Source of the DNA: Cafeteria roenbergensis
Taxonomy: Eukaryota; Sar; Bigyra; Bicosoecida; Cafeteriaceae
Length of the DNA: 64,000 bases
NCBI GenBank assembly: GCA_008330645.1
Contig: VLTN01000040.1
Location: forward strand, 62,001-126,000
Direction of reading: 5' to 3'
The notes under the pieces are model-generated. The model saw nothing but the letters and a program-made list of their open reading frames with translations, made no database searches and was not told the DNA's origin. Of the stretch, positions 1 to 64,000 are shown one piece after another (positions within the stretch are counted from its first letter, which is position 1; every line of letters begins with the position of its first letter). The position numbers were made by a program, and so were the translations under genes.

Positions 1-2592
1 TTGCTCCCGCAGGCCTCGACCCTGCCGCGCTTCAGCACCACAACCTGGTCGGCCAGCAACTCAGCCTCGCTCAGCTCGTGGGTGGTCAGGACGATGCACT
101 TTCCGGCGCGCCGCGCATCCAAGATCAAGTCCCAAATGTGCCTGCGCGTCGCCGGGTCGCACCCGGACGTGGGCTCGTCGAGGAGAAGCACACGGCACTC
201 AGGTCGAAGGATGGCCCCAGCGAACGCGAGCTTGCGCCGCATTCCGCCGCTGAACATGTCGACAGCCCGGTCCGCGTCTTTGTCCAGCCCGACCAGTCCC
301 AGAACCTCTTCGACTCGAGCGTCGCGTTTCTCGACATCAGTCGACGACATTCCCCAGAAGAGCTCCAGATGCTCGCGTGCCGTCATGCCGGGCACGAGCA
401 GGTTCGCCTGGGGGCAGTATCCAATCGACATGCACAGCTGTGCAGCGTTTGAGCCGACAAGGTCGACCCCAAAGTACGAGATTCTTCCCAGCGTGCGGTC
501 CAGACCGGCAGTCATCATGGACATCAACGTTGTCTTGCCGCTGCCGTTGTGGCCCAGGAGGCAGGTCAAGTGCCCTGGCGCGACGACCAAGTCAACGCCA
601 CCGACTGCCAGCAAGTCGGAGGGCGCATGGAACAGCGACGCGGACCCGCGGGACCGGCAGGCGCTCCGAGCGCAGCCTGGCCGCTTGCCCGAGCTGGGCG
701 CGACGTCGAACCCAAGCGCCTTGCACCGAAGCTCGTCGTTGTGCATTTCCACAGCTGCCCGCTTTCCTTGCACGCTGGAGAACACTTTCACGGCGCCCTC
801 GATCACGAGGCACTCGTCCTTCCGTTTTCCAAGCGTCGCTTCCGGGTCGAGTTTGCGAACAGCGGGGTTCGTCGTCACCACCCCCGGGCTTTCCTTGATC
901 GCATCACCTCCCGCTGCGCTCGAGGTGCGGATGTGGTCGACCACCAAGGCCACCGCCAGCCAGAGCACGAACGACGACAAAGCCCCAACCAGCCCAATTG
1001 AGACTGGCACCGACGACGGCGTCGGAGCTGCGCCGATGTTTTCGACGGAGAGTCCGCCGCTCAGAGTGTCCAGCGCAGAGATGGTGCTGAACGTGGCCAC
1101 AAACGCAAACTGCGGCGCGATCATCGCGAGGACGGTGCCAGCTGTGCTCGTCGTCGTGACGGCCAAGGACACAGTTGCCCAGACTCCGAAGACCGGAATG
1201 AAAGAGGCATTCACAATGGCAAATGCCGTGCTGCTTCGCGCCGCCAGCTGGCTGACCGCCGCGGCCATGGGGATGCCAGCCAGAACGCACGCCCAGAGGG
1301 CCACGAGCACCAAGCCGGCATTGGCCAGAACCACCGTCCGGACCGCATACAGCGCGCCAGTGAGAGCCGCGGCGGCTGGGAGAGACAGCACAAAGTAGCC
1401 CAGCAGCTTCGCCCCCCAGTACGCGGCCGGTCGGAGCCCCCGAATCCGGAGCGACTCTCGCATCCCGCCGTTGGTGTCGGTGTTGAATGCTGAGGCAGCA
1501 AGCGCCCAGAAAAAAATCGGACCTGCGCAAATCGTGGGGAGCGGGCGCAGCGAGATCAGTGGAAGACAGCGGCATGACGTTGCTGCGGATGCCGCGCAGC
1601 GGCTGCGACGTCCGCGCGGCTGAGGCGCCCGCACCGGGCTGGGGCTCACCCAACAGGGGGACCGAGGGCAGAAACGCGTTGAGCGCCGGGTCCAGGGTGT
1701 TTCGCCAGGGGTTTGCCGGTTGGGCGAGCGGCAAAATCCGCTGCGGAAACGCGCCGTCGCCTCGCTGCGACGGCGGGGCTGCGGCTGAGGGGGCGCCCTG
1801 CGCCCGGTGAAGGGCGCCGTCGACCCAGGACTGGAGGGCCACAGTGGGCGCCCACGAAAAGTAGGCGTAGGCAGACGCGTCCTTGTTCGTGCCGAAGGGG
1901 TGGCCGATCACAACCTGCCCTGAGTCAGACGCCGGCGCGGGCGAGTCGGCGCGAGAGAGGCGCAGGTCGTACCCCCAGGACGAGTTCGTGGCCGCCGCTC
2001 CCAGCACGGGGCAAGGCCCCTGCGCGCCAGGGGCCATGGATGGCGAGGACGTCACGTGGATGCCCAAAGCGGGGCGGCTGCCCGTCGCTTCCGGGACAAG
2101 CTGAAGCGTGGTCGCAAGCGAGGCGTTGAGCGCCGTCAGGTCGGCCTGCAACTGACCCGCGAGCGCTGAGGTGCAGTTGTCCCAGCTGGGCGACACCTCA
2201 ATGCGAAGCTCGCCGGGGCTCGACGTGAATGGGGCGAGAACGGCGAGGAGGCCAGGTTGCAGCTCCTGCGCGCATGAGGACGGAGCGGGGCGGTAAAAAA
2301 GCTGCCGCAAATCGGAACAGTCCTGGAAACGCGTGGCGCACTGCTCGAGGCAAAAAGTGTCGCCGCCAAAGCCAGGGAAGCAACTCACGTATGGCGTTTC
2401 CGGCCGAGACGGAGGGCCTGGTGGCGCAGGCGGTTGGGGGTCGTTCCCGATCTGGCTCACGCTCACCACGAGCACGAACAGGGCGGGCAGCATTGGCGAG
2501 AGCAGCTTTTGCGGACGTCTGATGATGGACACGAGCTCCGCCTTGCTCAGCGCCGAGCATTGCGCGCGGCAGGGGGGGCGGTCATCCCGCAT
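1..2592 (-). CDS. ABC transporter, subfamily A-like, first half (partial at window edge)
   Basis: Likely a lipid-type membrane ATPase of the ABCA family. The start is the ATG at 2592; a hydrophobic segment (LSPMLPALFVLVVS) follows about 35 residues in, then a long Cys- and Pro-rich extracellular region down to about 1560, several membrane segments (about 1500-950), and a complete nucleotide-binding domain. Visible in the domain are Walker A GHNGSGKTT (about 530-510), Q-loop GYCPQANLL, signature FSGGMRRKLAF, Walker B VLLLDEPTSG and the H-loop LTTHELSEAE. The second half expected in full ABCA proteins would lie left of position 1. The reading frame of the extracellular part and that of the membrane/ATPase part differ by one base; the switch falls at a run of seven A/T at 1510-1516, so either an assembly homopolymer error or an undetected short intron is present. 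Divergent from the Misato gene. Confidence 0.85.
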
Positions 2593-2768
2593 CAAGGCGG
2601 GCAGAGGCGGCGAAGGCCCTGAGCGCGCCTCCAGCGAGTGCGAGTCGGGGACACGCAGTTGGGGTTGTCGCCCCGCACGCGCTGGGCTCTGCCGCCGTCG
2701 TGGGCTCTGCCGGGCCAAGGGGGCAAAAGGGGGCACAGCCCCGCGGCGCCTCGGGCTGAGGGGTCGGG
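2593..2768. promoter_or_regulatory. Divergent promoter, ABCA / Misato
   Basis: The gap between the two start codons is 176 bp. It contains GGGCTCTGCCG twice (2684-2694 and 2702-2712), 18 bp apart. The same word recurs in other head-to-head gaps of this window. No TATA box is visible. Confidence 0.45.
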
Positions 2769-5469
2769 ATGGCAAGCAGGCGCGAGATCCTGACGTTCCA
2801 GTGCGGCCCCTTTTCCAATGGCATTGGCGCGCATTTCTGGAACTCCCAGGTGAGGCAGACCCCCATTCGCGGCCTGCAACCATAGTTTCCATGAACAGCT
2901 CCCGCTGTGGCGGCCGCGATTGGTCCAGGCACGCGGAGGCCAGCGCTACGCTCGTTCGGCTGCCTCCCGTCCATGCTCGCGTTGGTTGGGCCGGTCGGTC
3001 TTTCGCTGCGGCCGCGCTTCGCAGGACGAGCTGTGCGGGGGCGCCTTTGCCCACTCCGACGACGAGCCCTGGATCGACAACGGGCCCATGTACATGGAGA
3101 CAGCCAAGGTGAGCGCCTTGCGATGCACTTGACCGCCGCTGGCCGCCCCCGTTGCCCGGGCGGGCGGTGAGTAGTACAATGCGCGTGTACGACGAGCCGC
3201 AGCGCGCGTGCCGACCAAATGCAGCTTTCCAAGCCCGGGTGCACCTCGTCCGGCCGCGACGCAGGGGATGGTGCCGCGCGCCGTGTTCTTCGATTCCCGC
3301 GGCGCGATCGAGCTGCTGGGCTCAGTGACCCACCGCGGGCGCGGCGCGGCTGCCGGCGCTGAGGCGTTCGCGCCCACCAGCTCGAGAGCGGCGTGGGGCG
3401 GGCCAGTGGCCGTTTCCGCGCGCCCTGCGACGCGCCTTCACGACTACCAGCGGGACTTGCTTGACCAGGACGACCGCGCAGCAGCGGAGCAGGCGGCGAT
3501 GGAGGCTGCCTTTGCCGAGGCGGAGGCCAGCGCGGACGGTGGGGGCGGCGGAGCTGCCGCCGCCGCCGCCGCCGCCGCCAGCGCGGGCTGGGCCGGCCAC
3601 GGGGCAGGCTTTGCCTCGGCCCCCGAGCGCGAGGAGGCGCCCGAGCCGGAGGCAGACGACCGTGACTACGGGCTCGACGCCACTGCCCGCGGCTGGGGCG
3701 ACTGGTGCAAGGCCCCGCTTCACAGGCGCTCCACGGTGGAGCTCCGGGGAGCAGACGCCGGCGGCTTCGGGGGAAGCGCCGAGGTCGGGCTCGCCCTTGC
3801 GAGCGGAGGGGCGGGAGCAGAGTGGGAGGACGCCGAGGCGGTTGAGGACGCGATCCGGTGGCAGCTCGAGGCGGCGGACAGCCCGCAGGGCATGATCGTG
3901 CTTTGCGACGCCGACGGCGGCTGGGGCGGCGTGGGAGCCGCGGTGGCATCGTACCTCTCTGAGGAGTGCCCGGGCGCCGCGGTGCTCGCGATTCCTGTTC
4001 TGGGGCCCTGGCGGCACGGGGGCCCTGTCGGCGCGGCGGCGGCCGAAGCGGCGCGGTTGTCGGGAGCGACGGTCAGCGGGATGGCGGCCGCAGAGCACGC
4101 CTCCCAGGCCGCCGCGGCTCGTCGCTGCAACGTTGCGCTCACCTGGTCCCGACTTGCAGAGCGCTCCACGGCCGTGGCACCACTGAGCGTGCAGGCGTAT
4201 GTACAGGCCGCAGTCGCCGCCGGCGGGGCCGGGTCGCAGCTGTGCTGGCCCCACTGGCGGGCCGACCCTGCGTCGTCGTACCACGCCTCCGCCGCCCTGG
4301 GCCACGCGCTGGACCTCCTCACCACGCCGCTCCGCACGGCGGGGTCGCCCTCTGCGTCGCTGCGGGGCGCAAGCCTGGCCACTGTGCCGGGGCGCATGCG
4401 GCTGGGCGAGCTGTGCGCAGTGGCCGCCGGGTCGGCCGCCGGCGCGGGGACGTCAACGTACCTCTGCGCCGGCCTGACCTTGCCGTTGCCGGATCCCTTC
4501 AGCGACCCGGCGTCGCTCGCGGCCAGCGTGACCCCGATCGCCCCGGCGCCGCACGCGACAGCCGGCCCCTGGGCCCTCCCCCTGGTGTGGCCCGACCAGC
4601 CCGGGCGTGTTCTGGCCGACGGAGCGCGGGCCAGCGCGAGGGCGGCAGGCTCCCACGCCGGCGACGGAGCGGGAGGGGCGCCCTTGCCGGAGGGCTCGTC
4701 GCCTCCCGGCGAGGCGCAGTGGGCGGCGGCAGACGCCGCGCGGGCCGCGGCGGAGGCGGCGGGGGCGCCGCTGGGCCTCCTCCTCGTGTCTCGCGGGCAC
4801 AGGCCACCGCGCGGGGCTGCCGGGGAGGCCGCCGCGGCCGCGGCCGGGCATGCCGCTGCCGGGCTCAGCACCGGCGAGCGAGGCCGGGCAGTTGCCGCGC
4901 CTCCCTCGGTCGGCGACTGGGCCGACCGCTGGCTTGCCGAGTCGCGCTGCTCGTCGGCCCGGCACTGCCTCTGGTCCACCCCGCTGCCTGTGCCCATTCC
5001 GCACCCGCGGCGAGTGTTCGACGGCGACAGCTGGACGCTCGACGGGGCCGTCTCGGCGGAGTCGCGCCACGCATCCGAGCGGTTTCGCCGCTCGCTGCGG
5101 CCGTCGACCGCCGCTGCGACCGGCACCCGCGCGGCCCCGGGCGGCAAGGGCGGGGCCGCCGCCGCTGGATGGGAGCGGGGGTGGGACGTGCTGCGAGCGT
5201 CCGAGGCGTCGGCATCGGGGACGCGCGTGCAGCATGGTTCGGCCCCCGAGACCCTGGCCGCGATGCTGCGTCTCGGGGCCGGGGCAGAGGCCTCCCCCTC
5301 GCTTCGCTGGGCGGCCGCCAGCCTTGCCTCGCCAGACCGCCGCGTGATGCACAGGGTCCTCGGGGACGACAGCGCAAGCGCAGCGGGTGTTGGCGGCGGC
5401 GCACCCGACGACTGGCGGTCGCTCGCCGAGGCGCTGAGCGGCGCTGCTGACTCTCTGGGGGGCGAGTGA
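2769..5469 (+). CDS. Misato/DML1-like tubulin-related protein
   Basis: Homologue of Misato (DML1, MSTO1), a tubulin/FtsZ-related protein linked to mitochondrial distribution and morphology. Exons are 2769-2849, 3025-3108 and 3265-5469, all joined in phase 0, giving 789 residues. The N-terminus EILTFQCGPFSNGIGAHFWN is the classic Misato segment, equivalent to the first beta-alpha unit of tubulin. Exon 2 (DELCGGAFAHSDDEPW) and the start of exon 3 (VPRAVFFDSRGAIELLG) match the next conserved blocks, and a glycine-rich segment follows at about residue 265 (LCDADGGWGGVGAAVASYL). Ala-rich low-complexity stretches, for example at 3535-3590, enlarge the protein beyond the roughly 550-570 residues usual in animals. 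It shares a divergent promoter with the ABCA gene. I am confident of the family; function is inferred from the family. Confidence 0.85.
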
Positions 5470-5883
5470 CCGCCGCCAGGCCTGAGCGCTCGCGGCCTCG
5501 CGAGGAGCCGGCCTGATTGCTGCATTGTGCGTGCGTGACTGCCGACGGGAGACAGCCGACAGCGGGGCCGCTCGAGCGTACCGCGGGCCCAAGTTTCAAT
5601 GTGCACCTGGAGTGCCGCGCAGCTCAGGCGGCAGTGCCGCGTCTCCCCGCGGGTGCGGACCCCCCCCCCCTCCCGGCACTGCACAGTAGCTCACCAGCCC
5701 ACGCTGCTCGAGCGCTGAAGGCCGAAACGGTCGCAACAAGCTTGCTTCCGCTCCCACAAAACCTAAATTTGCTGACGGCAAGCGGCAGGCGGCAGGCCTC
5801 GGGCCGCGCTGGCGTCTTGCTGCGGCAATCGCGGCTCGGTTGGAGGGCGGCCCAGGGCCAGAACTAACGCCGAAGGAGGGGGG

Positions 5884-5970
5884 AGCCACACATGCACACT
5901 CGCACACACACACTCACACACGCACCAAAACAGACACACACAAAGACTCACTCACTCACTCACGCGCGCG
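5884..5970. repeat. CA-rich microsatellite-like tract
   Basis: An imperfect CA repeat runs into ACTC units (about 5944-5962). It lies 3' of the tetraspanin gene, for which the transcribed strand is TG-rich. Confidence 0.8.
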
Positions 5971-6003
5971 ACAAGGGACCAGCCTCTGCCGCCTTGTGGG
6001 GAG

Positions 6004-6033
6004 CAGGCCAGGCCAGGCCAGGCCAGGCCAGGG
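6004..6033. repeat. CAGGC pentamer repeat
   Basis: Five perfect copies of CAGGC are followed by a variant copy (CAGGG), just beyond the tetraspanin stop codon at 6056-6058. Confidence 0.85.
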
Positions 6034-6055
6034 CACGCCTCGGAATGGGCAAGGG

Positions 6056-7325
6056 TCACACTTCGCCGGGCACGGGGACCTCGAGGCGAGAGGAGGCCGA
6101 GGCCTCGGCGGGGCCGGAGCGGGGCCCGGAAGCGGCGACTCCGGCGCCCGAGTCGTCCGGGGCTGGCACGTCGGCGATCCAGCCGGCGTCGCTGGTCTTG
6201 GCCGTGTTGAGGTGGGCGGCCTCTGCCAGGCCGCGCTCGCGGCGCCGCGCCATTCCCTTGCCGGTGCTCTTGCAGAGGAGGCGGCCGGAGACGCACATCC
6301 CGGCGAAGAGCACGAAGCCGAACGCGAAGCTCACGGCGAAGAGGGGCACGAGGTTGTCGTTCAGGTAGCCCACCGCCACCGACTGGCAGCCGGGAAGGGA
6401 GCTGGAGAGCGGAGGGGGCTGGATTGCGCAGGTGGCGCGGCCGTCGGCAGAGGCACTGCACGCCGCGGCTTCAGTCCCGTTGAGGCGCTCCCCGCCGGGA
6501 CACCCTCCCATAGCGGGGCGGTCCGAGGGGCAGCGGAAGCCGCAGCAGTTGAACTCGACCTGCCCACGCGCCGCGCTCTCCGGAAAGGCGCACCACGCCT
6601 TTGCGGCCTGCGCCTCGGCGGTGCCGTGCCCGAACAGCGTGGCAGCGCCCAGGCCCAAGAAGGCAGCAAAGCCGGCGAGGACCACCATGAAGTACTGCGC
6701 GTGCGCAGGCAGGGGAACACGCGTGGCTGCCGCGATCGAGCACCTGCGCTCAGAGGCTTCGGTCGCAGGCGTGGCCGCCCACGTCCGCAAGCCCCGCCTC
6801 AACGAGCGCTCACCAGGAGAAGCAGACACTTGTTGTCCACGCGAGCGCCGTACTCGCCTACCGCGGCGGTGAGGAAGACGATGGCGCTGACCACAACGAT
6901 GGCGACGCCAGGAAACGCGCCGAAGATCCCGGCCACGCTGCCAGTGGCGGCCATGATCCCGAAAACAAGGATCACGAGCGCAAACAGCTGCGCGACGAGT
7001 ATCGGTCGGGGGCGGGAGCGACGACGCAAGGGGCTGTTGGCTGCGCAGCCTCGGCGCAAGCAGGCTCCCCTCGATTCCCGGTTGAGTCGACAGCGCCTCG
7101 AGCGAGCAGCGATCGCGGGCGCTGCCCCAGGGCTGCCCCCCTCACCGCAAACACCAAGTTGACGCAAATGCGCGCGACTGCCGCGCTGCAGCAGCAGCAG
7201 CGGTCGTGTGGGGAGGCGACGTTCGTCTGGCCCTGGTAGCGAGCCCTGCGCTCGGCCCGCTTGGCCTCGCCGCGCTGGCGGCGCTCGATCGCGCGGAGCT
7301 CCCGCTCGTTCCGGGCATCACTCAT
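6056..7325 (-). CDS. Tetraspanin family membrane protein
   Basis: A four-pass membrane protein of the tetraspanin family, expected to organise membrane microdomains. Exons (minus strand) are 7325-7146, 6987-6814 and 6694-6056, joined in phase 0, giving 330 residues. Splicing rebuilds TM1 (CVNLVFA plus LFALVILVFGIMAATG), TM2 (VAIVVVSAIVFLTAAVGEYG) and the tetraspanin signature at the TM2-TM3 border (NKCLLLL plus YFMVVLAGF). The large loop carries the diagnostic CCG motif (VEFNCCGFRCP) and further cysteines; TM4 is near AVSFAFGFVLFAGMC. The cytosolic N-terminus is unusually long and charged (about 45 residues, many Arg, Glu and Ala) and contains a run of four cysteines, a possible palmitoylation site. 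Its start codon faces that of the TM9SF gene. Confidence 0.85.
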
Positions 7326-7573
7326 CGCAGCCGAGCTTCGTCGCGGGGTCCTTCCCCGCCGCCCAGCGCGCTGGAAGGTGCGCGACTCCCGGGGGCAGCA
7401 GTCGCGCGCAAGCAGCGCGAGCCAGTCAGGCCGCCGCCGACGAGCAGTTCGGCCGAACTCTGCAGCGCAATCTATCGTCGCAGGTTGGCGCGGCTCTGCT
7501 CCGATTCCCGAGACTGCGAGCGTGCCCATCCCGCTCCCACCGGCGGGCCCGACTCCGAGGCGAGCCTGGACTG
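7326..7573. promoter_or_regulatory. Divergent promoter, tetraspanin / TM9SF
   Basis: A 248-bp gap between start codons. It holds CTCTGC at 7458-7463 and again within GCGGCTCTGCTCC at 7490-7502, 80 bp upstream of the TM9SF ATG. Confidence 0.4.
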
Positions 7574-9909
7574 ATGCGGTGCTGCCTTGTCGCCCTGGCC
7601 GCCCTGGCTGGGCTGGCGGGAGTCGCCGATGCCATCTACCTCCCAGGAGCCGTCGCGGAGCAGTTCCAGCAAGGCGCCGAGGTGAGCGGCTGGCGACGTT
7701 TCGCCGCCCCCTGTTGCCGGCCAGGCGCTGCTGCCGGAGGGCCGACCATGTGGCCCGCAGCGGTTGGGGGGCGGCCCGCCTGCGCCAGCTCCTCTCCGCG
7801 CCTGCCGAGGCGTGTGCGGAGAGCCTGCCCGCAGCCCAAGCCGGTGTTCGTCGCGCCACGCTTCCTCGCCCCGTCATGCGCAGGTGCCCCTCATGGTGAA
7901 CTCGCTGACCTCGACGGTGACGCAAATGTCGCTCAGGAACTACGACCTTCCCTTTTGCCGTGTAAGCCGGGCCCTGGCAGACTGGCCTCGGGCCCACGCC
8001 GTGCTTTGCTCAGCAACGGCGCCCCTTCGGTCGCCAGAGCCCCGAGCAGCCTCTGGGAACGGCTGGCTTGGCGCACGGCGGTGCGCCGAGCAGAACCGCT
8101 GCGTCTGTGTGTGCGCATCACCCTTCTCGCCCTGCTTTGTCCTTGCTTGGCCATGTGTGCGCGCGCGCGCAGCCTGCGACCATCACGGACGCCGCGGAGA
8201 ACCTCGGCATGCACTTGCAGGGCGAGCTGATCCAGAACTCGCCCTACAGGCTCAACATGAACGTGAACCGCACGTGCCAGCTCCTCTGCGACCCCATCAC
8301 GCTCACGGAGGCGCAGGCTGACGACCTGAGCCTGAAAGTGGAGCAGTTGTACACGCAGCACTGGATTGTGGACAACCTCCCCGCCGCCGCGCTCAGCATC
8401 GACAAGGTCGAGTACAGCCAGCTCGGCTTCCCCATCGGAGCCATCGCCCCGGACGGCTCGACGGTGATCTACAACCACGCCCGCATCGTGCTCTCCGTCC
8501 ACCAGGACCCGTCCTTCGAGGGTTTCCGCGTCGTCGGCTTCGAGGTGGAGCCCGTGACGGTGGCCCAGACCTGGGAGAAGGACCCCACGTCGGAGGAGGG
8601 CGAGCTGAAGCTGACCAACTGCCCCCTTGAGACCGGCTACCTGGCCAGCGACGCCGCCCCCATGTACGTGGCGGGCCCCATGTCGCGCAAGAAGGTGGAC
8701 CTGGCCTTCTCGTACGACACCTTCTTCGTGCAGTCCGACGTGCGCTGGGCGAGCCGCTGGGACATCTACCTCAGCATGGGCTCGTCCAGCATGGACAGCG
8801 TGCACTGGTTCAACATCCTCACGTCCTCCATCATCGCCGTGTTCCTGACCAGCATGGTCGGCCTCATCATGTGGCGTGCCATCCACCGCGACATCTCCCG
8901 CTACAACCGCGTGGCCACCGACGAGGAGAAGGCCGAGGACCGCGAAGAGTCCGGCTGGAAGCTGGTCCACACGGACGTGTTCCGCCCGCCCTCGACCGCG
9001 CCCCTGGCCTTTGCAGTCATGACCGGCGTCGGCGCCCAGGTGTCCTTCATGGCCATCGTCACCATCATCTTCTCCGCGCTGGGGTTCCTCAACCCCGCCA
9101 ACCGCGGCTCGCTCGTCATCGCCGCCATCGTGATCTTCTGCCTCCTCGGCTTCGTCGCCGGCTACGCCTCGGCCCGCAACCACAAGCTCTTCGACGGAAA
9201 GCTGTGGCAGCGCACCACCCTCCTCTCGGCGTTCGCCTTCCCGGGCTTCGTCGGAGGCGTCCTCCTCGTCATGAACTCCATCTCCTGGGCAGGCAACAGC
9301 ACCAACGCCGTGCCCTTCGGGTCCCTCGTCGCCGTCATCGCCCTCTGGCTGTGCATCTCGGTGCCCCTCACCTTCCTCGGCGCGTACTACGGCTTCAAGG
9401 CGGAGAAGCTCCCCCTTCCCACGCGCGTCGGCACCTACCCCCGCGTCATCCCCGCCCAGCCGTGGTTCCTCTCCCCGGCCTTCACCATGCTCGTTGGCGG
9501 CATCCTGCCCTTCGGCACCATCTTCATCGAGCTCTTCTTCATCCTCACCTCCATCTGGCTCGACCGCTACTACTACGTGTTCGGCTTCCTCCTCCTCGTT
9601 GCGCTCCTCCTGGCCATCACGTGCGCAGAGATTGCCATCGTCTTCGTCTACTTCCAGCTCTGCGCCGAGGACTACCGCTGGTGGTGGCGCAGCTGGCTCG
9701 TGCCGGGCGCATCCGCCATCTACGTGGCCCTGTACAGCGCCTTCTACTGCGCGACCCGCCTCCAGATTGCAGGCTTTGCGCCGATGATGCTCTACATCGG
9801 CTACACGCTCCTGGCCTCCGTGTCCTTCTTCCTCGTCACCGGGTGCATCGGCTACCTCGCCACCTTCACCTTCGTGTGGCGCATCTATGATGCCGTCAAG
9901 GTCGACTAG
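7574..9909 (+). CDS. Nonaspanin, TM9 superfamily (EMP70) protein
   Basis: Nine-transmembrane TM9SF/EMP70 protein of the Golgi-endosome system, involved in membrane protein sorting. Exons are 7574-7681, 7884-7961 and 8173-9909, all phase 0, 640 residues, normal for the family. Exon 1 encodes a signal peptide (MRCCLVALAALAGLAGVADA) and the start of the lumenal domain; exon 2 gives VPLMVNSLTS to YDLPFCR, the conserved YYxLPFC element; exon 3 continues with ENLGMHLQGELIQNSPY. Nine hydrophobic segments occupy about residues 275-635. The protein ends in KVD, matching the K-x-D/E terminal Golgi retention motif known for TM9SF proteins. The codon use is strongly GC3-biased like its neighbours. Confidence 0.95.
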
Positions 9910-10415
9910 GCGCCACGCCCCGAAGCGAACCCGCCGCTCTCACGCCGGCGCGTCATGGCTCCCACCAATCCCCAATCCGTGGCGCTCGCGCGCGCGTCAG
10001 ACCGCAGCCCGCAGCGATGTTGGCAGCCACGGCCCTGCTCGTGCGGGCGCACCAGGAGCCGCACGCAGCAACGAGGGGCCGCCCCATGTGGGGCGCAGCA
10101 GGTGTGACATGGTGTGCGTGTTTTTTCTGCGTGAACTCTCGGCTTGGGGTTGCGTCCGTGCGAGAGAGCGTCCGTCAGCTGGACGCGGCTGGCAGAACCA
10201 ATCGGTCGCAGCAGCCGTTCTTGGGTGTGTGGCAGCACGGAACGCGTGAGCGGAGCCGACGACTGCTCAGGCGCAGGCTCACGCAGCAGAGTCAAAACGA
10301 AAGGGGTGCCGGCCCGCGCAGGGTCTGGCGGGTGCGCGCCCCAAGCAGCTCGGCGCTCGCACGGTCGACGCAGCAGGGGGCAGCCGCGGCGGGGCTGCAG
10401 TGCGCCTCGACGGGC
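9910..10415. other. Convergent 3' region, no gene seen
   Basis: Between the TM9SF and RPA49 stop codons. A TG/T-rich stretch at about 10110-10135 lies on the TM9SF transcribed strand and may act in 3' end formation. Open frames here show no family resemblance. Confidence 0.5.
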
Positions 10416-12184
10416 TCAGCGGCCGCCAGCGCGCTTCCGCTTGGGCGGCGGGAAGATGAGGGGCACAGGGAGCGTGATCCGGTAGTCCGGCTCGCCGCCC
10501 GCCGCAGCGGCCTCCAGGGCGGCCGCGTCCTCCGGGGAGGCGGCGATGCACGCGGGCAAGGCCGCGCTTGCCGACGAGGCCTGCCTGCACCCGAGCTGGC
10601 GGAAGTATGTGAGAACGAGCTTGCGCGTGGGCAGGCCGAGGTCCCTCGCGAGGGTGAGGACGGAGGGCAGGTCGAAGCGAGAGGCCCAGAGAGCAGCCAC
10701 AGTGAGGTGCATCACAAGCCTGTCCTGCAGCTGCGGGGTGCGCACCCAGGTGGGGCGGCCGCGGGCGCCCTGACGCGCGGTGAACTTCTTCAGGATCTCG
10801 TCGGCCACCTGCGCCGGGGCCAGCTCCAGGCACGCGGGCACTTGCGGGGCTGCGGGCGCGGCAGGTGCGGGCGCGGCGGCGTCCCCAGCTGCTGCTGCGG
10901 CGGCAGCGGAGGAGGAGGAGGACGACGAAGACGACGAGGCACCTTCCTCGGTCTTGACGGCATCTGCTGGCTCTGCCGGCGCCACGGGCTTGGCCTTGGG
11001 GAGGCGAAGTGACCTCCCTGACTGGTGCACCGCCAAGAGCAGGGCGACGAGGAGGAGGGCTTCGAGGGGGCGGCGGGAGACCGCAGCGTCGCCTGCTCCG
11101 GGCTCCGACGCCAGAGCGACGAACCTCTCGCGGACAAAGTTCCCAACGGTTGCCACGGGCAGCTGGCCCGCGGAGGCGGCCTTGGTGATGACGTTGACGG
11201 CCCCCGCGCCGTCGACTCCCACGCGGGACTTGGCCTTGCGCAGGGCCTTGAGGAGGACGTTGACGGGCCTGGAGAGCTCTGCGAGCGAGTCGGCGCTGAA
11301 GAGGCCCTCGAAGGGGAAGGCGAGCTCGGGGGTGCTCGCCGAGCGGTTGAAGCGGGGGAAGACCGCGCGGCGAGAGGCCTCCTCGGCGGACTCGGAGGCG
11401 GTGAGGCCACCGACCTCCTCGGGGATGGCGGCTGCGGCGGCGGCGGCGCGGTCGTCAGCCGCGTCCATGGCGACGGCGCGCGACAGCCCGCCGGCCGCCA
11501 CGATGGTCTCTGCTGCGCGGCGGTTGTCCTCGCGCTTGCGCTTCTCCATCTTGGCTCGCTTGGAGCCGAAGGTGTCGACCACCATGGCGCGGCGGGCGTG
11601 TTCGTCCAGGCCAGAGGTGTCCTCGGCCGCAGCCGAGCGCTGCGCGCCAATGGCAGCAGCGGTTGCGGCCGTGGGCCGCTGCTGCATGGAGAACACCAGG
11701 TCTGTCTCGTACACATGCAGCTCAGAGGGCTGGGAGGAGGACGCCCCTGGAGCGAGCACGGCAACGCCGAAGCGGGTCTTGGCTGCGTGCGCAGTGGCGC
11801 CTCCGCCATGGTTACGCCCAGAGTACTCCAGCACGCGGTTCGCGCCCAGCGCAACGGCGCGCTTGGGCTTGCGCTCGTGCCGCAGCACGCGCATCGACGT
11901 CGCGCCCATGCCCAGCGACGCGGCGGCGGCGGCAGAGGCGCTCGCCTGCGTCAGTCCGGGCGGCACCCCCTGGGGAAAGAACGCTGCGACCGCGGGCACA
12001 GGGGAACACCAAACAAATCAGCTGGCACAGCTGCCGGCCCAGGGTCGTCGCGGCGGGTCAGGCCGCCCGTCCGCAGCGGCGCATCTCGTCGGGCAGAGGC
12101 AGGAACCAAGGCCTCACCAACAGCGGGCCCGTGGGCCCGGGGGTCGGCGCGGTGCACGCGCACCGTCGCTTCGGTGCCCGCCAT
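10416..12184 (-). CDS. RNA polymerase I subunit RPA49 (A49/PAF53-like)
   Basis: Subunit of the RPA49-RPA34 heterodimer of RNA polymerase I, which supports rRNA transcription initiation and elongation in the nucleolus. Exons are 12184-12118 and 11983-10416, joined in phase 1, 544 residues. Splicing gives PAVAFFPQG at the start of the dimerisation domain, followed by NRVLEYSGR and HVYETDLVFSM, matching the yeast A49 order. A basic linker FGSKRAKMEKRKREDNRR corresponds to the FGTKKAKK element of yeast, and the C-terminal tandem winged-helix region contains LQDRLVMHLTVAALWASRFD. A Ser/Ala-rich insertion sits in the middle of the C-terminal domain. The similarity is modest in sequence, as usual for this subunit, but the order of conserved blocks is convincing. 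Divergent from the MTFP1 gene. Confidence 0.82.
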
Positions 12185-12365
12185 TGACCTCGACAGCAAG
12201 CCCGGCGGAATTCGTGCCCTGGCAAGGCGGCAAATGCCTGAAAAGTGTCGCTTGCGCAATTGTGCGACATGGCTCTGCCGGCCGGCGTGGTGCAATTGCC
12301 AGCAACGAAACGCCCCCGCAGGCCACTTGCGCGCGCCGTTGCGCCGCAATTTTGCTGGCGCTGCA
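12185..12365. promoter_or_regulatory. Divergent promoter, RPA49 / MTFP1
   Basis: A 181-bp gap between start codons. TGGCTCTGCCGG lies near the middle (core 12273-12279), about 90 bp from each ATG. Several CAAT words (AATTGTGCG, GCAATTGCC, GCAATTTTG) are also present. Confidence 0.45.
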
Positions 12366-13437
12366 ATGGCATCGGGGGAGACCGGGCCAGGTCGCGACGG
12401 AACACAGGTAGCGCAGGTTGACGACGACGAATGGCACGCCGGGACGCTCGAGCAGCTCATCAGCGAGATTGAGAACGAGCTTCCCGTGGCCCCGCGCCAC
12501 TCGGGAAGCGCAGGGATGTCCATCGGGGGTGAGTCTGCGGAGCTTTCCGACTGAACGCTGGGGCCGGGCTTGTGGAGCGAGCGCGCTTGTCGGTCGCGGC
12601 ACGACGCCGCGGTGTTTGCGGTCGTCCCGCCCGCCCCCAGCCAGACGTCCCAGCCGTTCCCCCGCGTGCGCAGAGGCGGTCTCCATGGCCGAGGAAGAGG
12701 CGCTCGCCGGCGAGCCCGACTTGTTGCGAGACACCCCGCTTCGGCTCCTGGGCTACGCCAACGAGGTCGGGGAAGGCTTCCGGCCGGTGGCGCCGCGGTT
12801 CGTTGTGCCCACGTATGCCGTGGCCCTCGGGTACGTGGTGGCCGACACCGTGCACAAGTACACGCTTGCCGGCGGCGACGGCGCTGCCGGGCCGCAGGGA
12901 GTGTCTCCGGGCCTCGCTGCCGCCGACACTCTGGTCTGGCAGCTCTTTGCGTCCGTGGCCGTCCCGGGGTTCATCATCAACAGAGCCGTTTGGTTCGCGC
13001 AGCAGGGGGTGGAGCAGGCCGGGCGGCTCCCCGAGGGCCTGCCCCTCCGCCGCCTGCTGCAGCTGCCCGCGGTCCGGCGCTGGCTGCCGACGGCTGCGGG
13101 TCTCGCCCTCATCCCGTTCATCGTGGAGCCCGTTGACAAGTGTGAGATCGCAGCCCCCCCCGCCCCCCCGCCCCCCCGCGCGCGAAAGGCACCGAGTCGG
13201 GACTGGGGGCGGCCGTGCGCGCCTGCCGCTGGCCGCCTGCAGAGCCCGTCGCGGCGCCACTCGCGGCGCCGCTCGCGCCGTCTCTCGCGCACTGAACGGT
13301 TGCTCGGCTCGAGCGTTGCCCGCCCCCGCGCCGCAGTTGTGCACCGACAGATGGACATTACGTTCCGCCGCTGGTTCAACGTCCCCACGCACTTTGTGTG
13401 GGGCGAAACTCCCACCCCGCCCGAGGCCTCCAGCTGA
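12366..13437 (+). CDS. Mitochondrial fission process protein 1 (MTFP1/MTP18)-like
   Basis: Inner mitochondrial membrane protein of the MTFP1 family. Exons are 12366-12528, 12674-13141 and 13337-13437, 243 residues; both junctions are phase 1 and restore a single frame. The family hallmark RLLGYANEVGEGFRPVAP is followed by VVPTYAVALGYVVADTVHK, the segment TLVWQLFASVAVPGFIINR, and ALIPFIVEPVDK joined by splicing to FVHRQMDITFRRW. All match the order in human MTFP1. The first exon adds an acidic N-terminal extension of about 60 residues not typical of animal homologues; an internal ATG at 12685 would remove it. The second intron is a multiple of three and lacks an in-frame stop, so its retention would give a longer product; splicing is preferred because it restores the conserved C-terminus. 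Confidence 0.85.
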
Positions 13438-13731
13438 CGCACTTGTCGGCCGAGGGGGGCAGGTGCGGGCAAGCGCGTCGCCGTCCATGCCCCGAAACTG
13501 GTACGTCCTCGGGCGCGCGCGCCAAGCCACCACACGACGCGTCGCGCCGCCGCCACACACGGAACGGCGTATCTGCGGAGCCCAGCGATGTTGCATGGCT
13601 GGCCAATATTGAGACCGCTCCATTCATGTGCATCGCGCGCGCGGCGGCCCGCACCACCCGAGCGAGCGGGGGTCCCCGGTCTGGCGCCACGGCCATCGCG
13701 AGCGTGGGGTGCACTTGGCCCCTGTGCCAGG

Positions 13732-16032
13732 ATGCCTCTCCGGTCCGCGGCGGAGATCGAGGCGCTCAAGCAGAAGCTGCCCCTGCTCCCTTTGCACAAG
13801 CTTCGCGTGAAGGAGCTGCAAGCAGCCGCCTTTGGTCTTGTGGGCATTCGTGGGAAGCTCAAGTCCGTCGTGGTTGAGAGCATTCGGAAATACTTGGCCG
13901 CGGCGCCGGTGGAGGATGGCCTCGCGCAACAGATGTGGCGGCTGCTGCTGGAGCACAGGTGTCTGGCCGAGTTCACGGGCACCGCCCCGGCGCCTGACCC
14001 CCCACCGGGCAGGGTTGCGCCTGGCACGGCCGGACCGTGGATGGCGTCGACGGGATTCCCGGCTTCGGCTCTAGTGGGGGCGAATGCGGGTGCCTATTCG
14101 GCCGCGAGCTCGACCGCGCTTGGCGCCAACCTCGGCGTGCCAGGGCCCTCGACCTCTGTTTCTCCCGCGATTGGCGCGGCAAGTTCGTTCTTGATCTCGC
14201 TGCGCCGGTCGAACCCGCTGGTCCGGACGGGTCCAGGGATCTATACGCCGCGATCGCACATGCCGCCCCCTCCCGTCCCCCATGCGCTCTCTGGCGCCGT
14301 TCCGAGTTCCACGGCTTTAGCGAGCTTCGGCCTTTCGGCCCCTCCGACCTTTGCGGCGGCCGCGATGGCTCCCAAGCCCGCAGCGCTGTCCGGAGCGGCG
14401 CTGCGCAACGCCGCGCTGGCCTGCGTGCCGCCGAGCAGGGTGGTCGGGAAGTTCGCCTTTGGCCCCGTGCGCGCTGTCAACGACTCGCGGTTTCACATCG
14501 CATCGGCGGCGCCTTCGTACGACGCGCTCGGCAGGTCCTGCAAGCACCTGCTCGTGGTGACAGCGCTCGACCCTGTGTCGCTCTCCCCGCTGCTTCGGGT
14601 GCCGGACGGCGCGCGTATCTTCCTCGACGGGCGGGCCGTGCGGATCCCGTCCAGCCGGGTTTGCGCGTGGGACGTGTCTCGCATCACCCTCCGAGGCAGG
14701 CGCTGCCCCTCCGTCGAGCTGGTGGTGGCGTTCAACGAGCCCGCGGCGGTGGTGGCCGCGGCCGTGGTCGAGGCCCGATCCCAGCTCGAGGACGCGGCGC
14801 CGATGCGCGCCCTTCGGTTCGGCGTGGCTCACCCGGCGGCGGCCGTGCTGGCGATGCGGAGTGCCCTGCGGGGCAGCATGCCCATGCCAGCCATCGCGCC
14901 GGCTGGAAGCGGTGCCTCGCTCTCCTCGGCCGAGACCGTTCGCCAGGCCATCGCGTCGACTGGCGTGCTCCGCGGCCCGACGCTGTGGGCGGCCCTCTCG
15001 CTCAAGGAGATGATCAGGGCGTCAAAGACGGAGGAGCGCCGCAGGTTACGCAAGCAGCCTGATGCGTCCGCTGTCTCCCACGCCACCGCTGCTGCTGGCG
15101 CTGGTGCTGCTGCTGGCGCTGCTGGTGCCCATGCCCAGCCTGGGACAAACGGCATCGCCTCTACCGCCGCTGGTGCTGCTGGTGCTGCTGGTGCTGCTGG
15201 TGCTGCTGGTGCTGCTGGTGCTGCTGCTGCTGGGAGCAACGACGAGGCGAGCGATAGCGACAGCGACGACGACGTGATGGGCACGGCCGACGAGGCGGTG
15301 CGGGTGGCGGACCCCTTCCGTCTCAACGCCATCGGCGTGCCGGTTCGGGGCTCCGACTGCAAGCACCTGTCAGTCTTCGACGCCAAGACGTTCGAGGCGC
15401 TCTCTGCCCACTCCAGCAGCCCGCAGGCGAGGTCCTGCCCCTTCTGCAAGCAGCCGCTGCGCCTCGAGGACCTCCGCGTGGACTCGGCGCTTGCGGCCGT
15501 GCTGGCGGCAGTCAGGGGGGGCGCCACGAGCGGCGTGATTGAGGACACGGTGGCGGCGGCGTTCCACCAGCCGGGGGCAGTGGGGCCGTCCCTCGCCGCG
15601 CCCGAGCTCCACACGCTGCTGCAGGCCGGGAGTGGGGTGTCATCCTGGCTCAACGCGGAGGACGGCGTCGCGGTCGACAAGTCGAGGGTCCACAGTGTGC
15701 GGCTGGGCGCTGACGGCAGCTGGCAGGCGGTGGGCCTGGACGGGAAGGACCTCGCCCCCATGGCGCAGAAGCGCCCGCGCAGCCAGTCCGAGACCTCGGC
15801 CGAGGGGGGCGGCGCCGGCTCGGCGAAGCGGCCTCGCGGGGAGTCCGCGGGGGCATACGGCGCCAAGCTCGACGACGAAGACGACGACGACGAAGACGAC
15901 GAGGAGGAGGAATTGCGCCGGCTGGTGGACGAGCTGGCAGGGAGGTCCTCGGGCCCTGAGCCCGTCACACCGGCGGCGCCCACTCCCTCGGCCCGGAACG
16001 ACGAGGAGGAGGACGTCATTGACCTAACCTAG
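13732..16032 (+). CDS. PIAS/SIZ-type SUMO E3 ligase
   Basis: Probable nuclear SUMO ligase. The single exon encodes 766 residues from the ATG at 13732. A SAP-type DNA-binding helix pair is visible at about residues 20-50 (LHKLRVKELQAAAFGLVG). A PINIT-like region lies around residues 250-360. The SP-RING (MIZ) zinc finger is at about residues 535-585: DCKHLSVFD supplies the Cys-x-His pair and SCPFCKQPL the Cys-x2-Cys pair. Ala-rich repeats precede it. The tail is acidic and the last residues are EEEDVIDLT, a textbook SUMO-interacting motif flanked by acids, as in PIAS proteins. The gene lies on the same strand as MTFP1, 294 bp downstream, with no sign of cotranscription. Confident for the family; substrates unknown. 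Confidence 0.85.
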   Translation: MPLRSAAEIEALKQKLPLLPLHKLRVKELQAAAFGLVGIRGKLKSVVVESIRKYLAAAPVEDGLAQQMWRLLLEHRCLAEFTGTAPAPDPPPGRVAPGTAGPWMASTGFPASALVGANAGAYSAASSTALGANLGVPGPSTSVSPAIGAASSFLISLRRSNPLVRTGPGIYTPRSHMPPPPVPHALSGAVPSSTALASFGLSAPPTFAAAAMAPKPAALSGAALRNAALACVPPSRVVGKFAFGPVRAVNDSRFHIASAAPSYDALGRSCKHLLVVTALDPVSLSPLLRVPDGARIFLDGRAVRIPSSRVCAWDVSRITLRGRRCPSVELVVAFNEPAAVVAAAVVEARSQLEDAAPMRALRFGVAHPAAAVLAMRSALRGSMPMPAIAPAGSGASLSSAETVRQAIASTGVLRGPTLWAALSLKEMIRASKTEERRRLRKQPDASAVSHATAAAGAGAAAGAAGAHAQPGTNGIASTAAGAAGAAGAAGAAGAAGAAAAGSNDEASDSDSDDDVMGTADEAVRVADPFRLNAIGVPVRGSDCKHLSVFDAKTFEALSAHSSSPQARSCPFCKQPLRLEDLRVDSALAAVLAAVRGGATSGVIEDTVAAAFHQPGAVGPSLAAPELHTLLQAGSGVSSWLNAEDGVAVDKSRVHSVRLGADGSWQAVGLDGKDLAPMAQKRPRSQSETSAEGGGAGSAKRPRGESAGAYGAKLDDEDDDDEDDEEEELRRLVDELAGRSSGPEPVTPAAPTPSARNDEEEDVIDLT
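15169..15232 (+). repeat. GCTGCTGGT minisatellite inside PIAS coding sequence
   Basis: About seven near-perfect 9-bp units encode Ala-Ala-Gly repeats just upstream of the SP-RING. The unit is a multiple of three, so copy-number change keeps the frame. Confidence 0.85.
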
Positions 16033-16646
16033 GTGACCTGCGTCGCCCATAGGTCCAACAGATGCATCGCCGACTCAGTCGGTCGCCGGCCCGGACGGCG
16101 GCGGGCCTCACGCCGGCCGCTCGCAAGCAGCGAGCGCGCGTTCCTCCCCCCGACCGCCCCCGTTCTTGTGCCGCACAGCGTGCGCCCGGCGTGGTGGAGA
16201 GGGGCAAACGGTCCCCGTCCGTTGGCTCCGCAGCGGAGGCGCCGCCCGTTGCGACAGCGACTGAGTCAGGCAAACCTGCATTGCGCCCCGCTGCGTCGTG
16301 CTTGTGGCGCTGTATCGGCGCCGCGCCCGCGGCGTGCCGTTCACGAGCTCGCCGCGCGTGGCCACGCTTGCGAAGTGCGTGCTTGCGTGATTGAGGCGGC
16401 TCGCGCAGTCGCCAATGCACTTTTGCAACGCGCCCCCCCCCCCCCCCCCAACCCCCCATCGCAGCGCCAACAAGCGCACCTATGCACTGCAGACCCGCTG
16501 CGCGAGTGCGGGCGCGACGCGCAGCAAAGGCAGCCCGCGTAGCTGGCACACATGCAGCGGCATGCTCCGGAGCGCGTTCGGTGCGGGGAGAGGAGGCGGA
16601 GGGGCGGGCGAGGGCCAGGCGGCCAAGGCCGCGCCGAGGCACTGGC
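16033..16646. other. Convergent 3' region with C17 run, no gene supported
   Basis: Lies between the PIAS and importin alpha stops. It includes a run of 17 C at 16433-16449. Open frames on both strands have no recognisable domains and look like GC-rich chance frames. A short CATGTGTGCC on the minus strand (about 16545-16555) is the TG-rich element nearest the importin gene. Confidence 0.45.
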
Positions 16647-19176
16647 TCAGCCGAAGTGCGGCGCAGCTGCCGCGGAGTGGCCGGCCACGGAGCCCGCCGT
16701 CGCCGTGGCCCAGCTCGGCAGGGCGAGGGCGCGCCCCCTGCCCCGGCCGACCCCAGCGGCGGCCGGGCTCGCGGCAGGGGCTCCGAACGCCGCCGCCGCC
16801 AGTGGTGCCCCGGCAAAAGCCCCCGCCCCCTCCTCCTCGTCGTCCTCGTCGTCCTCGTCGTCGTCGTCCTCAAAGAACCTGTCCGCGATGGCGCGCGCCT
16901 GAGCCCCCAGTGCCACCCAGGGGTCGTACCCGCCTCCCATACCGACGCTCCCCCCGCCCGCGCACCGCCCCGAGTAGCCCAGCGCATCCAGCGCCTCCCG
17001 CCCCCCCGCAGCCTCCATCGCCTCCTTGAAGCCGCTGGGAAGCACCTCCAGGCACTGCCGCAGCACGCCCAGGGCAGAGCCGGCGCTTTCGAGCGACGCG
17101 TGTTCCCGCACCGCCCTGAGCAGAGCCGGGAGCACGCCGGGCAGGCTGACGACAGGCCCCAGGTGCGGAGGAGGGGCCACGGCCGTGGCGGCGTCCGGCG
17201 CCCCCAGGTGATGCGGCGGCGCCCTGCTCAGGGCTGCCAGCAGCAGGAGGGCGCTGTGTGCCATTCGCCACGAGGAGTGGAGCCAGCGGACGCAGACCTG
17301 GCCCATGCCTGCCGAGAGCAGGCACCTGGCAAGCTCCGACGGCGGCGGGGCCCCCGGGAGGGGGCCCAACACCTCCTCTGGCCGGGGAAGCGACGCCGCC
17401 ACCCCAGCCGCCGCGAGGGCTCGCGACCGGAAGGCGAGCGAGTCGACGGCTTCCGGGCTCGGCGGCGACACAATGTTTGCAGCCACAAGCATGCTGAGGT
17501 GCGGCACTGTGGTGTCGCCTGCGTCTGCCCCCACCGCGCTGTCGAGGGGCCGCCTGGCCATGTCAGCGATGACGGCCTCGCTGAGGCCCCGGCCGGTCGG
17601 CCTGCCGGCCGTATCCAGCTCCGGCGCGTTCACCGCAGCCATGGCCACGAGCCCCGCCGCGAAGCCGTCTGTGCTCAGCACAGCGGCCCCGACGTCGACG
17701 CAGCCCGTGATGGATGCCAGCGCCTCAAGCAGCGGCGCGCGCACCTGGGGGTGCAGCGAGGGCCGTCGCAGCGCCCCGCACAGCGCGGGGATGACCCCGC
17801 CCTCAGCCGACCGGAGGGGCAGCCACGCCTCCTGAGCGCGCGCCGCCACGCTGCTGGCGAGCACCGCCGCCTCCACCACCGCCCAGCGGATGCCAGCGCT
17901 GCCCTTCCCAGCCCCAGGCCCAGCCCCGTCCCCGCCGCCGGCGCCACACGCGCCGCCTCCGCCAGCCCCGCCCGTGCCCGTGCCCGTGCCCGTGCCCGTG
18001 CCCGCGTCCGCGTCCGCCTGCCCCCTGGCCGCCTTGTCGAACCAGAAGCGCAGCGCCGGCAGCGCCTGGTGGACGACCGCCTCGTGCGACACGTCTGCCG
18101 GAGAGAGGAGCTGCCGCGTCGCCCACATGCACGCCCCGGCGACGGTGCTTGGCATCCGGCAGAGCTGGCGCCCCAGCGCACCCCCGGCCCCCATCTTGGC
18201 CAGGGCGGCCGGCAGAGCCGGCGAGCACGCCATGAAGTTTGCCAGCGCGTGCGCCACGAGCTCTGCCATGACTGTGTCGGCGCCGTCGAGGAGCGGGACG
18301 ATGAGCGGGCCGAGCGAGGACACCAGCTCGGTGGCCAGGCCGGCGGTGGCGGGGTCGTCGGGGGCCGTGAGCTCGACCAGGAGCCATACACAGGCGTGGC
18401 GGTGCCGCTGGTGTGCCGCCGCCGCCTGCGCCGTCTCTGCCTCAGCAAGGTAGGTGGTCACGAGGCCAACGAGGCCGGCCGGGAGCCACGCGCTCGCTGG
18501 CACGGACTCGTCCGTGGCGGCTTCCCGCAGGCAGCTCAGGGCCCCGAGACGGCCCCTGGCCGGCGTGCCGGGGTCCATGGCGGTGGCTATCGTGGCGGCG
18601 AGCTGCGCGTGGCTGCTGATGCCGCCTGCCGACTCCGCGGTCGACGGAGCAGGGCTGCCGGGCGACGCCGGAGCGGCCGCGTCGTGGACTGGGATGCTTC
18701 TGCGGAGGCAGCAAGCGGCGTCAGCGAGGGAGCGACAAACATGCGGAACGGCCTCTCGTGGCCACGCAGCCGGGCGGAGCGCCGACCAGGTGACCGCGCC
18801 CTTCCCGCGCGCCAGCTGCCGGCAGCGCGCCCGCGCCCTGCCGCCCCCCCCCGAATCTGTGCCGGGGACGGAACCGCGCGCGCGCGGAGCACATTGCTGC
18901 AAGAGCGCTCACGCCAGCCTCCGCTTCTGCATGGCCGCTGCGCCCCGCCTGCGCACAGCCTGGTCCCTGGCAATCTTGCCTTGCCGCTGCGAGATCACCC
19001 CGCGGGAGGGTCGCAAGAGAGAGAGTCGGCGGCGAGCTGTGGGATGGCAGGGGAAGGCGCAAGGCGCGGCAGGCTGCAACGCCGCCGCCCGCACTCACGT
19101 CGCGGAAGGCCTTGCGGCCGCCGAGCCCCTTGTGGAAGTTGGCCGCGCGCTCGCGCGCTGAGTCCCTGGCGTCCAT
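16647..19176 (-). CDS. Importin subunit alpha-like (karyopherin alpha)
   Basis: Nuclear import adaptor that binds classical nuclear localisation signals. Exons are 19176-19099, 18986-18913 and 18699-16647, 734 residues. The first two short exons together form an importin-beta-binding domain: ANFHKGLGGRKAFRD joined to RQGKIARDQAVRRRG and MQKRRL, rich in Arg and Lys. Exon 3 encodes a helical ARM-repeat solenoid (for example LVSSLGPLIVPLLDGADTV) and ends with the importin-alpha C-terminal pattern, FKEAMEAAGGREALDALGY then AIADRFF and an acidic run. A low-complexity Gly-Thr stretch interrupts the repeats near 17960-18010. ARM repeats are divergent from animal and plant importins, so it could be a diverged paralogue; the IBB domain argues strongly for importin alpha. 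Confidence 0.8.
17969..18012 (-). repeat. CCCGTG hexamer repeat in importin alpha coding sequence
   Basis: Hexamer units encode alternating Gly-Thr, then degenerate to CGTCCG. The repeat lies between ARM repeats and probably forms a flexible loop. Confidence 0.8.
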
Positions 19177-19386
19177 GCTGGCCAAGGACCGCAGCGAGGC
19201 GCAGTGGCCCCAGCTGGTTCAGGGGAGGTCAATATTCACCCTGGCGGGAGCATCGCGACTCTGCCGCTGGGCGTGCGCCGAACAAGGACATTGCGCTCGC
19301 CGAGGCGAACGACCCCCGCGCACCCCCGGCAAGCTTGGCCTGGAGGGGCGGAGGCACGGCAGTGGCCACTCTGTGAGCTTGCGGCC
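19177..19386. promoter_or_regulatory. Divergent promoter, importin alpha / small membrane protein
   Basis: A 210-bp gap between start codons with CTCTGCC at 19259-19265, 83 bp from the importin ATG. Confidence 0.4.
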
Positions 19387-19896
19387 ATGGCCGACGCCAA
19401 GCGCAGGCCCTCGGAAGCGGAGGCTGACGCCTCCAAAGAGGCGCACGAGGAGCGGTACCGCTCCCTCGGAACGGGCAGCGGCACGTGGCTGGACGGCGTG
19501 GCCCGCAACGTGGGCCTCCCGGACAGCATGCAGAAGCACGTGGACGAGTCCACGTTCAACCGCACGGTGCGCGGGCGCATCGTTGGCGAGGCCGAGCAGG
19601 CGGAGTACCGCGCCAAGATGAAGCGCTGGGGCTACACGGCCGCGGCCGTCATGACGGTGGGGTCGGTGAGCTTTGTGCTGGGGGCGTACCTGCGCTCTCG
19701 CGCGCCCAAGCGAGTGGCCTCGCTGACGGCCAAGGAGGCGCTGAGGCAAATGGAGCTCCGGCAGAAGGGGGTGCTGGACCCGTCGCCGGCGCAGATCAAG
19801 GGGCAGGAGGAGGAGCTCGCGGCGTTGCAGACGCGCTGGCAGGAGCTGCGGACGCGCCACTACGAGCGCCACCCGTTTCTGTACCGCGACGACTGA
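19387..19896 (+). CDS. Small single-pass membrane protein, unrecognised
   Basis: A single exon encodes 169 residues. I do not recognise the family. The N-terminal half is hydrophilic and charged; one membrane span (YTAAAVMTVGSVSFVLGAYL) sits at about residues 82-102, followed by basic residues (RSRAPKR). The C-terminal part is helical and Glu/Gln-rich (EEELAALQTRWQELRTRHYE) and ends HPFLYRDD. The positive-inside rule puts the residues after the span on the cis side. There is no signal peptide, so tail orientation is uncertain; a mitochondrial or ER location is possible. It is supported as a gene by its clean start, codon bias and head-to-head arrangement with importin alpha. Confidence 0.65.
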   Translation: MADAKRRPSEAEADASKEAHEERYRSLGTGSGTWLDGVARNVGLPDSMQKHVDESTFNRTVRGRIVGEAEQAEYRAKMKRWGYTAAAVMTVGSVSFVLGAYLRSRAPKRVASLTAKEALRQMELRQKGVLDPSPAQIKGQEEELAALQTRWQELRTRHYERHPFLYRDD

Positions 19897-20212
19897 GATC
19901 CCGCGGTCGCGACGATTTGCGCTGCCAAGAGGGCGAGCGAGAGCGCGAGATAGGGAGGGGAGGGGCGGGGGGAGTGCGCGTGTATGTGAGCGCTCTCCGT
20001 GCGTGAGTGGACGGGCCAGTCGCACGCCGGAGCGCAGTGGCGAGACAAGAGTGCAGTTTGGAACGAGACTCACACGAGTACAACACACTCACCCACAGAA
20101 CTACGGAATCATCGTGCATGTGACAGGGTTGGCACCGCAGGCGGCGCCCAAGCCGGCGAGCGACGTGGACCGGGGGCGGGCGGGGGGGGTGACTCCTCGA
20201 CCCAAAGCCCAC
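19897..20212. other. Convergent 3' region, no gene seen
   Basis: Between the small membrane protein and HSF stops. It has a TG-rich stretch at about 19974-20000 on the plus strand and CA-rich sequence at about 20068-20100, which is TG-rich on the HSF strand. Each gene therefore has a TG element on its own transcribed strand. Confidence 0.5.
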
Positions 20213-23200
20213 CTACGAGCGCCTGGCGCCTCCCGATAGGGGCTGCTGGAGCGAGGAAGAGCGCGTGAGCGCGGCGGTCGCAGTGCTGGCGATGAGCGAG
20301 CGGACGCGCTCCTCACGCAGCAGGGCGGTCATGAGCACGTCGGGGTCCACGTCGTTGAAGCTGCAGGTGGCCGCGCTTGCATCGGACGAGGCGGGCGCGG
20401 CCGCAGCTGCCTTGGCCTCTTGCGCCGCTGACTCGGCGGAGGACGAGGTTGCGGCGGGGCCGTTGGTCTTGGCCGCCGGGGCGTGCATCACCTTGTGCGC
20501 CGCCAGGATCACGGCCATGGCGTTGCCTGCCGCATCCAGGTCCATGGCCTCCGTGTCGAGGGTGGCGGAGGAGGGCGTCGAGGAGGAGGAGGAGGACGAG
20601 GAGGAGGAGGAAGGGGCGGGCTTGTAGGCGGACGAAGCGCTGGAGGAGGAGGAGCGCGTCCGGCGGCCTGGCGCGGGGGCTGCCTGCGGGACTGGCTTGC
20701 CCAGGCGAGACAGGACGTCGCCCGCGATGTCCGCAGGGGCGGCAGGGCCGGGGCCGCTGCTCTGCTGGCGGGCGACGGTCAAGGCGACCTGCGAGATGGC
20801 GGCCACGAACGCGCGGGCCGGCATGGCCAGCACGGCGGCTGCGGCAGTGGCGGCGGCGGCGACGTCAGCATGCTTTGCGCGCTGCGACGCCTGATCCGGC
20901 GCAGGGGCGGAGGGAGCGGCGAAGCGAGCGGCGGGGCGGCTGGCCTCCGCGCCGCTCGGAACGGAGGCCGCGGTAAAACCCGGCGCGTTGGAGGCGAGCT
21001 GGGGCCTTGACTGGGCTGCGAAGCTGGGGTGCACTGCCCGGGGGGAGGAGGTGTCCGACTCGTCGAACGAGAGCAGTGACTCGTTGGACGCGGCCCGGAT
21101 CATGGAGGGCGGGGCGTCGGCGATGTCGAAGAAGGGCGTCACGCCGGCGCTGCCGCCGGAGACGGAGCGCACGTGGCCGCGGCGGAACGCGGCAGGGCCC
21201 GGGCGTGCGGCGGCGAGGGAGGACGGCTGGGCCTGCACGGCGTCGCGCATCACGTCGGCGATGCCCCGGCTGGTGTTGCGCGAAAGGGCGGGCAGGCCGA
21301 TTGAGGCCATGGAACCCATGGAGCGGTCCGAAAGGTTGCTGTCGACGCGTGTGAGGGGGGCGAAGGAGGAGAGCGACGCCTCCTCCTGTGCGGCCCGAGA
21401 GGCGGCAGCCGCGCCACTGGACAGGCCGGCAAAGCCCGCCGCGCTCGAGTTGGAGAGGAGCCCGCCCATGTCGCCGCTCGCCTCCGACACGTCGAGACCA
21501 GGCAGGCCGAAGGGGGCCGGGTTGGACGCGCTGGAGGCGCGCAGGGTGGGGGAGGCGGTCAGGCCAAGGCGGTCGGACATGTCAAAGCCCGTGTCGGGCA
21601 GCGCGCTCAGCCTAGGGGCGGAGCCGTCCGGCCCGGCGCCAGCAGCGTCGGCAGCCGCGGTGTCGGAGGAAACGCCGCGGAAGAGGTCGGGCTGAGCGCG
21701 GGGAGAGGCAGCCTGCGCCCGGCCGGGGTCGGCTCCTCCGAGGGACAGGGTGGCGAGCGACGCGGAGATGGTGCCGGCGGGGCTGGCGATGCGGCTGTCG
21801 GCCAGGGCGCTCGTCGCCCCCGCTTCGTCGTCGTCGTCCTGGTTGCCAGCGAGAGACGGGGACACGACCGGCGTGAGAGCCGGCTCGAAGGGCGCGGGCC
21901 TGGGGTTGCTGGCCCCGCTGACGGCTGCCCGCAGGATGCGCAGGCGGGGCGCGCCCGCGCTGCTGCGGTGGGCGCTGGCGGGCAGCGCGAAGGAGGCCGC
22001 GGACGGGCGGCCGGCGGCGGCAGCGGAAGAGGAGGTGGGGGTCGCAAACCCGGCAGCGTGGCCAAGGGATGACGACACCTGAGCGTCCGGGACGTCGGCG
22101 CTTGCGGCGTGCATGCGCTGCCGCTTGCGGCTCGGCTGCGAGTTGGGGGAGGAGGAGACTCGGCCGTCGTCCGAGGCGTCCTCCTCCGCCTCCGGCGCCT
22201 CGGGTGTGCTGAGCCCGGGCGACGTCATCATCTCCGAGGCGCTGCCTGGCTCGTCGGAGCCGACCCAGGACACTGCCTCCTTGCCCATGGCAGCCGCCAG
22301 CTGGCGGCGCAGGAACGCGGCCTCCTCGCGAGCGCGGCGCTGGCCGTCCTCGGCGGCTGTCAGCTGCTTCCTCATGTCGGCTAGCTGCTTGCGGGCGGTG
22401 GCGAGCTGGTTCCGCATGGACGCCACGCTCAGCCGGAGGTTTTCTCCCTCGCTGCGCACGGCCTCGGTGTCGGCAGCCGACCTGCGCCGGATCTTCGCGG
22501 CCGCAGACACGTCCTCGCGGAGGAACAGGGCATGCTGGAACTCCCAGGTCTTGCCCGTGTGGTCCCGGCGGTTGCGGCTGGTCATTTTCCGGAAGCCGTC
22601 TGCGCGGATCGGTCAGTCACATTGAGGTGGCGAAAAAAAAGAAAAAAAAAATCAGGATGCGTGGCCGCCCGATCGCGAGCAGCGCCCCAGCGCCAAGGCG
22701 CGGACCGGCCTGCCCCTCGCGCGGGAGGCCAGGCCCACTGCATCCCACTGGCCCCGGTCCGCATCCGGCAGGCGCGGCGGGGCGGGCGCGGCAATCGGAA
22801 ACGGCAGCGGGACTCACAAAAGTTGAGCTGGCGAACGAACGAAGCCATGTGCGGGCTCTTGAAGTGCTTCGCGAGCACTTCCGTCTCGAAGCTGCGGCCA
22901 GGCGGCAAGAGCAGGCGGGACAGGCGGGCGCGGTTGCGGGCTAGGCGCGCTCGGATGCGGCGCGAGGCGGTTGGGAGCCAGAGCGACCCGGCCGGGAGCT
23001 GTGCCAACTGTGCCGCGTGGCGGCGCCGCACGCGCCCGCGCCTCACACGCGCCCTCACCTGTCGACATCGTTCACGTAAAAGGTGGTCCCGTCGGCGCTC
23101 CAGTTGACGGCGGTGCCTTCGTCAACGATGGCGCGCAGCTTCTGCGAGAGGCACGTCAGCAGGCGGCCGGCGAATAGCAGCGGGAAAAGGTGGGTCCATC

Positions 23201-23445
23201 ACCCCAAGAGACTGCCGCGCAAGGCTCCGGAAAGGCGCCAAGGACCGCGCCCGGGGGCGAGGGTTCGCGCAGTGGATGCGGGCGCGCACCACGAGCGCGT
23301 CCCCAGGGCCAGGGCGGGCCGAGGGGGGCCGCGAGCGGCGGCCGCGCGCGGATGACAGACCACTCGGGCGCGGGGGCGTCAGTCAGCGGGCCTGACGACT
23401 CACCTGAATGAAGGGGGCCACGGCCCCGGGCGGGACCGCTGACAT
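20213..23445 (-). CDS. Heat shock factor-type transcription factor
   Basis: DNA-binding regulator of the HSF family. Exons are 23445-23404, 23141-23059, 22891-22818 and 22599-20213, 861 residues; the junctions are phase 0, 2 and 1. Together they assemble an intact winged-helix HSF domain: APFIQ then KLRAIVDEG and VNWSADGTTFYVNDVD, then SFETEVLAKHFKSPHMASFV with RQLNFYGFRK, the diagnostic HSF block. A coiled coil with hydrophobic heptads follows at about residues 115-165 (NLRLSVASMRNQLATARKQL), as expected for trimerisation. The remaining 650 residues are Ser/Ala/Pro-rich and disordered-looking, a likely activation region. A GGCAGAG word at 23581-23587 (CTCTGCC on the gene strand) lies 136-142 bp upstream of the ATG. 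Confidence 0.92.
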
Positions 23446-23787
23446 GGCAAAAGGCTCGGAGGGGCTTGGTCGCAGCCTCGGAGGCTGTGACGGGGGCTCG
23501 GGTGCGTGGGGGACACGCGCTGAGAGGCGCGCAAGAGTGCTGGTGGCTCATTTCCGCCCTGTTCCGATGGACCGTCGGCGGGCAGAGCTTCGGAACACCC
23601 AAGGCCACGTACCCCGCGCTCGGCGGCGCGCCCGCGCGACCCCTGCGCCTTCTGGCGCACGGCGCGGCTACAAAACGGGCCAGTGTGTTCCGTGTGGCGG
23701 CCGGGCCGCGACGCAGAGCAGCCCAGCCGGCGCCGGGGCACGCACGCGTGGGCGCGCAAACATGTGCGTGGGCGAACGAGGGCCTCC
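23446..23787. other. Tandem gap between HSF and PLP enzyme
   Basis: HSF and the PLP enzyme are on the same strand, so this gap holds the HSF promoter and the 3' end of the enzyme. It includes GGCAGAG (23581-23587). On the minus strand, TG/T-containing sequence at about 23740-23765 lies just downstream of the enzyme stop. No gene seen. Confidence 0.45.
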
Positions 23788-25056
23788 TCACGTGCCGCGC
23801 ACGGGGGTGCAGCGCTCGCCAAACGCTCTGAGGACTGCGTCCCGAAGGCCCACCACCGCGGCCGGCAGCGGGTCTGGCCATGAGCGAACGACGGTCGCGC
23901 CGTCGGCAGAGAGGCGAATTTCTCCGCCGCTGCCTGCAGCCGCAGCCTCCGCGGCAGCAAGGGCGACCTCGTCAGCGGCCTCCCGCCCGGCCGCTGCTGC
24001 GCCGCGCGCCCCCATGAAGAGACCCACTGGCACGTGCACCTCGTTCACAGGCATGGCCAGCCTGGAGGTGCTGGAGAGCATGGCTCCCTCCCACAGGCCC
24101 AGCTCGCGCAGCAGCGGCGCCTCCTCGCGGACCCCCACGCCCTGCAAAGGGCACACCTCGAGCAGCAGCCTGCGCACCGTCCCCATGAGCACGCCGCTGC
24201 CGGCCGTGCGCAGCGTCCCCGCCTGCAGCGCCGCGAAGTTGGTCTGCGTCCCCTCGTACACCTCCGCGCCGGCAGCAGCCGCGCCGCACATGAGGACCTC
24301 CTCCACGCCCGACCCCGGCCCCATCAGGGCCTCCAGCCCGGCCCTGTCGGCCACCCACCGCGTGTCCTTGGCCGCTGCGTTGGCCCGCGGCCCCTCACGA
24401 ACGAGCACCCGGATGGGCGGGCTGTGCGGCGGCAGCAGCTCCTGCAGGTGCACGTAGAGGCCCACAGGGGATGCGGGCCCGCACGCGTCTGCTAGGGCGG
24501 GGACGCGGCTTGAATCCGCCTGCGTTGCCGCATCCCAGGCCACAAGGACCGACACCTTGGCCTCCGCGACCGTGCCTTCGCCACCGTGCGGGCGAGACGG
24601 CGACACCGAGGCCCAGTCGTCGAGGGCGGGCCGGAGCGACCCAAGGATCGACTCCCGCACCCACTCGGGGTCTGTGGCCGCGCGCTCCGGGGCTGTTGGC
24701 GACACGCCTGCGGCGTCTTGCATGAGTCGGGACGACTCGGCCAGGCGCGCCACGTGGCCTTCAAAGTCGAAAACGCGCGTTGCACCAAACGCTGTGCGCG
24801 CCGTGGTGTACGCCCCTGCGGGGGACGCGGGGAGTCGGGGTCGGACGGACGGGAGCCATCGTTCCGCGGAACCACGTCACGCACGCATCTGCGACCCCGC
24901 CCAAGCGGCCGAGGCGAGCGAGCCAGGCCAGCGCCCGCGCGGCAGCGTGGCGTCGCGGGAAAGGCGCGACGAGAAAGCGGGCCGGCGTCGCGCTGGCGAG
25001 GCGGCGTGTGGCTGCTCACCCCGCGGCGCATCCTTGAGGAATGCCGAGCTCCCCAT
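23788..25056 (-). CDS. Fold-type IV PLP enzyme (BCAT / aminodeoxychorismate lyase superfamily)
   Basis: Class IV aminotransferase-like protein of 354 residues. Exons are 25056-25020 and 24815-23788, joined in phase 1 to give APRGAYTTARTAFGATRVFD, a classic start of this fold. Further conserved blocks are HVARLAESSRL, a lysine in AAAKDTRW placed where the Schiff-base lysine of the family lies, VYEGTQTNFAALQAG (the E-G-x-x-x-N-F phosphate-site region) and TSRLAMPVNEV near the end. The family includes branched-chain aminotransferases, D-amino acid transaminases and 4-amino-4-deoxychorismate lyase; the RGAYTT start is nearer the lyase-like group, but the substrate cannot be told. No targeting peptide is obvious. 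Divergent from the small gene at 25307. Confidence 0.75.
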
Positions 25057-25306
25057 GGAAAAGCCGGGAACGCGCTTGCCCCCCGCGAACAGCACTGCCC
25101 GGGACGCGCCGCTGGCCGCCCCTGCCGCCATTGCTGGCCGCCGGCGGTGGCTGTGCGCTGTGCCGGGCCTGGCGAGGAGTTCTCTCCCGCGCCAGTGGTG
25201 CCGCGGGGACTCCAGCCGGAATCGGGCAGAGCCAGTTTCAACTCCGAAAACAGCCGGCGCCCGGCCAGCGCGTGGGGTCTCGCGGGGCACCGCGTCGGCT
25301 GCAGGC
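25057..25306. promoter_or_regulatory. Divergent promoter, PLP enzyme / small protein
   Basis: A 250-bp gap between start codons with GGCAGAGCC at 25225-25233, the reverse complement of GGCTCTGCC. Confidence 0.4.
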
Positions 25307-26430
25307 ATGGCGTTCTTCGGCATCACGTCCAAGGGCCCCCAGAACCCGTTTCGGGCTGCCACGGAGGGTGAGGCCGGCTCGCGCAGCGGGGGGGTCGGGG
25401 GGAGGCCGCACAATGCGCTTGCCATCGGCGCGCCAACGGATGGAGAGCGCCACAGCCGCTGGCCCGTGCCCCAAGCGGGCCCGGGACCGTCACACGTCGC
25501 AGCTTTGGCGCGCTTGGCAGTGCCTCTGCGGCGCGTGTGGGCCCGAGGCGCGGCTCGGCCCTGGAGATGGCGCACGCGTGGTGTCCGAGTCCGCCCGGCC
25601 ATTCCTCCTCTCGCTCCTTTGTCCCGGCTGGTCCGCCCGCAGCCGCGCTGGGCCTGGCGCTGTTCTCGAAGGCTGACATCGAGGCTGCGTTCAGGGCGAG
25701 CTGCCGCTCGTCCACGATTGGCCAGGACGAGGCCGACGAGTTCCTGGTGCAGTTGTACCACGGACCGGCGCCTGCGATGCACGAGAAGAGGTGAGCCCCC
25801 CTCGCGCGCCTCCCCTCAGCCTGCGCCGCCACGCCCCGTCTTGGTCGCCATGGTGCCACGCGCGTGCGCGTGCGGTCCGTGGGCTTGCTCGCCGGGCGGA
25901 CTCGCAAGCTTGGCCGAGAGCTTTATGTCTCCTTCTCCTTCTCCGTCTCGCTGGTAGTCTTGGCGGCCCCGCCTGAACTGCGTGCGCTGAGCGAGGCGAA
26001 CCCTGCTGCCAGGCGTCGGACCGGGTCCCCAACGCACACCTCCTTGCACGCGCCGCGCGCTCGCAGGCTGAAGGACAGGATGCTCGAAGCCGTGGGCGGG
26101 GACTACTCCGGGCGGCTCGACCTGGAGCAGCTCCTGGAGGTGACAGCGGCGCTGCAGGCGGAGGAGGAGGCGGAGGAGGCTGCCAACGAGTCGATGGCGA
26201 CCACGGGGATCTTTAGCGCGAAGGAGCTACAGGAGAAGCGCGCGCACAACATGCGGGGCGCGGCGGGGCCCCGCGACACCTTCACGGTGCCCCTCACCAC
26301 AGGGCACGCCAGCGGGTGGGAGCTGGAGCCGTCGGACGCGGAGGCGGCTGGGAAGGAGATCAGGCCGAAGCGCAAGTGCGCCGAGACCAAGTTTGCGGAG
26401 CGCCTGCTCAAGGCGGGGGAGCTGCTCTGA
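25307..26430 (+). CDS. Small unrecognised protein, possibly axonemal
   Basis: Exons 25307-25367, 25643-25790 and 26067-26430 (phases 1 and 2) encode 190 residues. I do not recognise it firmly. It opens MAFFGITSKGPQNPF, has an acidic helical segment resembling half an EF-hand (GDYSGRLDLEQLLEV) near residue 80, and ends with a Thr-Thr-x-x-x-Gly-Trp element (TTGHASGWELEPSD) and KCAETKFAERLLKAG. Short Thr/Gly/Trp motifs of this sort occur in microtubule inner proteins of cilia, and the organism is ciliated, but that is only a hint. Splice sites are the standard GTGAG...CGCAG of this genome. Read-through of the introns breaks the frame, so the model depends on those splices. Confidence 0.6.
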
Positions 26431-26759
26431 GCGACAGGGCCGGCGAGCGCGTGCTTGCGTTTGCGTGTTTGTGTGTTTGCGTGTTTGTGCGCTTGAGCGA
26501 GGGGCGGCAGGGGAGGGGAGAAACGACCGCGGGTCGGTGTGAGATGCTGCCTGGGCTGGCCCGGCGCGCGAGCCCGCATGCGCACACCACCACTCACAGA
26601 GCGCCGCCAACACGTCGAACAACGGGCCCCGGCGCCACGGCGCCACCCTAGCGACGCGCTTGCGGCGGAGCGAGACCAAGCTCAGCAATCGTCATGAGCG
26701 CGTGAGCCTGTGCGCGCCCCCCCCCCCCCCCCGCGCGCGCAGGGGGGGGGGAGACAATC
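26431..26759. other. Convergent 3' region with TG tract and C16/G10 inverted runs
   Basis: A strongly TG-rich stretch at 26452-26500 follows the plus-strand gene. Near the stop of the minus-strand gene lie a run of 16 C (26717-26732), nine bases, and a run of 10 G (26742-26751), able to fold into a hairpin. No gene is seen. Confidence 0.6.
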
Positions 26760-29363
26760 TCAGGTCCAAAAGTCCGGCGTAGCATCGGCAGCACACGCGT
26801 CCGCCGCCGAGGGGGCCAGCGGGCCCAGCCCCGCCCGCTCCGATGCCGCATCGACCAGCCTGCACCGGCGCACCAGCACCCGGACCTCCTGCTCCTCGCT
26901 CGACAGCCCGCCCACCCACGCCCGCACGCGGAAGCTGTCCTCGCCCACGAAGCCCTCCCTGGGCGAGTACACGTACCGCAAGTCGGAGGCCGGCCAGGTG
27001 AGACGCGTGTCCTGGGACGGCCTCGCCTCTCCGCGCTCGTCCGTGGTCAGCAGCGCGCCAACACCGGCTCTGCACCCCACGCCCTGGCCAGCGGGCCCGC
27101 AGCGAGTGCGCGGCCTGCGTGTCAGCGGGTCTTCCTCCAGCTGCGGCCCAGTCGCGAAGGAGCGCTCTGACGACCAGGGCTGGTGCAGTGCCGCCGCCTC
27201 CCCCCGCCCCGACGCCGCGGCCGACACGTTCGCCTCGTAGATGCGACCGAATGACGGCAGGAACCGCGCTTCGAACGCGACGTCGGCGCGCAGGACCCTG
27301 AAGGAGCCGTCCGAGAGGGTGGCGTTGAGCGACCAGCCGGCCAAGGCGCCGGCCCCGTGGGCTAGCACCAGGGGCCTGGAGCCGTGCTCCCTGGGGGGGG
27401 GCGTCGCCGCTGCGGCGGCGGCGGAGGAGCGCCCGCTCGCCCAGTCGCGCTCCCCCGATAGCCTGACCTGCTCCGCCCGCCTGCGGACGGTGTCGCGGAT
27501 GACGAGGGTCCACGCCCCTCCCAGCCGGCCGTACAGCCGCTGCCCGGACGCCGCCACAGCCGCCGAGGCGGACGATGTGGCCCACAGGTCGGCCATGGGG
27601 TCGAGGCTGTGGAACGTTCGGAGCCGCGCGCTGGCCGCCGTGAAGTCGGGAAGGAGCGACGCCTTGGGGCCCGTCAGCGTGGCCCCGGGGGCCTCCCGGC
27701 CGCGCACGTTGTTCCCCGAGCGGAACGTCTGCAGGGAGCGCAGCGGGGCGGCATAGGCCTCCACCTCGGCCAGCGCCAGGGCGGACTCCGGGGTCTCCAG
27801 CTGGACGCGGATGGCGCCGACGAGGCCGCCCATGTGCACGGTGGCGGGGTCGCTATCGGCCTCGGCCGCCTCACGGGCCGCGAGCGACGCTGCCGACGTC
27901 ACTCTCGACCGAGGCACGTCGAGCACGACGGCCCGCCGCTCAGGGCCCCGCAGGTCGGCAGCCGTGATGCGGCGGGCCCAGAGCGCCGCTGCCCTGGCCG
28001 CGTGGAGCGGCACACCGGCCATTGGGGCGGGCAGCAGCATCACCCAAGCAGGGGCCAGGGTTCCCGCCAGCCTCGCCTGGGCGATGCCCCCGTTGGAGGC
28101 GTAGTTGTAGGCCGAGGAGGAGGAGCCACGCACCCGCTCCACCACCTGCACCGGGACGATGCCGCCTGTGCTGAGGGTGGCCACCTCCTCGGCCTCCAGG
28201 AGGGGCACGTTCCCCGCAAGCGTGAGGAAGGTGACGGTCCACGCGTAGGCACCGAAGCCGTCCGGGGCAGACCGCTGCACGCGCACGGCTCCCAGGAGCG
28301 ACTCAGCGCTCTGCCCGAGCAGCGGCGCCGCGCCTGGCAGCAGCGCCTGCGCCGTGGCGGCCTCCAGCGCGGTCTCCAGGCTCTCCCCCGGCCGCTCCCC
28401 CTCGGGCCCGTTCAAGCGCTCGTCCGCCGTCGAGGCGGCCGCAAAGACGCTGATGGGCGCCGTGCGGCCTGTGAGGTTGCCCATGGTCAACCGCAGCCGA
28501 AACGAGCCGCCCCTCACCTGCGCCGCCGCCCGCAGCCTCACCACCTGAACCTCGTCCCTGTCCGGCGCCAGCCCGCGGCCCCACAGCCGCAGGGACCCCA
28601 CGACCTTGTCCCCCGTGGCGTTGACGCCGGGCTGGCTGGCGTTGGCGCCCGCGCCCGCGCCCGAGCGGATGTCGGCCTCCCACCAAGCCTCCGGCGCGCC
28701 CTGCAGCTGCGAGGATGTGTGCGCGACGCTGAGGCCGTCAAAGTACCCGCCGGTGCCGCCGTCCACAGCGCGCTCGGGCCCGGCACCGAAGGCGACGGAG
28801 GCCTGAGCGGCGGGCGCATGCAGCGCCAGGTTGGCGCCCGAGCTCGACAAATCGGTCACCACCAGGTCCGCCCCGCGCCCCGTGCTCGCCTCCTCCGCTT
28901 GCAGTGCCCGGGACAGGTCGTCCAGCGACGGAAAGGACTCGTCGGGAAAGTGCCGCGTTCCCAGCCGGGCGCCCGGGCGCGCCCCGTCGATGAGCGTCAC
29001 AGCCTGCCCGCCGTGCCACAGCTCCACCGCCAGGTCCCGAGGGTCCGAGTGGTAGATGCCCCTCAGCAACACCGACACGCCCGTCACGTTGGCATGCTCG
29101 TCGGCGTCGCCCCAGGGAACAGAGACCGGCCAGTTCAGCACTCCCGCGTCGGGAATGCGCACGTCCGCGTCGAGCCGAATGGCAGTGGCCGCAGCGTCGG
29201 GCACAACGGCCCTGTGGGCCAGCATCCCAGCCCGTGGCACCGATGACAGCACCCCGGGCGTCGGCTGGGGCAGGCTCTCCGAGGCCGGGGTCGGCAGCGC
29301 AGCGGTTGCCCCGCCCAACGCGCCGGCCGACGCCAGCAGCACGACGGCTTGCAGCGCCCGCAT
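26760..29363 (-). CDS. Large secreted multidomain protein with P-domain and lectin-like modules
   Basis: A single exon encodes 867 residues. The ATG at 29363 was chosen because it opens a signal peptide (MRALQAVVLLASAGALGGAT); upstream in-frame sequence is open but lacks features. No second membrane span is visible, so the protein should be secreted. Near residue 80-130 a beta-rich block (VTGVSVLLRGIYHSDPRDLA then VELWHGG) resembles the P/Homo B domain of proprotein convertases. At about residue 185-235, GANLALHAPAAQASVAFG and ERAVDGG with WWEADI look like an F5/8 type C or fucolectin-type carbohydrate-binding module. A second P-like block occurs at about residue 640 (LYGRLGGAWTLVIRD), and YVYSPREGFVGEDSFRV near the end resembles a cadherin/Big-type repeat. 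Likely an adhesion or cell-surface matrix protein; assignments of modules are tentative. Confidence 0.7.
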   Translation of the reverse strand: MRALQAVVLLASAGALGGATAALPTPASESLPQPTPGVLSSVPRAGMLAHRAVVPDAAATAIRLDADVRIPDAGVLNWPVSVPWGDADEHANVTGVSVLLRGIYHSDPRDLAVELWHGGQAVTLIDGARPGARLGTRHFPDESFPSLDDLSRALQAEEASTGRGADLVVTDLSSSGANLALHAPAAQASVAFGAGPERAVDGGTGGYFDGLSVAHTSSQLQGAPEAWWEADIRSGAGAGANASQPGVNATGDKVVGSLRLWGRGLAPDRDEVQVVRLRAAAQVRGGSFRLRLTMGNLTGRTAPISVFAAASTADERLNGPEGERPGESLETALEAATAQALLPGAAPLLGQSAESLLGAVRVQRSAPDGFGAYAWTVTFLTLAGNVPLLEAEEVATLSTGGIVPVQVVERVRGSSSSAYNYASNGGIAQARLAGTLAPAWVMLLPAPMAGVPLHAARAAALWARRITAADLRGPERRAVVLDVPRSRVTSAASLAAREAAEADSDPATVHMGGLVGAIRVQLETPESALALAEVEAYAAPLRSLQTFRSGNNVRGREAPGATLTGPKASLLPDFTAASARLRTFHSLDPMADLWATSSASAAVAASGQRLYGRLGGAWTLVIRDTVRRRAEQVRLSGERDWASGRSSAAAAAATPPPREHGSRPLVLAHGAGALAGWSLNATLSDGSFRVLRADVAFEARFLPSFGRIYEANVSAAASGRGEAAALHQPWSSERSFATGPQLEEDPLTRRPRTRCGPAGQGVGCRAGVGALLTTDERGEARPSQDTRLTWPASDLRYVYSPREGFVGEDSFRVRAWVGGLSSEEQEVRVLVRRCRLVDAASERAGLGPLAPSAADACAADATPDFWT

Positions 29364-29604
29364 TTCACCCACGGCGAGGTCTGAAAGCGAGCGCACGTGC
29401 CCGCTCGACCCCTCGAAGCTGGCCGGGCGCCCTGGCTCCGGGTCGGGGCCGCGGAGCCCGGGCTGGCGCGTGCGCGCGACTGGCAAGGCGACCGACTCTG
29501 CTCGAGTCGATTATTTGGCTTTTTGCCCAGAATCGCAAGAGTGCTGCTGAAAATATGCCTCGCCCCACACCCTCAGCGGGTCGCCGGTGCCCACCCCGCG
29601 CAGC
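29364..29604. promoter_or_regulatory. Divergent promoter, secreted protein / CSN5
   Basis: A 241-bp gap between start codons. CTCTGC at 29496-29501 sits inside a short inverted repeat (CGACTC and GAGTCG, 29493-29498 and 29504-29509). An AT-richer patch (TTATTTGGCTTTTTG) follows at about 29510-29524. Confidence 0.4.
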
Positions 29605-31231
29605 ATGGCCGCGTCCGCGAAGATCAGCGACAGCGCGTTCGACTACGACAGCGACAGGCTGGAGGCGCTCGCTTTGGCCAAGCCTTGGCTGGCCGAGTGA
29701 GGCTTGGGCTGGATTGAGACGCCAGGTTCAGGGCTCCGCCACAGCCCGCGCCCGCTGGCCATTGGCGCCCTGCCCCCCCCCACGCCAAGCCGCTCCGCCC
29801 CGCCCTCGCAGGCCTCGGTACTTCACGAAAACCATGGTGGCGGCGTCGGCGGCAATGAAAATGGTGAGCTGCCGCTGCTCGCGTGTTGGGCCGCCTGCGA
29901 GACCCTCCCCGTTCCCGGGGCTGCGCGGCGGGAAAGCGCAGCCCGGTCGCAAGCCACATCGCGCGCATTCGTGCCCCGCGGATGCCCCTTGGATCGCAGC
30001 TCCAGCACGCGCAGACTGGGGTGGAGCGCGGCATGGCCCGGAGCCCGCCGGTGCCGATCGAGATCATGGGTCTGATGATCGGTCACGTGGACCCCGACGA
30101 CACCCGAACACTCGTGGTCACAGATGTGAGCCGCCCGCAGTGCGGTTAGCGGTGCGCGCGCTGCGCGTGGGGCGGCCGCTGCCGCTGCCGTGGCCGCGGC
30201 GTCGAAGCCTGCGGTCGAGTCACCCAGGCAGTGCCGAGCCTGCGAGCTCCGCGCCCGCGAGACCCGCAAGCGTCTCCTCCTCCCACCCCCCACCCCCAAT
30301 TTGCCCCTCGCAGGCCTTCCCTCTGCCCGTAGAGGGCACTGAGACATCCGTTGTGGCGGACAACCCGCGCGTGAACGAGTACATGGCCGAGCTGTCCGAG
30401 AGCATCGAGGCCGTCCGCAAGGAGCGCCTCATCGGCTGGTACCACTCCCATCCGTTCGACGTGCGCGAGTACCCCAACTGGTTCTTCTCCATGGTGGACG
30501 TGCAGACGCAGAACGCGTGGCAGCACCAGAGCGAGCGCATGGGCTCCGCGTCAGACCCCTTCATCGGCATCGTCATCGACCCGCTCCGCTCCCTCGCCAA
30601 GGGCCGCCCCGAGATGGGCGCCTTCCGCAACTTCAAGCCCGACTACAAGCTGCCGAACCGCCTGGTGGGGCCCGACAACAAGGTGTGGCCCTCCGAGGCG
30701 GCCCTGACGGAGCGCTGGGGCCCTGCCTGCGGCTCCTACTACAGCATGGAGGTGCAGCTTTTCCAGACCACCCTCTGCCAGCGCATCCTCCAAGTGCTCT
30801 CCCGGGAGCACCTCTGGGCCCGGGTGCTCGCCTCCACCGCCATGCTGGACAAGGAGGCACGCGAGTCTGCAGCCCAGCGCGTCACCAAGATCGCCGAGAC
30901 GCTGGCCAAGGCGGAGGGCTTGCCCAGTGGGGGCGCCGCCCGGCCCTTCGGGTCAAGCATGTCCAGGGACTCCACTGCCGTGGCGGCGGCCGCGCGCGCC
31001 GTCACCGACGTGTCGCTTGAGCTGCTGCAGGGTCAAGCCGCCCAGGCTGTCAAGTACGCCACCTTCTCCCGCCCCGCCGACACGGCCGCAGAACCCCCCG
31101 CAGCGAGGGGGCCGGGGCGCGCATCAAGGGCCACCGGGACGTCCTCCTCCTCCTCGTCTTCCTCCTCGTCCTCCTCGTCCTCCTCGTCTTCCGCTGCTTC
31201 CGCCGCCGCCGCTGCGTCCGCTGTTGCCTGA
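29605..31231 (+). CDS. COP9 signalosome subunit 5-like JAMM deneddylase
   Basis: Metalloprotease subunit expected to remove NEDD8 from cullins. Exons are 29605-29696, 29812-29863, 30000-30125 and 30314-31231, 395 residues. The joins give ALALAKPWLAEPRYFTKTMV (the CSN5 AKPW...YF element), KMLQHAQTG, the catalytic-glutamate block IEIMGLMIGHVD, and AFPLPVEGTETSV, which separates CSN5 from the proteasomal Rpn11. The JAMM core is GWYHSHP followed by SMVDVQTQ; the zinc ligands His, His and Asp are present, but five extra residues separate HSHP from Ser-x-x-Asp compared with animal and plant CSN5. The C-terminal half follows the family (PEMGAFRNFKPDYK, SYYSMEVQLFQTTL). A Ser/Ala-rich tail ends the protein. 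Confidence 0.88.
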
Positions 31232-31504
31232 GCAGCGCCCAGGCCAGTGGCGCGGGCAGGGCAACCGACTGACACCGTCGCCCAGTGATCGGCCGACCCC
31301 CCTTCGCAAAAGCAAAGCGAACGGAAACCAAATCTGTCTCTGTGTGATTGTGCGTGTGTTGCGGCGGGCAGGCTTGCGCAGCCACCCTTCGTCAACCGGT
31401 TGTGTTCCAGCCCAGGCCTCCTGTCCCCGCCTCGCGCACACACCCGCCGGACTTGCTCTGCTGATGAAAGGAAGGGCACACGCTCACGCCGGGCGCGCGC
31501 CGGC
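31232..31504. other. Convergent 3' region, CSN5 / SDR
   Basis: TG-rich sequence at about 31333-31362 follows CSN5. On the minus strand, TG-rich sequence at about 31435-31480 follows the SDR gene. No gene seen. Confidence 0.45.
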
Positions 31505-33565
31505 TCACCGGCCCCAGCTCGACCAGCGAGCGAGCCACTCATCGCACACCTCGGTGGCGGCCTGCTGCTCCTCCTCGGTCGCGGCCCGCTGACCGTTGGC
31601 CGCCGCCGTGAGCATGCCGCGGTGCACGACAAGCTTGCGGCCGGGCACAGTCACGCTGGGGGCAGCGATGGCCACGGCCAGGTGCGGGGAGATGCCGCGC
31701 CTAGCCGTGAGCTGCTGGCCGCACACGGACGGCCGCACGAGCTCCAGGAAGGGCAGGCCAAGCTGCATGAACCAGGGAGTCAGCGCCGTGGCGACGAACC
31801 CGGGGCACACCGCCGTGACGCACGCGTCGGGTGCGGGGCCCGTCGGGGCACCGTCGCCAGTCCCCGAGAAGGACCCCTCCCGCGCTCCCGCCGCGCTGGC
31901 CGGAAGACCCTCCCTGAGCCGGCGCTGCATGTTGTGGCAGAGCGCGTCCTGGAGGAACTTCGCCTCTCCGTACGCGTCCAGCGCGGCGCGGGCAGCCTCG
32001 GCCTCAGGGGCGGAGGCCAGGCCCTCCGGGCGGAGCGACGCTACGTCTGTGGTGAGGTTGGCCGCGCGACTGCTGGTCCAGACCACCCGCGCGCCGCCGC
32101 CGCCGCAGCCGGAGTCCGGCCGCAGCCAGAGGTCGGGGTCGCAGGGGGCGCCCTCTGGGAAGGAGGGTGCGCGCGACAGCTTGGGCGGCGACGCGAGCCA
32201 GGGGGCGTCCGAGAGTGCGTCGCTCCGCTCCAGCGCAGCCGGCTGCGGTTCACACGGGGCGGTGCGGGGTCAGGCTTGCGCAGCCGGGGGGGTCGCTCGC
32301 GGCAGGCGCCGGGCACCGCTGATAGGAGCGCTGGCCGCACTTGGCTGTGCAAACGCCTCCCGTTCCCGTTCCAGTTCCCATCCCCCGCCCAGAACAACAA
32401 CAGCAACTGCAACCGCAGCAGCAGCAGCAGCAGCAGCAGCACTATGCAAGACACGCGCACGAGCGCCCGTGCCCGGCGACATCCGCACGGCGAGGCAGCA
32501 ACGCCCCGAGGCACGCTGGCGCCAGGATTCGCGGGGACAGTCGGGCCGTGCGGCCGCCCGTGTCGCCGCGTGCGTGGCCACCGCTCACCTTGCTGTCGGC
32601 CCCCAGCTCGGGAACCCTGCCGCGGCCGATGAGGCCGTTTTTTGCACAGAGCTCCACAAGCAAGACGTGGCCCAGCACGTGCGTGGCCAGAAGGTGCGGT
32701 GCCCCCGCGTGGTCAGCTGACGGCTCGCGGGCCCACCGCGGGTTGACGAGGAAGTGCTCTCCCGTGGCAGAGCCGCGACCCGTCTCGAAGAAGTGAGTGA
32801 TCCCGCCCTCCGGGGGCCCTCCCAGCAGCGGCTGGTCCGTGGTGGCCGCGCGGATCAGTGACGCCCAGTTGTAGCCCTCCACGGGCATGGTCCCGGCGTT
32901 GAGGTACAGCAGATCGATCCTGGGCAGAGCCGCAGCGAGGGCGGCGGCGCAGGCGCGGACGGCAGCTGGCTCCGACACATCGCACTGTACGAGCTGCACC
33001 GGGGCAGCGGGAGCCATTCCCGTCTCGGCCAGGCACGCGCTGCGCACCACCGCCACAGCTTCCTTTCCCCGCTTCTCGCTCCGGCAGAGCATGACGACGT
33101 GCACCCCGCAGACGGCGAGGCGCGTGGCGAGCTCCAGGCCGATGCCCGCGTTTGCGCCAGTGATGCAGGCGATCAGGCCGCCTTCCGCGCGGGCCAGGCG
33201 GCCTAGCCGAGACTCGACGCGCGCGTCCATCTGCGCGGGCCGGCGCGACAGCGAGCCGAGGCGGAGGCGAGGCTGGGGCATCGAGGGCGGGGGGCGCTGG
33301 GCACTGCTGCGTCCCGAGTACGTGGTCAGCCACCCGTCGGTTCCGGCCACCGCGGCCGCGCACAAGGCCCGGGCATGACGGCGCATGCGATGCGATGCCC
33401 CTGCCTCGACGGCTGGCGTTGGGCACGCACCTTCTTCTCGAGCTTGTCGACGAAGGCCGACATCCTCGACATGCCCACTCCGAGTCCAAGCACAACCATG
33501 AGGGCAATGGATGCCGCCGACACCCCGGCCCACAGGAGCATCTCCTCGGAAGAGGACGCTGCCAT
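31505..33565 (-). CDS. Membrane-anchored SDR, 3-ketosteroid reductase (ERG27/HSD17B7)-like
   Basis: NAD(P)-dependent short-chain reductase, probably acting in sterol synthesis. Exons are 33565-33431, 33296-32589 and 32242-31505, all phase 0, 526 residues. Exon 1 holds an N-terminal anchor (ASIALMVVLGLGVGM). The Rossmann cofactor motif TGANAGIG is followed by VVMLCRSEKRG, the NAG motif (LLYLNAGTMP), HVLGHVLLVEL, VVWTSSRAAN with the catalytic Ser, and YGEAK with the catalytic Tyr and Lys. The NAG to WTSS arrangement with large insertions resembles yeast ERG27 and human HSD17B7. The first intron begins GTGCGT and ends GCCCAG, both unusual for this window, so its exact ends are less certain. Other SDR roles cannot be excluded. 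Confidence 0.72.
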
Positions 33566-33713
33566 GTCTGGGGGTCGTCGCCCAGGCTGTGGCGGCCGTG
33601 CGAGGGAAGCATTCGGGCAGCGCGCAGCTCTGCCACCAGCCTTGCAGCAGCGTTCCCGCGCCCTCGCGGGCACAGGTCGCACGGCCTGCCCCGAGGGCAG
33701 CGGAGAGGCTGCC
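33566..33713. promoter_or_regulatory. Divergent promoter, SDR / CAMLG-like gene
   Basis: The shortest divergent gap, 148 bp. AGCTCTGCCA at 33626-33635 lies 63 bp from the SDR ATG and about 80 bp from the other. Confidence 0.4.
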
Positions 33714-35082
33714 ATGGCCGATTCAGCGGCAGCCGCCAGGCGGGCTCGCCGCATGCGCCGCGTCCAGGAGACCGGGGGCAACCGCCTGCAAGCCATCACC
33801 TCCGTGGGTGAGCGAGTTGCGTCTGCACCAGGCCGCTGCAGCATCGGCCCCGCAGCCCCCCACCGACCCCCGCGACGCCGAAGCCGAATGTAATATTGCG
33901 TCGTTGTGCTTGGCCGTGCGCGCAGGCTCGTCCGCGGAGGCCTCGGCATGCGAGGCGCTGGACGGCTGCGATTCCGGCAGCGCACCCGAGCCCCTCTTGC
34001 CCGCCCAGCCGCCCAGCGCGAGGCCCGGCATTGTCGCCTTCGCAATGCGCACCGGCGAGCGACCCGACCCGCACGCTTCGGACGCCCCCATCGCCCGCGC
34101 CATCGCGGCGTCGGCAACGGCGGGCTCCTCCGCGCTCACGGCCGAAATGCCGCAGCCCTCCGCCGCCGGCACTCCCCTCACAGCAGCCGCAGCTCCGGTC
34201 GAAGCGGCCTCCCCAGCCAATGAACCTGCCCCCGCTCCGGCCCCTCCCACCCCATCACCGCTTGAAACCGCGGGAGGCGCTCGGGACAGCAGCACGAAGC
34301 CAGCAAGCGCAGACTGCGGCGACGACGATGCAGAGAGCGCGTTCGCCGAGGTTGCCTCGGCCGTGGCGGCACCCCCGGCCGCAGGGCCGCGCTTCCCCGC
34401 CGTGGTGGCCGGGCTGGCGGCGCTGTGGTGCCTGGTAGGAGCCTTGCTGTCGGGATGCTCCCTGCCGGCCGCCTCGCCGAGCGACCTGCCGCCAGCCCCC
34501 TACCAAGTGTGGGGGGCTGACGGGTTCGAGGCGGTCCCGGCAGGGTCCGCGGAGGCAGGCGGCAGCGCGGCGTGGGGCGAGGTGGTGTGGGCTCGACGAC
34601 GGGTCGGTCCGACGGCCGCCGGCGCAGGCAGACTGGTTAGGTCGGCCTTGGCGGCGCTGAGCGAGGACGAGGACGATGACGATGACGATGACGCAGGCGC
34701 AGGCGCAGATGGGGCCCCGGGCGCGCGAGCGGACGGCCCGCTGCGGGCCGCGTGCGGCGGGGTCGCTGGGTGGTTCCAGACCACCCTGGCTTCGCAGCCT
34801 GGCCTGGTGCTGGTCACCGCCGCAGTGGCACGGGCCACGGCCGTGGCCCTGTCGCCAGCAGCCGGGCTCGCAGCCAAGGTTGCGGACGCCGCGCCGGCCC
34901 CTCTGCCGGGGCTGGTCCTGTCGGCGCTCGAGCAGGTGCCAAAGCTGGTGTCGCCGGCAGCCGAGGGGTGGCTGGTGTGGGGCGGCCTGCTGGGCGGGGC
35001 GGCTGCGCGGGTGGCGAGCGACGCTCTGGCGTGCGTTGCTGCTGCAGTGGTTGGGGCTTCGGTTGTGGGCGCAATGCAGTGA
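33714..35082 (+). CDS. CAMLG/GET2-like tail-anchored protein insertion receptor (candidate)
   Basis: Exons 33714-33807 and 33926-35082 (phase 1) encode 416 residues. The N-terminus has the form of GET2/CAMLG: RRARRMRRVQETGGNRL followed by QAITS, a basic motif and Asn-Arg-Leu-x-x-Ile element that in GET2 binds the GET3 ATPase. A long Ala/Pro/Ser-rich linker follows. The C-terminal half has about three membrane segments (FPAVVAGLAALWCLVGALL, GLVLVTAAVARATAVAL, and one near ACVAAAVVGASVVGAM), the topology expected of GET2, with the N-terminus in the cytosol. If right, it acts with GET1 in the ER membrane. Sequence identity in this family is always low, so the call rests on the N-terminal motif and topology. 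Divergent from the SDR gene. Confidence 0.55.
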
Positions 35083-35546
35083 CTGAGTTAGCGGCGGCCC
35101 GGCTCGAATTTAATCTCATAGTTGACTGCGAATGTCGCTGGATTTGACGCCGGTCACACGCACCTCGGGCGCGCTGGCAAGGGCGCGAGCTGCAAAAGCA
35201 CAGCTCGAAGCGCATAGAATCAGAGCAGCAGCAGCAGCGGCGGCAGCAGAAGTTGTTGCAGTTGCGGCAGCAACGGCGGCCGCCGGGTCAGGGCCGCGAG
35301 CCGCCTCTTGAAAGGCTCGAATCGCATTGAGTCTCGTCCCGCGGCGCTCCCGCGACACGGAAGCTGCCAGCGGCGGCGCGGGGACACAAGATTGATACAG
35401 AGCTCCCCACGCGAGCGGGAGCGCGGGGGCGGCAGAGAGGTTGCCCGTGGGTCACCGCAAATGGCAGCGCTGGCTGCGTCGTCGCGGGGGCGTTAGCAGT
35501 GCGTTGACACCCGGCAGGGAGCCTCACGCGCCGCCGGACGGCGCGG
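35083..35546. other. Convergent 3' region, no gene seen
   Basis: Between the CAMLG-like and NIPA-PDZ stops. It contains a short GCAGCA-type trinucleotide stretch (about 35222-35280) but no recognisable gene or RNA. It is AT-richer near 35105-35125. Confidence 0.4.
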
Positions 35547-38500
35547 CTAGAGCTCCAGCAGCGCTCCGTCCGCCCCGTTGAGAAGCGCAGCCTTGTGCAG
35601 AGCCGCGTCCAGGCCGAAGCCTGCCGACGCCGCTCTTGCGCGGGATGCGGCCTTGGCAGCCTCCACGCGGCGGAGGGCGGCCGCGAGGCCGTGGGCGGCC
35701 CCGGCCGCAGTGGGCGCAGCGGCGCCGCCGGAGGCAGCGGCTTGGGCGTAGGTGGCCGGGGGCGAGGCCGGTGAAACCGGAGAAGACGGTGAAACCGGCG
35801 AAACCGGCGAGGAGGCGGTCGCGGCCGAGGCAGAGGCTTGCAGCGGCGCCGGCCGGGCAAGCGGCAGCGAAGCCCTGCGGCCGCTCCGACGGCGGGGGGC
35901 CCCTGCCAGAGCGCGTGCTGGCGAGGCGGAGGCGGCGGCGGAGGCGGCATCATCGTCGGGCGAGGCGGAGGCCGCGATGGCGGAGAGCTCCAGGCCTGCC
36001 TGGGGCGACGCCTCCACTTCCGGAGAGAGGGGTGACTCGTCGTCGTCGGCCGAGGACGACGAGTCTGACGGCAGCGGGGAGAGCCCTTGCGCGCGCATGA
36101 CGGCACCTGCACGGACGAGGGCGCGACGGGCTGCGGTGTGGGCGGCGGTGGAGGCTGCCTCGTGGGACGCGACGCCGGCGGATCCTGCAGCAAACGCCAC
36201 CATCTCCGTGCCCGCGCGCGCGTCGCCGGCTGCGTACCCGCCCTTGCCGCTCATAGCGCCGCCCAGCGCCCCGCGGGCAGGGTAGGCGGACTGCGACCGG
36301 CCGGCCGCGGAGAGCGTCGGCGCCCGCACCGCCCCCGCCGCCCCCGCCGCCGTGGGCTTGAGGCTGCCCGGTGCCGGGGCGGGCCCCCCGCGGCCGTCGG
36401 CTCCCGCGCCGAAGGTGTCGAGAAGCCTGTCCAGCCTGCTCCACTGGGCCCCCTCGTGGGGGAACATGCCGTCCACCAGCGCCACGAGGGGGTGCTCCGT
36501 GAGACCGGCCGCGGCCTCGCCCTCCTCGGCCTGGGCTGCGAAGATGACGGAGGGCGCCACAAGGCCCCCCATGTGGAACACTCCCATCATAGGGTCCATC
36601 ACGAAGTTGCGGAGGGCGTGGTGGGCCGTGCGGATGCCTCTGCCAGGGGACACAGCGGCCGAGGCGTTGTCCACGTACACAGCGATGACGTAATGGGCGC
36701 CCCCTACCCCCGGCGCGGAGAGGCCTCCAGTGCCCGAGCGCGGTCGCCGAGGGATCGGCCCGGCGGCGGAGGCCGCTGCTGCGCCCACGCCGGCCGCAAG
36801 CGCGGCTGAGGCGGCCGCCGCCGCCTCCCCCGTTGGCCTGGCGCCCTCGGCCGCAGACCCCGAAGCGCTCCAGCCCGGGCCAGCGTAGGACTGAGCAGAG
36901 GCAGCGTCCGCGGCGCCGCGGCCCCAGCCCTCGATCAGGCCGCAGTCCGGGTCGTCCAGCTCCGGCGCGGGCATCCCGGCCCCGGTGGCGGCAGCCGCAG
37001 CCCCGCCGCCGCCGCCGCCGCCGCCGGCAGACGCCCCCACGCCGAGGCTCGGCCCGTGAGCGCCGCTGCCGAAGACGCCCGAGTCGGACCCTTCCCGGTC
37101 GCCGCCGATGGCGCCGTAGCTGCCCCCAGCGGCAGCCCAGGCCGCGGTGCGGGGGACGGTGCGGGGCTGGGGCGGGGTGGCCGCGCCGGCGCCCCGCCCC
37201 AAGAGGCCAGCCGTGTTGCGCCGGGGCCGCTGCCCAAGCAGGGGGCGCGCCTCCAAGGCGTCGGCCCCGTCGACCCCGTCGGCGGGTCCCGGGCCGGGCA
37301 TCTCATCGTCCCGGGAGGAGAGGAGGAGGCCGATGTCCGCCGCCTGCTCCGCCACCGCCACGTCGTCCACGGCCAGGTGGGGGCGGGGGAGCAGCGTGGA
37401 GGCGCGAGCGCGCGCGCGGGCGGGAGAGCGGGGCGGGGCCAGTTCCGCGGATGGGGCGGCACCGGAACAGGGGGCGGCCGTGTGCGGCGCTGATGGCTCT
37501 GCCGGGGCGGAGGAGCGGGCCCTGTGGGCGCGGCTGGCGCCTGAGAAGGAGGCGTCCGAGCCAGCCGCCGCCTCGGTCGCTGCGGGAGGAGCGGCCGTGG
37601 GGCCCACCGTGGCGGCGGCGGCGGTGGCCCCGGCGGCAGGCGCTGCTGCCGGGGGCGGCTGGGCGTTGCGGGAGCGAGCAGGCGACGAAACCGGGGACTC
37701 CCCGATGGCGGTGGTGCTGCCGGCGAGGACGCGCCGCCGCTGGGCCGGCGATAGGAGGCGGAAGCCGAGGCGGAGCGGCCGTTCGGTGTGCATCACACGG
37801 CGCATGGCGTCGGTGTGGGACACCCACCTGTCCAGCAGAGACTCGCCGTTGACCGACACCAGCAGGTCACCGGGCTGCACGTGCCCCGCGCCGCCGCTGG
37901 CGCCGGCAAATGCCTCGGCGGCCTCCTCCCCGATGTCCAGCACGGCCCAGAGCTGGGCGACGCGGGAGCGCGCGGGCCGGGTTGCATCCACTAGGCGCAC
38001 CGCCAGCCGGACCAGGCCCAGGCCGAGCTTGCGGGCCGTGAAGACGACGTCGGCAACCTGGATGGTGGCACGGGCCCGGGCAATGGCGGGCGCGTCCCGC
38101 TCCAGGAGCGGCGCGTCGTCGCCCCAGCCGCCGTCGTGCAGCAGGAGGCTTGCCGCGGAGCCGCGGCGGGCGGCGGACTCGGCTCCGCGCTGCGACAGCC
38201 AGTAGACGCCTGCGATTGCCAGGATGATCCCCACGGGAAACAGCAGCGCCTGGAGCAGGCCGAAGGAGGAGAACTCGTCGTAGAAGACGCCCCCGCCCAC
38301 GACGGACACGAGGATCCAGAAGGAGGAGAACACCGGTACGTTGTAGAGCGCGTCCCAGCGCGCCAGGCCGCAGTTGAGCCAGTAAATCTGCAGTGTGATG
38401 GTCAGGGCCATGGCCAGCAGCACCGCGTACGTGGGCACGTAGGTGAGGAAGGCCGCCCCCGAGCCGGCGATGGCGCCGGTCACGAGCTCCACGCACGTCT

Positions 38501-39675
38501 TGGCGAAGAGCACGCTCTGGGCGCCGGCGATGCCCGATATGGCGGCGTAGCTGAAGCGGTGAAACTTGAACACGCGCTGGTACTGGGGGGAGGCCGAGCC
38601 GCGCGTGGCTTGGACCCGCTCCATCCAGCGGATGGCGAGCAGCCACAGCAGCACGAGCACCACAACGGAGGTGAAGTACACGTAAAAGTTGGGCTGCCGG
38701 TACATGTCGAAGAGCTCCTCTGCCGGGTAGATGTGGTCCTTGTGCGAAGCGAACGACACCGCCACGGCGCAGCCAGCGACGATCAGCAGCGTGGCGAGCA
38801 CGTCCCGCCGAGTCGGCACCTCCCCGAGGATCATGGGCGCGACCACGACGTTTGCAACCACGCTGATGCTGCCCAGAGGCGCGACGATGGACTGCGCGCC
38901 GAAGCCCAGTGCCGCAAAGTCGCAAAGCGCACCGCCCACGATGCCCACGAAGCCTGCGCACGAGCGACCGCCGCACGGATCACGGCGCCCGTTCAGTACC
39001 CGCGTGCTTGGCTGGCGGGGCAGCGGCGGCCAGCAGCTCGCGCGCGCGGGTGCTGCTCGGGGCGCGCGGCACTCACCGAGCGTCCAAAGCGTGCCCACGA
39101 GCCCCATGGGCTTGCCCTGAGCCTTCTTCATCAAGGCCAGCTTCTGGGTGTTGATCCCGACGTTGCTGCAGCAGCAGGAATCGGCAAGCGACCACGCGCG
39201 CGACATCGCAGCAAGCAGACGATGCGCTTTCGCTTTCTCTCGCCCTTGCTGCACCTTGCTCGCGCGCCTGCCCTGCCTCGAACACACGCGCGCAGGCAGC
39301 GCGCCGGCCGTGGTCGGCTGCGAAGCGAGCGGCGGCGCCGCCTTACCTCATGAGGTTGGCCCCGACGGCGATGATGACGGCAATGGCCCAGCCATACGTG
39401 AGCGTCTGCGTCGGGAGATCGCGGGGAAAACACACTCACACACGCACGCGCACGCTCACAGCGGCCCAGAGGCGGGTGGCAACGCGCGGGGAAGCCCACG
39501 CCCGCAACGCATGACGGCCCGGGTTCGCGCGAGCGAGAGCTCGCTTCGCTCTGGTCGGCGCGCCATCGGATGCAGCAAGCGCGTCGTCCCACCTCCGGCA
39601 AACGCGTAGCTCGCCGGGGCTCACCGACGGGTCGGTGGCCTGGTCGCCACCATTGCCGCCCAGCAGCCCGAGCAT
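35547..39675 (-). CDS. NIPA-type magnesium transporter fused to a PDZ-like domain and long tail
   Basis: Exons 39675-39625, 39405-39347, 39165-39077 and 38953-35547 encode 1201 residues. The first 370 residues are a NIPA/SLC57 transporter: GWAIAVIIAVGANLMSNVG, NTQKLALMKKAQ, WTLGFVGIVGGALCDFAALG, APLGSISVVANVVVAPMILG and YWLNCGLARWDALYNVPVF, with about nine membrane spans, as in Mg2+ transporters of the Golgi and plasma membrane. Splicing is well supported because three introns interrupt the first two spans. A PDZ-like fold follows at about residues 440-510 (HVQPGDLLVSVNGESLLDRW). About 650 further residues are low-complexity, broken by one conserved-looking block (HYVIAVYVDNASA to GVFHMGGLVAPSVIFAAQ). 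Ordinary NIPA proteins have about 330-430 residues, so the fusion and the tail are unusual. Divergent from the Prune gene. Confidence 0.82.
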
Positions 39676-39974
39676 CCGTTGACGGCCGCGCGGACCGGTT
39701 GGGGCCTTTGCGCCGCCGTCGTGCAAATGGCGGCCTTGCCAGGTGACTCGAGAGTCGGCTTTGAAGCAGTCTCTCCCGGCACGGACATCGTCGTATTTGC
39801 AGCAACTGCACAGCAGAGTCCTCGGAACTGCCCGGCTCTGCCGGCCTCATGAAGGTCGCGGCGAGATGCAGCTCACGCACTTGATCGCGCATTCCGGCAA
39901 GCAGCACTCTGACTGGAGCCCGGCCCGGCCTTGCCATCTCGCCCCCAACCCACGACCTGGAGTCGCACGGCGCA
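39676..39974. promoter_or_regulatory. Divergent promoter, NIPA-PDZ / Prune
   Basis: A 299-bp gap between start codons with CGGCTCTGCCGG at 39833-39844. Confidence 0.45.
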
Positions 39975-41863
39975 ATGGCGTCGCTTGCAGCCTTTTTGCG
40001 AGAGCGCAGCAACCCCGCGACGTGGCTGTCGCGGACTCGCACGCTGCATCTCTTCCTCGGCAACGAGGCCTCGGACGCGGACTCGATCATCAGCAGCATT
40101 TGCATGGCATTCCTGAGGCAAAGGGCCATGCCCGCCGAGTCCCACTTTTGCGCGCCCTGGGTGCAATGTCGCCGCGGCGAGCTCAAGGTGCGGGCCGAGA
40201 CCGAGGCGCTCCTGCGCTGCGCGGGCATTGACCCTGCGTGGCTCGTCTACAGGGACGACTGGCAACTCCCGCTGGACCCCCACAGCCACGGGGAGGTCGT
40301 TCTGAACCTGGTGGACCACAACAAGCTCTCGCAGCAGGGCGACCACTTGCACGACTGGGCCGACGACGCCGTCGAGGCCATCTGGGACCACCACCCGGAC
40401 CTTGGGTGCCACATGGTGAGCGAAGAGGCCCCGGTGTGGAGGGCGCTTGTGCGGGCCGTCGGGTTCCAGCGCCCTGCGCAACAACAAAAAGCAGCGGCTG
40501 CCTGAGCGGGCGCGACTGACCCCCGTGACAGCCGAGCACCGGCCCTGGCTGCGGCACGCTGCAGCCTCCCCGGCACGACCCGCCGCCCCTGCTGCCCGAC
40601 GTTCAGCGTGTGCCTGCGCGGCCCAGCACGCGGGCGCGAGCGACAATCTGGTGATGCAGACGTGGTGACAGCGGCGTTTGAACGCCTCTTTGACTTCGCC
40701 CGCTCCGAGATTCGCAGGGCGCCAAAGTGCGGGAAATCGCCTTCGACACCGAATCGATGACGGGCCTGGGCTCGTGCAGCACCATTGTGGCCGAAGCATT
40801 TTTGTCGCAGGCGCCCGAGATGATGGCTGCGCGGGACCCGGCGCGCGAGCCCGAGGCGGGAAGGCCGTTCGCGTTTGCTCCCGGCAAGGAGGTCGCGCTG
40901 CTTCTCCTGGGCGTGATGCTTCTCGACACGGCCTGCCTGAGCGACGCAGCTGGCAAGGCCCAGCCCCGAGACATTGCGGCGGCCAACGCGGCTGCGGCGG
41001 CCTGCGGCATGGCTGGTGGCGCCACGGGAAGCGAGTGAGTCCGTGGCGTGCCGGGAGTGTGACTCGCGACGGACGCAGCCCTGGCCCTCCTCCAGGCTTG
41101 TCCTCCCCCGCAAGTGTTGTGCGACCCCGTTGCGCGCGAGCGTTGCGTTTGTGTTTGTCTCGTGGCCTGGGACTCCGTGCTTCCCCGCAGTGCCCGCGCG
41201 CTCTTCTCCGACTTGAGCGGCAGGAAGTTTTCCCGCGAGCTCTGGGAGAGCTTGAGCATCGCCGAGGCCGTCGGGGCAGACTTTAAGCAGACCGATGTTG
41301 ACACCGCATGGGGCACACCTCTGCGAGTCGGTTACGCCAGTGTGTTGGCCCCTCTGGACCTGGTGCTGCGCGCAGCCAGCCCTGAGGAGTGCCACGAGGC
41401 GCTGGCCCATGTGTGCGCCGACAAGGGCCTCAACGTCCTCGCGATCCTGGGCTTCACACTCTCGGGCGAGCCGGCGGTGCCCCACCGCGAGCTGGCGATG
41501 TTCGCCCCGGAGAAAGGCGGCGAGTCCCCCGCCAGCGGCGCTGCCGCGGCCTCCGTCGCGCCCGGGGCTGCGGGCGCTGGCCCAGAGGTGGCCGCCATGC
41601 CTTCCGCGGAGGAGATCCTCGCTGCCGCCGCATCTACCATCGGCGCCCCGCTGACCGCCGAGGCTGGCTCGGGCGAGGACAACGCGTTCGGCATGCAGCT
41701 CGAGGCGGGCAACGGCGTCGGCGACCGTCCCTGCGTCTCCGCGTCCGGGCACGGCCGGTTGGCCCGATGGAACCAAGGCGACGTGAAGGCTTCGCGGAAG
41801 CAGATCCGCCCGCCCATGGACAGCGGCATCGCAGCTTGGGCTGCGGCGTGGGAGCGCCAATGA
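39975..41863 (+). CDS. DHH-family phosphatase, Prune/PPX1-like
   Basis: Manganese-dependent phosphoesterase of the DHH superfamily, of the exopolyphosphatase/Prune type. Exons are 39975-40415, 40718-41034 and 41191-41863, 476 residues. The metal-binding motifs are in order: HLFLGNEASDADSIISS (Asp-x-Asp-Ser), VVLNLVDHNKL, and AVEAIWDHHPDLG (the DHH motif). After the splice comes ESMTGLGSCSTIVAEAFL, equivalent to the VGSCATL element. The C-terminal DHHA2 domain contains SDLSGRKFSRELWESL and GADFKQTDVD. The substrate may be polyphosphate, short-chain phosphates or cyclic nucleotides; sequence alone does not say. The last 130 residues are family-atypical and Ala-rich. Confidence 0.88.
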
Positions 41864-42621
41864 CCCGAGTGCGGCCCGCGACTTTGGAACTGTTGATGGT
41901 TGCACCGCTGTGTGCACAGCCCAGGGCGCCGAGCCGAGCTTGGCCCGCTGCACTTGCTTGTGCGGCCCGGGGCGCCCCCTAGCGGTCGCCTTGCCCGCTC
42001 CGAACGATGCGCGCTCTCTGCGAGTCCGCGCTTGCTGGGAGCTCGGGCTTTTGCCGCTCACCACCACTGCCTCCAGCACGCCGCACGCGCCCCGCGCGGC
42101 CGAGGCAGGCGTCCTCGATGCATACACCCGGTAACGCAACTTCGCCTCAACGCCAAGCCAGAGGGCTGCCGGCGGAGGCCCGTCATTCGCCGGCAAACAC
42201 ACTGGCTCGATCGGCTCTGCAACCGGGGCGCGTGCAGCTGCTGGCAAACGGCACTCAACCAAAGTGAGGGCCGCTGGGCCGCTGCTGAGACGCCACGCGT
42301 GCCGAGCCAGCGGGGGATCGGCGCCGGGCGGCTCAAGCCGCGGGCGTCGGTCCGCCGGTTTCTGTTTGGGCGTGGCGCGGGCCAACTGACGTGGTTGAGG
42401 CAGCGTTCACCGAGAGCCGGGCGATGCCCCCTGCCCCCTCGCCCTCCGGCCCTTGCTGGCGCAACACGGGCGGGGCTTAAACCTTGCCATGGGGAGGGCG
42501 CGTCCTGAGGTGCGGCGTGGAGGAGACTGACGGGACCAGAGCGGCATGCAGGGCTGTCGCTGACTATTCCTCGCTGACGCGCCTCGCCCGTCGCGTCGCA
42601 GACGGGACGCGCATTCGGACC
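41864..42621. other. Longest gene-free gap (758 bp)
   Basis: No gene is supported. Frames on both strands are short and lack domains. A TG-containing stretch follows the Prune stop (about 41893-41920). GGCTCTGCA at 42213-42221 and GCTCTCTGCG near 42012 resemble the promoter word, and the next gene starts at 42622, so the region probably holds its promoter. A small non-coding RNA cannot be excluded, but I see no tRNA box pattern. Confidence 0.4.
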
Positions 42622-43698
42622 ATGGGATGTTGCTGCTCGTCGGGCAGTCATTGGGACGCCTCTCGCATCGCGGATGGCTCCCTTGCAGGAAAACGTGTGC
42701 TGATCACGGGCGGCTCCTCGGGGCTGGGCCTTGAGGTCGCCAAGCTGTTCGTGTCCAAGGGCGCCACGGTCCTCATCACGTCAAGGTCCCAGCAGCGGCT
42801 CGACGCCGCAGCGCGGTCCATTCGCGCGCACGCCAGGAGCGGCGCCGAGGTCGAGACCAAGCCTCTGGACCTGTCGTCAATGGCAGACGTGCGCGACTTC
42901 GCCTCCTGGTACAGGCGCGAGCACAGCGACAAGCCCCTCAGCGTGCTCGTCAACAACGCTGGCATAATGGCGGTGCCGTCTCGCCGCGTGACGGAGGACG
43001 GCTTCGAGCTGCAAATGGCCACCAACTACCTGGGCCACTTCCTCCTCACCGCGGGGCTGCTCCCGCAGCTGCTGGCCACGCGGGGCAGCCGGGTGGTCAA
43101 CCTGTCGTCCTTCCTGCACGCCAGCTGCCAGGGCAAGGACAGCACAGGGGTGCTCCACTTCGAGGAGGCGGACCCCTTCCACGCCAACGGCGCCTCAGGC
43201 GGCCCCAGCCACGGCGAGTACAGCCGCTGGGAGCAGTACCACCGCACCAAGATGATGGCCATCCTCTTCACGCGCGAGATGCAGCGCCGCCTTGAGAAGG
43301 CCGGCCGCTCGGGCCCCGACGGCCTCACCTGCGTCTCCGCGCATCCCGGCTTCAGCTCCACGGGCCTGCTGGGATCGACAGGAATGTCCGCTCCGGTGGC
43401 GTGCATCGCCAACACGTGCGTGGCGCAGTCTGCCTCCATGGGCGCGCTCCCCATCCTGTACGCCGCCGCCGAGCCCAGCGTGTGCGGCGGTGAGTACATC
43501 GGCCCGCTCGGCGCCAACAACCGCTCTGGGTACCCCGGCCCAAACAAGGCCGACGCCAGAGCCTCGGATGAGCGGTCGATGGAGAAGCTGTGGGAGGTGA
43601 GCGTGGCTGCGACTGGGGCCGACTACTCCGCCATCGGCGACGAGGCCGTCAGCCCCGAAGCCCCGGCCGCGGCTGCAGCGGGCGCGCGTCCCTCGTAG
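42622..43698 (+). CDS. N-myristoylated short-chain dehydrogenase (retinol dehydrogenase/WWOX type)
   Basis: A single exon encodes 358 residues. The ATG at 42622 gives MGCCCSSGSHW, a near-ideal N-myristoylation signal (Gly2, small residue at 6) followed by three cysteines for palmitoylation, so the enzyme should sit on the cytosolic face of a membrane. The SDR core is complete: RVLITGGSSGLGLEVAK (cofactor site), SVLVNNAGIMAVPS, NYLGHFLLTAGLLP, VVNLSSFLH (catalytic Ser) and YHRTKMMAIL (catalytic Tyr and Lys). The fold fits retinol-dehydrogenase-like SDRs; the substrate is unknown. The coding end runs into a 38-bp tandem repeat whose first unit includes the stop codon. Confidence 0.85.
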   Translation: MGCCCSSGSHWDASRIADGSLAGKRVLITGGSSGLGLEVAKLFVSKGATVLITSRSQQRLDAAARSIRAHARSGAEVETKPLDLSSMADVRDFASWYRREHSDKPLSVLVNNAGIMAVPSRRVTEDGFELQMATNYLGHFLLTAGLLPQLLATRGSRVVNLSSFLHASCQGKDSTGVLHFEEADPFHANGASGGPSHGEYSRWEQYHRTKMMAILFTREMQRRLEKAGRSGPDGLTCVSAHPGFSSTGLLGSTGMSAPVACIANTCVAQSASMGALPILYAAAEPSVCGGEYIGPLGANNRSGYPGPNKADARASDERSMEKLWEVSVAATGADYSAIGDEAVSPEAPAAAAAGARPS

Positions 43699-43815
43699 CC
43701 CCGCCCGCGGCTGCAGCGGGCGCGCGTCCCTCGTAGCCCCGCCCGCAGCTGCAGCGGGCGCGCGGCCCTCGTAGCCCCGGCCGCGGCTACAGCGGGCGCG
43801 CGGCCCTGCGGGCAG
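43661..43815 (+). repeat. 38-bp tandem repeat spanning the SDR stop codon
   Basis: About four copies of a 38-bp unit start in the last codons of the SDR gene. The first three carry CCTCGTAG, so the TAG stop is itself part of the repeated unit; the fourth is diverged. The unit length is not a multiple of three. Confidence 0.8.
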
Positions 43816-44076
43816 GAGTACCGCTCCCCCGCCTCCCCCCCACTGCTTTTTTCCCCTCTGTGCCTCAAAATCAAGCTCAACAGCAACAATATGGCGAGTG
43901 TGTATCATCAACGCCGATGCGGCTCGGCTGTCATCGCGCGTCCTGCTCGTGACCGTGTCGCCTTTGCTGCATCGCGAACGGCACCGACACACAGGCCGGC
44001 GCCGCACGCAGAGGCACGCGCGCGCCGCTCACACAACCGCACGTGGCACACACATGCAGGGCAGCGCATGGCTGCT
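43816..44076. other. Convergent 3' region, SDR / MAD1
   Basis: Includes TG-containing sequence after the SDR (about 43890-43905). The stretch at about 43985-44060 is CA-rich on the plus strand, hence TG-rich downstream of MAD1. No gene seen. Confidence 0.4.
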
Positions 44077-46398
44077 TCACGGCGCCACGCCCATTGTCTG
44101 AGTCTGCTTCTCAAACTGCGCGAGCGTCACGGCGGATAGGAACGCCGGAATCGAGTGGCACACGGACAAATAGGCCGTGAGATCCAGCGGGAGGTCGCGC
44201 GCCAGCTCCGTGTCCAGCATTTGGACGTCGGCGCCGTCCGCGCCGTCGCTGCCCGCAGGCGGAATTGCAAAGTCCAGGCAGTGGGACTCCTCGGAGAAGA
44301 AGACCGAACGCAGCCGCACGTGCGTTGGCTCGCCGCCGGTGGGGGCCACGCGCAGGTCGACCTTCCAGCCAGTGAGCACGTAGACAGCCTCTCGGACCGC
44401 GGCCATGCGGGACGCGAAGAGGGCCTTGAGCCGGTCCAGGCGGCGCTCGGCGTCTCCGGACGGCGCTCCCAGGATCGCCGACGAGGACGAGGTTGACGAC
44501 GAGGACGACGGTGGGCCCGCGGCCGCTGCCCCGTCGCGCTCCGCCGCCAGCGCTGCTCTGAGCCGCGCCACCTCGGCCTCCAGGGCCGCCCTCGCGTCCC
44601 GGCGCTTGGCCTCTGCCGCCGCTGCCGCGTCGCTCGCGGGGTTCTTGCGGAGGTGCAGGATGCGGGGTCCCCGGCCGCCGCCGGCGGCACCGGCCCCTGC
44701 CTGCTCCGCCGCCTCGGCCCTGGCGCGGGCGGCCGCCAGCTCCGTGCGCTGCTCGCAGAGGGCCCCCTCCAGCGAGTCGCGCTCCCTCTCAGCGGCCGCA
44801 GCTCGCTTCCGCAGGGCCGAAACCTCGTCCTGGAGCGAGGCGATCTCGCCTCGGGCGCGCTCCAGAGCCGCGCTGTCCGGTCCGTCAGCTGACGCGTCCG
44901 GCCTCGCCGCGGCCTTGAGAGACCGCACCTGCGCCTCGAGAGCGCCGGCCCGCTCGCGAAGCCGCGCAACCTCCGCCTCCGCGCTGCCGGAAGCAGCGCC
45001 GCCCGCCGGCCCCGCCTCCTCCACCAGCAGCGCCCGCAGCTCCGCGGCCTCCTGCTTGGCGATTCGAGTGCGCATCTCGGCGCGGCGCAGGCTGTCCTCC
45101 GCTCTGCCCCTCCCGGCCTCCGCCTCCGCCAGCCGCGCCCGCGCCGCCCGCACCGCATCGCGCTCCTCCTCCAGCTCCGCGCGGGCAGCCCGCAGACGCT
45201 GCTCGGCGCTCGCAGCCCTCCCGACCGTGTCGGCACCTCGAGTCTCGGAGCTCACCAGCGCCGATGCGCAGGTGACCGCCAGCTGATGGAGGCGCTTCCA
45301 CTGTGCCTCGGCCACAGCCTCGTCGTCCTCGTCGCCCGGGCTCGCCGCCGCGTCGGCAGAGCCCTCTGTCTTGATGACGCGGGTCGGGGCCGCGCCCTCA
45401 GGGGGGGGCGGCACGCTGCCTGTGGCCCTCTCCAGCGCTGTCTCCAGCACGCTCAGCGCGCTGGCCAGGCCCTCCTGGTACGCAGCAGCGCGGATTCCCG
45501 CGGCGCCGGCGCTCCTGCTCTGCGCGGTGGCGAGGGATGCCTGGCGGATGGCGGTTTCGAGGCGGGCTTCCAGCTCCGTCACCGAGCGCGCCTGCCCACG
45601 CGCTGCGGCCGCCTCCCGCTCCAGGCGCGCGCAGCGGGCGCGGAGCGCGGAGAGCTCCTTGGAGGGCGCCGCTTCGGCCGACGGCTCCGCCTTGCTCGAC
45701 CCGGCTGAGGACGAGGAGGACGCGGATTCACCGCCCTCGCTCTCCGGCCTGGCGGGGTGCCGGGCGGCGGCGCGGGCGGCGCTGAGCTCAGCGCGAAGGC
45801 GGGCGTTGGCCTCGCGCTCCGCTGCCAGGGCAGCCTGCGTGGCGGCCTCGACCTCCTGGGAGGCGGCGAGGGCCGCCTTGGCTGTGGCCAGCGCTGCCTT
45901 CGACTCCGGCTCGGACTCGGATGCGGCCGGAGGGGAGCTTGCTGCCGCACGGACGAGGGCTGCGTCGTGCGCCTCCTGCGCCTCTTTGCGCGCTGCTCGC
46001 AGCTGGGCCGCCAGCGAGCTGCGCTCCTCCTCCCAGTGCGCCGAAGACTCTTGGAGCCGCTTCTCGAAGCGCGCCGCGCGGGCCGCGTCAGCCGCAGCCT
46101 GGCGGCGCAGATCTTGCGCCTCGGCACGCGCCCGTGCGACTTGGAGCTCCAGCTCGGCGGCGCGCGACTCGGCGTGGGCTTCGGCAGCGGCCACTTGCCG
46201 CTTGGCGACGGAGTTGTCCCACTCTCCCTTCGCGGCTGCCTCCGCGACAACGCCGGCGGTGCTCGTGGACTCCATGGAGGGGCGCGAGCGCTTGGGCGCC
46301 CTGGCGCTCATGGCGCCGACGGTGGCGGACTCGGCGTGGGAGTCGGGCGAAAAGAGAGAGCGCGCCACCGGCGTGCCGAACTGCGAGGCGCTGCTCAT
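44077..46398 (-). CDS. Spindle assembly checkpoint protein MAD1
   Basis: A single exon encodes 773 residues from the ATG at 46398; upstream in-frame sequence is open but compositionally unlike the protein. Residues about 60-600 form a long coiled coil. The Mad2-interaction motif is RILHLRKNP at about residue 580, matching KVLHMSLNP of human MAD1. The C-terminal RWD-like domain is preserved: VLTGWKVDL, HVRLRSVFFSEESHCLDF and SVCHSIPAFLSAVTLAQFE, which corresponds to the HSIPVFLSALTLELF end of animal MAD1. The protein would bring MAD2 to nuclear pores and unattached kinetochores. The only notable oddity is its Ala/Arg-rich composition, a consequence of high GC. Confidence 0.88.
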   Translation of the reverse strand: MSSASQFGTPVARSLFSPDSHAESATVGAMSARAPKRSRPSMESTSTAGVVAEAAAKGEWDNSVAKRQVAAAEAHAESRAAELELQVARARAEAQDLRRQAAADAARAARFEKRLQESSAHWEEERSSLAAQLRAARKEAQEAHDAALVRAAASSPPAASESEPESKAALATAKAALAASQEVEAATQAALAAEREANARLRAELSAARAAARHPARPESEGGESASSSSSAGSSKAEPSAEAAPSKELSALRARCARLEREAAAARGQARSVTELEARLETAIRQASLATAQSRSAGAAGIRAAAYQEGLASALSVLETALERATGSVPPPPEGAAPTRVIKTEGSADAAASPGDEDDEAVAEAQWKRLHQLAVTCASALVSSETRGADTVGRAASAEQRLRAARAELEEERDAVRAARARLAEAEAGRGRAEDSLRRAEMRTRIAKQEAAELRALLVEEAGPAGGAASGSAEAEVARLRERAGALEAQVRSLKAAARPDASADGPDSAALERARGEIASLQDEVSALRKRAAAAERERDSLEGALCEQRTELAAARARAEAAEQAGAGAAGGGRGPRILHLRKNPASDAAAAAEAKRRDARAALEAEVARLRAALAAERDGAAAAGPPSSSSSTSSSSAILGAPSGDAERRLDRLKALFASRMAAVREAVYVLTGWKVDLRVAPTGGEPTHVRLRSVFFSEESHCLDFAIPPAGSDGADGADVQMLDTELARDLPLDLTAYLSVCHSIPAFLSAVTLAQFEKQTQTMGVAP

Positions 46399-46996
46399 GG
46401 CGCGCGATGCACCGCTCGGGCGCCGCCAGCGAGTGGGCCCGGTAACGCGCCGAGCTGCGGGAGGCTTCCCTGCCCCCTCCCCTCTCGCTGTGGGCGAGTG
46501 CCCGCCGGGGCGAAGCCAAACCGTCGACTGCCGCCGGCCGGCTCTGTCGGGGCCGCCCGATGCGCCTGCGGTGCGGATGGCCGCGTCCGCGGCTGCTGCA
46601 GACCGCGCGGTGCACGTCTCGCGGCTGGCGCACGACCTTGTGTTCTCTGTGTGGACTACTGCAGGCGCCGGTCTGTTGGGCGGTCGCTTCATCGGTTGCG
46701 TCGAGTTGGGAGTTCAATGTTTCTACTGATCGCTCAGCGACACCAAGTCGGAATCTGGGACACTCACGTCGTGGCTGGCGAGAGCGCCAAGCTTACCTTA
46801 AAGGCGCGCGCTGCCATGCACGCGGCGGCAATCAAGCCGCCAGCGCCGTGGGGAAACCACGCCCCTGCTGCGGCAGGAGCGCCCCATTGACCAATGTTGT
46901 GTCTGTCTGGCAGACCGGCCCGAGCTCCGGGGCAGAGTTGCAAACACCGCTGCTGCCGCTGCCACCGCTGCCGAGCCGCTGCAACAGCTGGGTCGG
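46399..46996. other. Tandem gap, PRODH end / MAD1 start
   Basis: Both neighbours are on the minus strand, so this gap holds the MAD1 promoter and the PRODH 3' end. GGCTCTGTCGG occurs at about 46538-46550. No gene is seen; a 5' non-coding exon of MAD1 could lie here. Confidence 0.4.
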
Positions 46997-49726
46997 TCAC
47001 CCGAACAGGGGCCTGCGGCGCAGCTCGTCGGCGCGCATGCGCATCTCGTTTCCTGCGCTGGTGAGCATCCCGGAGTTCTCCTCCGCGCGCCTGACCAGGT
47101 ACGGCATGACGTCCTTGATCGGGCCGTAGGGAACGTACTTGTAGACGGCGTAGCCGGCGTGGCCGAGGGAGAGGGACACGTGGTCGCACATGCCCAGCAG
47201 CTGCCCGAAGGCCACGCCGCCGTTGCCTCGCTCGATGCCCAGCTGCTCCATGCGATCCACCACGCCGCGGACGCTGCGCTCGTTGTGCGTGGCCACCATG
47301 ACCTCGGCGCCGCTGCCGCTCTTGATCTCGTTCAGGATGGTCTTCCAGGCCCGGTTGTACGAGGCGTGGGTGGCGGCGAGCGTCGGCTGGATGGGGTCTC
47401 TGTATCCGAGCTCCTTGGCTCGCTTCCGCTCCTGCACCATGTACGCGCCGCGGACGAGCTTAGCCCCGAACTTGAAGTTGCGGCGGCGGGATCGCTCCAG
47501 GTCCAGAGCGATGCGAGGCCCCGCGTCTCGCAGGTAGGCTTGGTAGGTGTTGTACACCACCGCGCGCTCTGTGTTGAACTCCACCTGCGCGCGCGTCACG
47601 ACGTGGTCGATGGCCGACTGGAGGTACGTCTGCTCGGCGTCGAACATGATGGTGACGCCCTTCTCGCGCGCCGCGTCGCTGAGGGCGCGCGCCCGGTCCA
47701 GCATGCGGTTGAGCCGGCGCATCTCGTCCTGGTCGAGCTTGTGCGCGTCGCCGTCCGGGTTGATAGGCGACTGCGTCATGAGGGGCTGCGAGGCCAGGCG
47801 CTGCGTGGACATGAAGTCCACCCACTCGAGCATGTCGATGCTGCCCGAGCCGTCCGCGTCGATTTCGTGGAAGAGCTCCTCGGCCCCGGACCGGCCAAAG
47901 TTTACGCCGGACGAGTTGATGGCCTCAACAAACTCCTCCAGGTTGACGCACAGCCGGGGGCCCTTGCCCGTGCCCGGGGCCAGCGGGATCTGCTGCCCCT
48001 CCGCCGCTGCGGCGGCCACCTCCGCGGCTCCGACGAGCAGATCCATCTGACCGGGGGCGTGCTCCATCTCCCCCAGGGCGTACTGTTCCAGGTCGTTGCT
48101 CACGGCGTCGGAGCGCAGCGCCGCCACCACGGCCTCCCTCGCCTCCTCGTTGTCCACGAGGCCGCCCGCCAGCGCCGAGATTTCCACTTCGCTGTCCTCG
48201 TCCGAGTCGTCGGAGCTGCCCTGGCCCTCTGGCCCGATGTGAGAGGTGTCCTCGCCGAGGAACTGCCGGAGGAACAGGGAGCGGTTTTCGCTCATGGCCT
48301 GGCTAATGTGCTGCAGCAGCTCCGGCTTGCCGATGGAGGTCACCTTGACGGCGGCGAAGCCGGGGAGGCCGGTGACCTTGGAAAGCTGCGCCGCGGTGTC
48401 GATGGACCGGAGCGTCACCTCGAGGTTGAAGTCGCACTGCTCCTCGCCCTGGTAGTCGTAGGTTCGCACCTGGATCTGGTCGCGCGACACGCCGAGGTGG
48501 CGCTGGGCCTTCTCCTCGATTTCGTCCTCGGCAGCGTAGTCGAGAATCGAGCCGACGCCGTCCTTCTGCAGGCGCTGCAGAACCGGCTGGATCTCCTCGG
48601 CAGACCGCCCAGCGCAAAAGTGCCCGAAGAACGTCGCCTGCGCGCAGGGCGTGCGTGGCGGTGGAAGCGGGACGGGGGAATTGGCAAGTGCAAGGCGCAA
48701 GGACACGCGTCAGAGCGCGCAAAAGCCAGCGCAGGCTGGTGTCGCAAGGACGCAGCTCCTCGATGACGGACCCCGGGCCAGGCGTCGCGTGCGCGCCTTT
48801 CTGGCGGGCGGAGGCGTCCCGGCTGGTGTGCGGGAAAGGGCGCGCACGCTTCGGCGGTCGCGCGAGCCCGGCAAGCCTGTCGCAGAGACGGAACAAGCGC
48901 GGACGGGGTTGCGACTGACCCGGAACACTGGCGCCCCAGCTGGCGCTGCAGGCAAAGTGCCGGGGCGGCTGAACGCGCGGGCCGGGCGCGCTGATGGAGG
49001 CGAAGGCACAAGAGAGCCCGCCGCGGCACGGCTATCCGCTCGCCCGGGCTGACGTGGGCGCGGGGTTGCCGCGTGGCCCGCCATCGGACTTCGGAGCGGA
49101 TTTCTCTGGGACTCACCTGCAGAACGGCATCTGTGATGGTGTCCCCGAACACCTTGCGGCTGAGCGTGATGAGCTTGCGCGCGTTCTGCACCAGGAAGTC
49201 CACCTGGCTGACGCGGAACACCAGGATGGCGCGGAGCAGCTCCCACCGCGTTGCCCCCTGCGATCCGTGCGCGGGACTCGACCGGCGCGGGCGCGAAATC
49301 AGTTGAAATTCGCCCAACGGCACGCGATTTCCCGCGCCCATGGGGGCTCGCCGCCCGACGCGTGCAGGCCCTGCGACCCATCAAGCAGCGACACCGCGAC
49401 TGGCGGGCGGGGCGCGCCCGGGGCGTCCCTCCGCGGCTCTGTGAGGTTGGGGGAGACGGCCGCGCGAGTCGCCACGAGTTGCAAACACCACAGGTGCCGC
49501 TCACCCCATACACAGCCTTAACGTCGTCGAACTGCAGCTTGCTGTCCGGAGGGGCCACTGTCTTCTCGTCCATGGGAGGCGTGCTGCTGGCGGCCCGGGC
49601 CCATGCCGCCGAGGGGCCGCAACGCGGCTCCGGCATGTGGACTGCCAGGGTCGCTGGCCGCCTGGCCAAGGATCGCGCGCCGCGGACCGCGGAGTGAGCC
49701 GCCCGGGAGGCGGAGCGAGCCAGCAT
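46997..49726 (-). CDS. Proline dehydrogenase with EF-hand and acidic insertion
   Basis: FAD-dependent mitochondrial enzyme oxidising proline to pyrroline-5-carboxylate. Exons are 49726-49505, 49257-49117 and 48637-46997, all phase 0, 667 residues. The N-terminus is Arg/Ala/Ser-rich (MLARSASRAAHSAVRGARSL), a likely transit peptide. The PRODH blocks are LQFDDVKAVYG, RWELLRAILVFRVSQVDFLV, ATFFGHFCAG, VTIMFDAEQTYLQSAIDHV, FGAKLVRGAYMVQER, EVMVATHNERSV and FGQLLGMCDHVSLSLG, covering the barrel and FAD-binding residues. Between the helical region and the barrel lies an insertion with an acidic stretch and a canonical EF-hand loop (DADGSGSIDMLE). Metazoan PRODH enzymes can have related calcium-binding insertions, so calcium control is plausible. 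Divergent from the kinase. Confidence 0.92.
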
Positions 49727-49887
49727 GGCTCAGTGCGCTCGGGTTGCGGCGGGGGCCTCGGTGAAGGCGCTCTCGCGGGAGTGCGGCGCGGACGTGGCGC
49801 CGCGCTGGCGGCGGGGCACCGCAGAGCGGACCGTCTCTGCCAGCAGCTCAGCCGACTGACCTTTTTGCGGCCCGGCCACTCGCCGCC
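49727..49887. promoter_or_regulatory. Divergent promoter, PRODH / kinase
   Basis: A 161-bp gap between start codons. GTCTCTGCCAG has its core at 49835-49841, 53 bp upstream of the kinase ATG. CGCAGAGCG at 49820-49828 is a weaker reverse copy. Confidence 0.4.
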
Positions 49888-51631
49888 ATGGCCGCCGCGT
49901 CGCCGACCCGCGCCGGGCCCGGGGAGATGGACCCCGAGCGCCTCCCAGACGAAATGTCAGAGGTGACGGTGCTGTCCTTCGACGCAATCTCCATTGACGA
50001 GACCAAGCTGCTGGGCAAGGGCGCCTTCTCCTCCGTGTACGAGGGCACGCTCACCACCGCGTCCGCCGGGCCCATCCCCGTCGCCATCAAGAAGATGCGC
50101 ATCCCGGCCGCGGTATCCAAGGACCACAAGTACCTGCAGACGGAGCTCAGGGTGCTCTCGTGAGCCGCGGCCGCCGCCTCGCACGTGCACGCGATCGCAG
50201 GTTCACGCCGCGCCTGGGGACGGGGCGCAGCGGCCTCGCGCGACCGGCCCGCCGCGCCCACAGAGCGCACCCGACAGCGGGGCGCTGCGCGGCCGCGCCC
50301 CGGGGGCCGGCGCTCCTCGGTTGGCGGCCGAGCGCGGTGTGCTCCCCTTTGTGCAGGCAGCCGTCATCCAGCGACCGGTTTCCCGTCGAGCCGTCCGGCC
50401 TGGCCATCCCCCGCCCCGCCCCCGTCCATCGTTGCCCCGCTTTGGCGCAGAGGGCTGACGCACAGGAATCTCGTCAAGTACTTCGGGCTGGCCAAGGACG
50501 ACACTCACGCGTTCATCGTCACCGAACTGATGCGCGGGGGCGACTTGCGCGCCGTGCTCGAAGGCGCCATCGCCAGCGGCGACCCCGAGGCCGCCTTCCC
50601 CACCGGCCTGCGCCTCAAGGTCGCCCAGGACATTGCTGCAGGCATCGACTACATGCACAACAACGAGATCGTTCACAGGTGAGCGCTCCGGAGCTGCAGC
50701 CGGCCGCGCAGCCGCAGACGTGCAGCTGAGAGTACCCAGGGGCGCAGCGGCTGCCGCAGCAGTCTCGCTGTCTACACCACGCATCGATGCGCCTCGCTCT
50801 CCGGCCTGCGGAGCAGGGGGCGGGGCTCGGCCCGGTCCCATCGCGCCGGCCGCCTTGGCACCCGCCTCGGCAACTGCCCCGTCGGGCGACTCCCCTGCGG
50901 TCCCGTCGCTCGCGTGCCCTGCGGTCCTGTCGCTCGCCTGCCCTGCGGTCCTGTCGCTCGCCTGCCCTGCGGTCCTGTCGCTCGCCTGCCCTGCGATCCC
51001 GTCGCTCGCCTGCTCGTTCACAACGGAGTGTTCCCTCCCCCGCGCTGGCTGCAGGGATATCAAGACCGAGAATGTGCTGATGGACGAGGACTGGCGGCCC
51101 GTGCTCGCCGACTACGGCTTCGCGCGCAAGGTCAGCGCAAAGAAGAACATGACCATCGTGGGCACCGACGAGTTCATGGCGCCAGAGGTCATCTGGGGGG
51201 AGGCGTACGACGAGCGCGCCGACGTCTTCTCCTTCGGCGTCGTCATGGCGGAGCTCTTCTCCTGGAAGCGGGCGGGGGAGGACGGCTTCATGACCAGGAC
51301 GCCGCGCGGAAAGTTCCGCCTCGATCGCGACCAGGTCAGCTCCGCCATCCGGGAGGGCACGCCCGACGCGCCCGAACGGCTTGCCGAGCTCATTCTGGAG
51401 TGCCTGGCCTACGAGCCGGATGATAGGGTGGAGTCGGCTGACGCCCTCGCGACGCTGGGCGAGGTGCTCGAGGAGTGGTCCGAGACTCACGGCGGGGCGG
51501 AGGCCGGGGCCGGGCACTCTCGCCGGCCCAGCTCGGTGGCGCGCGAGCGCAAGGCGGGCGACGCGTCGGCAGAGGCTGCTGCTGCTGCCTCCACGCCCGA
51601 GGCCAGCCCGGAGGCAGAGGAGGAGGGCTGA
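49888..51631 (+). CDS. Protein kinase, TKL-like, with DYG in place of DFG
   Basis: Exons 49888-50159, 50451-50678 and 51055-51631 (phase 2 at both junctions) encode 358 residues, essentially one kinase domain plus a short acidic tail. The glycine loop is LLGKGAFSSVYEG, the beta-3 lysine is in VAIKKMRI, and splicing gives SGLTHRNLVKYFGLA and then the catalytic loop IVHRDIKTENVLMD. The metal-binding motif reads LADYGFARK, that is DYG rather than DFG. The activation segment ends FMAPEVIWGEAYDERADVFS, followed by FGVVMAELFSW. The Gly-x-Gly and APE-WGEAYDE features fit tyrosine-kinase-like Ser/Thr kinases. All catalytic residues are present, so it should be active. The target is unknown. Divergent from PRODH. 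Confidence 0.88.
50892..51013. repeat. 24-bp minisatellite in kinase intron 2
   Basis: About five copies of a 24-bp unit containing CTGTCGCTCGCCTGCCCTGC lie just before the 3' splice site of the second kinase intron (50679-51054). Confidence 0.85.
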
Positions 51632-51892
51632 GCTTTCGTGCGGCGGCCGCCCAAAGAGCAGCGCGCGCCTGGCCGGCGTCGCGTGACATCGCCCCTGTTT
51701 GCTTCTCGAGGTTAGCATGGCAGATGCATGTCTGCTCGCTCCCGCGCAGCTGGCGAGGGGGGAGCTTTCTTGCATGCTTGGGAGTTCGGCTCGAACTGCT
51801 CTGCCACTGTGTTTGTGCGCCCAATCACGTTGATTTGCCGTGCCGGCGCGAGCGATGCACACGTCGGGGCCAGGCAACCGGGAGAGCGCGCA

Positions 51893-53170
51893 ATGTCGAC
51901 CGAACAGCTGCTGATGCAGCTCGCGCAGACCAGCGGCGGGGTAGTGCCTCTGCTGCGGTCCTTTTTCGGCTTCCTGCAGACTAGAACCGATTTCTACATT
52001 GTTGACCCCAGCCCCAAGCGGCGCGTCGGGTTCGCCCAGGGCGACGCAGAGAGGCTGCTGCTGCGGGCATTCCGTTCCTTTCCTCTCAAGGACCCCGCGG
52101 GACGGCCAGTCGCCCACGCGCCGGTTGCCGACACTCTGGCGAGGCTGGACGAGCGCGCCGCCGCGCCCTCGCGGCCGAAGAGAGCCCCGAAGCCAGCCCA
52201 CGATCGAGAAAGGCCAAGCCCGGATGCGGTGCCTGCTTCGACCGCTCCGGCGACGACGGGGGCAGCGGGGCCAGAGGGCGACGCCGCTTCGGCGGCCCGT
52301 GCCACTGAAGCTGCCGCCGCTGCCGCCGCAACGACGACTGCTGCTGCCGCTGCCGTGGATCCGGCGGACGGGGCTACTGCCGCGCCAAGCTCGTTCGGCG
52401 TGCCGGCCTCGTCCCCGCGCCGCACGCCCGAGGGGAGGCAACTGCCCGTGGGGAACGGCGGGCAGAGCCGCTTCTTCTCGTGGACCCAGACGCTGGCCGA
52501 CCTGACGGTGACGCTCCCGCTGCCAGGGTGGGTGCGGCGAGACGACTTGCGCGTCGACATCGCAGACACGAGCGTTGCGGTTGAGCTGGTGGGCGCGGCA
52601 GCGGACAGAGCCCGGGCAGAGCTGGGCCGGGCACGAGGTCCCGCCGGCGGCTCCGACGGGGCACCGCTTCCGCTGCTCAGGGGGCCCCTCGAGTTTGCCG
52701 TGCGATCAGCTGACTGCGTCTGGTCACTTGAGCGGCCCGGCTCCGTCGGCGTCGGCGCCGGCGCCGGCGCTGGTGTCGCGGCAGGGTCAACTCTGGAGCT
52801 GGTGCTGGATAAGCGGGTCGAGACGTGGTGGGAGCGCGTGGTCACCGGTCCCGAGTCCTCTGCTGACGACGTGATTGACACGACGCGGATCGACTCGACT
52901 CGACGGGTGGACGAGTTTGACCCGGAGACGCAGGCTGCGATTCGCAAGCTGGTGCATGAGCAACGGCACGGCGGGGCAGGCGTGGGCGCAGGCGGGACGC
53001 ACGGCGGGGCAGGCGGGGGCGCAGGCGGGCCGCAGGGAGCGGCTGGAGGGGGCGCAGGCGGGACGCAGGGAGCGGCTGGAGGGGGCGTGCGCCAGGAGGG
53101 GGGCGCTGATGCTGCGGTGATGGAGGCGGCGCTGCGGGAGGCGGCGGCGCAGGCGGGCTCGCCTCTCTGA
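51893..53170 (+). CDS. NudC domain protein, NUDCD3-like
   Basis: A single exon encodes 425 residues. The N-terminal block SFFGFLQTRTDFYIVD is the NudC N-terminal element; a disordered Ala/Pro linker follows. The CS (p23-like) domain begins FSWTQTLADLTVTLPLPG and contains DLRVDIADTSVAVEL, then ADCVWSLE and WWERVVTG, the conserved order of NudC CS domains. The segment EFDPETQAAIRKLVHEQRH matches the NUDCD3 region after the CS domain (DLDSETRSMVEKMMYDQRQ in animals). The family are HSP90 co-chaperones that help dynein intermediate chain and other WD-repeat proteins fold. The last 60 residues are a Gly/Ala repeat. GCTCTGCC at 51798-51805 lies about 90 bp upstream. Confidence 0.88.
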   Translation: MSTEQLLMQLAQTSGGVVPLLRSFFGFLQTRTDFYIVDPSPKRRVGFAQGDAERLLLRAFRSFPLKDPAGRPVAHAPVADTLARLDERAAAPSRPKRAPKPAHDRERPSPDAVPASTAPATTGAAGPEGDAASAARATEAAAAAAATTTAAAAAVDPADGATAAPSSFGVPASSPRRTPEGRQLPVGNGGQSRFFSWTQTLADLTVTLPLPGWVRRDDLRVDIADTSVAVELVGAAADRARAELGRARGPAGGSDGAPLPLLRGPLEFAVRSADCVWSLERPGSVGVGAGAGAGVAAGSTLELVLDKRVETWWERVVTGPESSADDVIDTTRIDSTRRVDEFDPETQAAIRKLVHEQRHGGAGVGAGGTHGGAGGGAGGPQGAAGGGAGGTQGAAGGGVRQEGGADAAVMEAALREAAAQAGSPL

Positions 53171-53581
53171 GGCGCGCACGGTGGGGAGGTGTGGGGGGGG
53201 CGGGGCGGCGGCGCGGAAGTGGAGCGCAGGGGCGGCGGAGAGGGGGGCGTCGGTGCGTAAGGAGGTCGGCTGTGAGCGCATGGATTGCGAAGGCTTTGGG
53301 GCTGTGCGGCTCGCTCGCGTTGCAGCCCGCGCGTGGCGCCCCAGCCCTCCGGCCTTGAGTGACGCGGCGCAGTGTTCCGGGAGGGGGGCGGCGGCGCCGG
53401 ACACTGCCTCGACGACGGCACGTGCACGCCTTCAAGCGCGCAGACACCATGCGCACGCAGACACACAAGAACACACAACCGCACTCTCTGCACCAGCGCG
53501 AGGCAGCCCCCCCCCCCCCCCTCCGGTAACGGAGGGGGGGGCTGCTGTTGTTGCCGGTGCGGGGGCCGCAGCGCGGCCTGC
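53171..53581. other. Convergent 3' region with strong hairpin
   Basis: Lies between NUDCD3-like and F-box stops. It includes a CA-rich tract (about 53445-53480), TG-rich on the F-box strand, and a GC-rich hairpin at 53503-53545. No gene is seen. Confidence 0.5.
53503..53545. terminator. GC hairpin with GTAA loop between convergent genes
   Basis: The left arm is GCAG, a run of 15 C, then TCCG; the loop is GTAA (53526-53529); the right arm is CGGA, eight G, then CTGC. Seven C are left unpaired. In RNA read from the plus strand the loop is a GNRA-type tetraloop closed by C-G. A role in ending or pausing converging transcription is inferred. Confidence 0.4.
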
Positions 53582-54101
53582 TCACCCAAACAGCTCGCCG
53601 GGAACCTGCTCACCGCGCAAAATGGAGCGCATGGCCGTCCGCATGAGCCGGTAGACCTCCTTGGCCGGGGGGCAGTCGCGCCCTCTCAGGTCCAACGCGC
53701 TGAGAGAGAGCGACCAGTCCCGCTGCAGCATGCCGACCCACACGGCGTCCCTGCTGGTCGCGCGCCTCCAAGCCTGCGACGGGACACATGGAGACACCGC
53801 GTGGCAGCTTGTTGCAGGCGCAGCGCGAGCGGGACAGGGGGCAGCGTCGCGTGCCCTCGCTACGGCGAGAAAACAACATTTCACTCACAGTGCACACAGC
53901 CGCACACCTGCACATGGACTCGTCGTCCAAAAAGCGCAGTGCGCCGCCGCTGCTGTCGTCCTCGAACAGCAAAGCCATTGCGCGCCGCCGACGAAGCACG
54001 ACTTGCTTGGCAGCGAACGCCTGGGCGAACTGCACTGCGGGGTGGAGCACAATGGCCAGGCACTCGTCCCCGCCAGCGCGACAACTCGTGGCTTTCGCCA
54101 T
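53582..54101 (-). CDS. Small F-box-like protein
   Basis: Exons 54101-53889 and 53773-53582 (phase 0) encode 134 residues. Splicing produces a recognisable F-box core: ALRFLDDESMCRCAAVCT joined to AWRRATSRDAVWVGMLQRDW, matching the pattern leucine-arg-cys-x-x-val-cys-x-x-trp-arg then trp-x-x-leu. The rest is short and helical (KEVYRLMRTAMRSILRG) with no substrate-binding repeats. F-box proteins attach to SKP1 in cullin-RING ligases; the presence of CSN5 in this window agrees with a cullin system but does not link the two. The ATG at 54101 was chosen as the first in-frame ATG; translation through the intron would give an unrelated tail. Confidence 0.65.
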
Positions 54102-54303
54102 GGCAGAGAGCACCAGCTAGGAGCAGCGCGTTGGTCCTCCGGCTCTGGTCGGCCGCCTGAGGCGCCGCTGCCCCCGAGCGGTGGCGAACACATGTCCAGG
54201 AGCCATTGCTCGCGCGCGGCAATATATTCGCTCGCGCTCTGCGCGATTGTAACCGACCGGAATGCGCCGTCGGGGACGCAGGGCCGCGAGCCACACGGGC
54301 AAC
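54102..54303. promoter_or_regulatory. Divergent promoter, F-box / DRC2
   Basis: A 202-bp gap between start codons. CGCTCTGCGCG has its core at 54237-54242, 67 bp upstream of the DRC2 ATG. GGCAATATATTCG at about 54218-54230 is a rare AT-rich, TATA-like word in this genome. GGCTCTGGTCGG is a weaker copy near 54141. Confidence 0.4.
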
Positions 54304-56586
54304 ATGGCGCTTCTGAGCAAGGTGCTCAAGGGCACGGCCACCCTTGACGAGAGCGGAAAGCGCGCCGGGGGCGGCGCAGCTGGCCAAGGAGCGGGCGACG
54401 CGGCGGAGCGCGCAAAGCTGGAGGAGCTCGCTCGCGCCGACCTGAAGCGCCGACTGGCTGCAGCCACGCGGAAGCAGCTCAAGGTGCGCCACGCTTGCAA
54501 CCTGGTTCGGGCAGGCGGCGACTGTGGTCCGAGTTTGCGCGCTGTGCGCGGTTCGCCGAGCGCGAGAGCGACTCGAGAGTGTGTTCTGTCCGCCACCGCG
54601 TCCCCGCGACTCTCCCGTCGGGTACCCGCGTGCGCAGGACAAGCTGGACCGCGAGAAGGAGGTAGCGCGCATCAACAAGTCCAAGGTGCGCTGCTGGCGT
54701 CCCCGCTCCTCACCCCCGACGCCATTCTTGCCTTGCGAGGCGTTGCGCTGCGGCGCGCCCGCCGGCTGCCCCTGTGCCCCCACCGCGGCAGCAGGGGCCC
54801 TCTCGAGGCGCCATGCACCATGATTCACGCCCAGCGCCTCCCACCCGACGCCTCGTTCGGCTCGCGCAGGTGGAGAGCGCCTGGCTCAAGATTTTGCGGC
54901 TGGCGAAAATCGACGGGCTGCGCCGCGACGCGGAGGTGCTTGCCCAGAGCCACGAGCGCGAGGTCGACAGGCGGGACGCGCTCCTCCAGCTTCTGGACGC
55001 GGACCTGGACGGGGCGGAGGAGCAGTTCCAGCAGGCCGTGCGAGACCACCTGCGCGCCGTGGACAGGCTGGTGGACATCCAGGATGGCAGGCTGCGCGAC
55101 CTGGAGCGGAGTTTCCGCGCGGAGCTGACGGCGACGGAGGAGGAGTTCGGCAGCGAGCGGCGCGAGCTGGAGGAGGCCCACGCCGAGGAGATGGCCCTGG
55201 TCAAGTCTGTGCTGGTGACGGTGCGGGAGCGGGAACAGGCGAGGGCGGACAGAGCACGAGCGGCCCGCGACCAGCGGCGGGAGGAGGTTCGCAACGAGGC
55301 GTCCGACCGCATGGAGGAGCTGGCGCGCACCATGAACGACCGCGTCAGGCTGCTTGAGCGCGAGTTTGAGTCGGCGCACGTCGAGTGAGTCTTGCCAAGG
55401 CCGCGCCCCCGCCGGCGCCTGCCGCTGCCGCAAGCGTGCGGGTGTGCTCGCATCGCCCCTCTCCCCCCCTCCGGCCACGCTGCCCTCCCTGGCCCCATCC
55501 CGACCCACTGCCCCGCCCCGACACGTCCTTCCCGCCAACCGCACCCCCCGCAGCTACCTGGAGCGCACGGACACCACGGCGGAGAAGTTCAAGCAGATGA
55601 CCGCCAAGGACCAGCAGACCATGCGCGCCATCCGCGACTTCGTGGCCAGGGAGCAGCGCCTGCAATCCCAGCTCACCGCCACGCGGGCAAAGCTTGTGTC
55701 CGCGGCCAGGGACTTTGGCGAAAGGAACGCGTCGCTCTCCCGCGAGCGGGCCAGCATGGCAGCCCACGTCGCGGCGCTGAAGCGGCGCATGGCGGCCTCT
55801 CACAAGCGGTGGGAGGCACGGCTCACCGGCCTGGCCCTCGCAGCGGGGGAGTGCAAGACGGAACTTGCGGCGCGGACGGAGCTGGCCGAGCGGGTGCTCA
55901 AGCTGGCGGAGCGGTGCAGGGAGCTCGAAACGCCCGAGGAGAAGGTCACTCCCTTCTTCGCGGCGTCAGACGACGACCCAGTGACCGGCGCGCCGTCGGG
56001 CGCCGCCGCAGCGGGGCTGGTCCCGGTGCGCGACGGGCCGGGGATGGAGGACCCGACTGGCCTGCGCCCCGGCGCCGCCGGGCCAAGCAGGGCAGCGGGG
56101 GACCGCGACGCCGGCGAAACCGCCCGGGCAGGCGCAGCAAGCGTCGCAGGGGACGGGGAGGAGGAGGACGGCGCCCCGGCGGGAAGTCCTCGCGCGGGCG
56201 GGTTCGCGTCGCTGGTGACGCCGTCGTGGGCGGCCAGCGCCGCAGAGGTGGTCGGGTCGGGCGAGCTGGAGTCGCTGGAGCTGTTCTTCCGGCGGCAGAA
56301 CAAGGCCCTGGTTGAGAAGGTGGCCCTGGAGGCTGAGAGGGAGCGCCTCCGGCTGGAGAACGAGACGCTGGCCAACACGCTGCGTTCCATGCTCGAGGGC
56401 ATCTCGCTTCCAGAGGGGGCGCTCGGGGAGGCAAACCCGCTGCTGGTGGTGAACGGGCGGTCTGGGGTGACCGCCGCAGCTGCGGCCGCGGCTGCCGGGC
56501 GCTCGGGAGGCCCGACCATCATCGAGGCGGTGGACGTTGCCCGGACGACAACGAAGGCGCGCGCCGTGGGCCCCCGCCGCGGGTGA
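54304..56586 (+). CDS. Dynein regulatory complex subunit 2 (DRC2/CCDC65/FAP250)
   Basis: Coiled-coil subunit of the nexin-dynein regulatory complex of motile cilia. Exons are 54304-54483, 54638-54685, 54870-55384 and 55554-56586, 591 residues. The joins give EVARINKSKVESAWLKILRL, then AQSHEREVDRRDALLQLLDA and DHLRAVDRLVDIQDGRLRDL, which follow the animal DRC2 pattern (sequential IDRKDA, HLQSVDRL and GRLEALE elements). After the last splice, DYLERTDTTAEKFKQM continues the second half of the coiled coil. The C-terminal 200 residues are Ala-rich and disordered. The first two introns begin GTGCGC instead of the usual GTGAG. This gene is the best evidence that the organism has a motile flagellum. 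It is divergent from the F-box gene. Confidence 0.85.
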
Positions 56587-57043
56587 GCCGAGGCCAGGAC
56601 AGCGCGGCGGGGCCGGCTGGCCTGGTTGCATTCTTGCGAGCTTGCGTGTGTTTGAGTTTGCCTGCGTGTGGAGGGGCAGGCGTGGTCCTCGACACAGTGT
56701 GCATCGGATAGCCGTGTCTCGGCTCGGCGTGGTGGCAGGCAGCAACTGACCTTCGTGCGCAAGCAACCATCAGAGGGCGTGTTGCGTTGCTGATGTGGCG
56801 GCTCCGGTCGGCACAACATGCAGGGACGCCGGGCGGCCGCGCGCACTCGTCAACCACGACAACCTCCGACACAATTCGGGACCACAAACATGACACTGGC
56901 AGGGCAACTGGGAGCGGGCCTCTGGGGCGCGCGCGCACCTGCCCCGGCAGCCAGAGTCCGGCCAGCACGCGGACAGCACTTGGAGTCGGGGGGGAAGCAG
57001 GGGGGCGCGGAGAGGGCGCTGGCGCCCGTTCAGAGGCAGCTGC
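56587..57043. other. Convergent 3' region, DRC2 / GT90-like
   Basis: A TG-rich stretch at about 56640-56675 follows DRC2. On the minus strand, TTGTGG/TTGTCG sequence at about 56855-56890 lies beyond the GT90-like gene. No gene is seen. Confidence 0.45.
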
Positions 57044-60034
57044 TCAGGGTGCGTCTCGCGGCCTCTTGCCCGGAGCAGTGCCCTGCCTTGCCTTGGCGGC
57101 AGCAATGGCGGCCTTGGCAGCCGCGGCAAGCCCCTTTCCCAGCGAGCCCGCGCCCCGCTTCAGCAGCCTCCTGCGGAGCTCCTCCGCCTGCTCGCGCTTC
57201 TTCCGGGCGACGTCGCGCGCGCTCACTGAGACGGTGTCCGCCGCAACAACAACCGTCCGCTTCGCCGGCGCCGCGCCAGAGCTGGAAGAGCTGCTCGACG
57301 ACTGCGAGCTGGCCTGATGCTTTGGCAGGCGGTCCTCCAGACGGGGCCTGGGGATGGCCGCAGCAGCCACGCGGGCTGACACGTACGCGGTGTTGTCGGC
57401 GCCAAACCAGTCTTGCAAGGGCTCCCCCCAGCCCCCCGCGCCATCACCAACTGGGTCAGCAGAGCCGCTTCCCCCGCAGGCCTCGAGCATCTCCGCTCCC
57501 GCCTCCTGCTCAACGGCGCCAGATTTGATGCTGGTGCCGCTGCTGCCAGTGCTCGTGCCAGAGACGGAGGCGGCCTGGCCTGCCGCTGCCGCAGCCGCAG
57601 CCGCTGACGACGACGACGACGACGACGAGGTCGAGGTCGCCCCGCGCGAGGCCGCTGCCTCCTCCTCCGCACGCTGCGCCGCCTCCAGGGCCTGCCTGGC
57701 GCCGGGGGCGCCCATCTCCGCGGCGATGGCCGCGTGGGGCATGAACTTCAGCGCGATCTCGCGAATCATCAGCTGCATGTAGTCCAGCTGGCCCTCCCGG
57801 GAGATGAGGCGGTGGTACAGCCGCTTCGAGTTGAGGGTGATCTGCTCGCAGGCGGCGTCGTGCTGCTTGCACCAGGTGATGACCTCTGCGAGGTCAGAGA
57901 GGTCCGCCGCCACGACGATGTGGTCAGCGTCGCCGACGTCGTCCCCCTTGGACCGGTCGTGCGGCTTGAGGAGCGGGAAGTACCACATGTGGTCGGCCTT
58001 TGTGACGGATGCGACGAGGAGGATGACGGAGCCGAGGGGCATCATGGAGGCGTACCGCATAGCGGCGCAGTGGCCGTCCACGTACAGCTGGTACTTGTAC
58101 TCGGCCTGCTTGTACATGGGAACGCGGTCCACGAGGCCGATGGGGAGGGAGTCCGGCTTGATGTAGGTCATGGCGCCGCCCTGCAGCTTGCGGTCGCGGA
58201 GGTTCCAGCCGACGACGCCGCCGTCGAGGAACGGAACGCCGTCCACCGGGTTCTTCTCGTTGTAGCGAGGGTCCCGGCTCCACTTGGCGCTGAGGAGGGC
58301 AACGGCAAGGCGCTGGTTGGTGGCGGGGGTGGTGCCCGGCCCGGTGCTGTTTCCCCTGAAGATGGCGGTCGCGCGGCGTTCCGCCCAGGCGACTTCGTGG
58401 CGCTTGCGGTTTCGCAGCGAGCGGAGGTCGGTTCCCACCGGGGGGAAGACCACACCGGTGGCCGTTTCCCAGTCGTCCGTGGTGACGAGGGGGAGGTCCG
58501 CGAACTCGTGGCTGAGGAAGAAGGAGCAGATGGGGGCCAGGGAGGCCCACGCCTCCCTGTCCAGGGGCACGCCGTCCCTGCTGAAGAGGAAGTCGTACGG
58601 CTCGGACTGGTCCTTCTTGAGGTGCGGGAAGTCGCGCTTGTTGATGAAGAACTCGCAGTCGGAGACGGTGCGCTCGTCGCACGTGCGCTCCAGCATGTGG
58701 CGCAGCTGGGTGAGGTAGGAGTCGCCCCAGAAGTTGCGGGACTCGACGTTGCACATGATGTTGCCGTTCGCCCACCACCGGCGCCGGTCTTGGATGGGCC
58801 TCTCGCGCAGGCGCGTGCGCTGCCGCTTTGCGCGGTAGTACTCGTCCACGGTGAGGTTCCCCTCCAGCTCTAGCGTCTCGCCCCAGTTGTTTGTGTAGTC
58901 CTTGTTGACAAAGGGGACGAACATGGCCACGCGGCCGCGCCGCAGGGCCACGAAGATGCCGCAGCGCATGTGGAAGAAGAGGTAGCGAAGCGTGTTGACG
59001 GTGGACTCGTCGGTGGGGGCCTCGTGCACGGGGAGGCGCAGCCTGGAGCGCAGGCCCACCAGCATCGCCTTGGACCCGGCGAAGCGGCTCGAGGCCGGGA
59101 GCGGCGCGGGCGGCCGCGCCGGCGATGTCCGGCGCAACCGCCCCAGCGGCTTGAGGATGAGGTCGCATGCCTGCTCCCAATCGCACACGGTGGTGTAAAT
59201 TTGGTCGCAGTGCTTGTACTTGGGGTTGGTTCGCCTGCGCTGCAGCGAGTACCACTCCCCGCAGGCCGTCTTGGTCTCGAATGTCTGGACCTGGCGGAAC
59301 TCCTCGTCCTCCTCGTCCGAGGCCGCGTAGATGCCTCGGAGCTTGCCCTCGTCGGGGTGTGGGCCTTCGCGCTTGGTCAGCTTCAGCCGGATGCGAGTGG
59401 CCGGCGGAGGGGGCTTCTCCTCGTCGGGATCCGCCTCTTTGGGCGCCGCGGGTCCGCCAGCCCCCTCCGCCGCGGAGTCCGCTGCCGCCGCTGCGGCTGC
59501 TGGCGCTGATTCCGAAGCCGCCCCCGGGGTCCCGGCCTGACCGGGCACAGACGCGGCGGCAGCAGTGCCAGCGGCAGCAGCAGCGGCGGTAGCTGCCGCT
59601 GCCGCTGCCACTGCACTGGCCGTGCCAGAGGCGTCAGCAGCTCCGGCGGAGGCCGCGGGCGCCTGCCCCGAGGCCGCCGCAGCTGCGGCCGCCTGCTGCT
59701 GGGCCTGCTGCGCGGCCACAAAGGCGAGGAAGCTTTCCTCCGTGTCGAAGACCAGCGTCGGCTTGCCGTTGCTGAGCGAGATGCGCACGCCTGGCGCGAC
59801 CGGGATGTCGACAAGGGGCGTCACAGACGGCACTGCAATCCGAGTGCTGGCGGTCGGGCTGGGCGCCGGGCCCCCCGGCTGCTGCTGGGCGCCAGCAGCG
59901 GCCTGCTGCCCCAGGGCCGGGACCATGATCGACGGCGTAGCTGCCGGCGCGGCGGTGCCCACGGCTGGGGGCTGCGGCGGCCCGGGCGGCGCGATTTTCG
60001 GGGACGAGGCAGGCTCAGGCGCTTGCGGGTCCAT
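57044..60034 (-). CDS. GT90/CAP10-like glycosyltransferase of the giant-virus/protist type
   Basis: A single exon encodes 996 residues from the ATG at 60034. The middle (about residues 300-730) resembles CAP10/GT90-like proteins known from large DNA viruses and protists: TLRYLFFHMRCGIFVALRRG, VPFVNKDYTNNWG, WWANGNIMCNVESRNFWGDS, LRHMLERTCDERTVSDCEFF and INKRDFPHLKKDQSEPYDFL. It continues with FRGNSTGPGTTPATNQRLAV and then YKYQLYVDGHCAAMRYASMM, the block that binds the sugar nucleotide in GT90 enzymes. The N-terminal 250 residues are Ala/Pro-rich without a signal peptide or membrane anchor, and the C-terminal tail is low-complexity with a basic end (DVARKKREQAEELRRRLLKR). A cytosolic or nuclear location is therefore implied. 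Base composition matches the host genes around it, and it shares a divergent promoter with a spliced ribosomal protein gene, so it is treated as a resident host gene. Confidence 0.75.
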   Translation of the reverse strand: MDPQAPEPASSPKIAPPGPPQPPAVGTAAPAATPSIMVPALGQQAAAGAQQQPGGPAPSPTASTRIAVPSVTPLVDIPVAPGVRISLSNGKPTLVFDTEESFLAFVAAQQAQQQAAAAAAASGQAPAASAGAADASGTASAVAAAAAATAAAAAAGTAAAASVPGQAGTPGAASESAPAAAAAAADSAAEGAGGPAAPKEADPDEEKPPPPATRIRLKLTKREGPHPDEGKLRGIYAASDEEDEEFRQVQTFETKTACGEWYSLQRRRTNPKYKHCDQIYTTVCDWEQACDLILKPLGRLRRTSPARPPAPLPASSRFAGSKAMLVGLRSRLRLPVHEAPTDESTVNTLRYLFFHMRCGIFVALRRGRVAMFVPFVNKDYTNNWGETLELEGNLTVDEYYRAKRQRTRLRERPIQDRRRWWANGNIMCNVESRNFWGDSYLTQLRHMLERTCDERTVSDCEFFINKRDFPHLKKDQSEPYDFLFSRDGVPLDREAWASLAPICSFFLSHEFADLPLVTTDDWETATGVVFPPVGTDLRSLRNRKRHEVAWAERRATAIFRGNSTGPGTTPATNQRLAVALLSAKWSRDPRYNEKNPVDGVPFLDGGVVGWNLRDRKLQGGAMTYIKPDSLPIGLVDRVPMYKQAEYKYQLYVDGHCAAMRYASMMPLGSVILLVASVTKADHMWYFPLLKPHDRSKGDDVGDADHIVVAADLSDLAEVITWCKQHDAACEQITLNSKRLYHRLISREGQLDYMQLMIREIALKFMPHAAIAAEMGAPGARQALEAAQRAEEEAAASRGATSTSSSSSSSSAAAAAAAAGQAASVSGTSTGSSGTSIKSGAVEQEAGAEMLEACGGSGSADPVGDGAGGWGEPLQDWFGADNTAYVSARVAAAAIPRPRLEDRLPKHQASSQSSSSSSSSGAAPAKRTVVVAADTVSVSARDVARKKREQAEELRRRLLKRGAGSLGKGLAAAAKAAIAAAKARQGTAPGKRPRDAP

Positions 60035-60335
60035 CCCTGCCCGCTCCGGGGGCTCCTGCCCTGACGGCTGCACGCAGGCGCGCGACTCGGGGTTCGGCCT
60101 GGCGCGCGAGCGGGCCGGAGCGACGACTCTGAGGGGTGTTCCTTATGCCGCAACTGGCTGCCCGCCTCTGCTCTGGCACCGCCGCCGCCGCGGCTCTGCC
60201 GCCTGCTTGACGATTGAGCGACAACCCGCTTCGGCCCGGCCTTCCGCACTCGCGTGCCCCGAGGGAAGGCGACCGGTCTTCGGCTGCCCGCCCCCCGCGT
60301 GCCGCGCTCTCCGGGCTTGCTCCTGCTCCTCTGCC
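60035..60335. promoter_or_regulatory. Divergent promoter, GT90-like / uS5m
   Basis: A 301-bp gap between start codons. GCGGCTCTGCCGC has its core at 60194-60200, with further CTCTGC at 60166-60171. An open frame on the minus strand across the gap and uS5m introns shows no domain. Confidence 0.4.
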
Positions 60336-62790
60336 ATGCGCGTTGCTGCCGCCGCCTCCGCGGCGCGGTGCGCGGTCTCGAGGGTGAGCCAGTGACGATC
60401 GCCCGTTGTCCTGCCAGACGCCATCCAGCTCCTTCTTGCGCGCGCGCCCCCGCCCCGCGCCCGCGCCCTGGCCGCCAGCTCCGGCCGCCCCGCCCTGTGT
60501 CCACGCGCCTGCCAGTGCCCCCTGTTCGTGCCGCCCTCGCCCCGCAGGTCGTCCCTCCCGCCCTGCCGGCGACGCCTGCAAAGGCCGCCGCTGCCGGGCG
60601 CGCTGTGCTCGGACGGTGAGCAGCCCCGCCGCGCGCGCCGCAGCCCCCGCTGGCCCCGCCGGGCGCCCAGAGCGCGAGGCAGCGCCGTGCCCTCGCGCAT
60701 GGTACTGGCGCACGCCTTGCGCTGTCGCCGCGGCGCTGTGCAGCGCCCATCGGGCACCGCGGCCAGCCGGCGGATCGTGGGCTGATGTGTTGCCAGCCTG
60801 CCGCCCTCGCGCCATGCCTCCAGCGCCTCCCCGCCTCGTTCCGGCGCGACCTCTGCCAACTTGAACGCGGTTTTGGTCCGGTGCTCGCAGGGCGGACGTC
60901 TTCGCCCGCTCCATGGTCAGCGCGTCCAGCCCAGCCTTCGCGAAGAAGAAGAAGGGTGGCGCGGCTGCGGCCGCCGCCCCTCCCAAGCCCAAGCCCAAGC
61001 TGCACGGGCTCGAGGCCCGCGAGGTGGACTCCTGGAAGGAGCCCAGCCGCTTCGCGCGCGGCTCAGGCCGCAGGCGGACTGCCGCGGAGCGCTCGGACAC
61101 CGCTGCCGCGCTGTCGGCCGAGTTTTTGAAGGCTGCCCAGGCCGACGGCGGTAGCGTGCACGCCCGCCCCCTCCCAGGGACTCCCAAGACCCTGGAGGAG
61201 CTCGAGGCCCTTCGGAAGCGCATGCGCGAGAACATCGCCGAGGCTGGCGCCTCCATTGACGAGGACCACTGGTTTGCGCACGACAAGATCACGCGCGGCG
61301 AGGACGCGCGCATCACGATGGAGCGCGCCAAGGCCCGTGCCAGCAAGCTCATGGACCAGACCGAGACCGGACCAGTCCGGGTTCGTGGCGCCATGTCCAT
61401 GGCCGCGCAGGTCGAGCGCCAGTCCATCTACGCCGAGGCCGAGGCCACCCGCGCCTTTTACCGCGACCACGAGGTGGGCGGCGACGACCTCGAGCGCTGG
61501 CGTGGGGACGGCCCAGGTGCCAACCCTGGGCAAACCATCGACGCCGAGGACGGCAAGTCCCTCGGCTTTGAGGAGGAGGACTTTACCGGCCCCCGGAACC
61601 AGGAGATGGTTGGCATCCTCGGCGAAGATATGGCCATGTGGAACACCGACGACGGCTCTGGCGACAGCGACGACAGCATCATGACCCCGTTCGGCACGGC
61701 CCCGCGCTCCGCAGTGCGCCCGGGAATGGTGGAGGAGTTTGCCTCCCCCATCAAGTACGTCATTCCCGAAGCCTCGGACGACTCTGACAACCCCGCTGAC
61801 GTTGCCGCCGAGCCCACGCTCGAGAAGGACTACACCAAGGGCACCTTCGGCATCGTCGACCCGCGTCTGAGCACCGTCGAGCAGGAGCTGGACGCAGAGC
61901 GCCGTGCCCTGCGCGCCAAGTTCCTGGACCCGCTGCCCATTCCCACTCAGCCCATCCACCAGCAGTACATCTACCTGGCAGACAACCGCCAGCACCACAA
62001 GGTGAGCATATGCCTTCTCCCCGCTTCCTGCTGTGCCTGTGCCAGGCCGGCCGCGCGAGCGTGCTTCCCCGATGACTGATCCAAATTCCACATACATGAG
62101 ATTTCTCAGACGCGCTTCGGTGCAATGGAGATTTGCCTTTGGCAACCAGGATGAGGGGAACTGCTCGGCCTCTTGGCGGCTGTTGTGGTCGCGCGTCCGC
62201 GCCTCTGCCGTGTCCTTGTCGAATCCCAATTCCCTCCCCCCCCCCCCTGTCCAACGCAGATCGTGCGCGGCGGTATGGAGACCACAGAGAAGGCCATGGC
62301 CATTGTTGGCAACGGCTGCGGAGGCATCGGCTTCGGAATGGCCCGCCACGCGCAGGCTGACCGCGCCACGGAGCTCGCCGTGGCTGCTGCCCAGCGTGAC
62401 ATGATCCACGTGTCGCTGTACAAGGGCCAACTCTACCACGACCTGGTGGGCAAGAAGAACAACATCAAGGTCCTCATCTGGTCCCGCGCCCCGGGCCACG
62501 AAAAGCCCTCCGGCGATCACATGATCACCACCATCATGGAGCTCATGGGAGTGCGCCACTATTCGGCCAAGATCATCGGCCCCAAGCGCCGCAACCCCTT
62601 CACGGTTGCCCAGGCCCTTTTCAACGCCTTCGACAACCACCTTCCCTACGAGGTCAGCGCTGCCAACCGCGGCCTGCGCCTCCTGAACCTGGGCGCGGAC
62701 CGCTTCAAGCCTCGCCAGGCGTACCCCATGTCCGCCCGTGGCCCGTCGTTCACGTCGGCGTCCTCCTACGCGCACCGCACGAACCAGTGA
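60336..62790 (+). CDS. Mitochondrial small-subunit ribosomal protein uS5m with long N-terminal extension
   Basis: Exons are 60336-60383, 60548-60615, 60891-62001 and 62260-62790, 585 residues. The first two short exons build a mitochondrial targeting sequence (MRVAAAASAARCAVSR) and run in frame into SMVSASSPAFAKKKKGG. The last exon is the S5 core: RGGMETTEKAMAIVGNGCGG, IGFGMARHAQADRATELAVA, HVSLYKGQLYHDLVG, VLIWSRAPGHEK and NPFTVAQALFNAF, in bacterial S5 order. Between lie about 370 residues of charged mitochondrial-type extension (YTKGTFGIVDPRLSTVEQEL). Human MRPS5 has about 430 residues, so the extension is large. A start at the ATG at 60913 would lose the targeting peptide and is less likely. 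The last intron falls exactly at the border between extension and S5 core. Confidence 0.85.
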
Positions 62791-62964
62791 GCGATGGTCT
62801 TGCTGCTTGTGCCACCATGTTGTGTGTGGCGCTGCGCTGACGGGAACCCGGCTGTGCCGATGTGTTCCCCCTCCCTCCCCTCACCTCCGCCTTTTAAGCT
62901 TGCGGGATTCATTCACCAACTGTCGCTGCAGCCGCCAATCTGTCACGCATGCACTCTTGCTCGT

Positions 62965-64000
62965 TCACTCGATGGTTTCGCTTGCAATGTGGTCGTCCTC
63001 CCCTGCCTCGGCCAAGAACTCGTCCCACAGCACGGGGAAGCGCGAGTCCGGGTCGCTGGCAACAACAGCCCCGTCCCGCGCCTGGTGCCAGCAGTACTGC
63101 ACGATGCCGTGCCCAAGCGCCGTCCAGCGCTGCCTCGCCTCGTCGCTGAGCTTGACCCACGCCTGGATGTCGCGCATCCGCACTGCCACGCTGAGCTGGA
63201 CGGCTCGCCTGGCCGCCTCGTCCGCAGCCTCCACCAGCGCGGCGGCCGTGGCGCCGCTCGGGACGGAGATGGCGCTGCCCCACACGTCAGCCCCGCGCAT
63301 CGCCTCGCCGGGGTGCAGCCTGGAGCCCGCTGCGGCGCGCGTTGCTGTGGCGCCTGGGCCCGGCGTGGCCCCAAAGGTGCCGGGCACCCTCTTCCACTTG
63401 GCGTGGTTTCGGCCACCCGCCTTGTTCTGCCGGCGCAACTCCTCCCGCACGGCTGACGGGCCTCCGCTTGCGGCCTTGCTCCGGTGCCGTGCGACAGCCG
63501 ACACCACTGCCTTGCTCTTCTCGCGAAGCGCGCGCACCATGATGTACCACACGGCCTTCTTCTTGAGCAGACCGATGACGTGGCCCGCCTTGTCGACGAA
63601 GTACAGCACGTGGCCCTCCACGCCGTACAGGGCGCGCGTCGCCGCCATCTGCTCCCGCAGCTCCGATGCCGGGATGATGGCCTCGGACACGACGCCGACG
63701 CCGAGCGCGCTGGCCAGGGCCCTGCCGATGAGGGGGTTGAGGCCTCGCCGGAGCGCCTCCAGAGGCCTCACTCGCGCCGACTGCCACCCGATGGCCACCA
63801 GAACGGGCTTGTCCAGCTCGCACCGCTCCACGTGCAGGGAGGCCGGCGACAGGTGCTCCACGCAAAGAGTGGTCCGCCCCGCCGCCAGCAGGTACAGCAG
63901 CTCCTCGCCGCGCGACCGCGGCGGGGGAGGCAGGCCAGGCTGCGGGGAAGCGGCAGAGCCAGCGGCCGCGCCGGGGGCAGGGGAGGCGGCGGCCCCGAGC
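62965..64000 (-). CDS. RNA-ligase-like nucleotidyltransferase (C12orf29/RLIG1-related?), partial
   Basis: The frame is open from the right window edge to the stop at 62965-62967, about 344 residues; the N-terminus lies outside. The visible sequence has the order of motifs of covalent nucleotidyltransferases: a motif III-like segment (RTTLCVEHLSPASLHVERC), motif IV YGVEGHVLYFVDKAG and motif V VIGLLKKKAVWYIMVRALRE with its lysines. These match a group of RNA-ligase-like proteins known in plants, oomycetes and animals (human C12orf29/RLIG1 is one member). The adenylated lysine of motif I would be upstream of the window, so activity cannot be judged. The C-terminal half (GGRNHAKWKRVPGTFG and beyond) is not recognised. 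It converges with uS5m, 174 bp apart. Confidence 0.55.
   Translation of the reverse strand, partial: LGAAASPAPGAAAGSAASPQPGLPPPPRSRGEELLYLLAAGRTTLCVEHLSPASLHVERCELDKPVLVAIGWQSARVRPLEALRRGLNPLIGRALASALGVGVVSEAIIPASELREQMAATRALYGVEGHVLYFVDKAGHVIGLLKKKAVWYIMVRALREKSKAVVSAVARHRSKAASGGPSAVREELRRQNKAGGRNHAKWKRVPGTFGATPGPGATATRAAAGSRLHPGEAMRGADVWGSAISVPSGATAAALVEAADEAARRAVQLSVAVRMRDIQAWVKLSDEARQRWTALGHGIVQYCWHQARDGAVVASDPDSRFPVLWDEFLAEAGEDDHIASETIE

Follow-up and report, generated by a model that had tools for sequence, protein, structure and literature searches.

The window, a stretch of 64,000 nucleotides of Cafeteria roenbergensis DNA, has in the gaps between its genes a recurrent seven-base word, GCTCTGC, or GCAGAGC when it is read on the other strand. 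The divergent gap at 2494-2768 has two plus-strand copies, at 2686..2692 and 2704..2710, and a third plus-strand copy (7493..7499) lies 78 bp upstream of the start of a TM9SF/EMP70 gene. Among the best 120 of 4208 TM9SF homologues listed, the nearest proteins are 60-66% identical. The core at 12272..12278 (plus strand) stands in the centre of a 181-bp divergent gap, with 90 bp to one start and 91 bp to the other, the left gene being RNA polymerase I A49-like. A one-base variant, ACTCTGC, is found at 19258..19264 (plus strand) in the divergent gap 19177-19386. Two cores are on the minus strand (GCAGAGC on the plus strand): the one at 23582..23588 is 140 bp upstream of the start of the minus-strand gene 20213-23445, and the one at 25226..25232 lies in a 175-bp divergent gap, 97 and 78 bp from the starts. 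The first-pass annotation named gene 20213-23445 HSF, as we would by eye from its predicted N-terminus; a Pfam scan of its large exon gave no match.

The divergent gap 29364-29604 has a six-base match, CTCTGC at 29496..29501 (plus strand), without the exact core. Plus-strand cores follow at 33627..33633, in a 148-bp divergent gap and 64 and 84 bp from the starts, and at 39835..39841, 137 bp upstream of the start of a DHHA2-domain gene. The divergent gap 49574-49887, flanked by a proline dehydrogenase gene and a protein kinase gene, has a minus-strand core at 49821..49827 (GCAGAGC on the plus strand) and a one-base variant, TCTCTGC, at 49834..49840 (plus strand). The gene models had cut this gap to 49574-49634 by calling a small ORF at 49635-49859; its translation includes a stop and it is an artefact, and without it the gap includes the sites at 49821 and 49835. 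Further to the right are a plus-strand core at 51798..51804 in a tandem gap, 113 bp upstream of the start of gene 51914-53260, GGCAGAG on the plus strand (CTCTGCC in reverse) at 54102..54108, a plus-strand core at 54236..54242, 65 bp upstream of the start of gene 54304-56586, and one at 60193..60199 (plus strand) in the divergent gap 59927-60335, 140 bp from the right-hand start.

The first-pass annotation of the window gave eleven positions for CTCTGCC (2687, 2705, 12273, 19259, 25225 reverse, 33628, 39836, 49835, 60194, 23581 reverse and 51799), and all eleven carry the word or its complement. It also placed CTCTGC in all eleven divergent gaps; this is true of 10 in the gene models and of 11 once the artefact ORF is removed. 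CTCTGCC was assigned to eight of these gaps, but the count is nine of eleven, the copy at 54102 (reverse) having been overlooked.

Definition and enrichment of the word

The gene models come from a self-trained HMM and cover 264 kb, that is the window and 200 kb from two other contigs (C2 and C4) of the same genome. They give 33 divergent gaps (11 in the window, 22 in C2 and C4), 27 tandem and 34 convergent gaps. The chance level for the divergent gaps of the window was obtained from 1000 dinucleotide shuffles. A lack of enrichment over shuffled sequence, which had been named beforehand as refuting, was not observed: CTCTGCC is present in 8 of the 11 gene-model divergent gaps of the window (shuffle mean 1.27, maximum 5) and CTCTGC in 10 of 11 (mean 3.52, maximum 8). 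In the 22 divergent gaps of C2 and C4, GCTCTGC is found in 20 (shuffle mean 5.18, maximum 11), CTCTGCC in 14 (mean 3.43, maximum 10) and GCTCTGCC in 11 (mean 1.67, maximum 7). Among eight-base words, the one that ranks first in the 200 kb of C2 and C4 is GCAGAGCC, which occurs in 19 of 43 promoter regions (2.83 in shuffles). The k-mer rankings also give high z values to some rare A/T words (AAATAT, AATATT, CAATATT), yet these occur in just 3-7 regions each.

The word is best defined as the seven-base core GCAGAGC/GCTCTGC. The eight-base word in the title of the first-pass annotation is found in just 17 of the 33 divergent gaps, against 28 for GCTCTGC, and it is the seven-base GCTCTGC that carries the promoter signal. 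It should be noted that the window flatters CTCTGCC: within 300 bp upstream of starts, counted on the gene strand, its density is 1.92 per kb in the window against 0.81 in C2 and 0.78 in C4, with whole-stretch backgrounds of 0.41, 0.52 and 0.30 per strand-kb, respectively. The flanks of the core sites have little sequence in common except an outer G/C, and the sites are therefore not copies of a repeat. A matrix seeded with the core was fitted by EM on the same promoter regions; since its site fraction reached the upper cap, the result at 9 bits (29 of 33 divergent, 18 of 27 tandem, 4 of 34 convergent gaps) is informative only in its contrast with the convergent gaps.

The exact core is present in 28 of the 33 divergent gaps, usually as a single copy, in 16 of the 27 tandem gaps and in 1 of the 34 convergent gaps, which corresponds to densities of 2.57, 1.37 and 0.09 per kb (divergent versus convergent presence, Fisher P = 1e-12). 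The single core in convergent gaps compares with 5 expected. In the 200 bp upstream of starts there are 43 core sites; 210 words composed of the same letters average 5.1, and the runner-up has 18. The word is thus a promoter element, and the earlier observation of a promoter word is confirmed. That it occurs in nearly all promoters does not hold, since the exact core stands at -200 to -25 in 49 of the 92 starts and is missing there in 43, with a site common to two divergent genes counted for both. Nor can the core word by itself make a promoter, because 169 of its 224 sites in the 264 kb lie inside genes and the genome holds 36,699 copies, compared with the 8,483 proteins that strain BVI is reported to have.

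Distance to the start codon

Among the 43 core sites located no more than 220 bp from a start, 36 are at 60-150 bp, and the distance from core to ATG has an interquartile range of 76-136 bp. The density in the two bins between -150 and -50 is 4.1 and 5.8 per kb (common sites counted twice), falls to 0.66 per kb at -50 to 0 and is 0.18 per kb at 0 to +500; the first 500 bp of genes contain 8 cores where 22.9 are expected. Further upstream, at -550 to -200, it is 0.9-1.7 per kb, which is above the level just within genes. In several short divergent gaps a single site is central, with distances to the two starts of 90/91, 97/78, 64/84, 68/81 and 95/66 bp.

The same preference can be seen genome-wide and independently of gene models by counting GCTCTGC before GCCATGGC: there are 125 copies at a gap of 5-35 bp, 216 at 60-90, 179 at 95-125 and 116 at 260-290, so that the word is 1.9-fold commoner at 60-90 than at 260-290 bp. 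These counts are diluted, because GCCATGGC marks just 8 of 66 true starts. A genome-wide search for one site between two copies of GCCATGGC, each at 55-85 bp, found 1 case, which is about chance by our own estimate; the evidence for shared use of one site by two genes therefore comes from the 264 kb.

A proposed proximal site for a common transcription factor and its alternatives

We propose, with a probability of about 0.7 judged from the sequence, that the word is a proximal promoter site for a widely used sequence-specific transcription factor and that it acts largely independently of orientation. The putative binding site would consist of the core GCAGAGC (GCTCTGC) with a weak outer G/C, and would be used by a substantial fraction of the promoters in this genome. 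A protein would bind the core and, once bound, open or mark the promoter, as the general regulatory factors of yeast or NRF1 of animals do. RNA polymerase II would then initiate nearby on one or both sides, and one site could therefore serve both genes in a short divergent gap.

The first-pass annotation suggested a core promoter or initiator element. Its interpretation is partly supported: the word is linked to promoters and is mostly found 60-150 bp upstream of the ATG, while the directional sense of the reading finds no support. A directional element at or beside the transcription start, which we consider unlikely, would account for the tight location of the core before the ATG and for the fact that, locally, GCTCTGC is the more frequent orientation on the gene strand. 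This excess is 26 versus 17 sites toward the nearest ATG in the 264 kb (P = 0.22), 29 versus 17 in -150 to -1 (common sites counted once per orientation), and 9 versus 2 at -200 to -25 where the upstream neighbour of the gene is tandem or unknown (two-sided binomial P = 0.065), and the bias is suggestive. Genome-wide, however, the opposite orientation, GCAGAGC, occurs 218 times 60-90 bp before GCCATGGC against 216 for GCTCTGC, this being the sole distance tested both ways. An initiator is unsupported because the bias is absent genome-wide at that distance and merely suggestive locally. The distance to the ATG is moreover spread over about 90 bp, and no companion word or initiator at a fixed offset rises above a shifted null (3-, 4- and 5-base words, -100 to +100, 43 sites); nor were words other than the core found at a fixed offset from the ATG. 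The initiator consensus YYANWYY is at expectation in -150 to -1 of the 92 genes (27 against 27.7). A/T content is mildly raised at a distance of 10-30 bp on the side of the site that faces the nearest ATG (0.34-0.38, compared with 0.30). The orientation counts also bear on a signal at the RNA level, either a motif of the 5' UTR or an acceptor (GCAG|AGC) used in splicing 5' UTR introns or in trans-splicing. The location shortly before the ATG would suit a 5' UTR, and GCAG resembles the ends of modelled introns (acceptor CGCAG), but such a signal requires one orientation; genome-wide the two are equally common at the distance tested, and the acceptor-like one is the rarer locally. On these counts we reject the splice or trans-splice acceptor, and an RNA-level signal in general is largely refuted and highly improbable.

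A role in chromatin, such as nucleosome exclusion, insulation between genes or choice of replication origins, instead of recruitment of the transcription machinery, would suit the occurrence of the word in promoter gaps, often as a single copy; the same pattern is expected of general regulatory factors. An origin or insulator role would, however, not predict the near-absence from convergent gaps. We give a chromatin role a small chance, noting that it overlaps with the transcription factor proposal and that sequence cannot separate the two. It is hardly credible that the word just reflects base composition, codon usage or a dispersed repeat. The genome has about 71% G+C, and the word is over-represented in genes too, with 150 coding sites in 187 kb and roughly double the mean of codon shuffles in either sense (76 against 33.8 and 75 against 36.0). 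This is countered by the dinucleotide shuffles, by the same-letter words, by the convergent gaps and by how few cores the first 500 bp of genes contain, which together refute such an origin unless a single bias is common to all these controls. A coding artefact is rejected, as the density in promoters is 3.5 times that in coding sequence and convergent gaps are almost empty, and the unrelated flanks rule out repeat copies.

The proposal of a proximal factor site can be extended to a more tentative one, which we think possible but would not favour: the promoters of this bicosoecid might be specified chiefly by a single word that is lineage-specific and free of orientation, and that a general regulatory factor reads instead of the TATA, initiator and CCAAT signals. 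Selection would then purge stray cores from convergent gaps and from the initial 500 bp of genes, because there they would cause transcription to begin at wrong sites. In line with the absence of a TATA box stated in the first-pass annotation, TATAWA occurs in 0 of 92 promoters (-150 to -1), although the chance expectation is also 0.0.

Comparison with known promoter elements

Among stramenopiles, bicosoecids form a branch separate from the well-studied groups. A common promoter word is a handle for isolating its putative binding protein, is useful in the construction of expression vectors, and offers a route to asking how host and viral transcription stay separate; it also illustrates that about a quarter megabase of raw sequence, with no RNA data, is enough to reveal a promoter motif. 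In open-licence PubMed Central papers, judged from titles and the opening lines of abstracts, there is no report of GGCAGAGC, GCAGAGCC, GCTCTGCC, GGCTCTGC or GGCAGAGCC, nor of GCAGAGC, GCTCTGC, CAGAGCC or CTCTGCC, in a promoter context.

The core promoter elements INR, FPR and DPEP of Phytophthora infestans are reported to be commonest within 50-100 nt of the start codon and to favour the forward orientation, with ratios of 5.9, 2.9, 1.8 and 1.8 (PMC3599244). The Cafeteria word is like them a stramenopile promoter word in similar vicinity to the start codon; the sequences differ, and the oomycete elements are forward-biased whereas the Cafeteria word is unbiased genome-wide at the distance tested. 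None of the sub-words of the element that were looked for occurs in the main text of the Phytophthora promoter papers covered, and a word resembling the oomycete INR, TCATTYY, has 2 matches before Cafeteria starts against 0.8 expected.

The CCAAT box, bound by NF-Y, is likewise a proximal and orientation-tolerant element. It differs in that CCAAT and ATTGG are at expectation in Cafeteria promoters (6 and 6 against 5.3 and 5.5 in -150 to -1 of the 92 genes).

Close counterparts are the sites of proximal promoter factors which open or mark promoters, Reb1, Abf1 and Rap1 in yeast and NRF1 in animals. The Cafeteria element has another word; the NRF1-like site GCATGCGC is not enriched in its promoters (0 matches against 1.5 expected). 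In common with these sites, it is a short motif found at many promoters in either orientation, at a limited distance from the gene start and frequently in divergent gaps. The counts given above show the same features, namely a large share of promoters (28/33 divergent and 16/27 tandem gaps, 49/92 starts) without gene ends (1/34), and a limited position together with independence of orientation, the latter at one distance range and with a suggestive local lean.

Gene models in the window and two further stretches

The gene models come from a self-training hidden Markov gene finder which includes splice sites and does not have the promoter word among its inputs. It was trained on 264 kb in total, the window (C40:62001-126000) and two 100-kb stretches from other contigs of the same genome (C2:200001-300000 and C4:700001-800000). 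The Cafeteria roenbergensis BVI assembly (C. burkhardae in later papers) is described as 170 contigs with 36,327,047 bp and 70.1% G+C (PMC6972860); our genome-wide scan covered 36,303,456 bases in 167 contigs, and the G+C content of the window is about 71.5%. The finder modelled 169 introns over 101 predicted genes and gene pieces; 1.67-1.89 introns per gene are given across Cafeteria strains (PMC6972860). The modelled introns are uniform throughout the window and both stretches, GTGAG...CGCAG, and the donor has 0.85 G, 0.75 A and 0.86 G at positions 3-5.

Many of the gene models are backed by Pfam. Of 20 large exons scanned in the window, 12 matched a family at 1e-5, one of these (a tetraspanin) being under the curated cut-off, and the supported models include an ABC transporter, EMP70, RNA polymerase I A49, proline dehydrogenase, MAD, a protein kinase, GT90 and NIPA. 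Among the best 120 of 4208 matches to the TM9SF protein at 8173-9906, relatives from jgi and lgn sources show 60-66% identity and lie on contigs of up to 117 kb.

The 92 starts analysed are the 101 predictions minus four with less than 200 coding bases and five cut at stretch ends. The small predicted ORF at 49635-49859 of the window is spurious, having an in-frame stop in its translation; it was kept among the 92 and gives one empty artefact gap among the 33 divergent gaps (61 bp) and one among the 27 tandem gaps (28 bp).

Enrichment of GCTCTGC at promoters

The first-pass annotation proposed CTCTGC, or CTCTGCC, as a core promoter or initiator element. Every coordinate it listed for the word is correct, and the promoter enrichment is borne out by gap type, by dinucleotide shuffles and by same-letter words. 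The exact core GCTCTGC/GCAGAGC is found in 28 of the 33 divergent and 16 of the 27 tandem gaps, and in 1 of 34 convergent gaps (Fisher, divergent versus convergent P = 1e-12, tandem versus convergent P = 8e-7). Outside the window 20 of 22 divergent gaps contain it, where 1000 dinucleotide shuffles averaged 5.18 and never exceeded 11. Within 200 bp upstream of starts there are 43 sites; the mean for 210 same-letter words is 5.1 and the runner-up has 18. By the same comparison the core is unremarkable in introns (19, mean 12.3) and after stop codons (3, mean 3.2), and above the mean in coding sequence (150, mean 61). The window is richer than the other two stretches in CTCTGCC itself: read along the gene strand over the 300 bp before starts, this word has 1.92 copies per kb in the window, and 0.81 and 0.78 in C2 and C4.

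De novo motif discovery, which had been suggested as a check, was run on C2 and C4, with 43 promoter regions and the window excluded, and recovered the word on top at eight and seven bases: GCAGAGCC in 19 of 43 regions with 2.83 expected, CAGAGCC in 21 with 5.20 expected and GCAGAGC in 27 with 8.54 expected. At six bases the z-score ranking is headed by a rare A/T word present in 4 regions only. The aligned sites show the core GCAGAGC, mildly favouring a G on its 5' side and a C on its 3' side; the originally proposed GCTCTGCC contains the core, and its extra base is one flank only. The variant GCAGAGT looks promoter-linked too: between -160 and -45 it has 9 sites in 10.2 kb, and elsewhere upstream 3 in 18.9 kb. 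A matrix at 9 bits, fitted on the same regions, finds 29/33 divergent, 18/27 tandem and 4/34 convergent gaps. Two A/T words, AATATT and CAATATT, are in excess in a small number of promoters (each in 7 of 92 regions) and perhaps mark a second, minor promoter class.

The core is scarce just inside genes. The first 500 bp of the 92 modelled genes contain 8 copies, the expectation under an order-2 model being 22.9 (Poisson P = 3e-4), and its near-to-far ratio is the lowest among the 210 same-letter words; convergent gaps have 1 with a shuffle average of 5 (one or none in 2.8% of shuffles). Further in there are 27 copies versus 20 expected at 500 to 1000 bp and 128 versus 70 beyond 1 kb (90 versus 57 without the two richest genes). 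Two long predicted genes in C2 (model starts at offsets 58044 and 13496) carry 23 and 15 cores, possibly internal protein repeats. The avoidance near starts fits a word which acts in the vicinity of a promoter; it leaves the interior excess unexplained.

Position and orientation

Core density per kb is 0.9-1.7 from -550 to -200 relative to the ATG, 2.0 from -200 to -150, 4.1 from -150 to -100, 5.8 from -100 to -50, 0.66 in the last 50 bp and 0.18 in the next 500 bp, sites common to two genes being counted for both. There are 54 cores in divergent and tandem gaps together, and 36 of the 43 aligned cores within 220 bp of a start lie at 60-150 bp (median 92). A count independent of gene models was made genome-wide before the context GCCATGGC, of which modelled starts make up 8 of 66 occurrences. 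GCTCTGC was found 125 times at 5-35, 216 at 60-90, 179 at 95-125 and 116 at 260-290 (60-90 over 260-290, P = 4e-8); GCCATGGC is self-complementary and leaves the strand of the start open, which dilutes the peak and does not create it. A/T content is mildly raised 10-30 bp from the 43 aligned cores toward the nearest ATG (0.34-0.38 versus 0.30), and a search around these sites found no companion word at a fixed offset.

Among the 33 divergent gaps 23 have one core, four have two, one has three and five have none; one of the empty gaps is the modelling artefact, and the true gap (49574-49887) has a core at 49821 and, some 13 bp away and in opposite orientation, a one-base variant. A single core lies near the middle of short gaps, where it may serve both genes, and usually near one start in long ones. 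The suggestion of such sharing comes from the 264 kb only, because the genome-wide count of one core flanked by two GCCATGGC at 55-85 bp gave 1 match, no more than the chance estimate.

The reading of the word as an initiator is kept alive by a local lean toward GCTCTGC: 26 of 43 sites have it toward the gene (P = 0.22), and the direction is the same in two further counts, 9 to 2 at -200 to -25 of those genes whose upstream neighbour is tandem or unknown, and 29 to 17 at -150 to -1. Genome-wide, however, GCAGAGC was counted 218 times at 60-90 before GCCATGGC, the sole distance counted in that orientation, and this does not differ from the 216 of GCTCTGC (P = 0.96). Equal orientations argue against an initiator and also against splice or UTR signals. 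Promoters of the modelled genes show no enrichment of the general initiator consensus, CCAAT or the NRF1 core. The TATA box is absent from promoters as first noticed, though the chance expectation is also none.

Nature of the element and comparison with known promoters

What emerges is a genuine promoter element in wide use, a short word limited in position and found in either orientation; about half of the starts have an exact copy, and the share grows when weaker matches count. Most likely it is bound by a general transcription factor; a DNA-binding protein would recognise the word and then establish the promoter. On its own the word is not enough, since 169 of the 224 cores in the 264 kb are within genes and the genome has 36,699 copies (reversed control 9,312).

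The titles and abstract starts of the open-licence literature, searched with nine spellings, gave no promoter paper on the word, and none of the open-licence papers listed was found to describe promoter elements of the Cafeteria host. Earlier work predicted putative promoter motifs of virophages in this host (PMC8547959); a CroV late promoter motif is mentioned in those elements in a paper whose consulted parts are silent on host gene promoters (PMC10945749). As far as this search reached the element is new for the lineage. Its interest lies in the word, its reach and its apparent avoidance just downstream; the kind of element is familiar. In Phytophthora, core elements are orientation-biased, and other motifs without orientation bias are regarded as proximal elements in the parts of that study consulted (PMC3599244).
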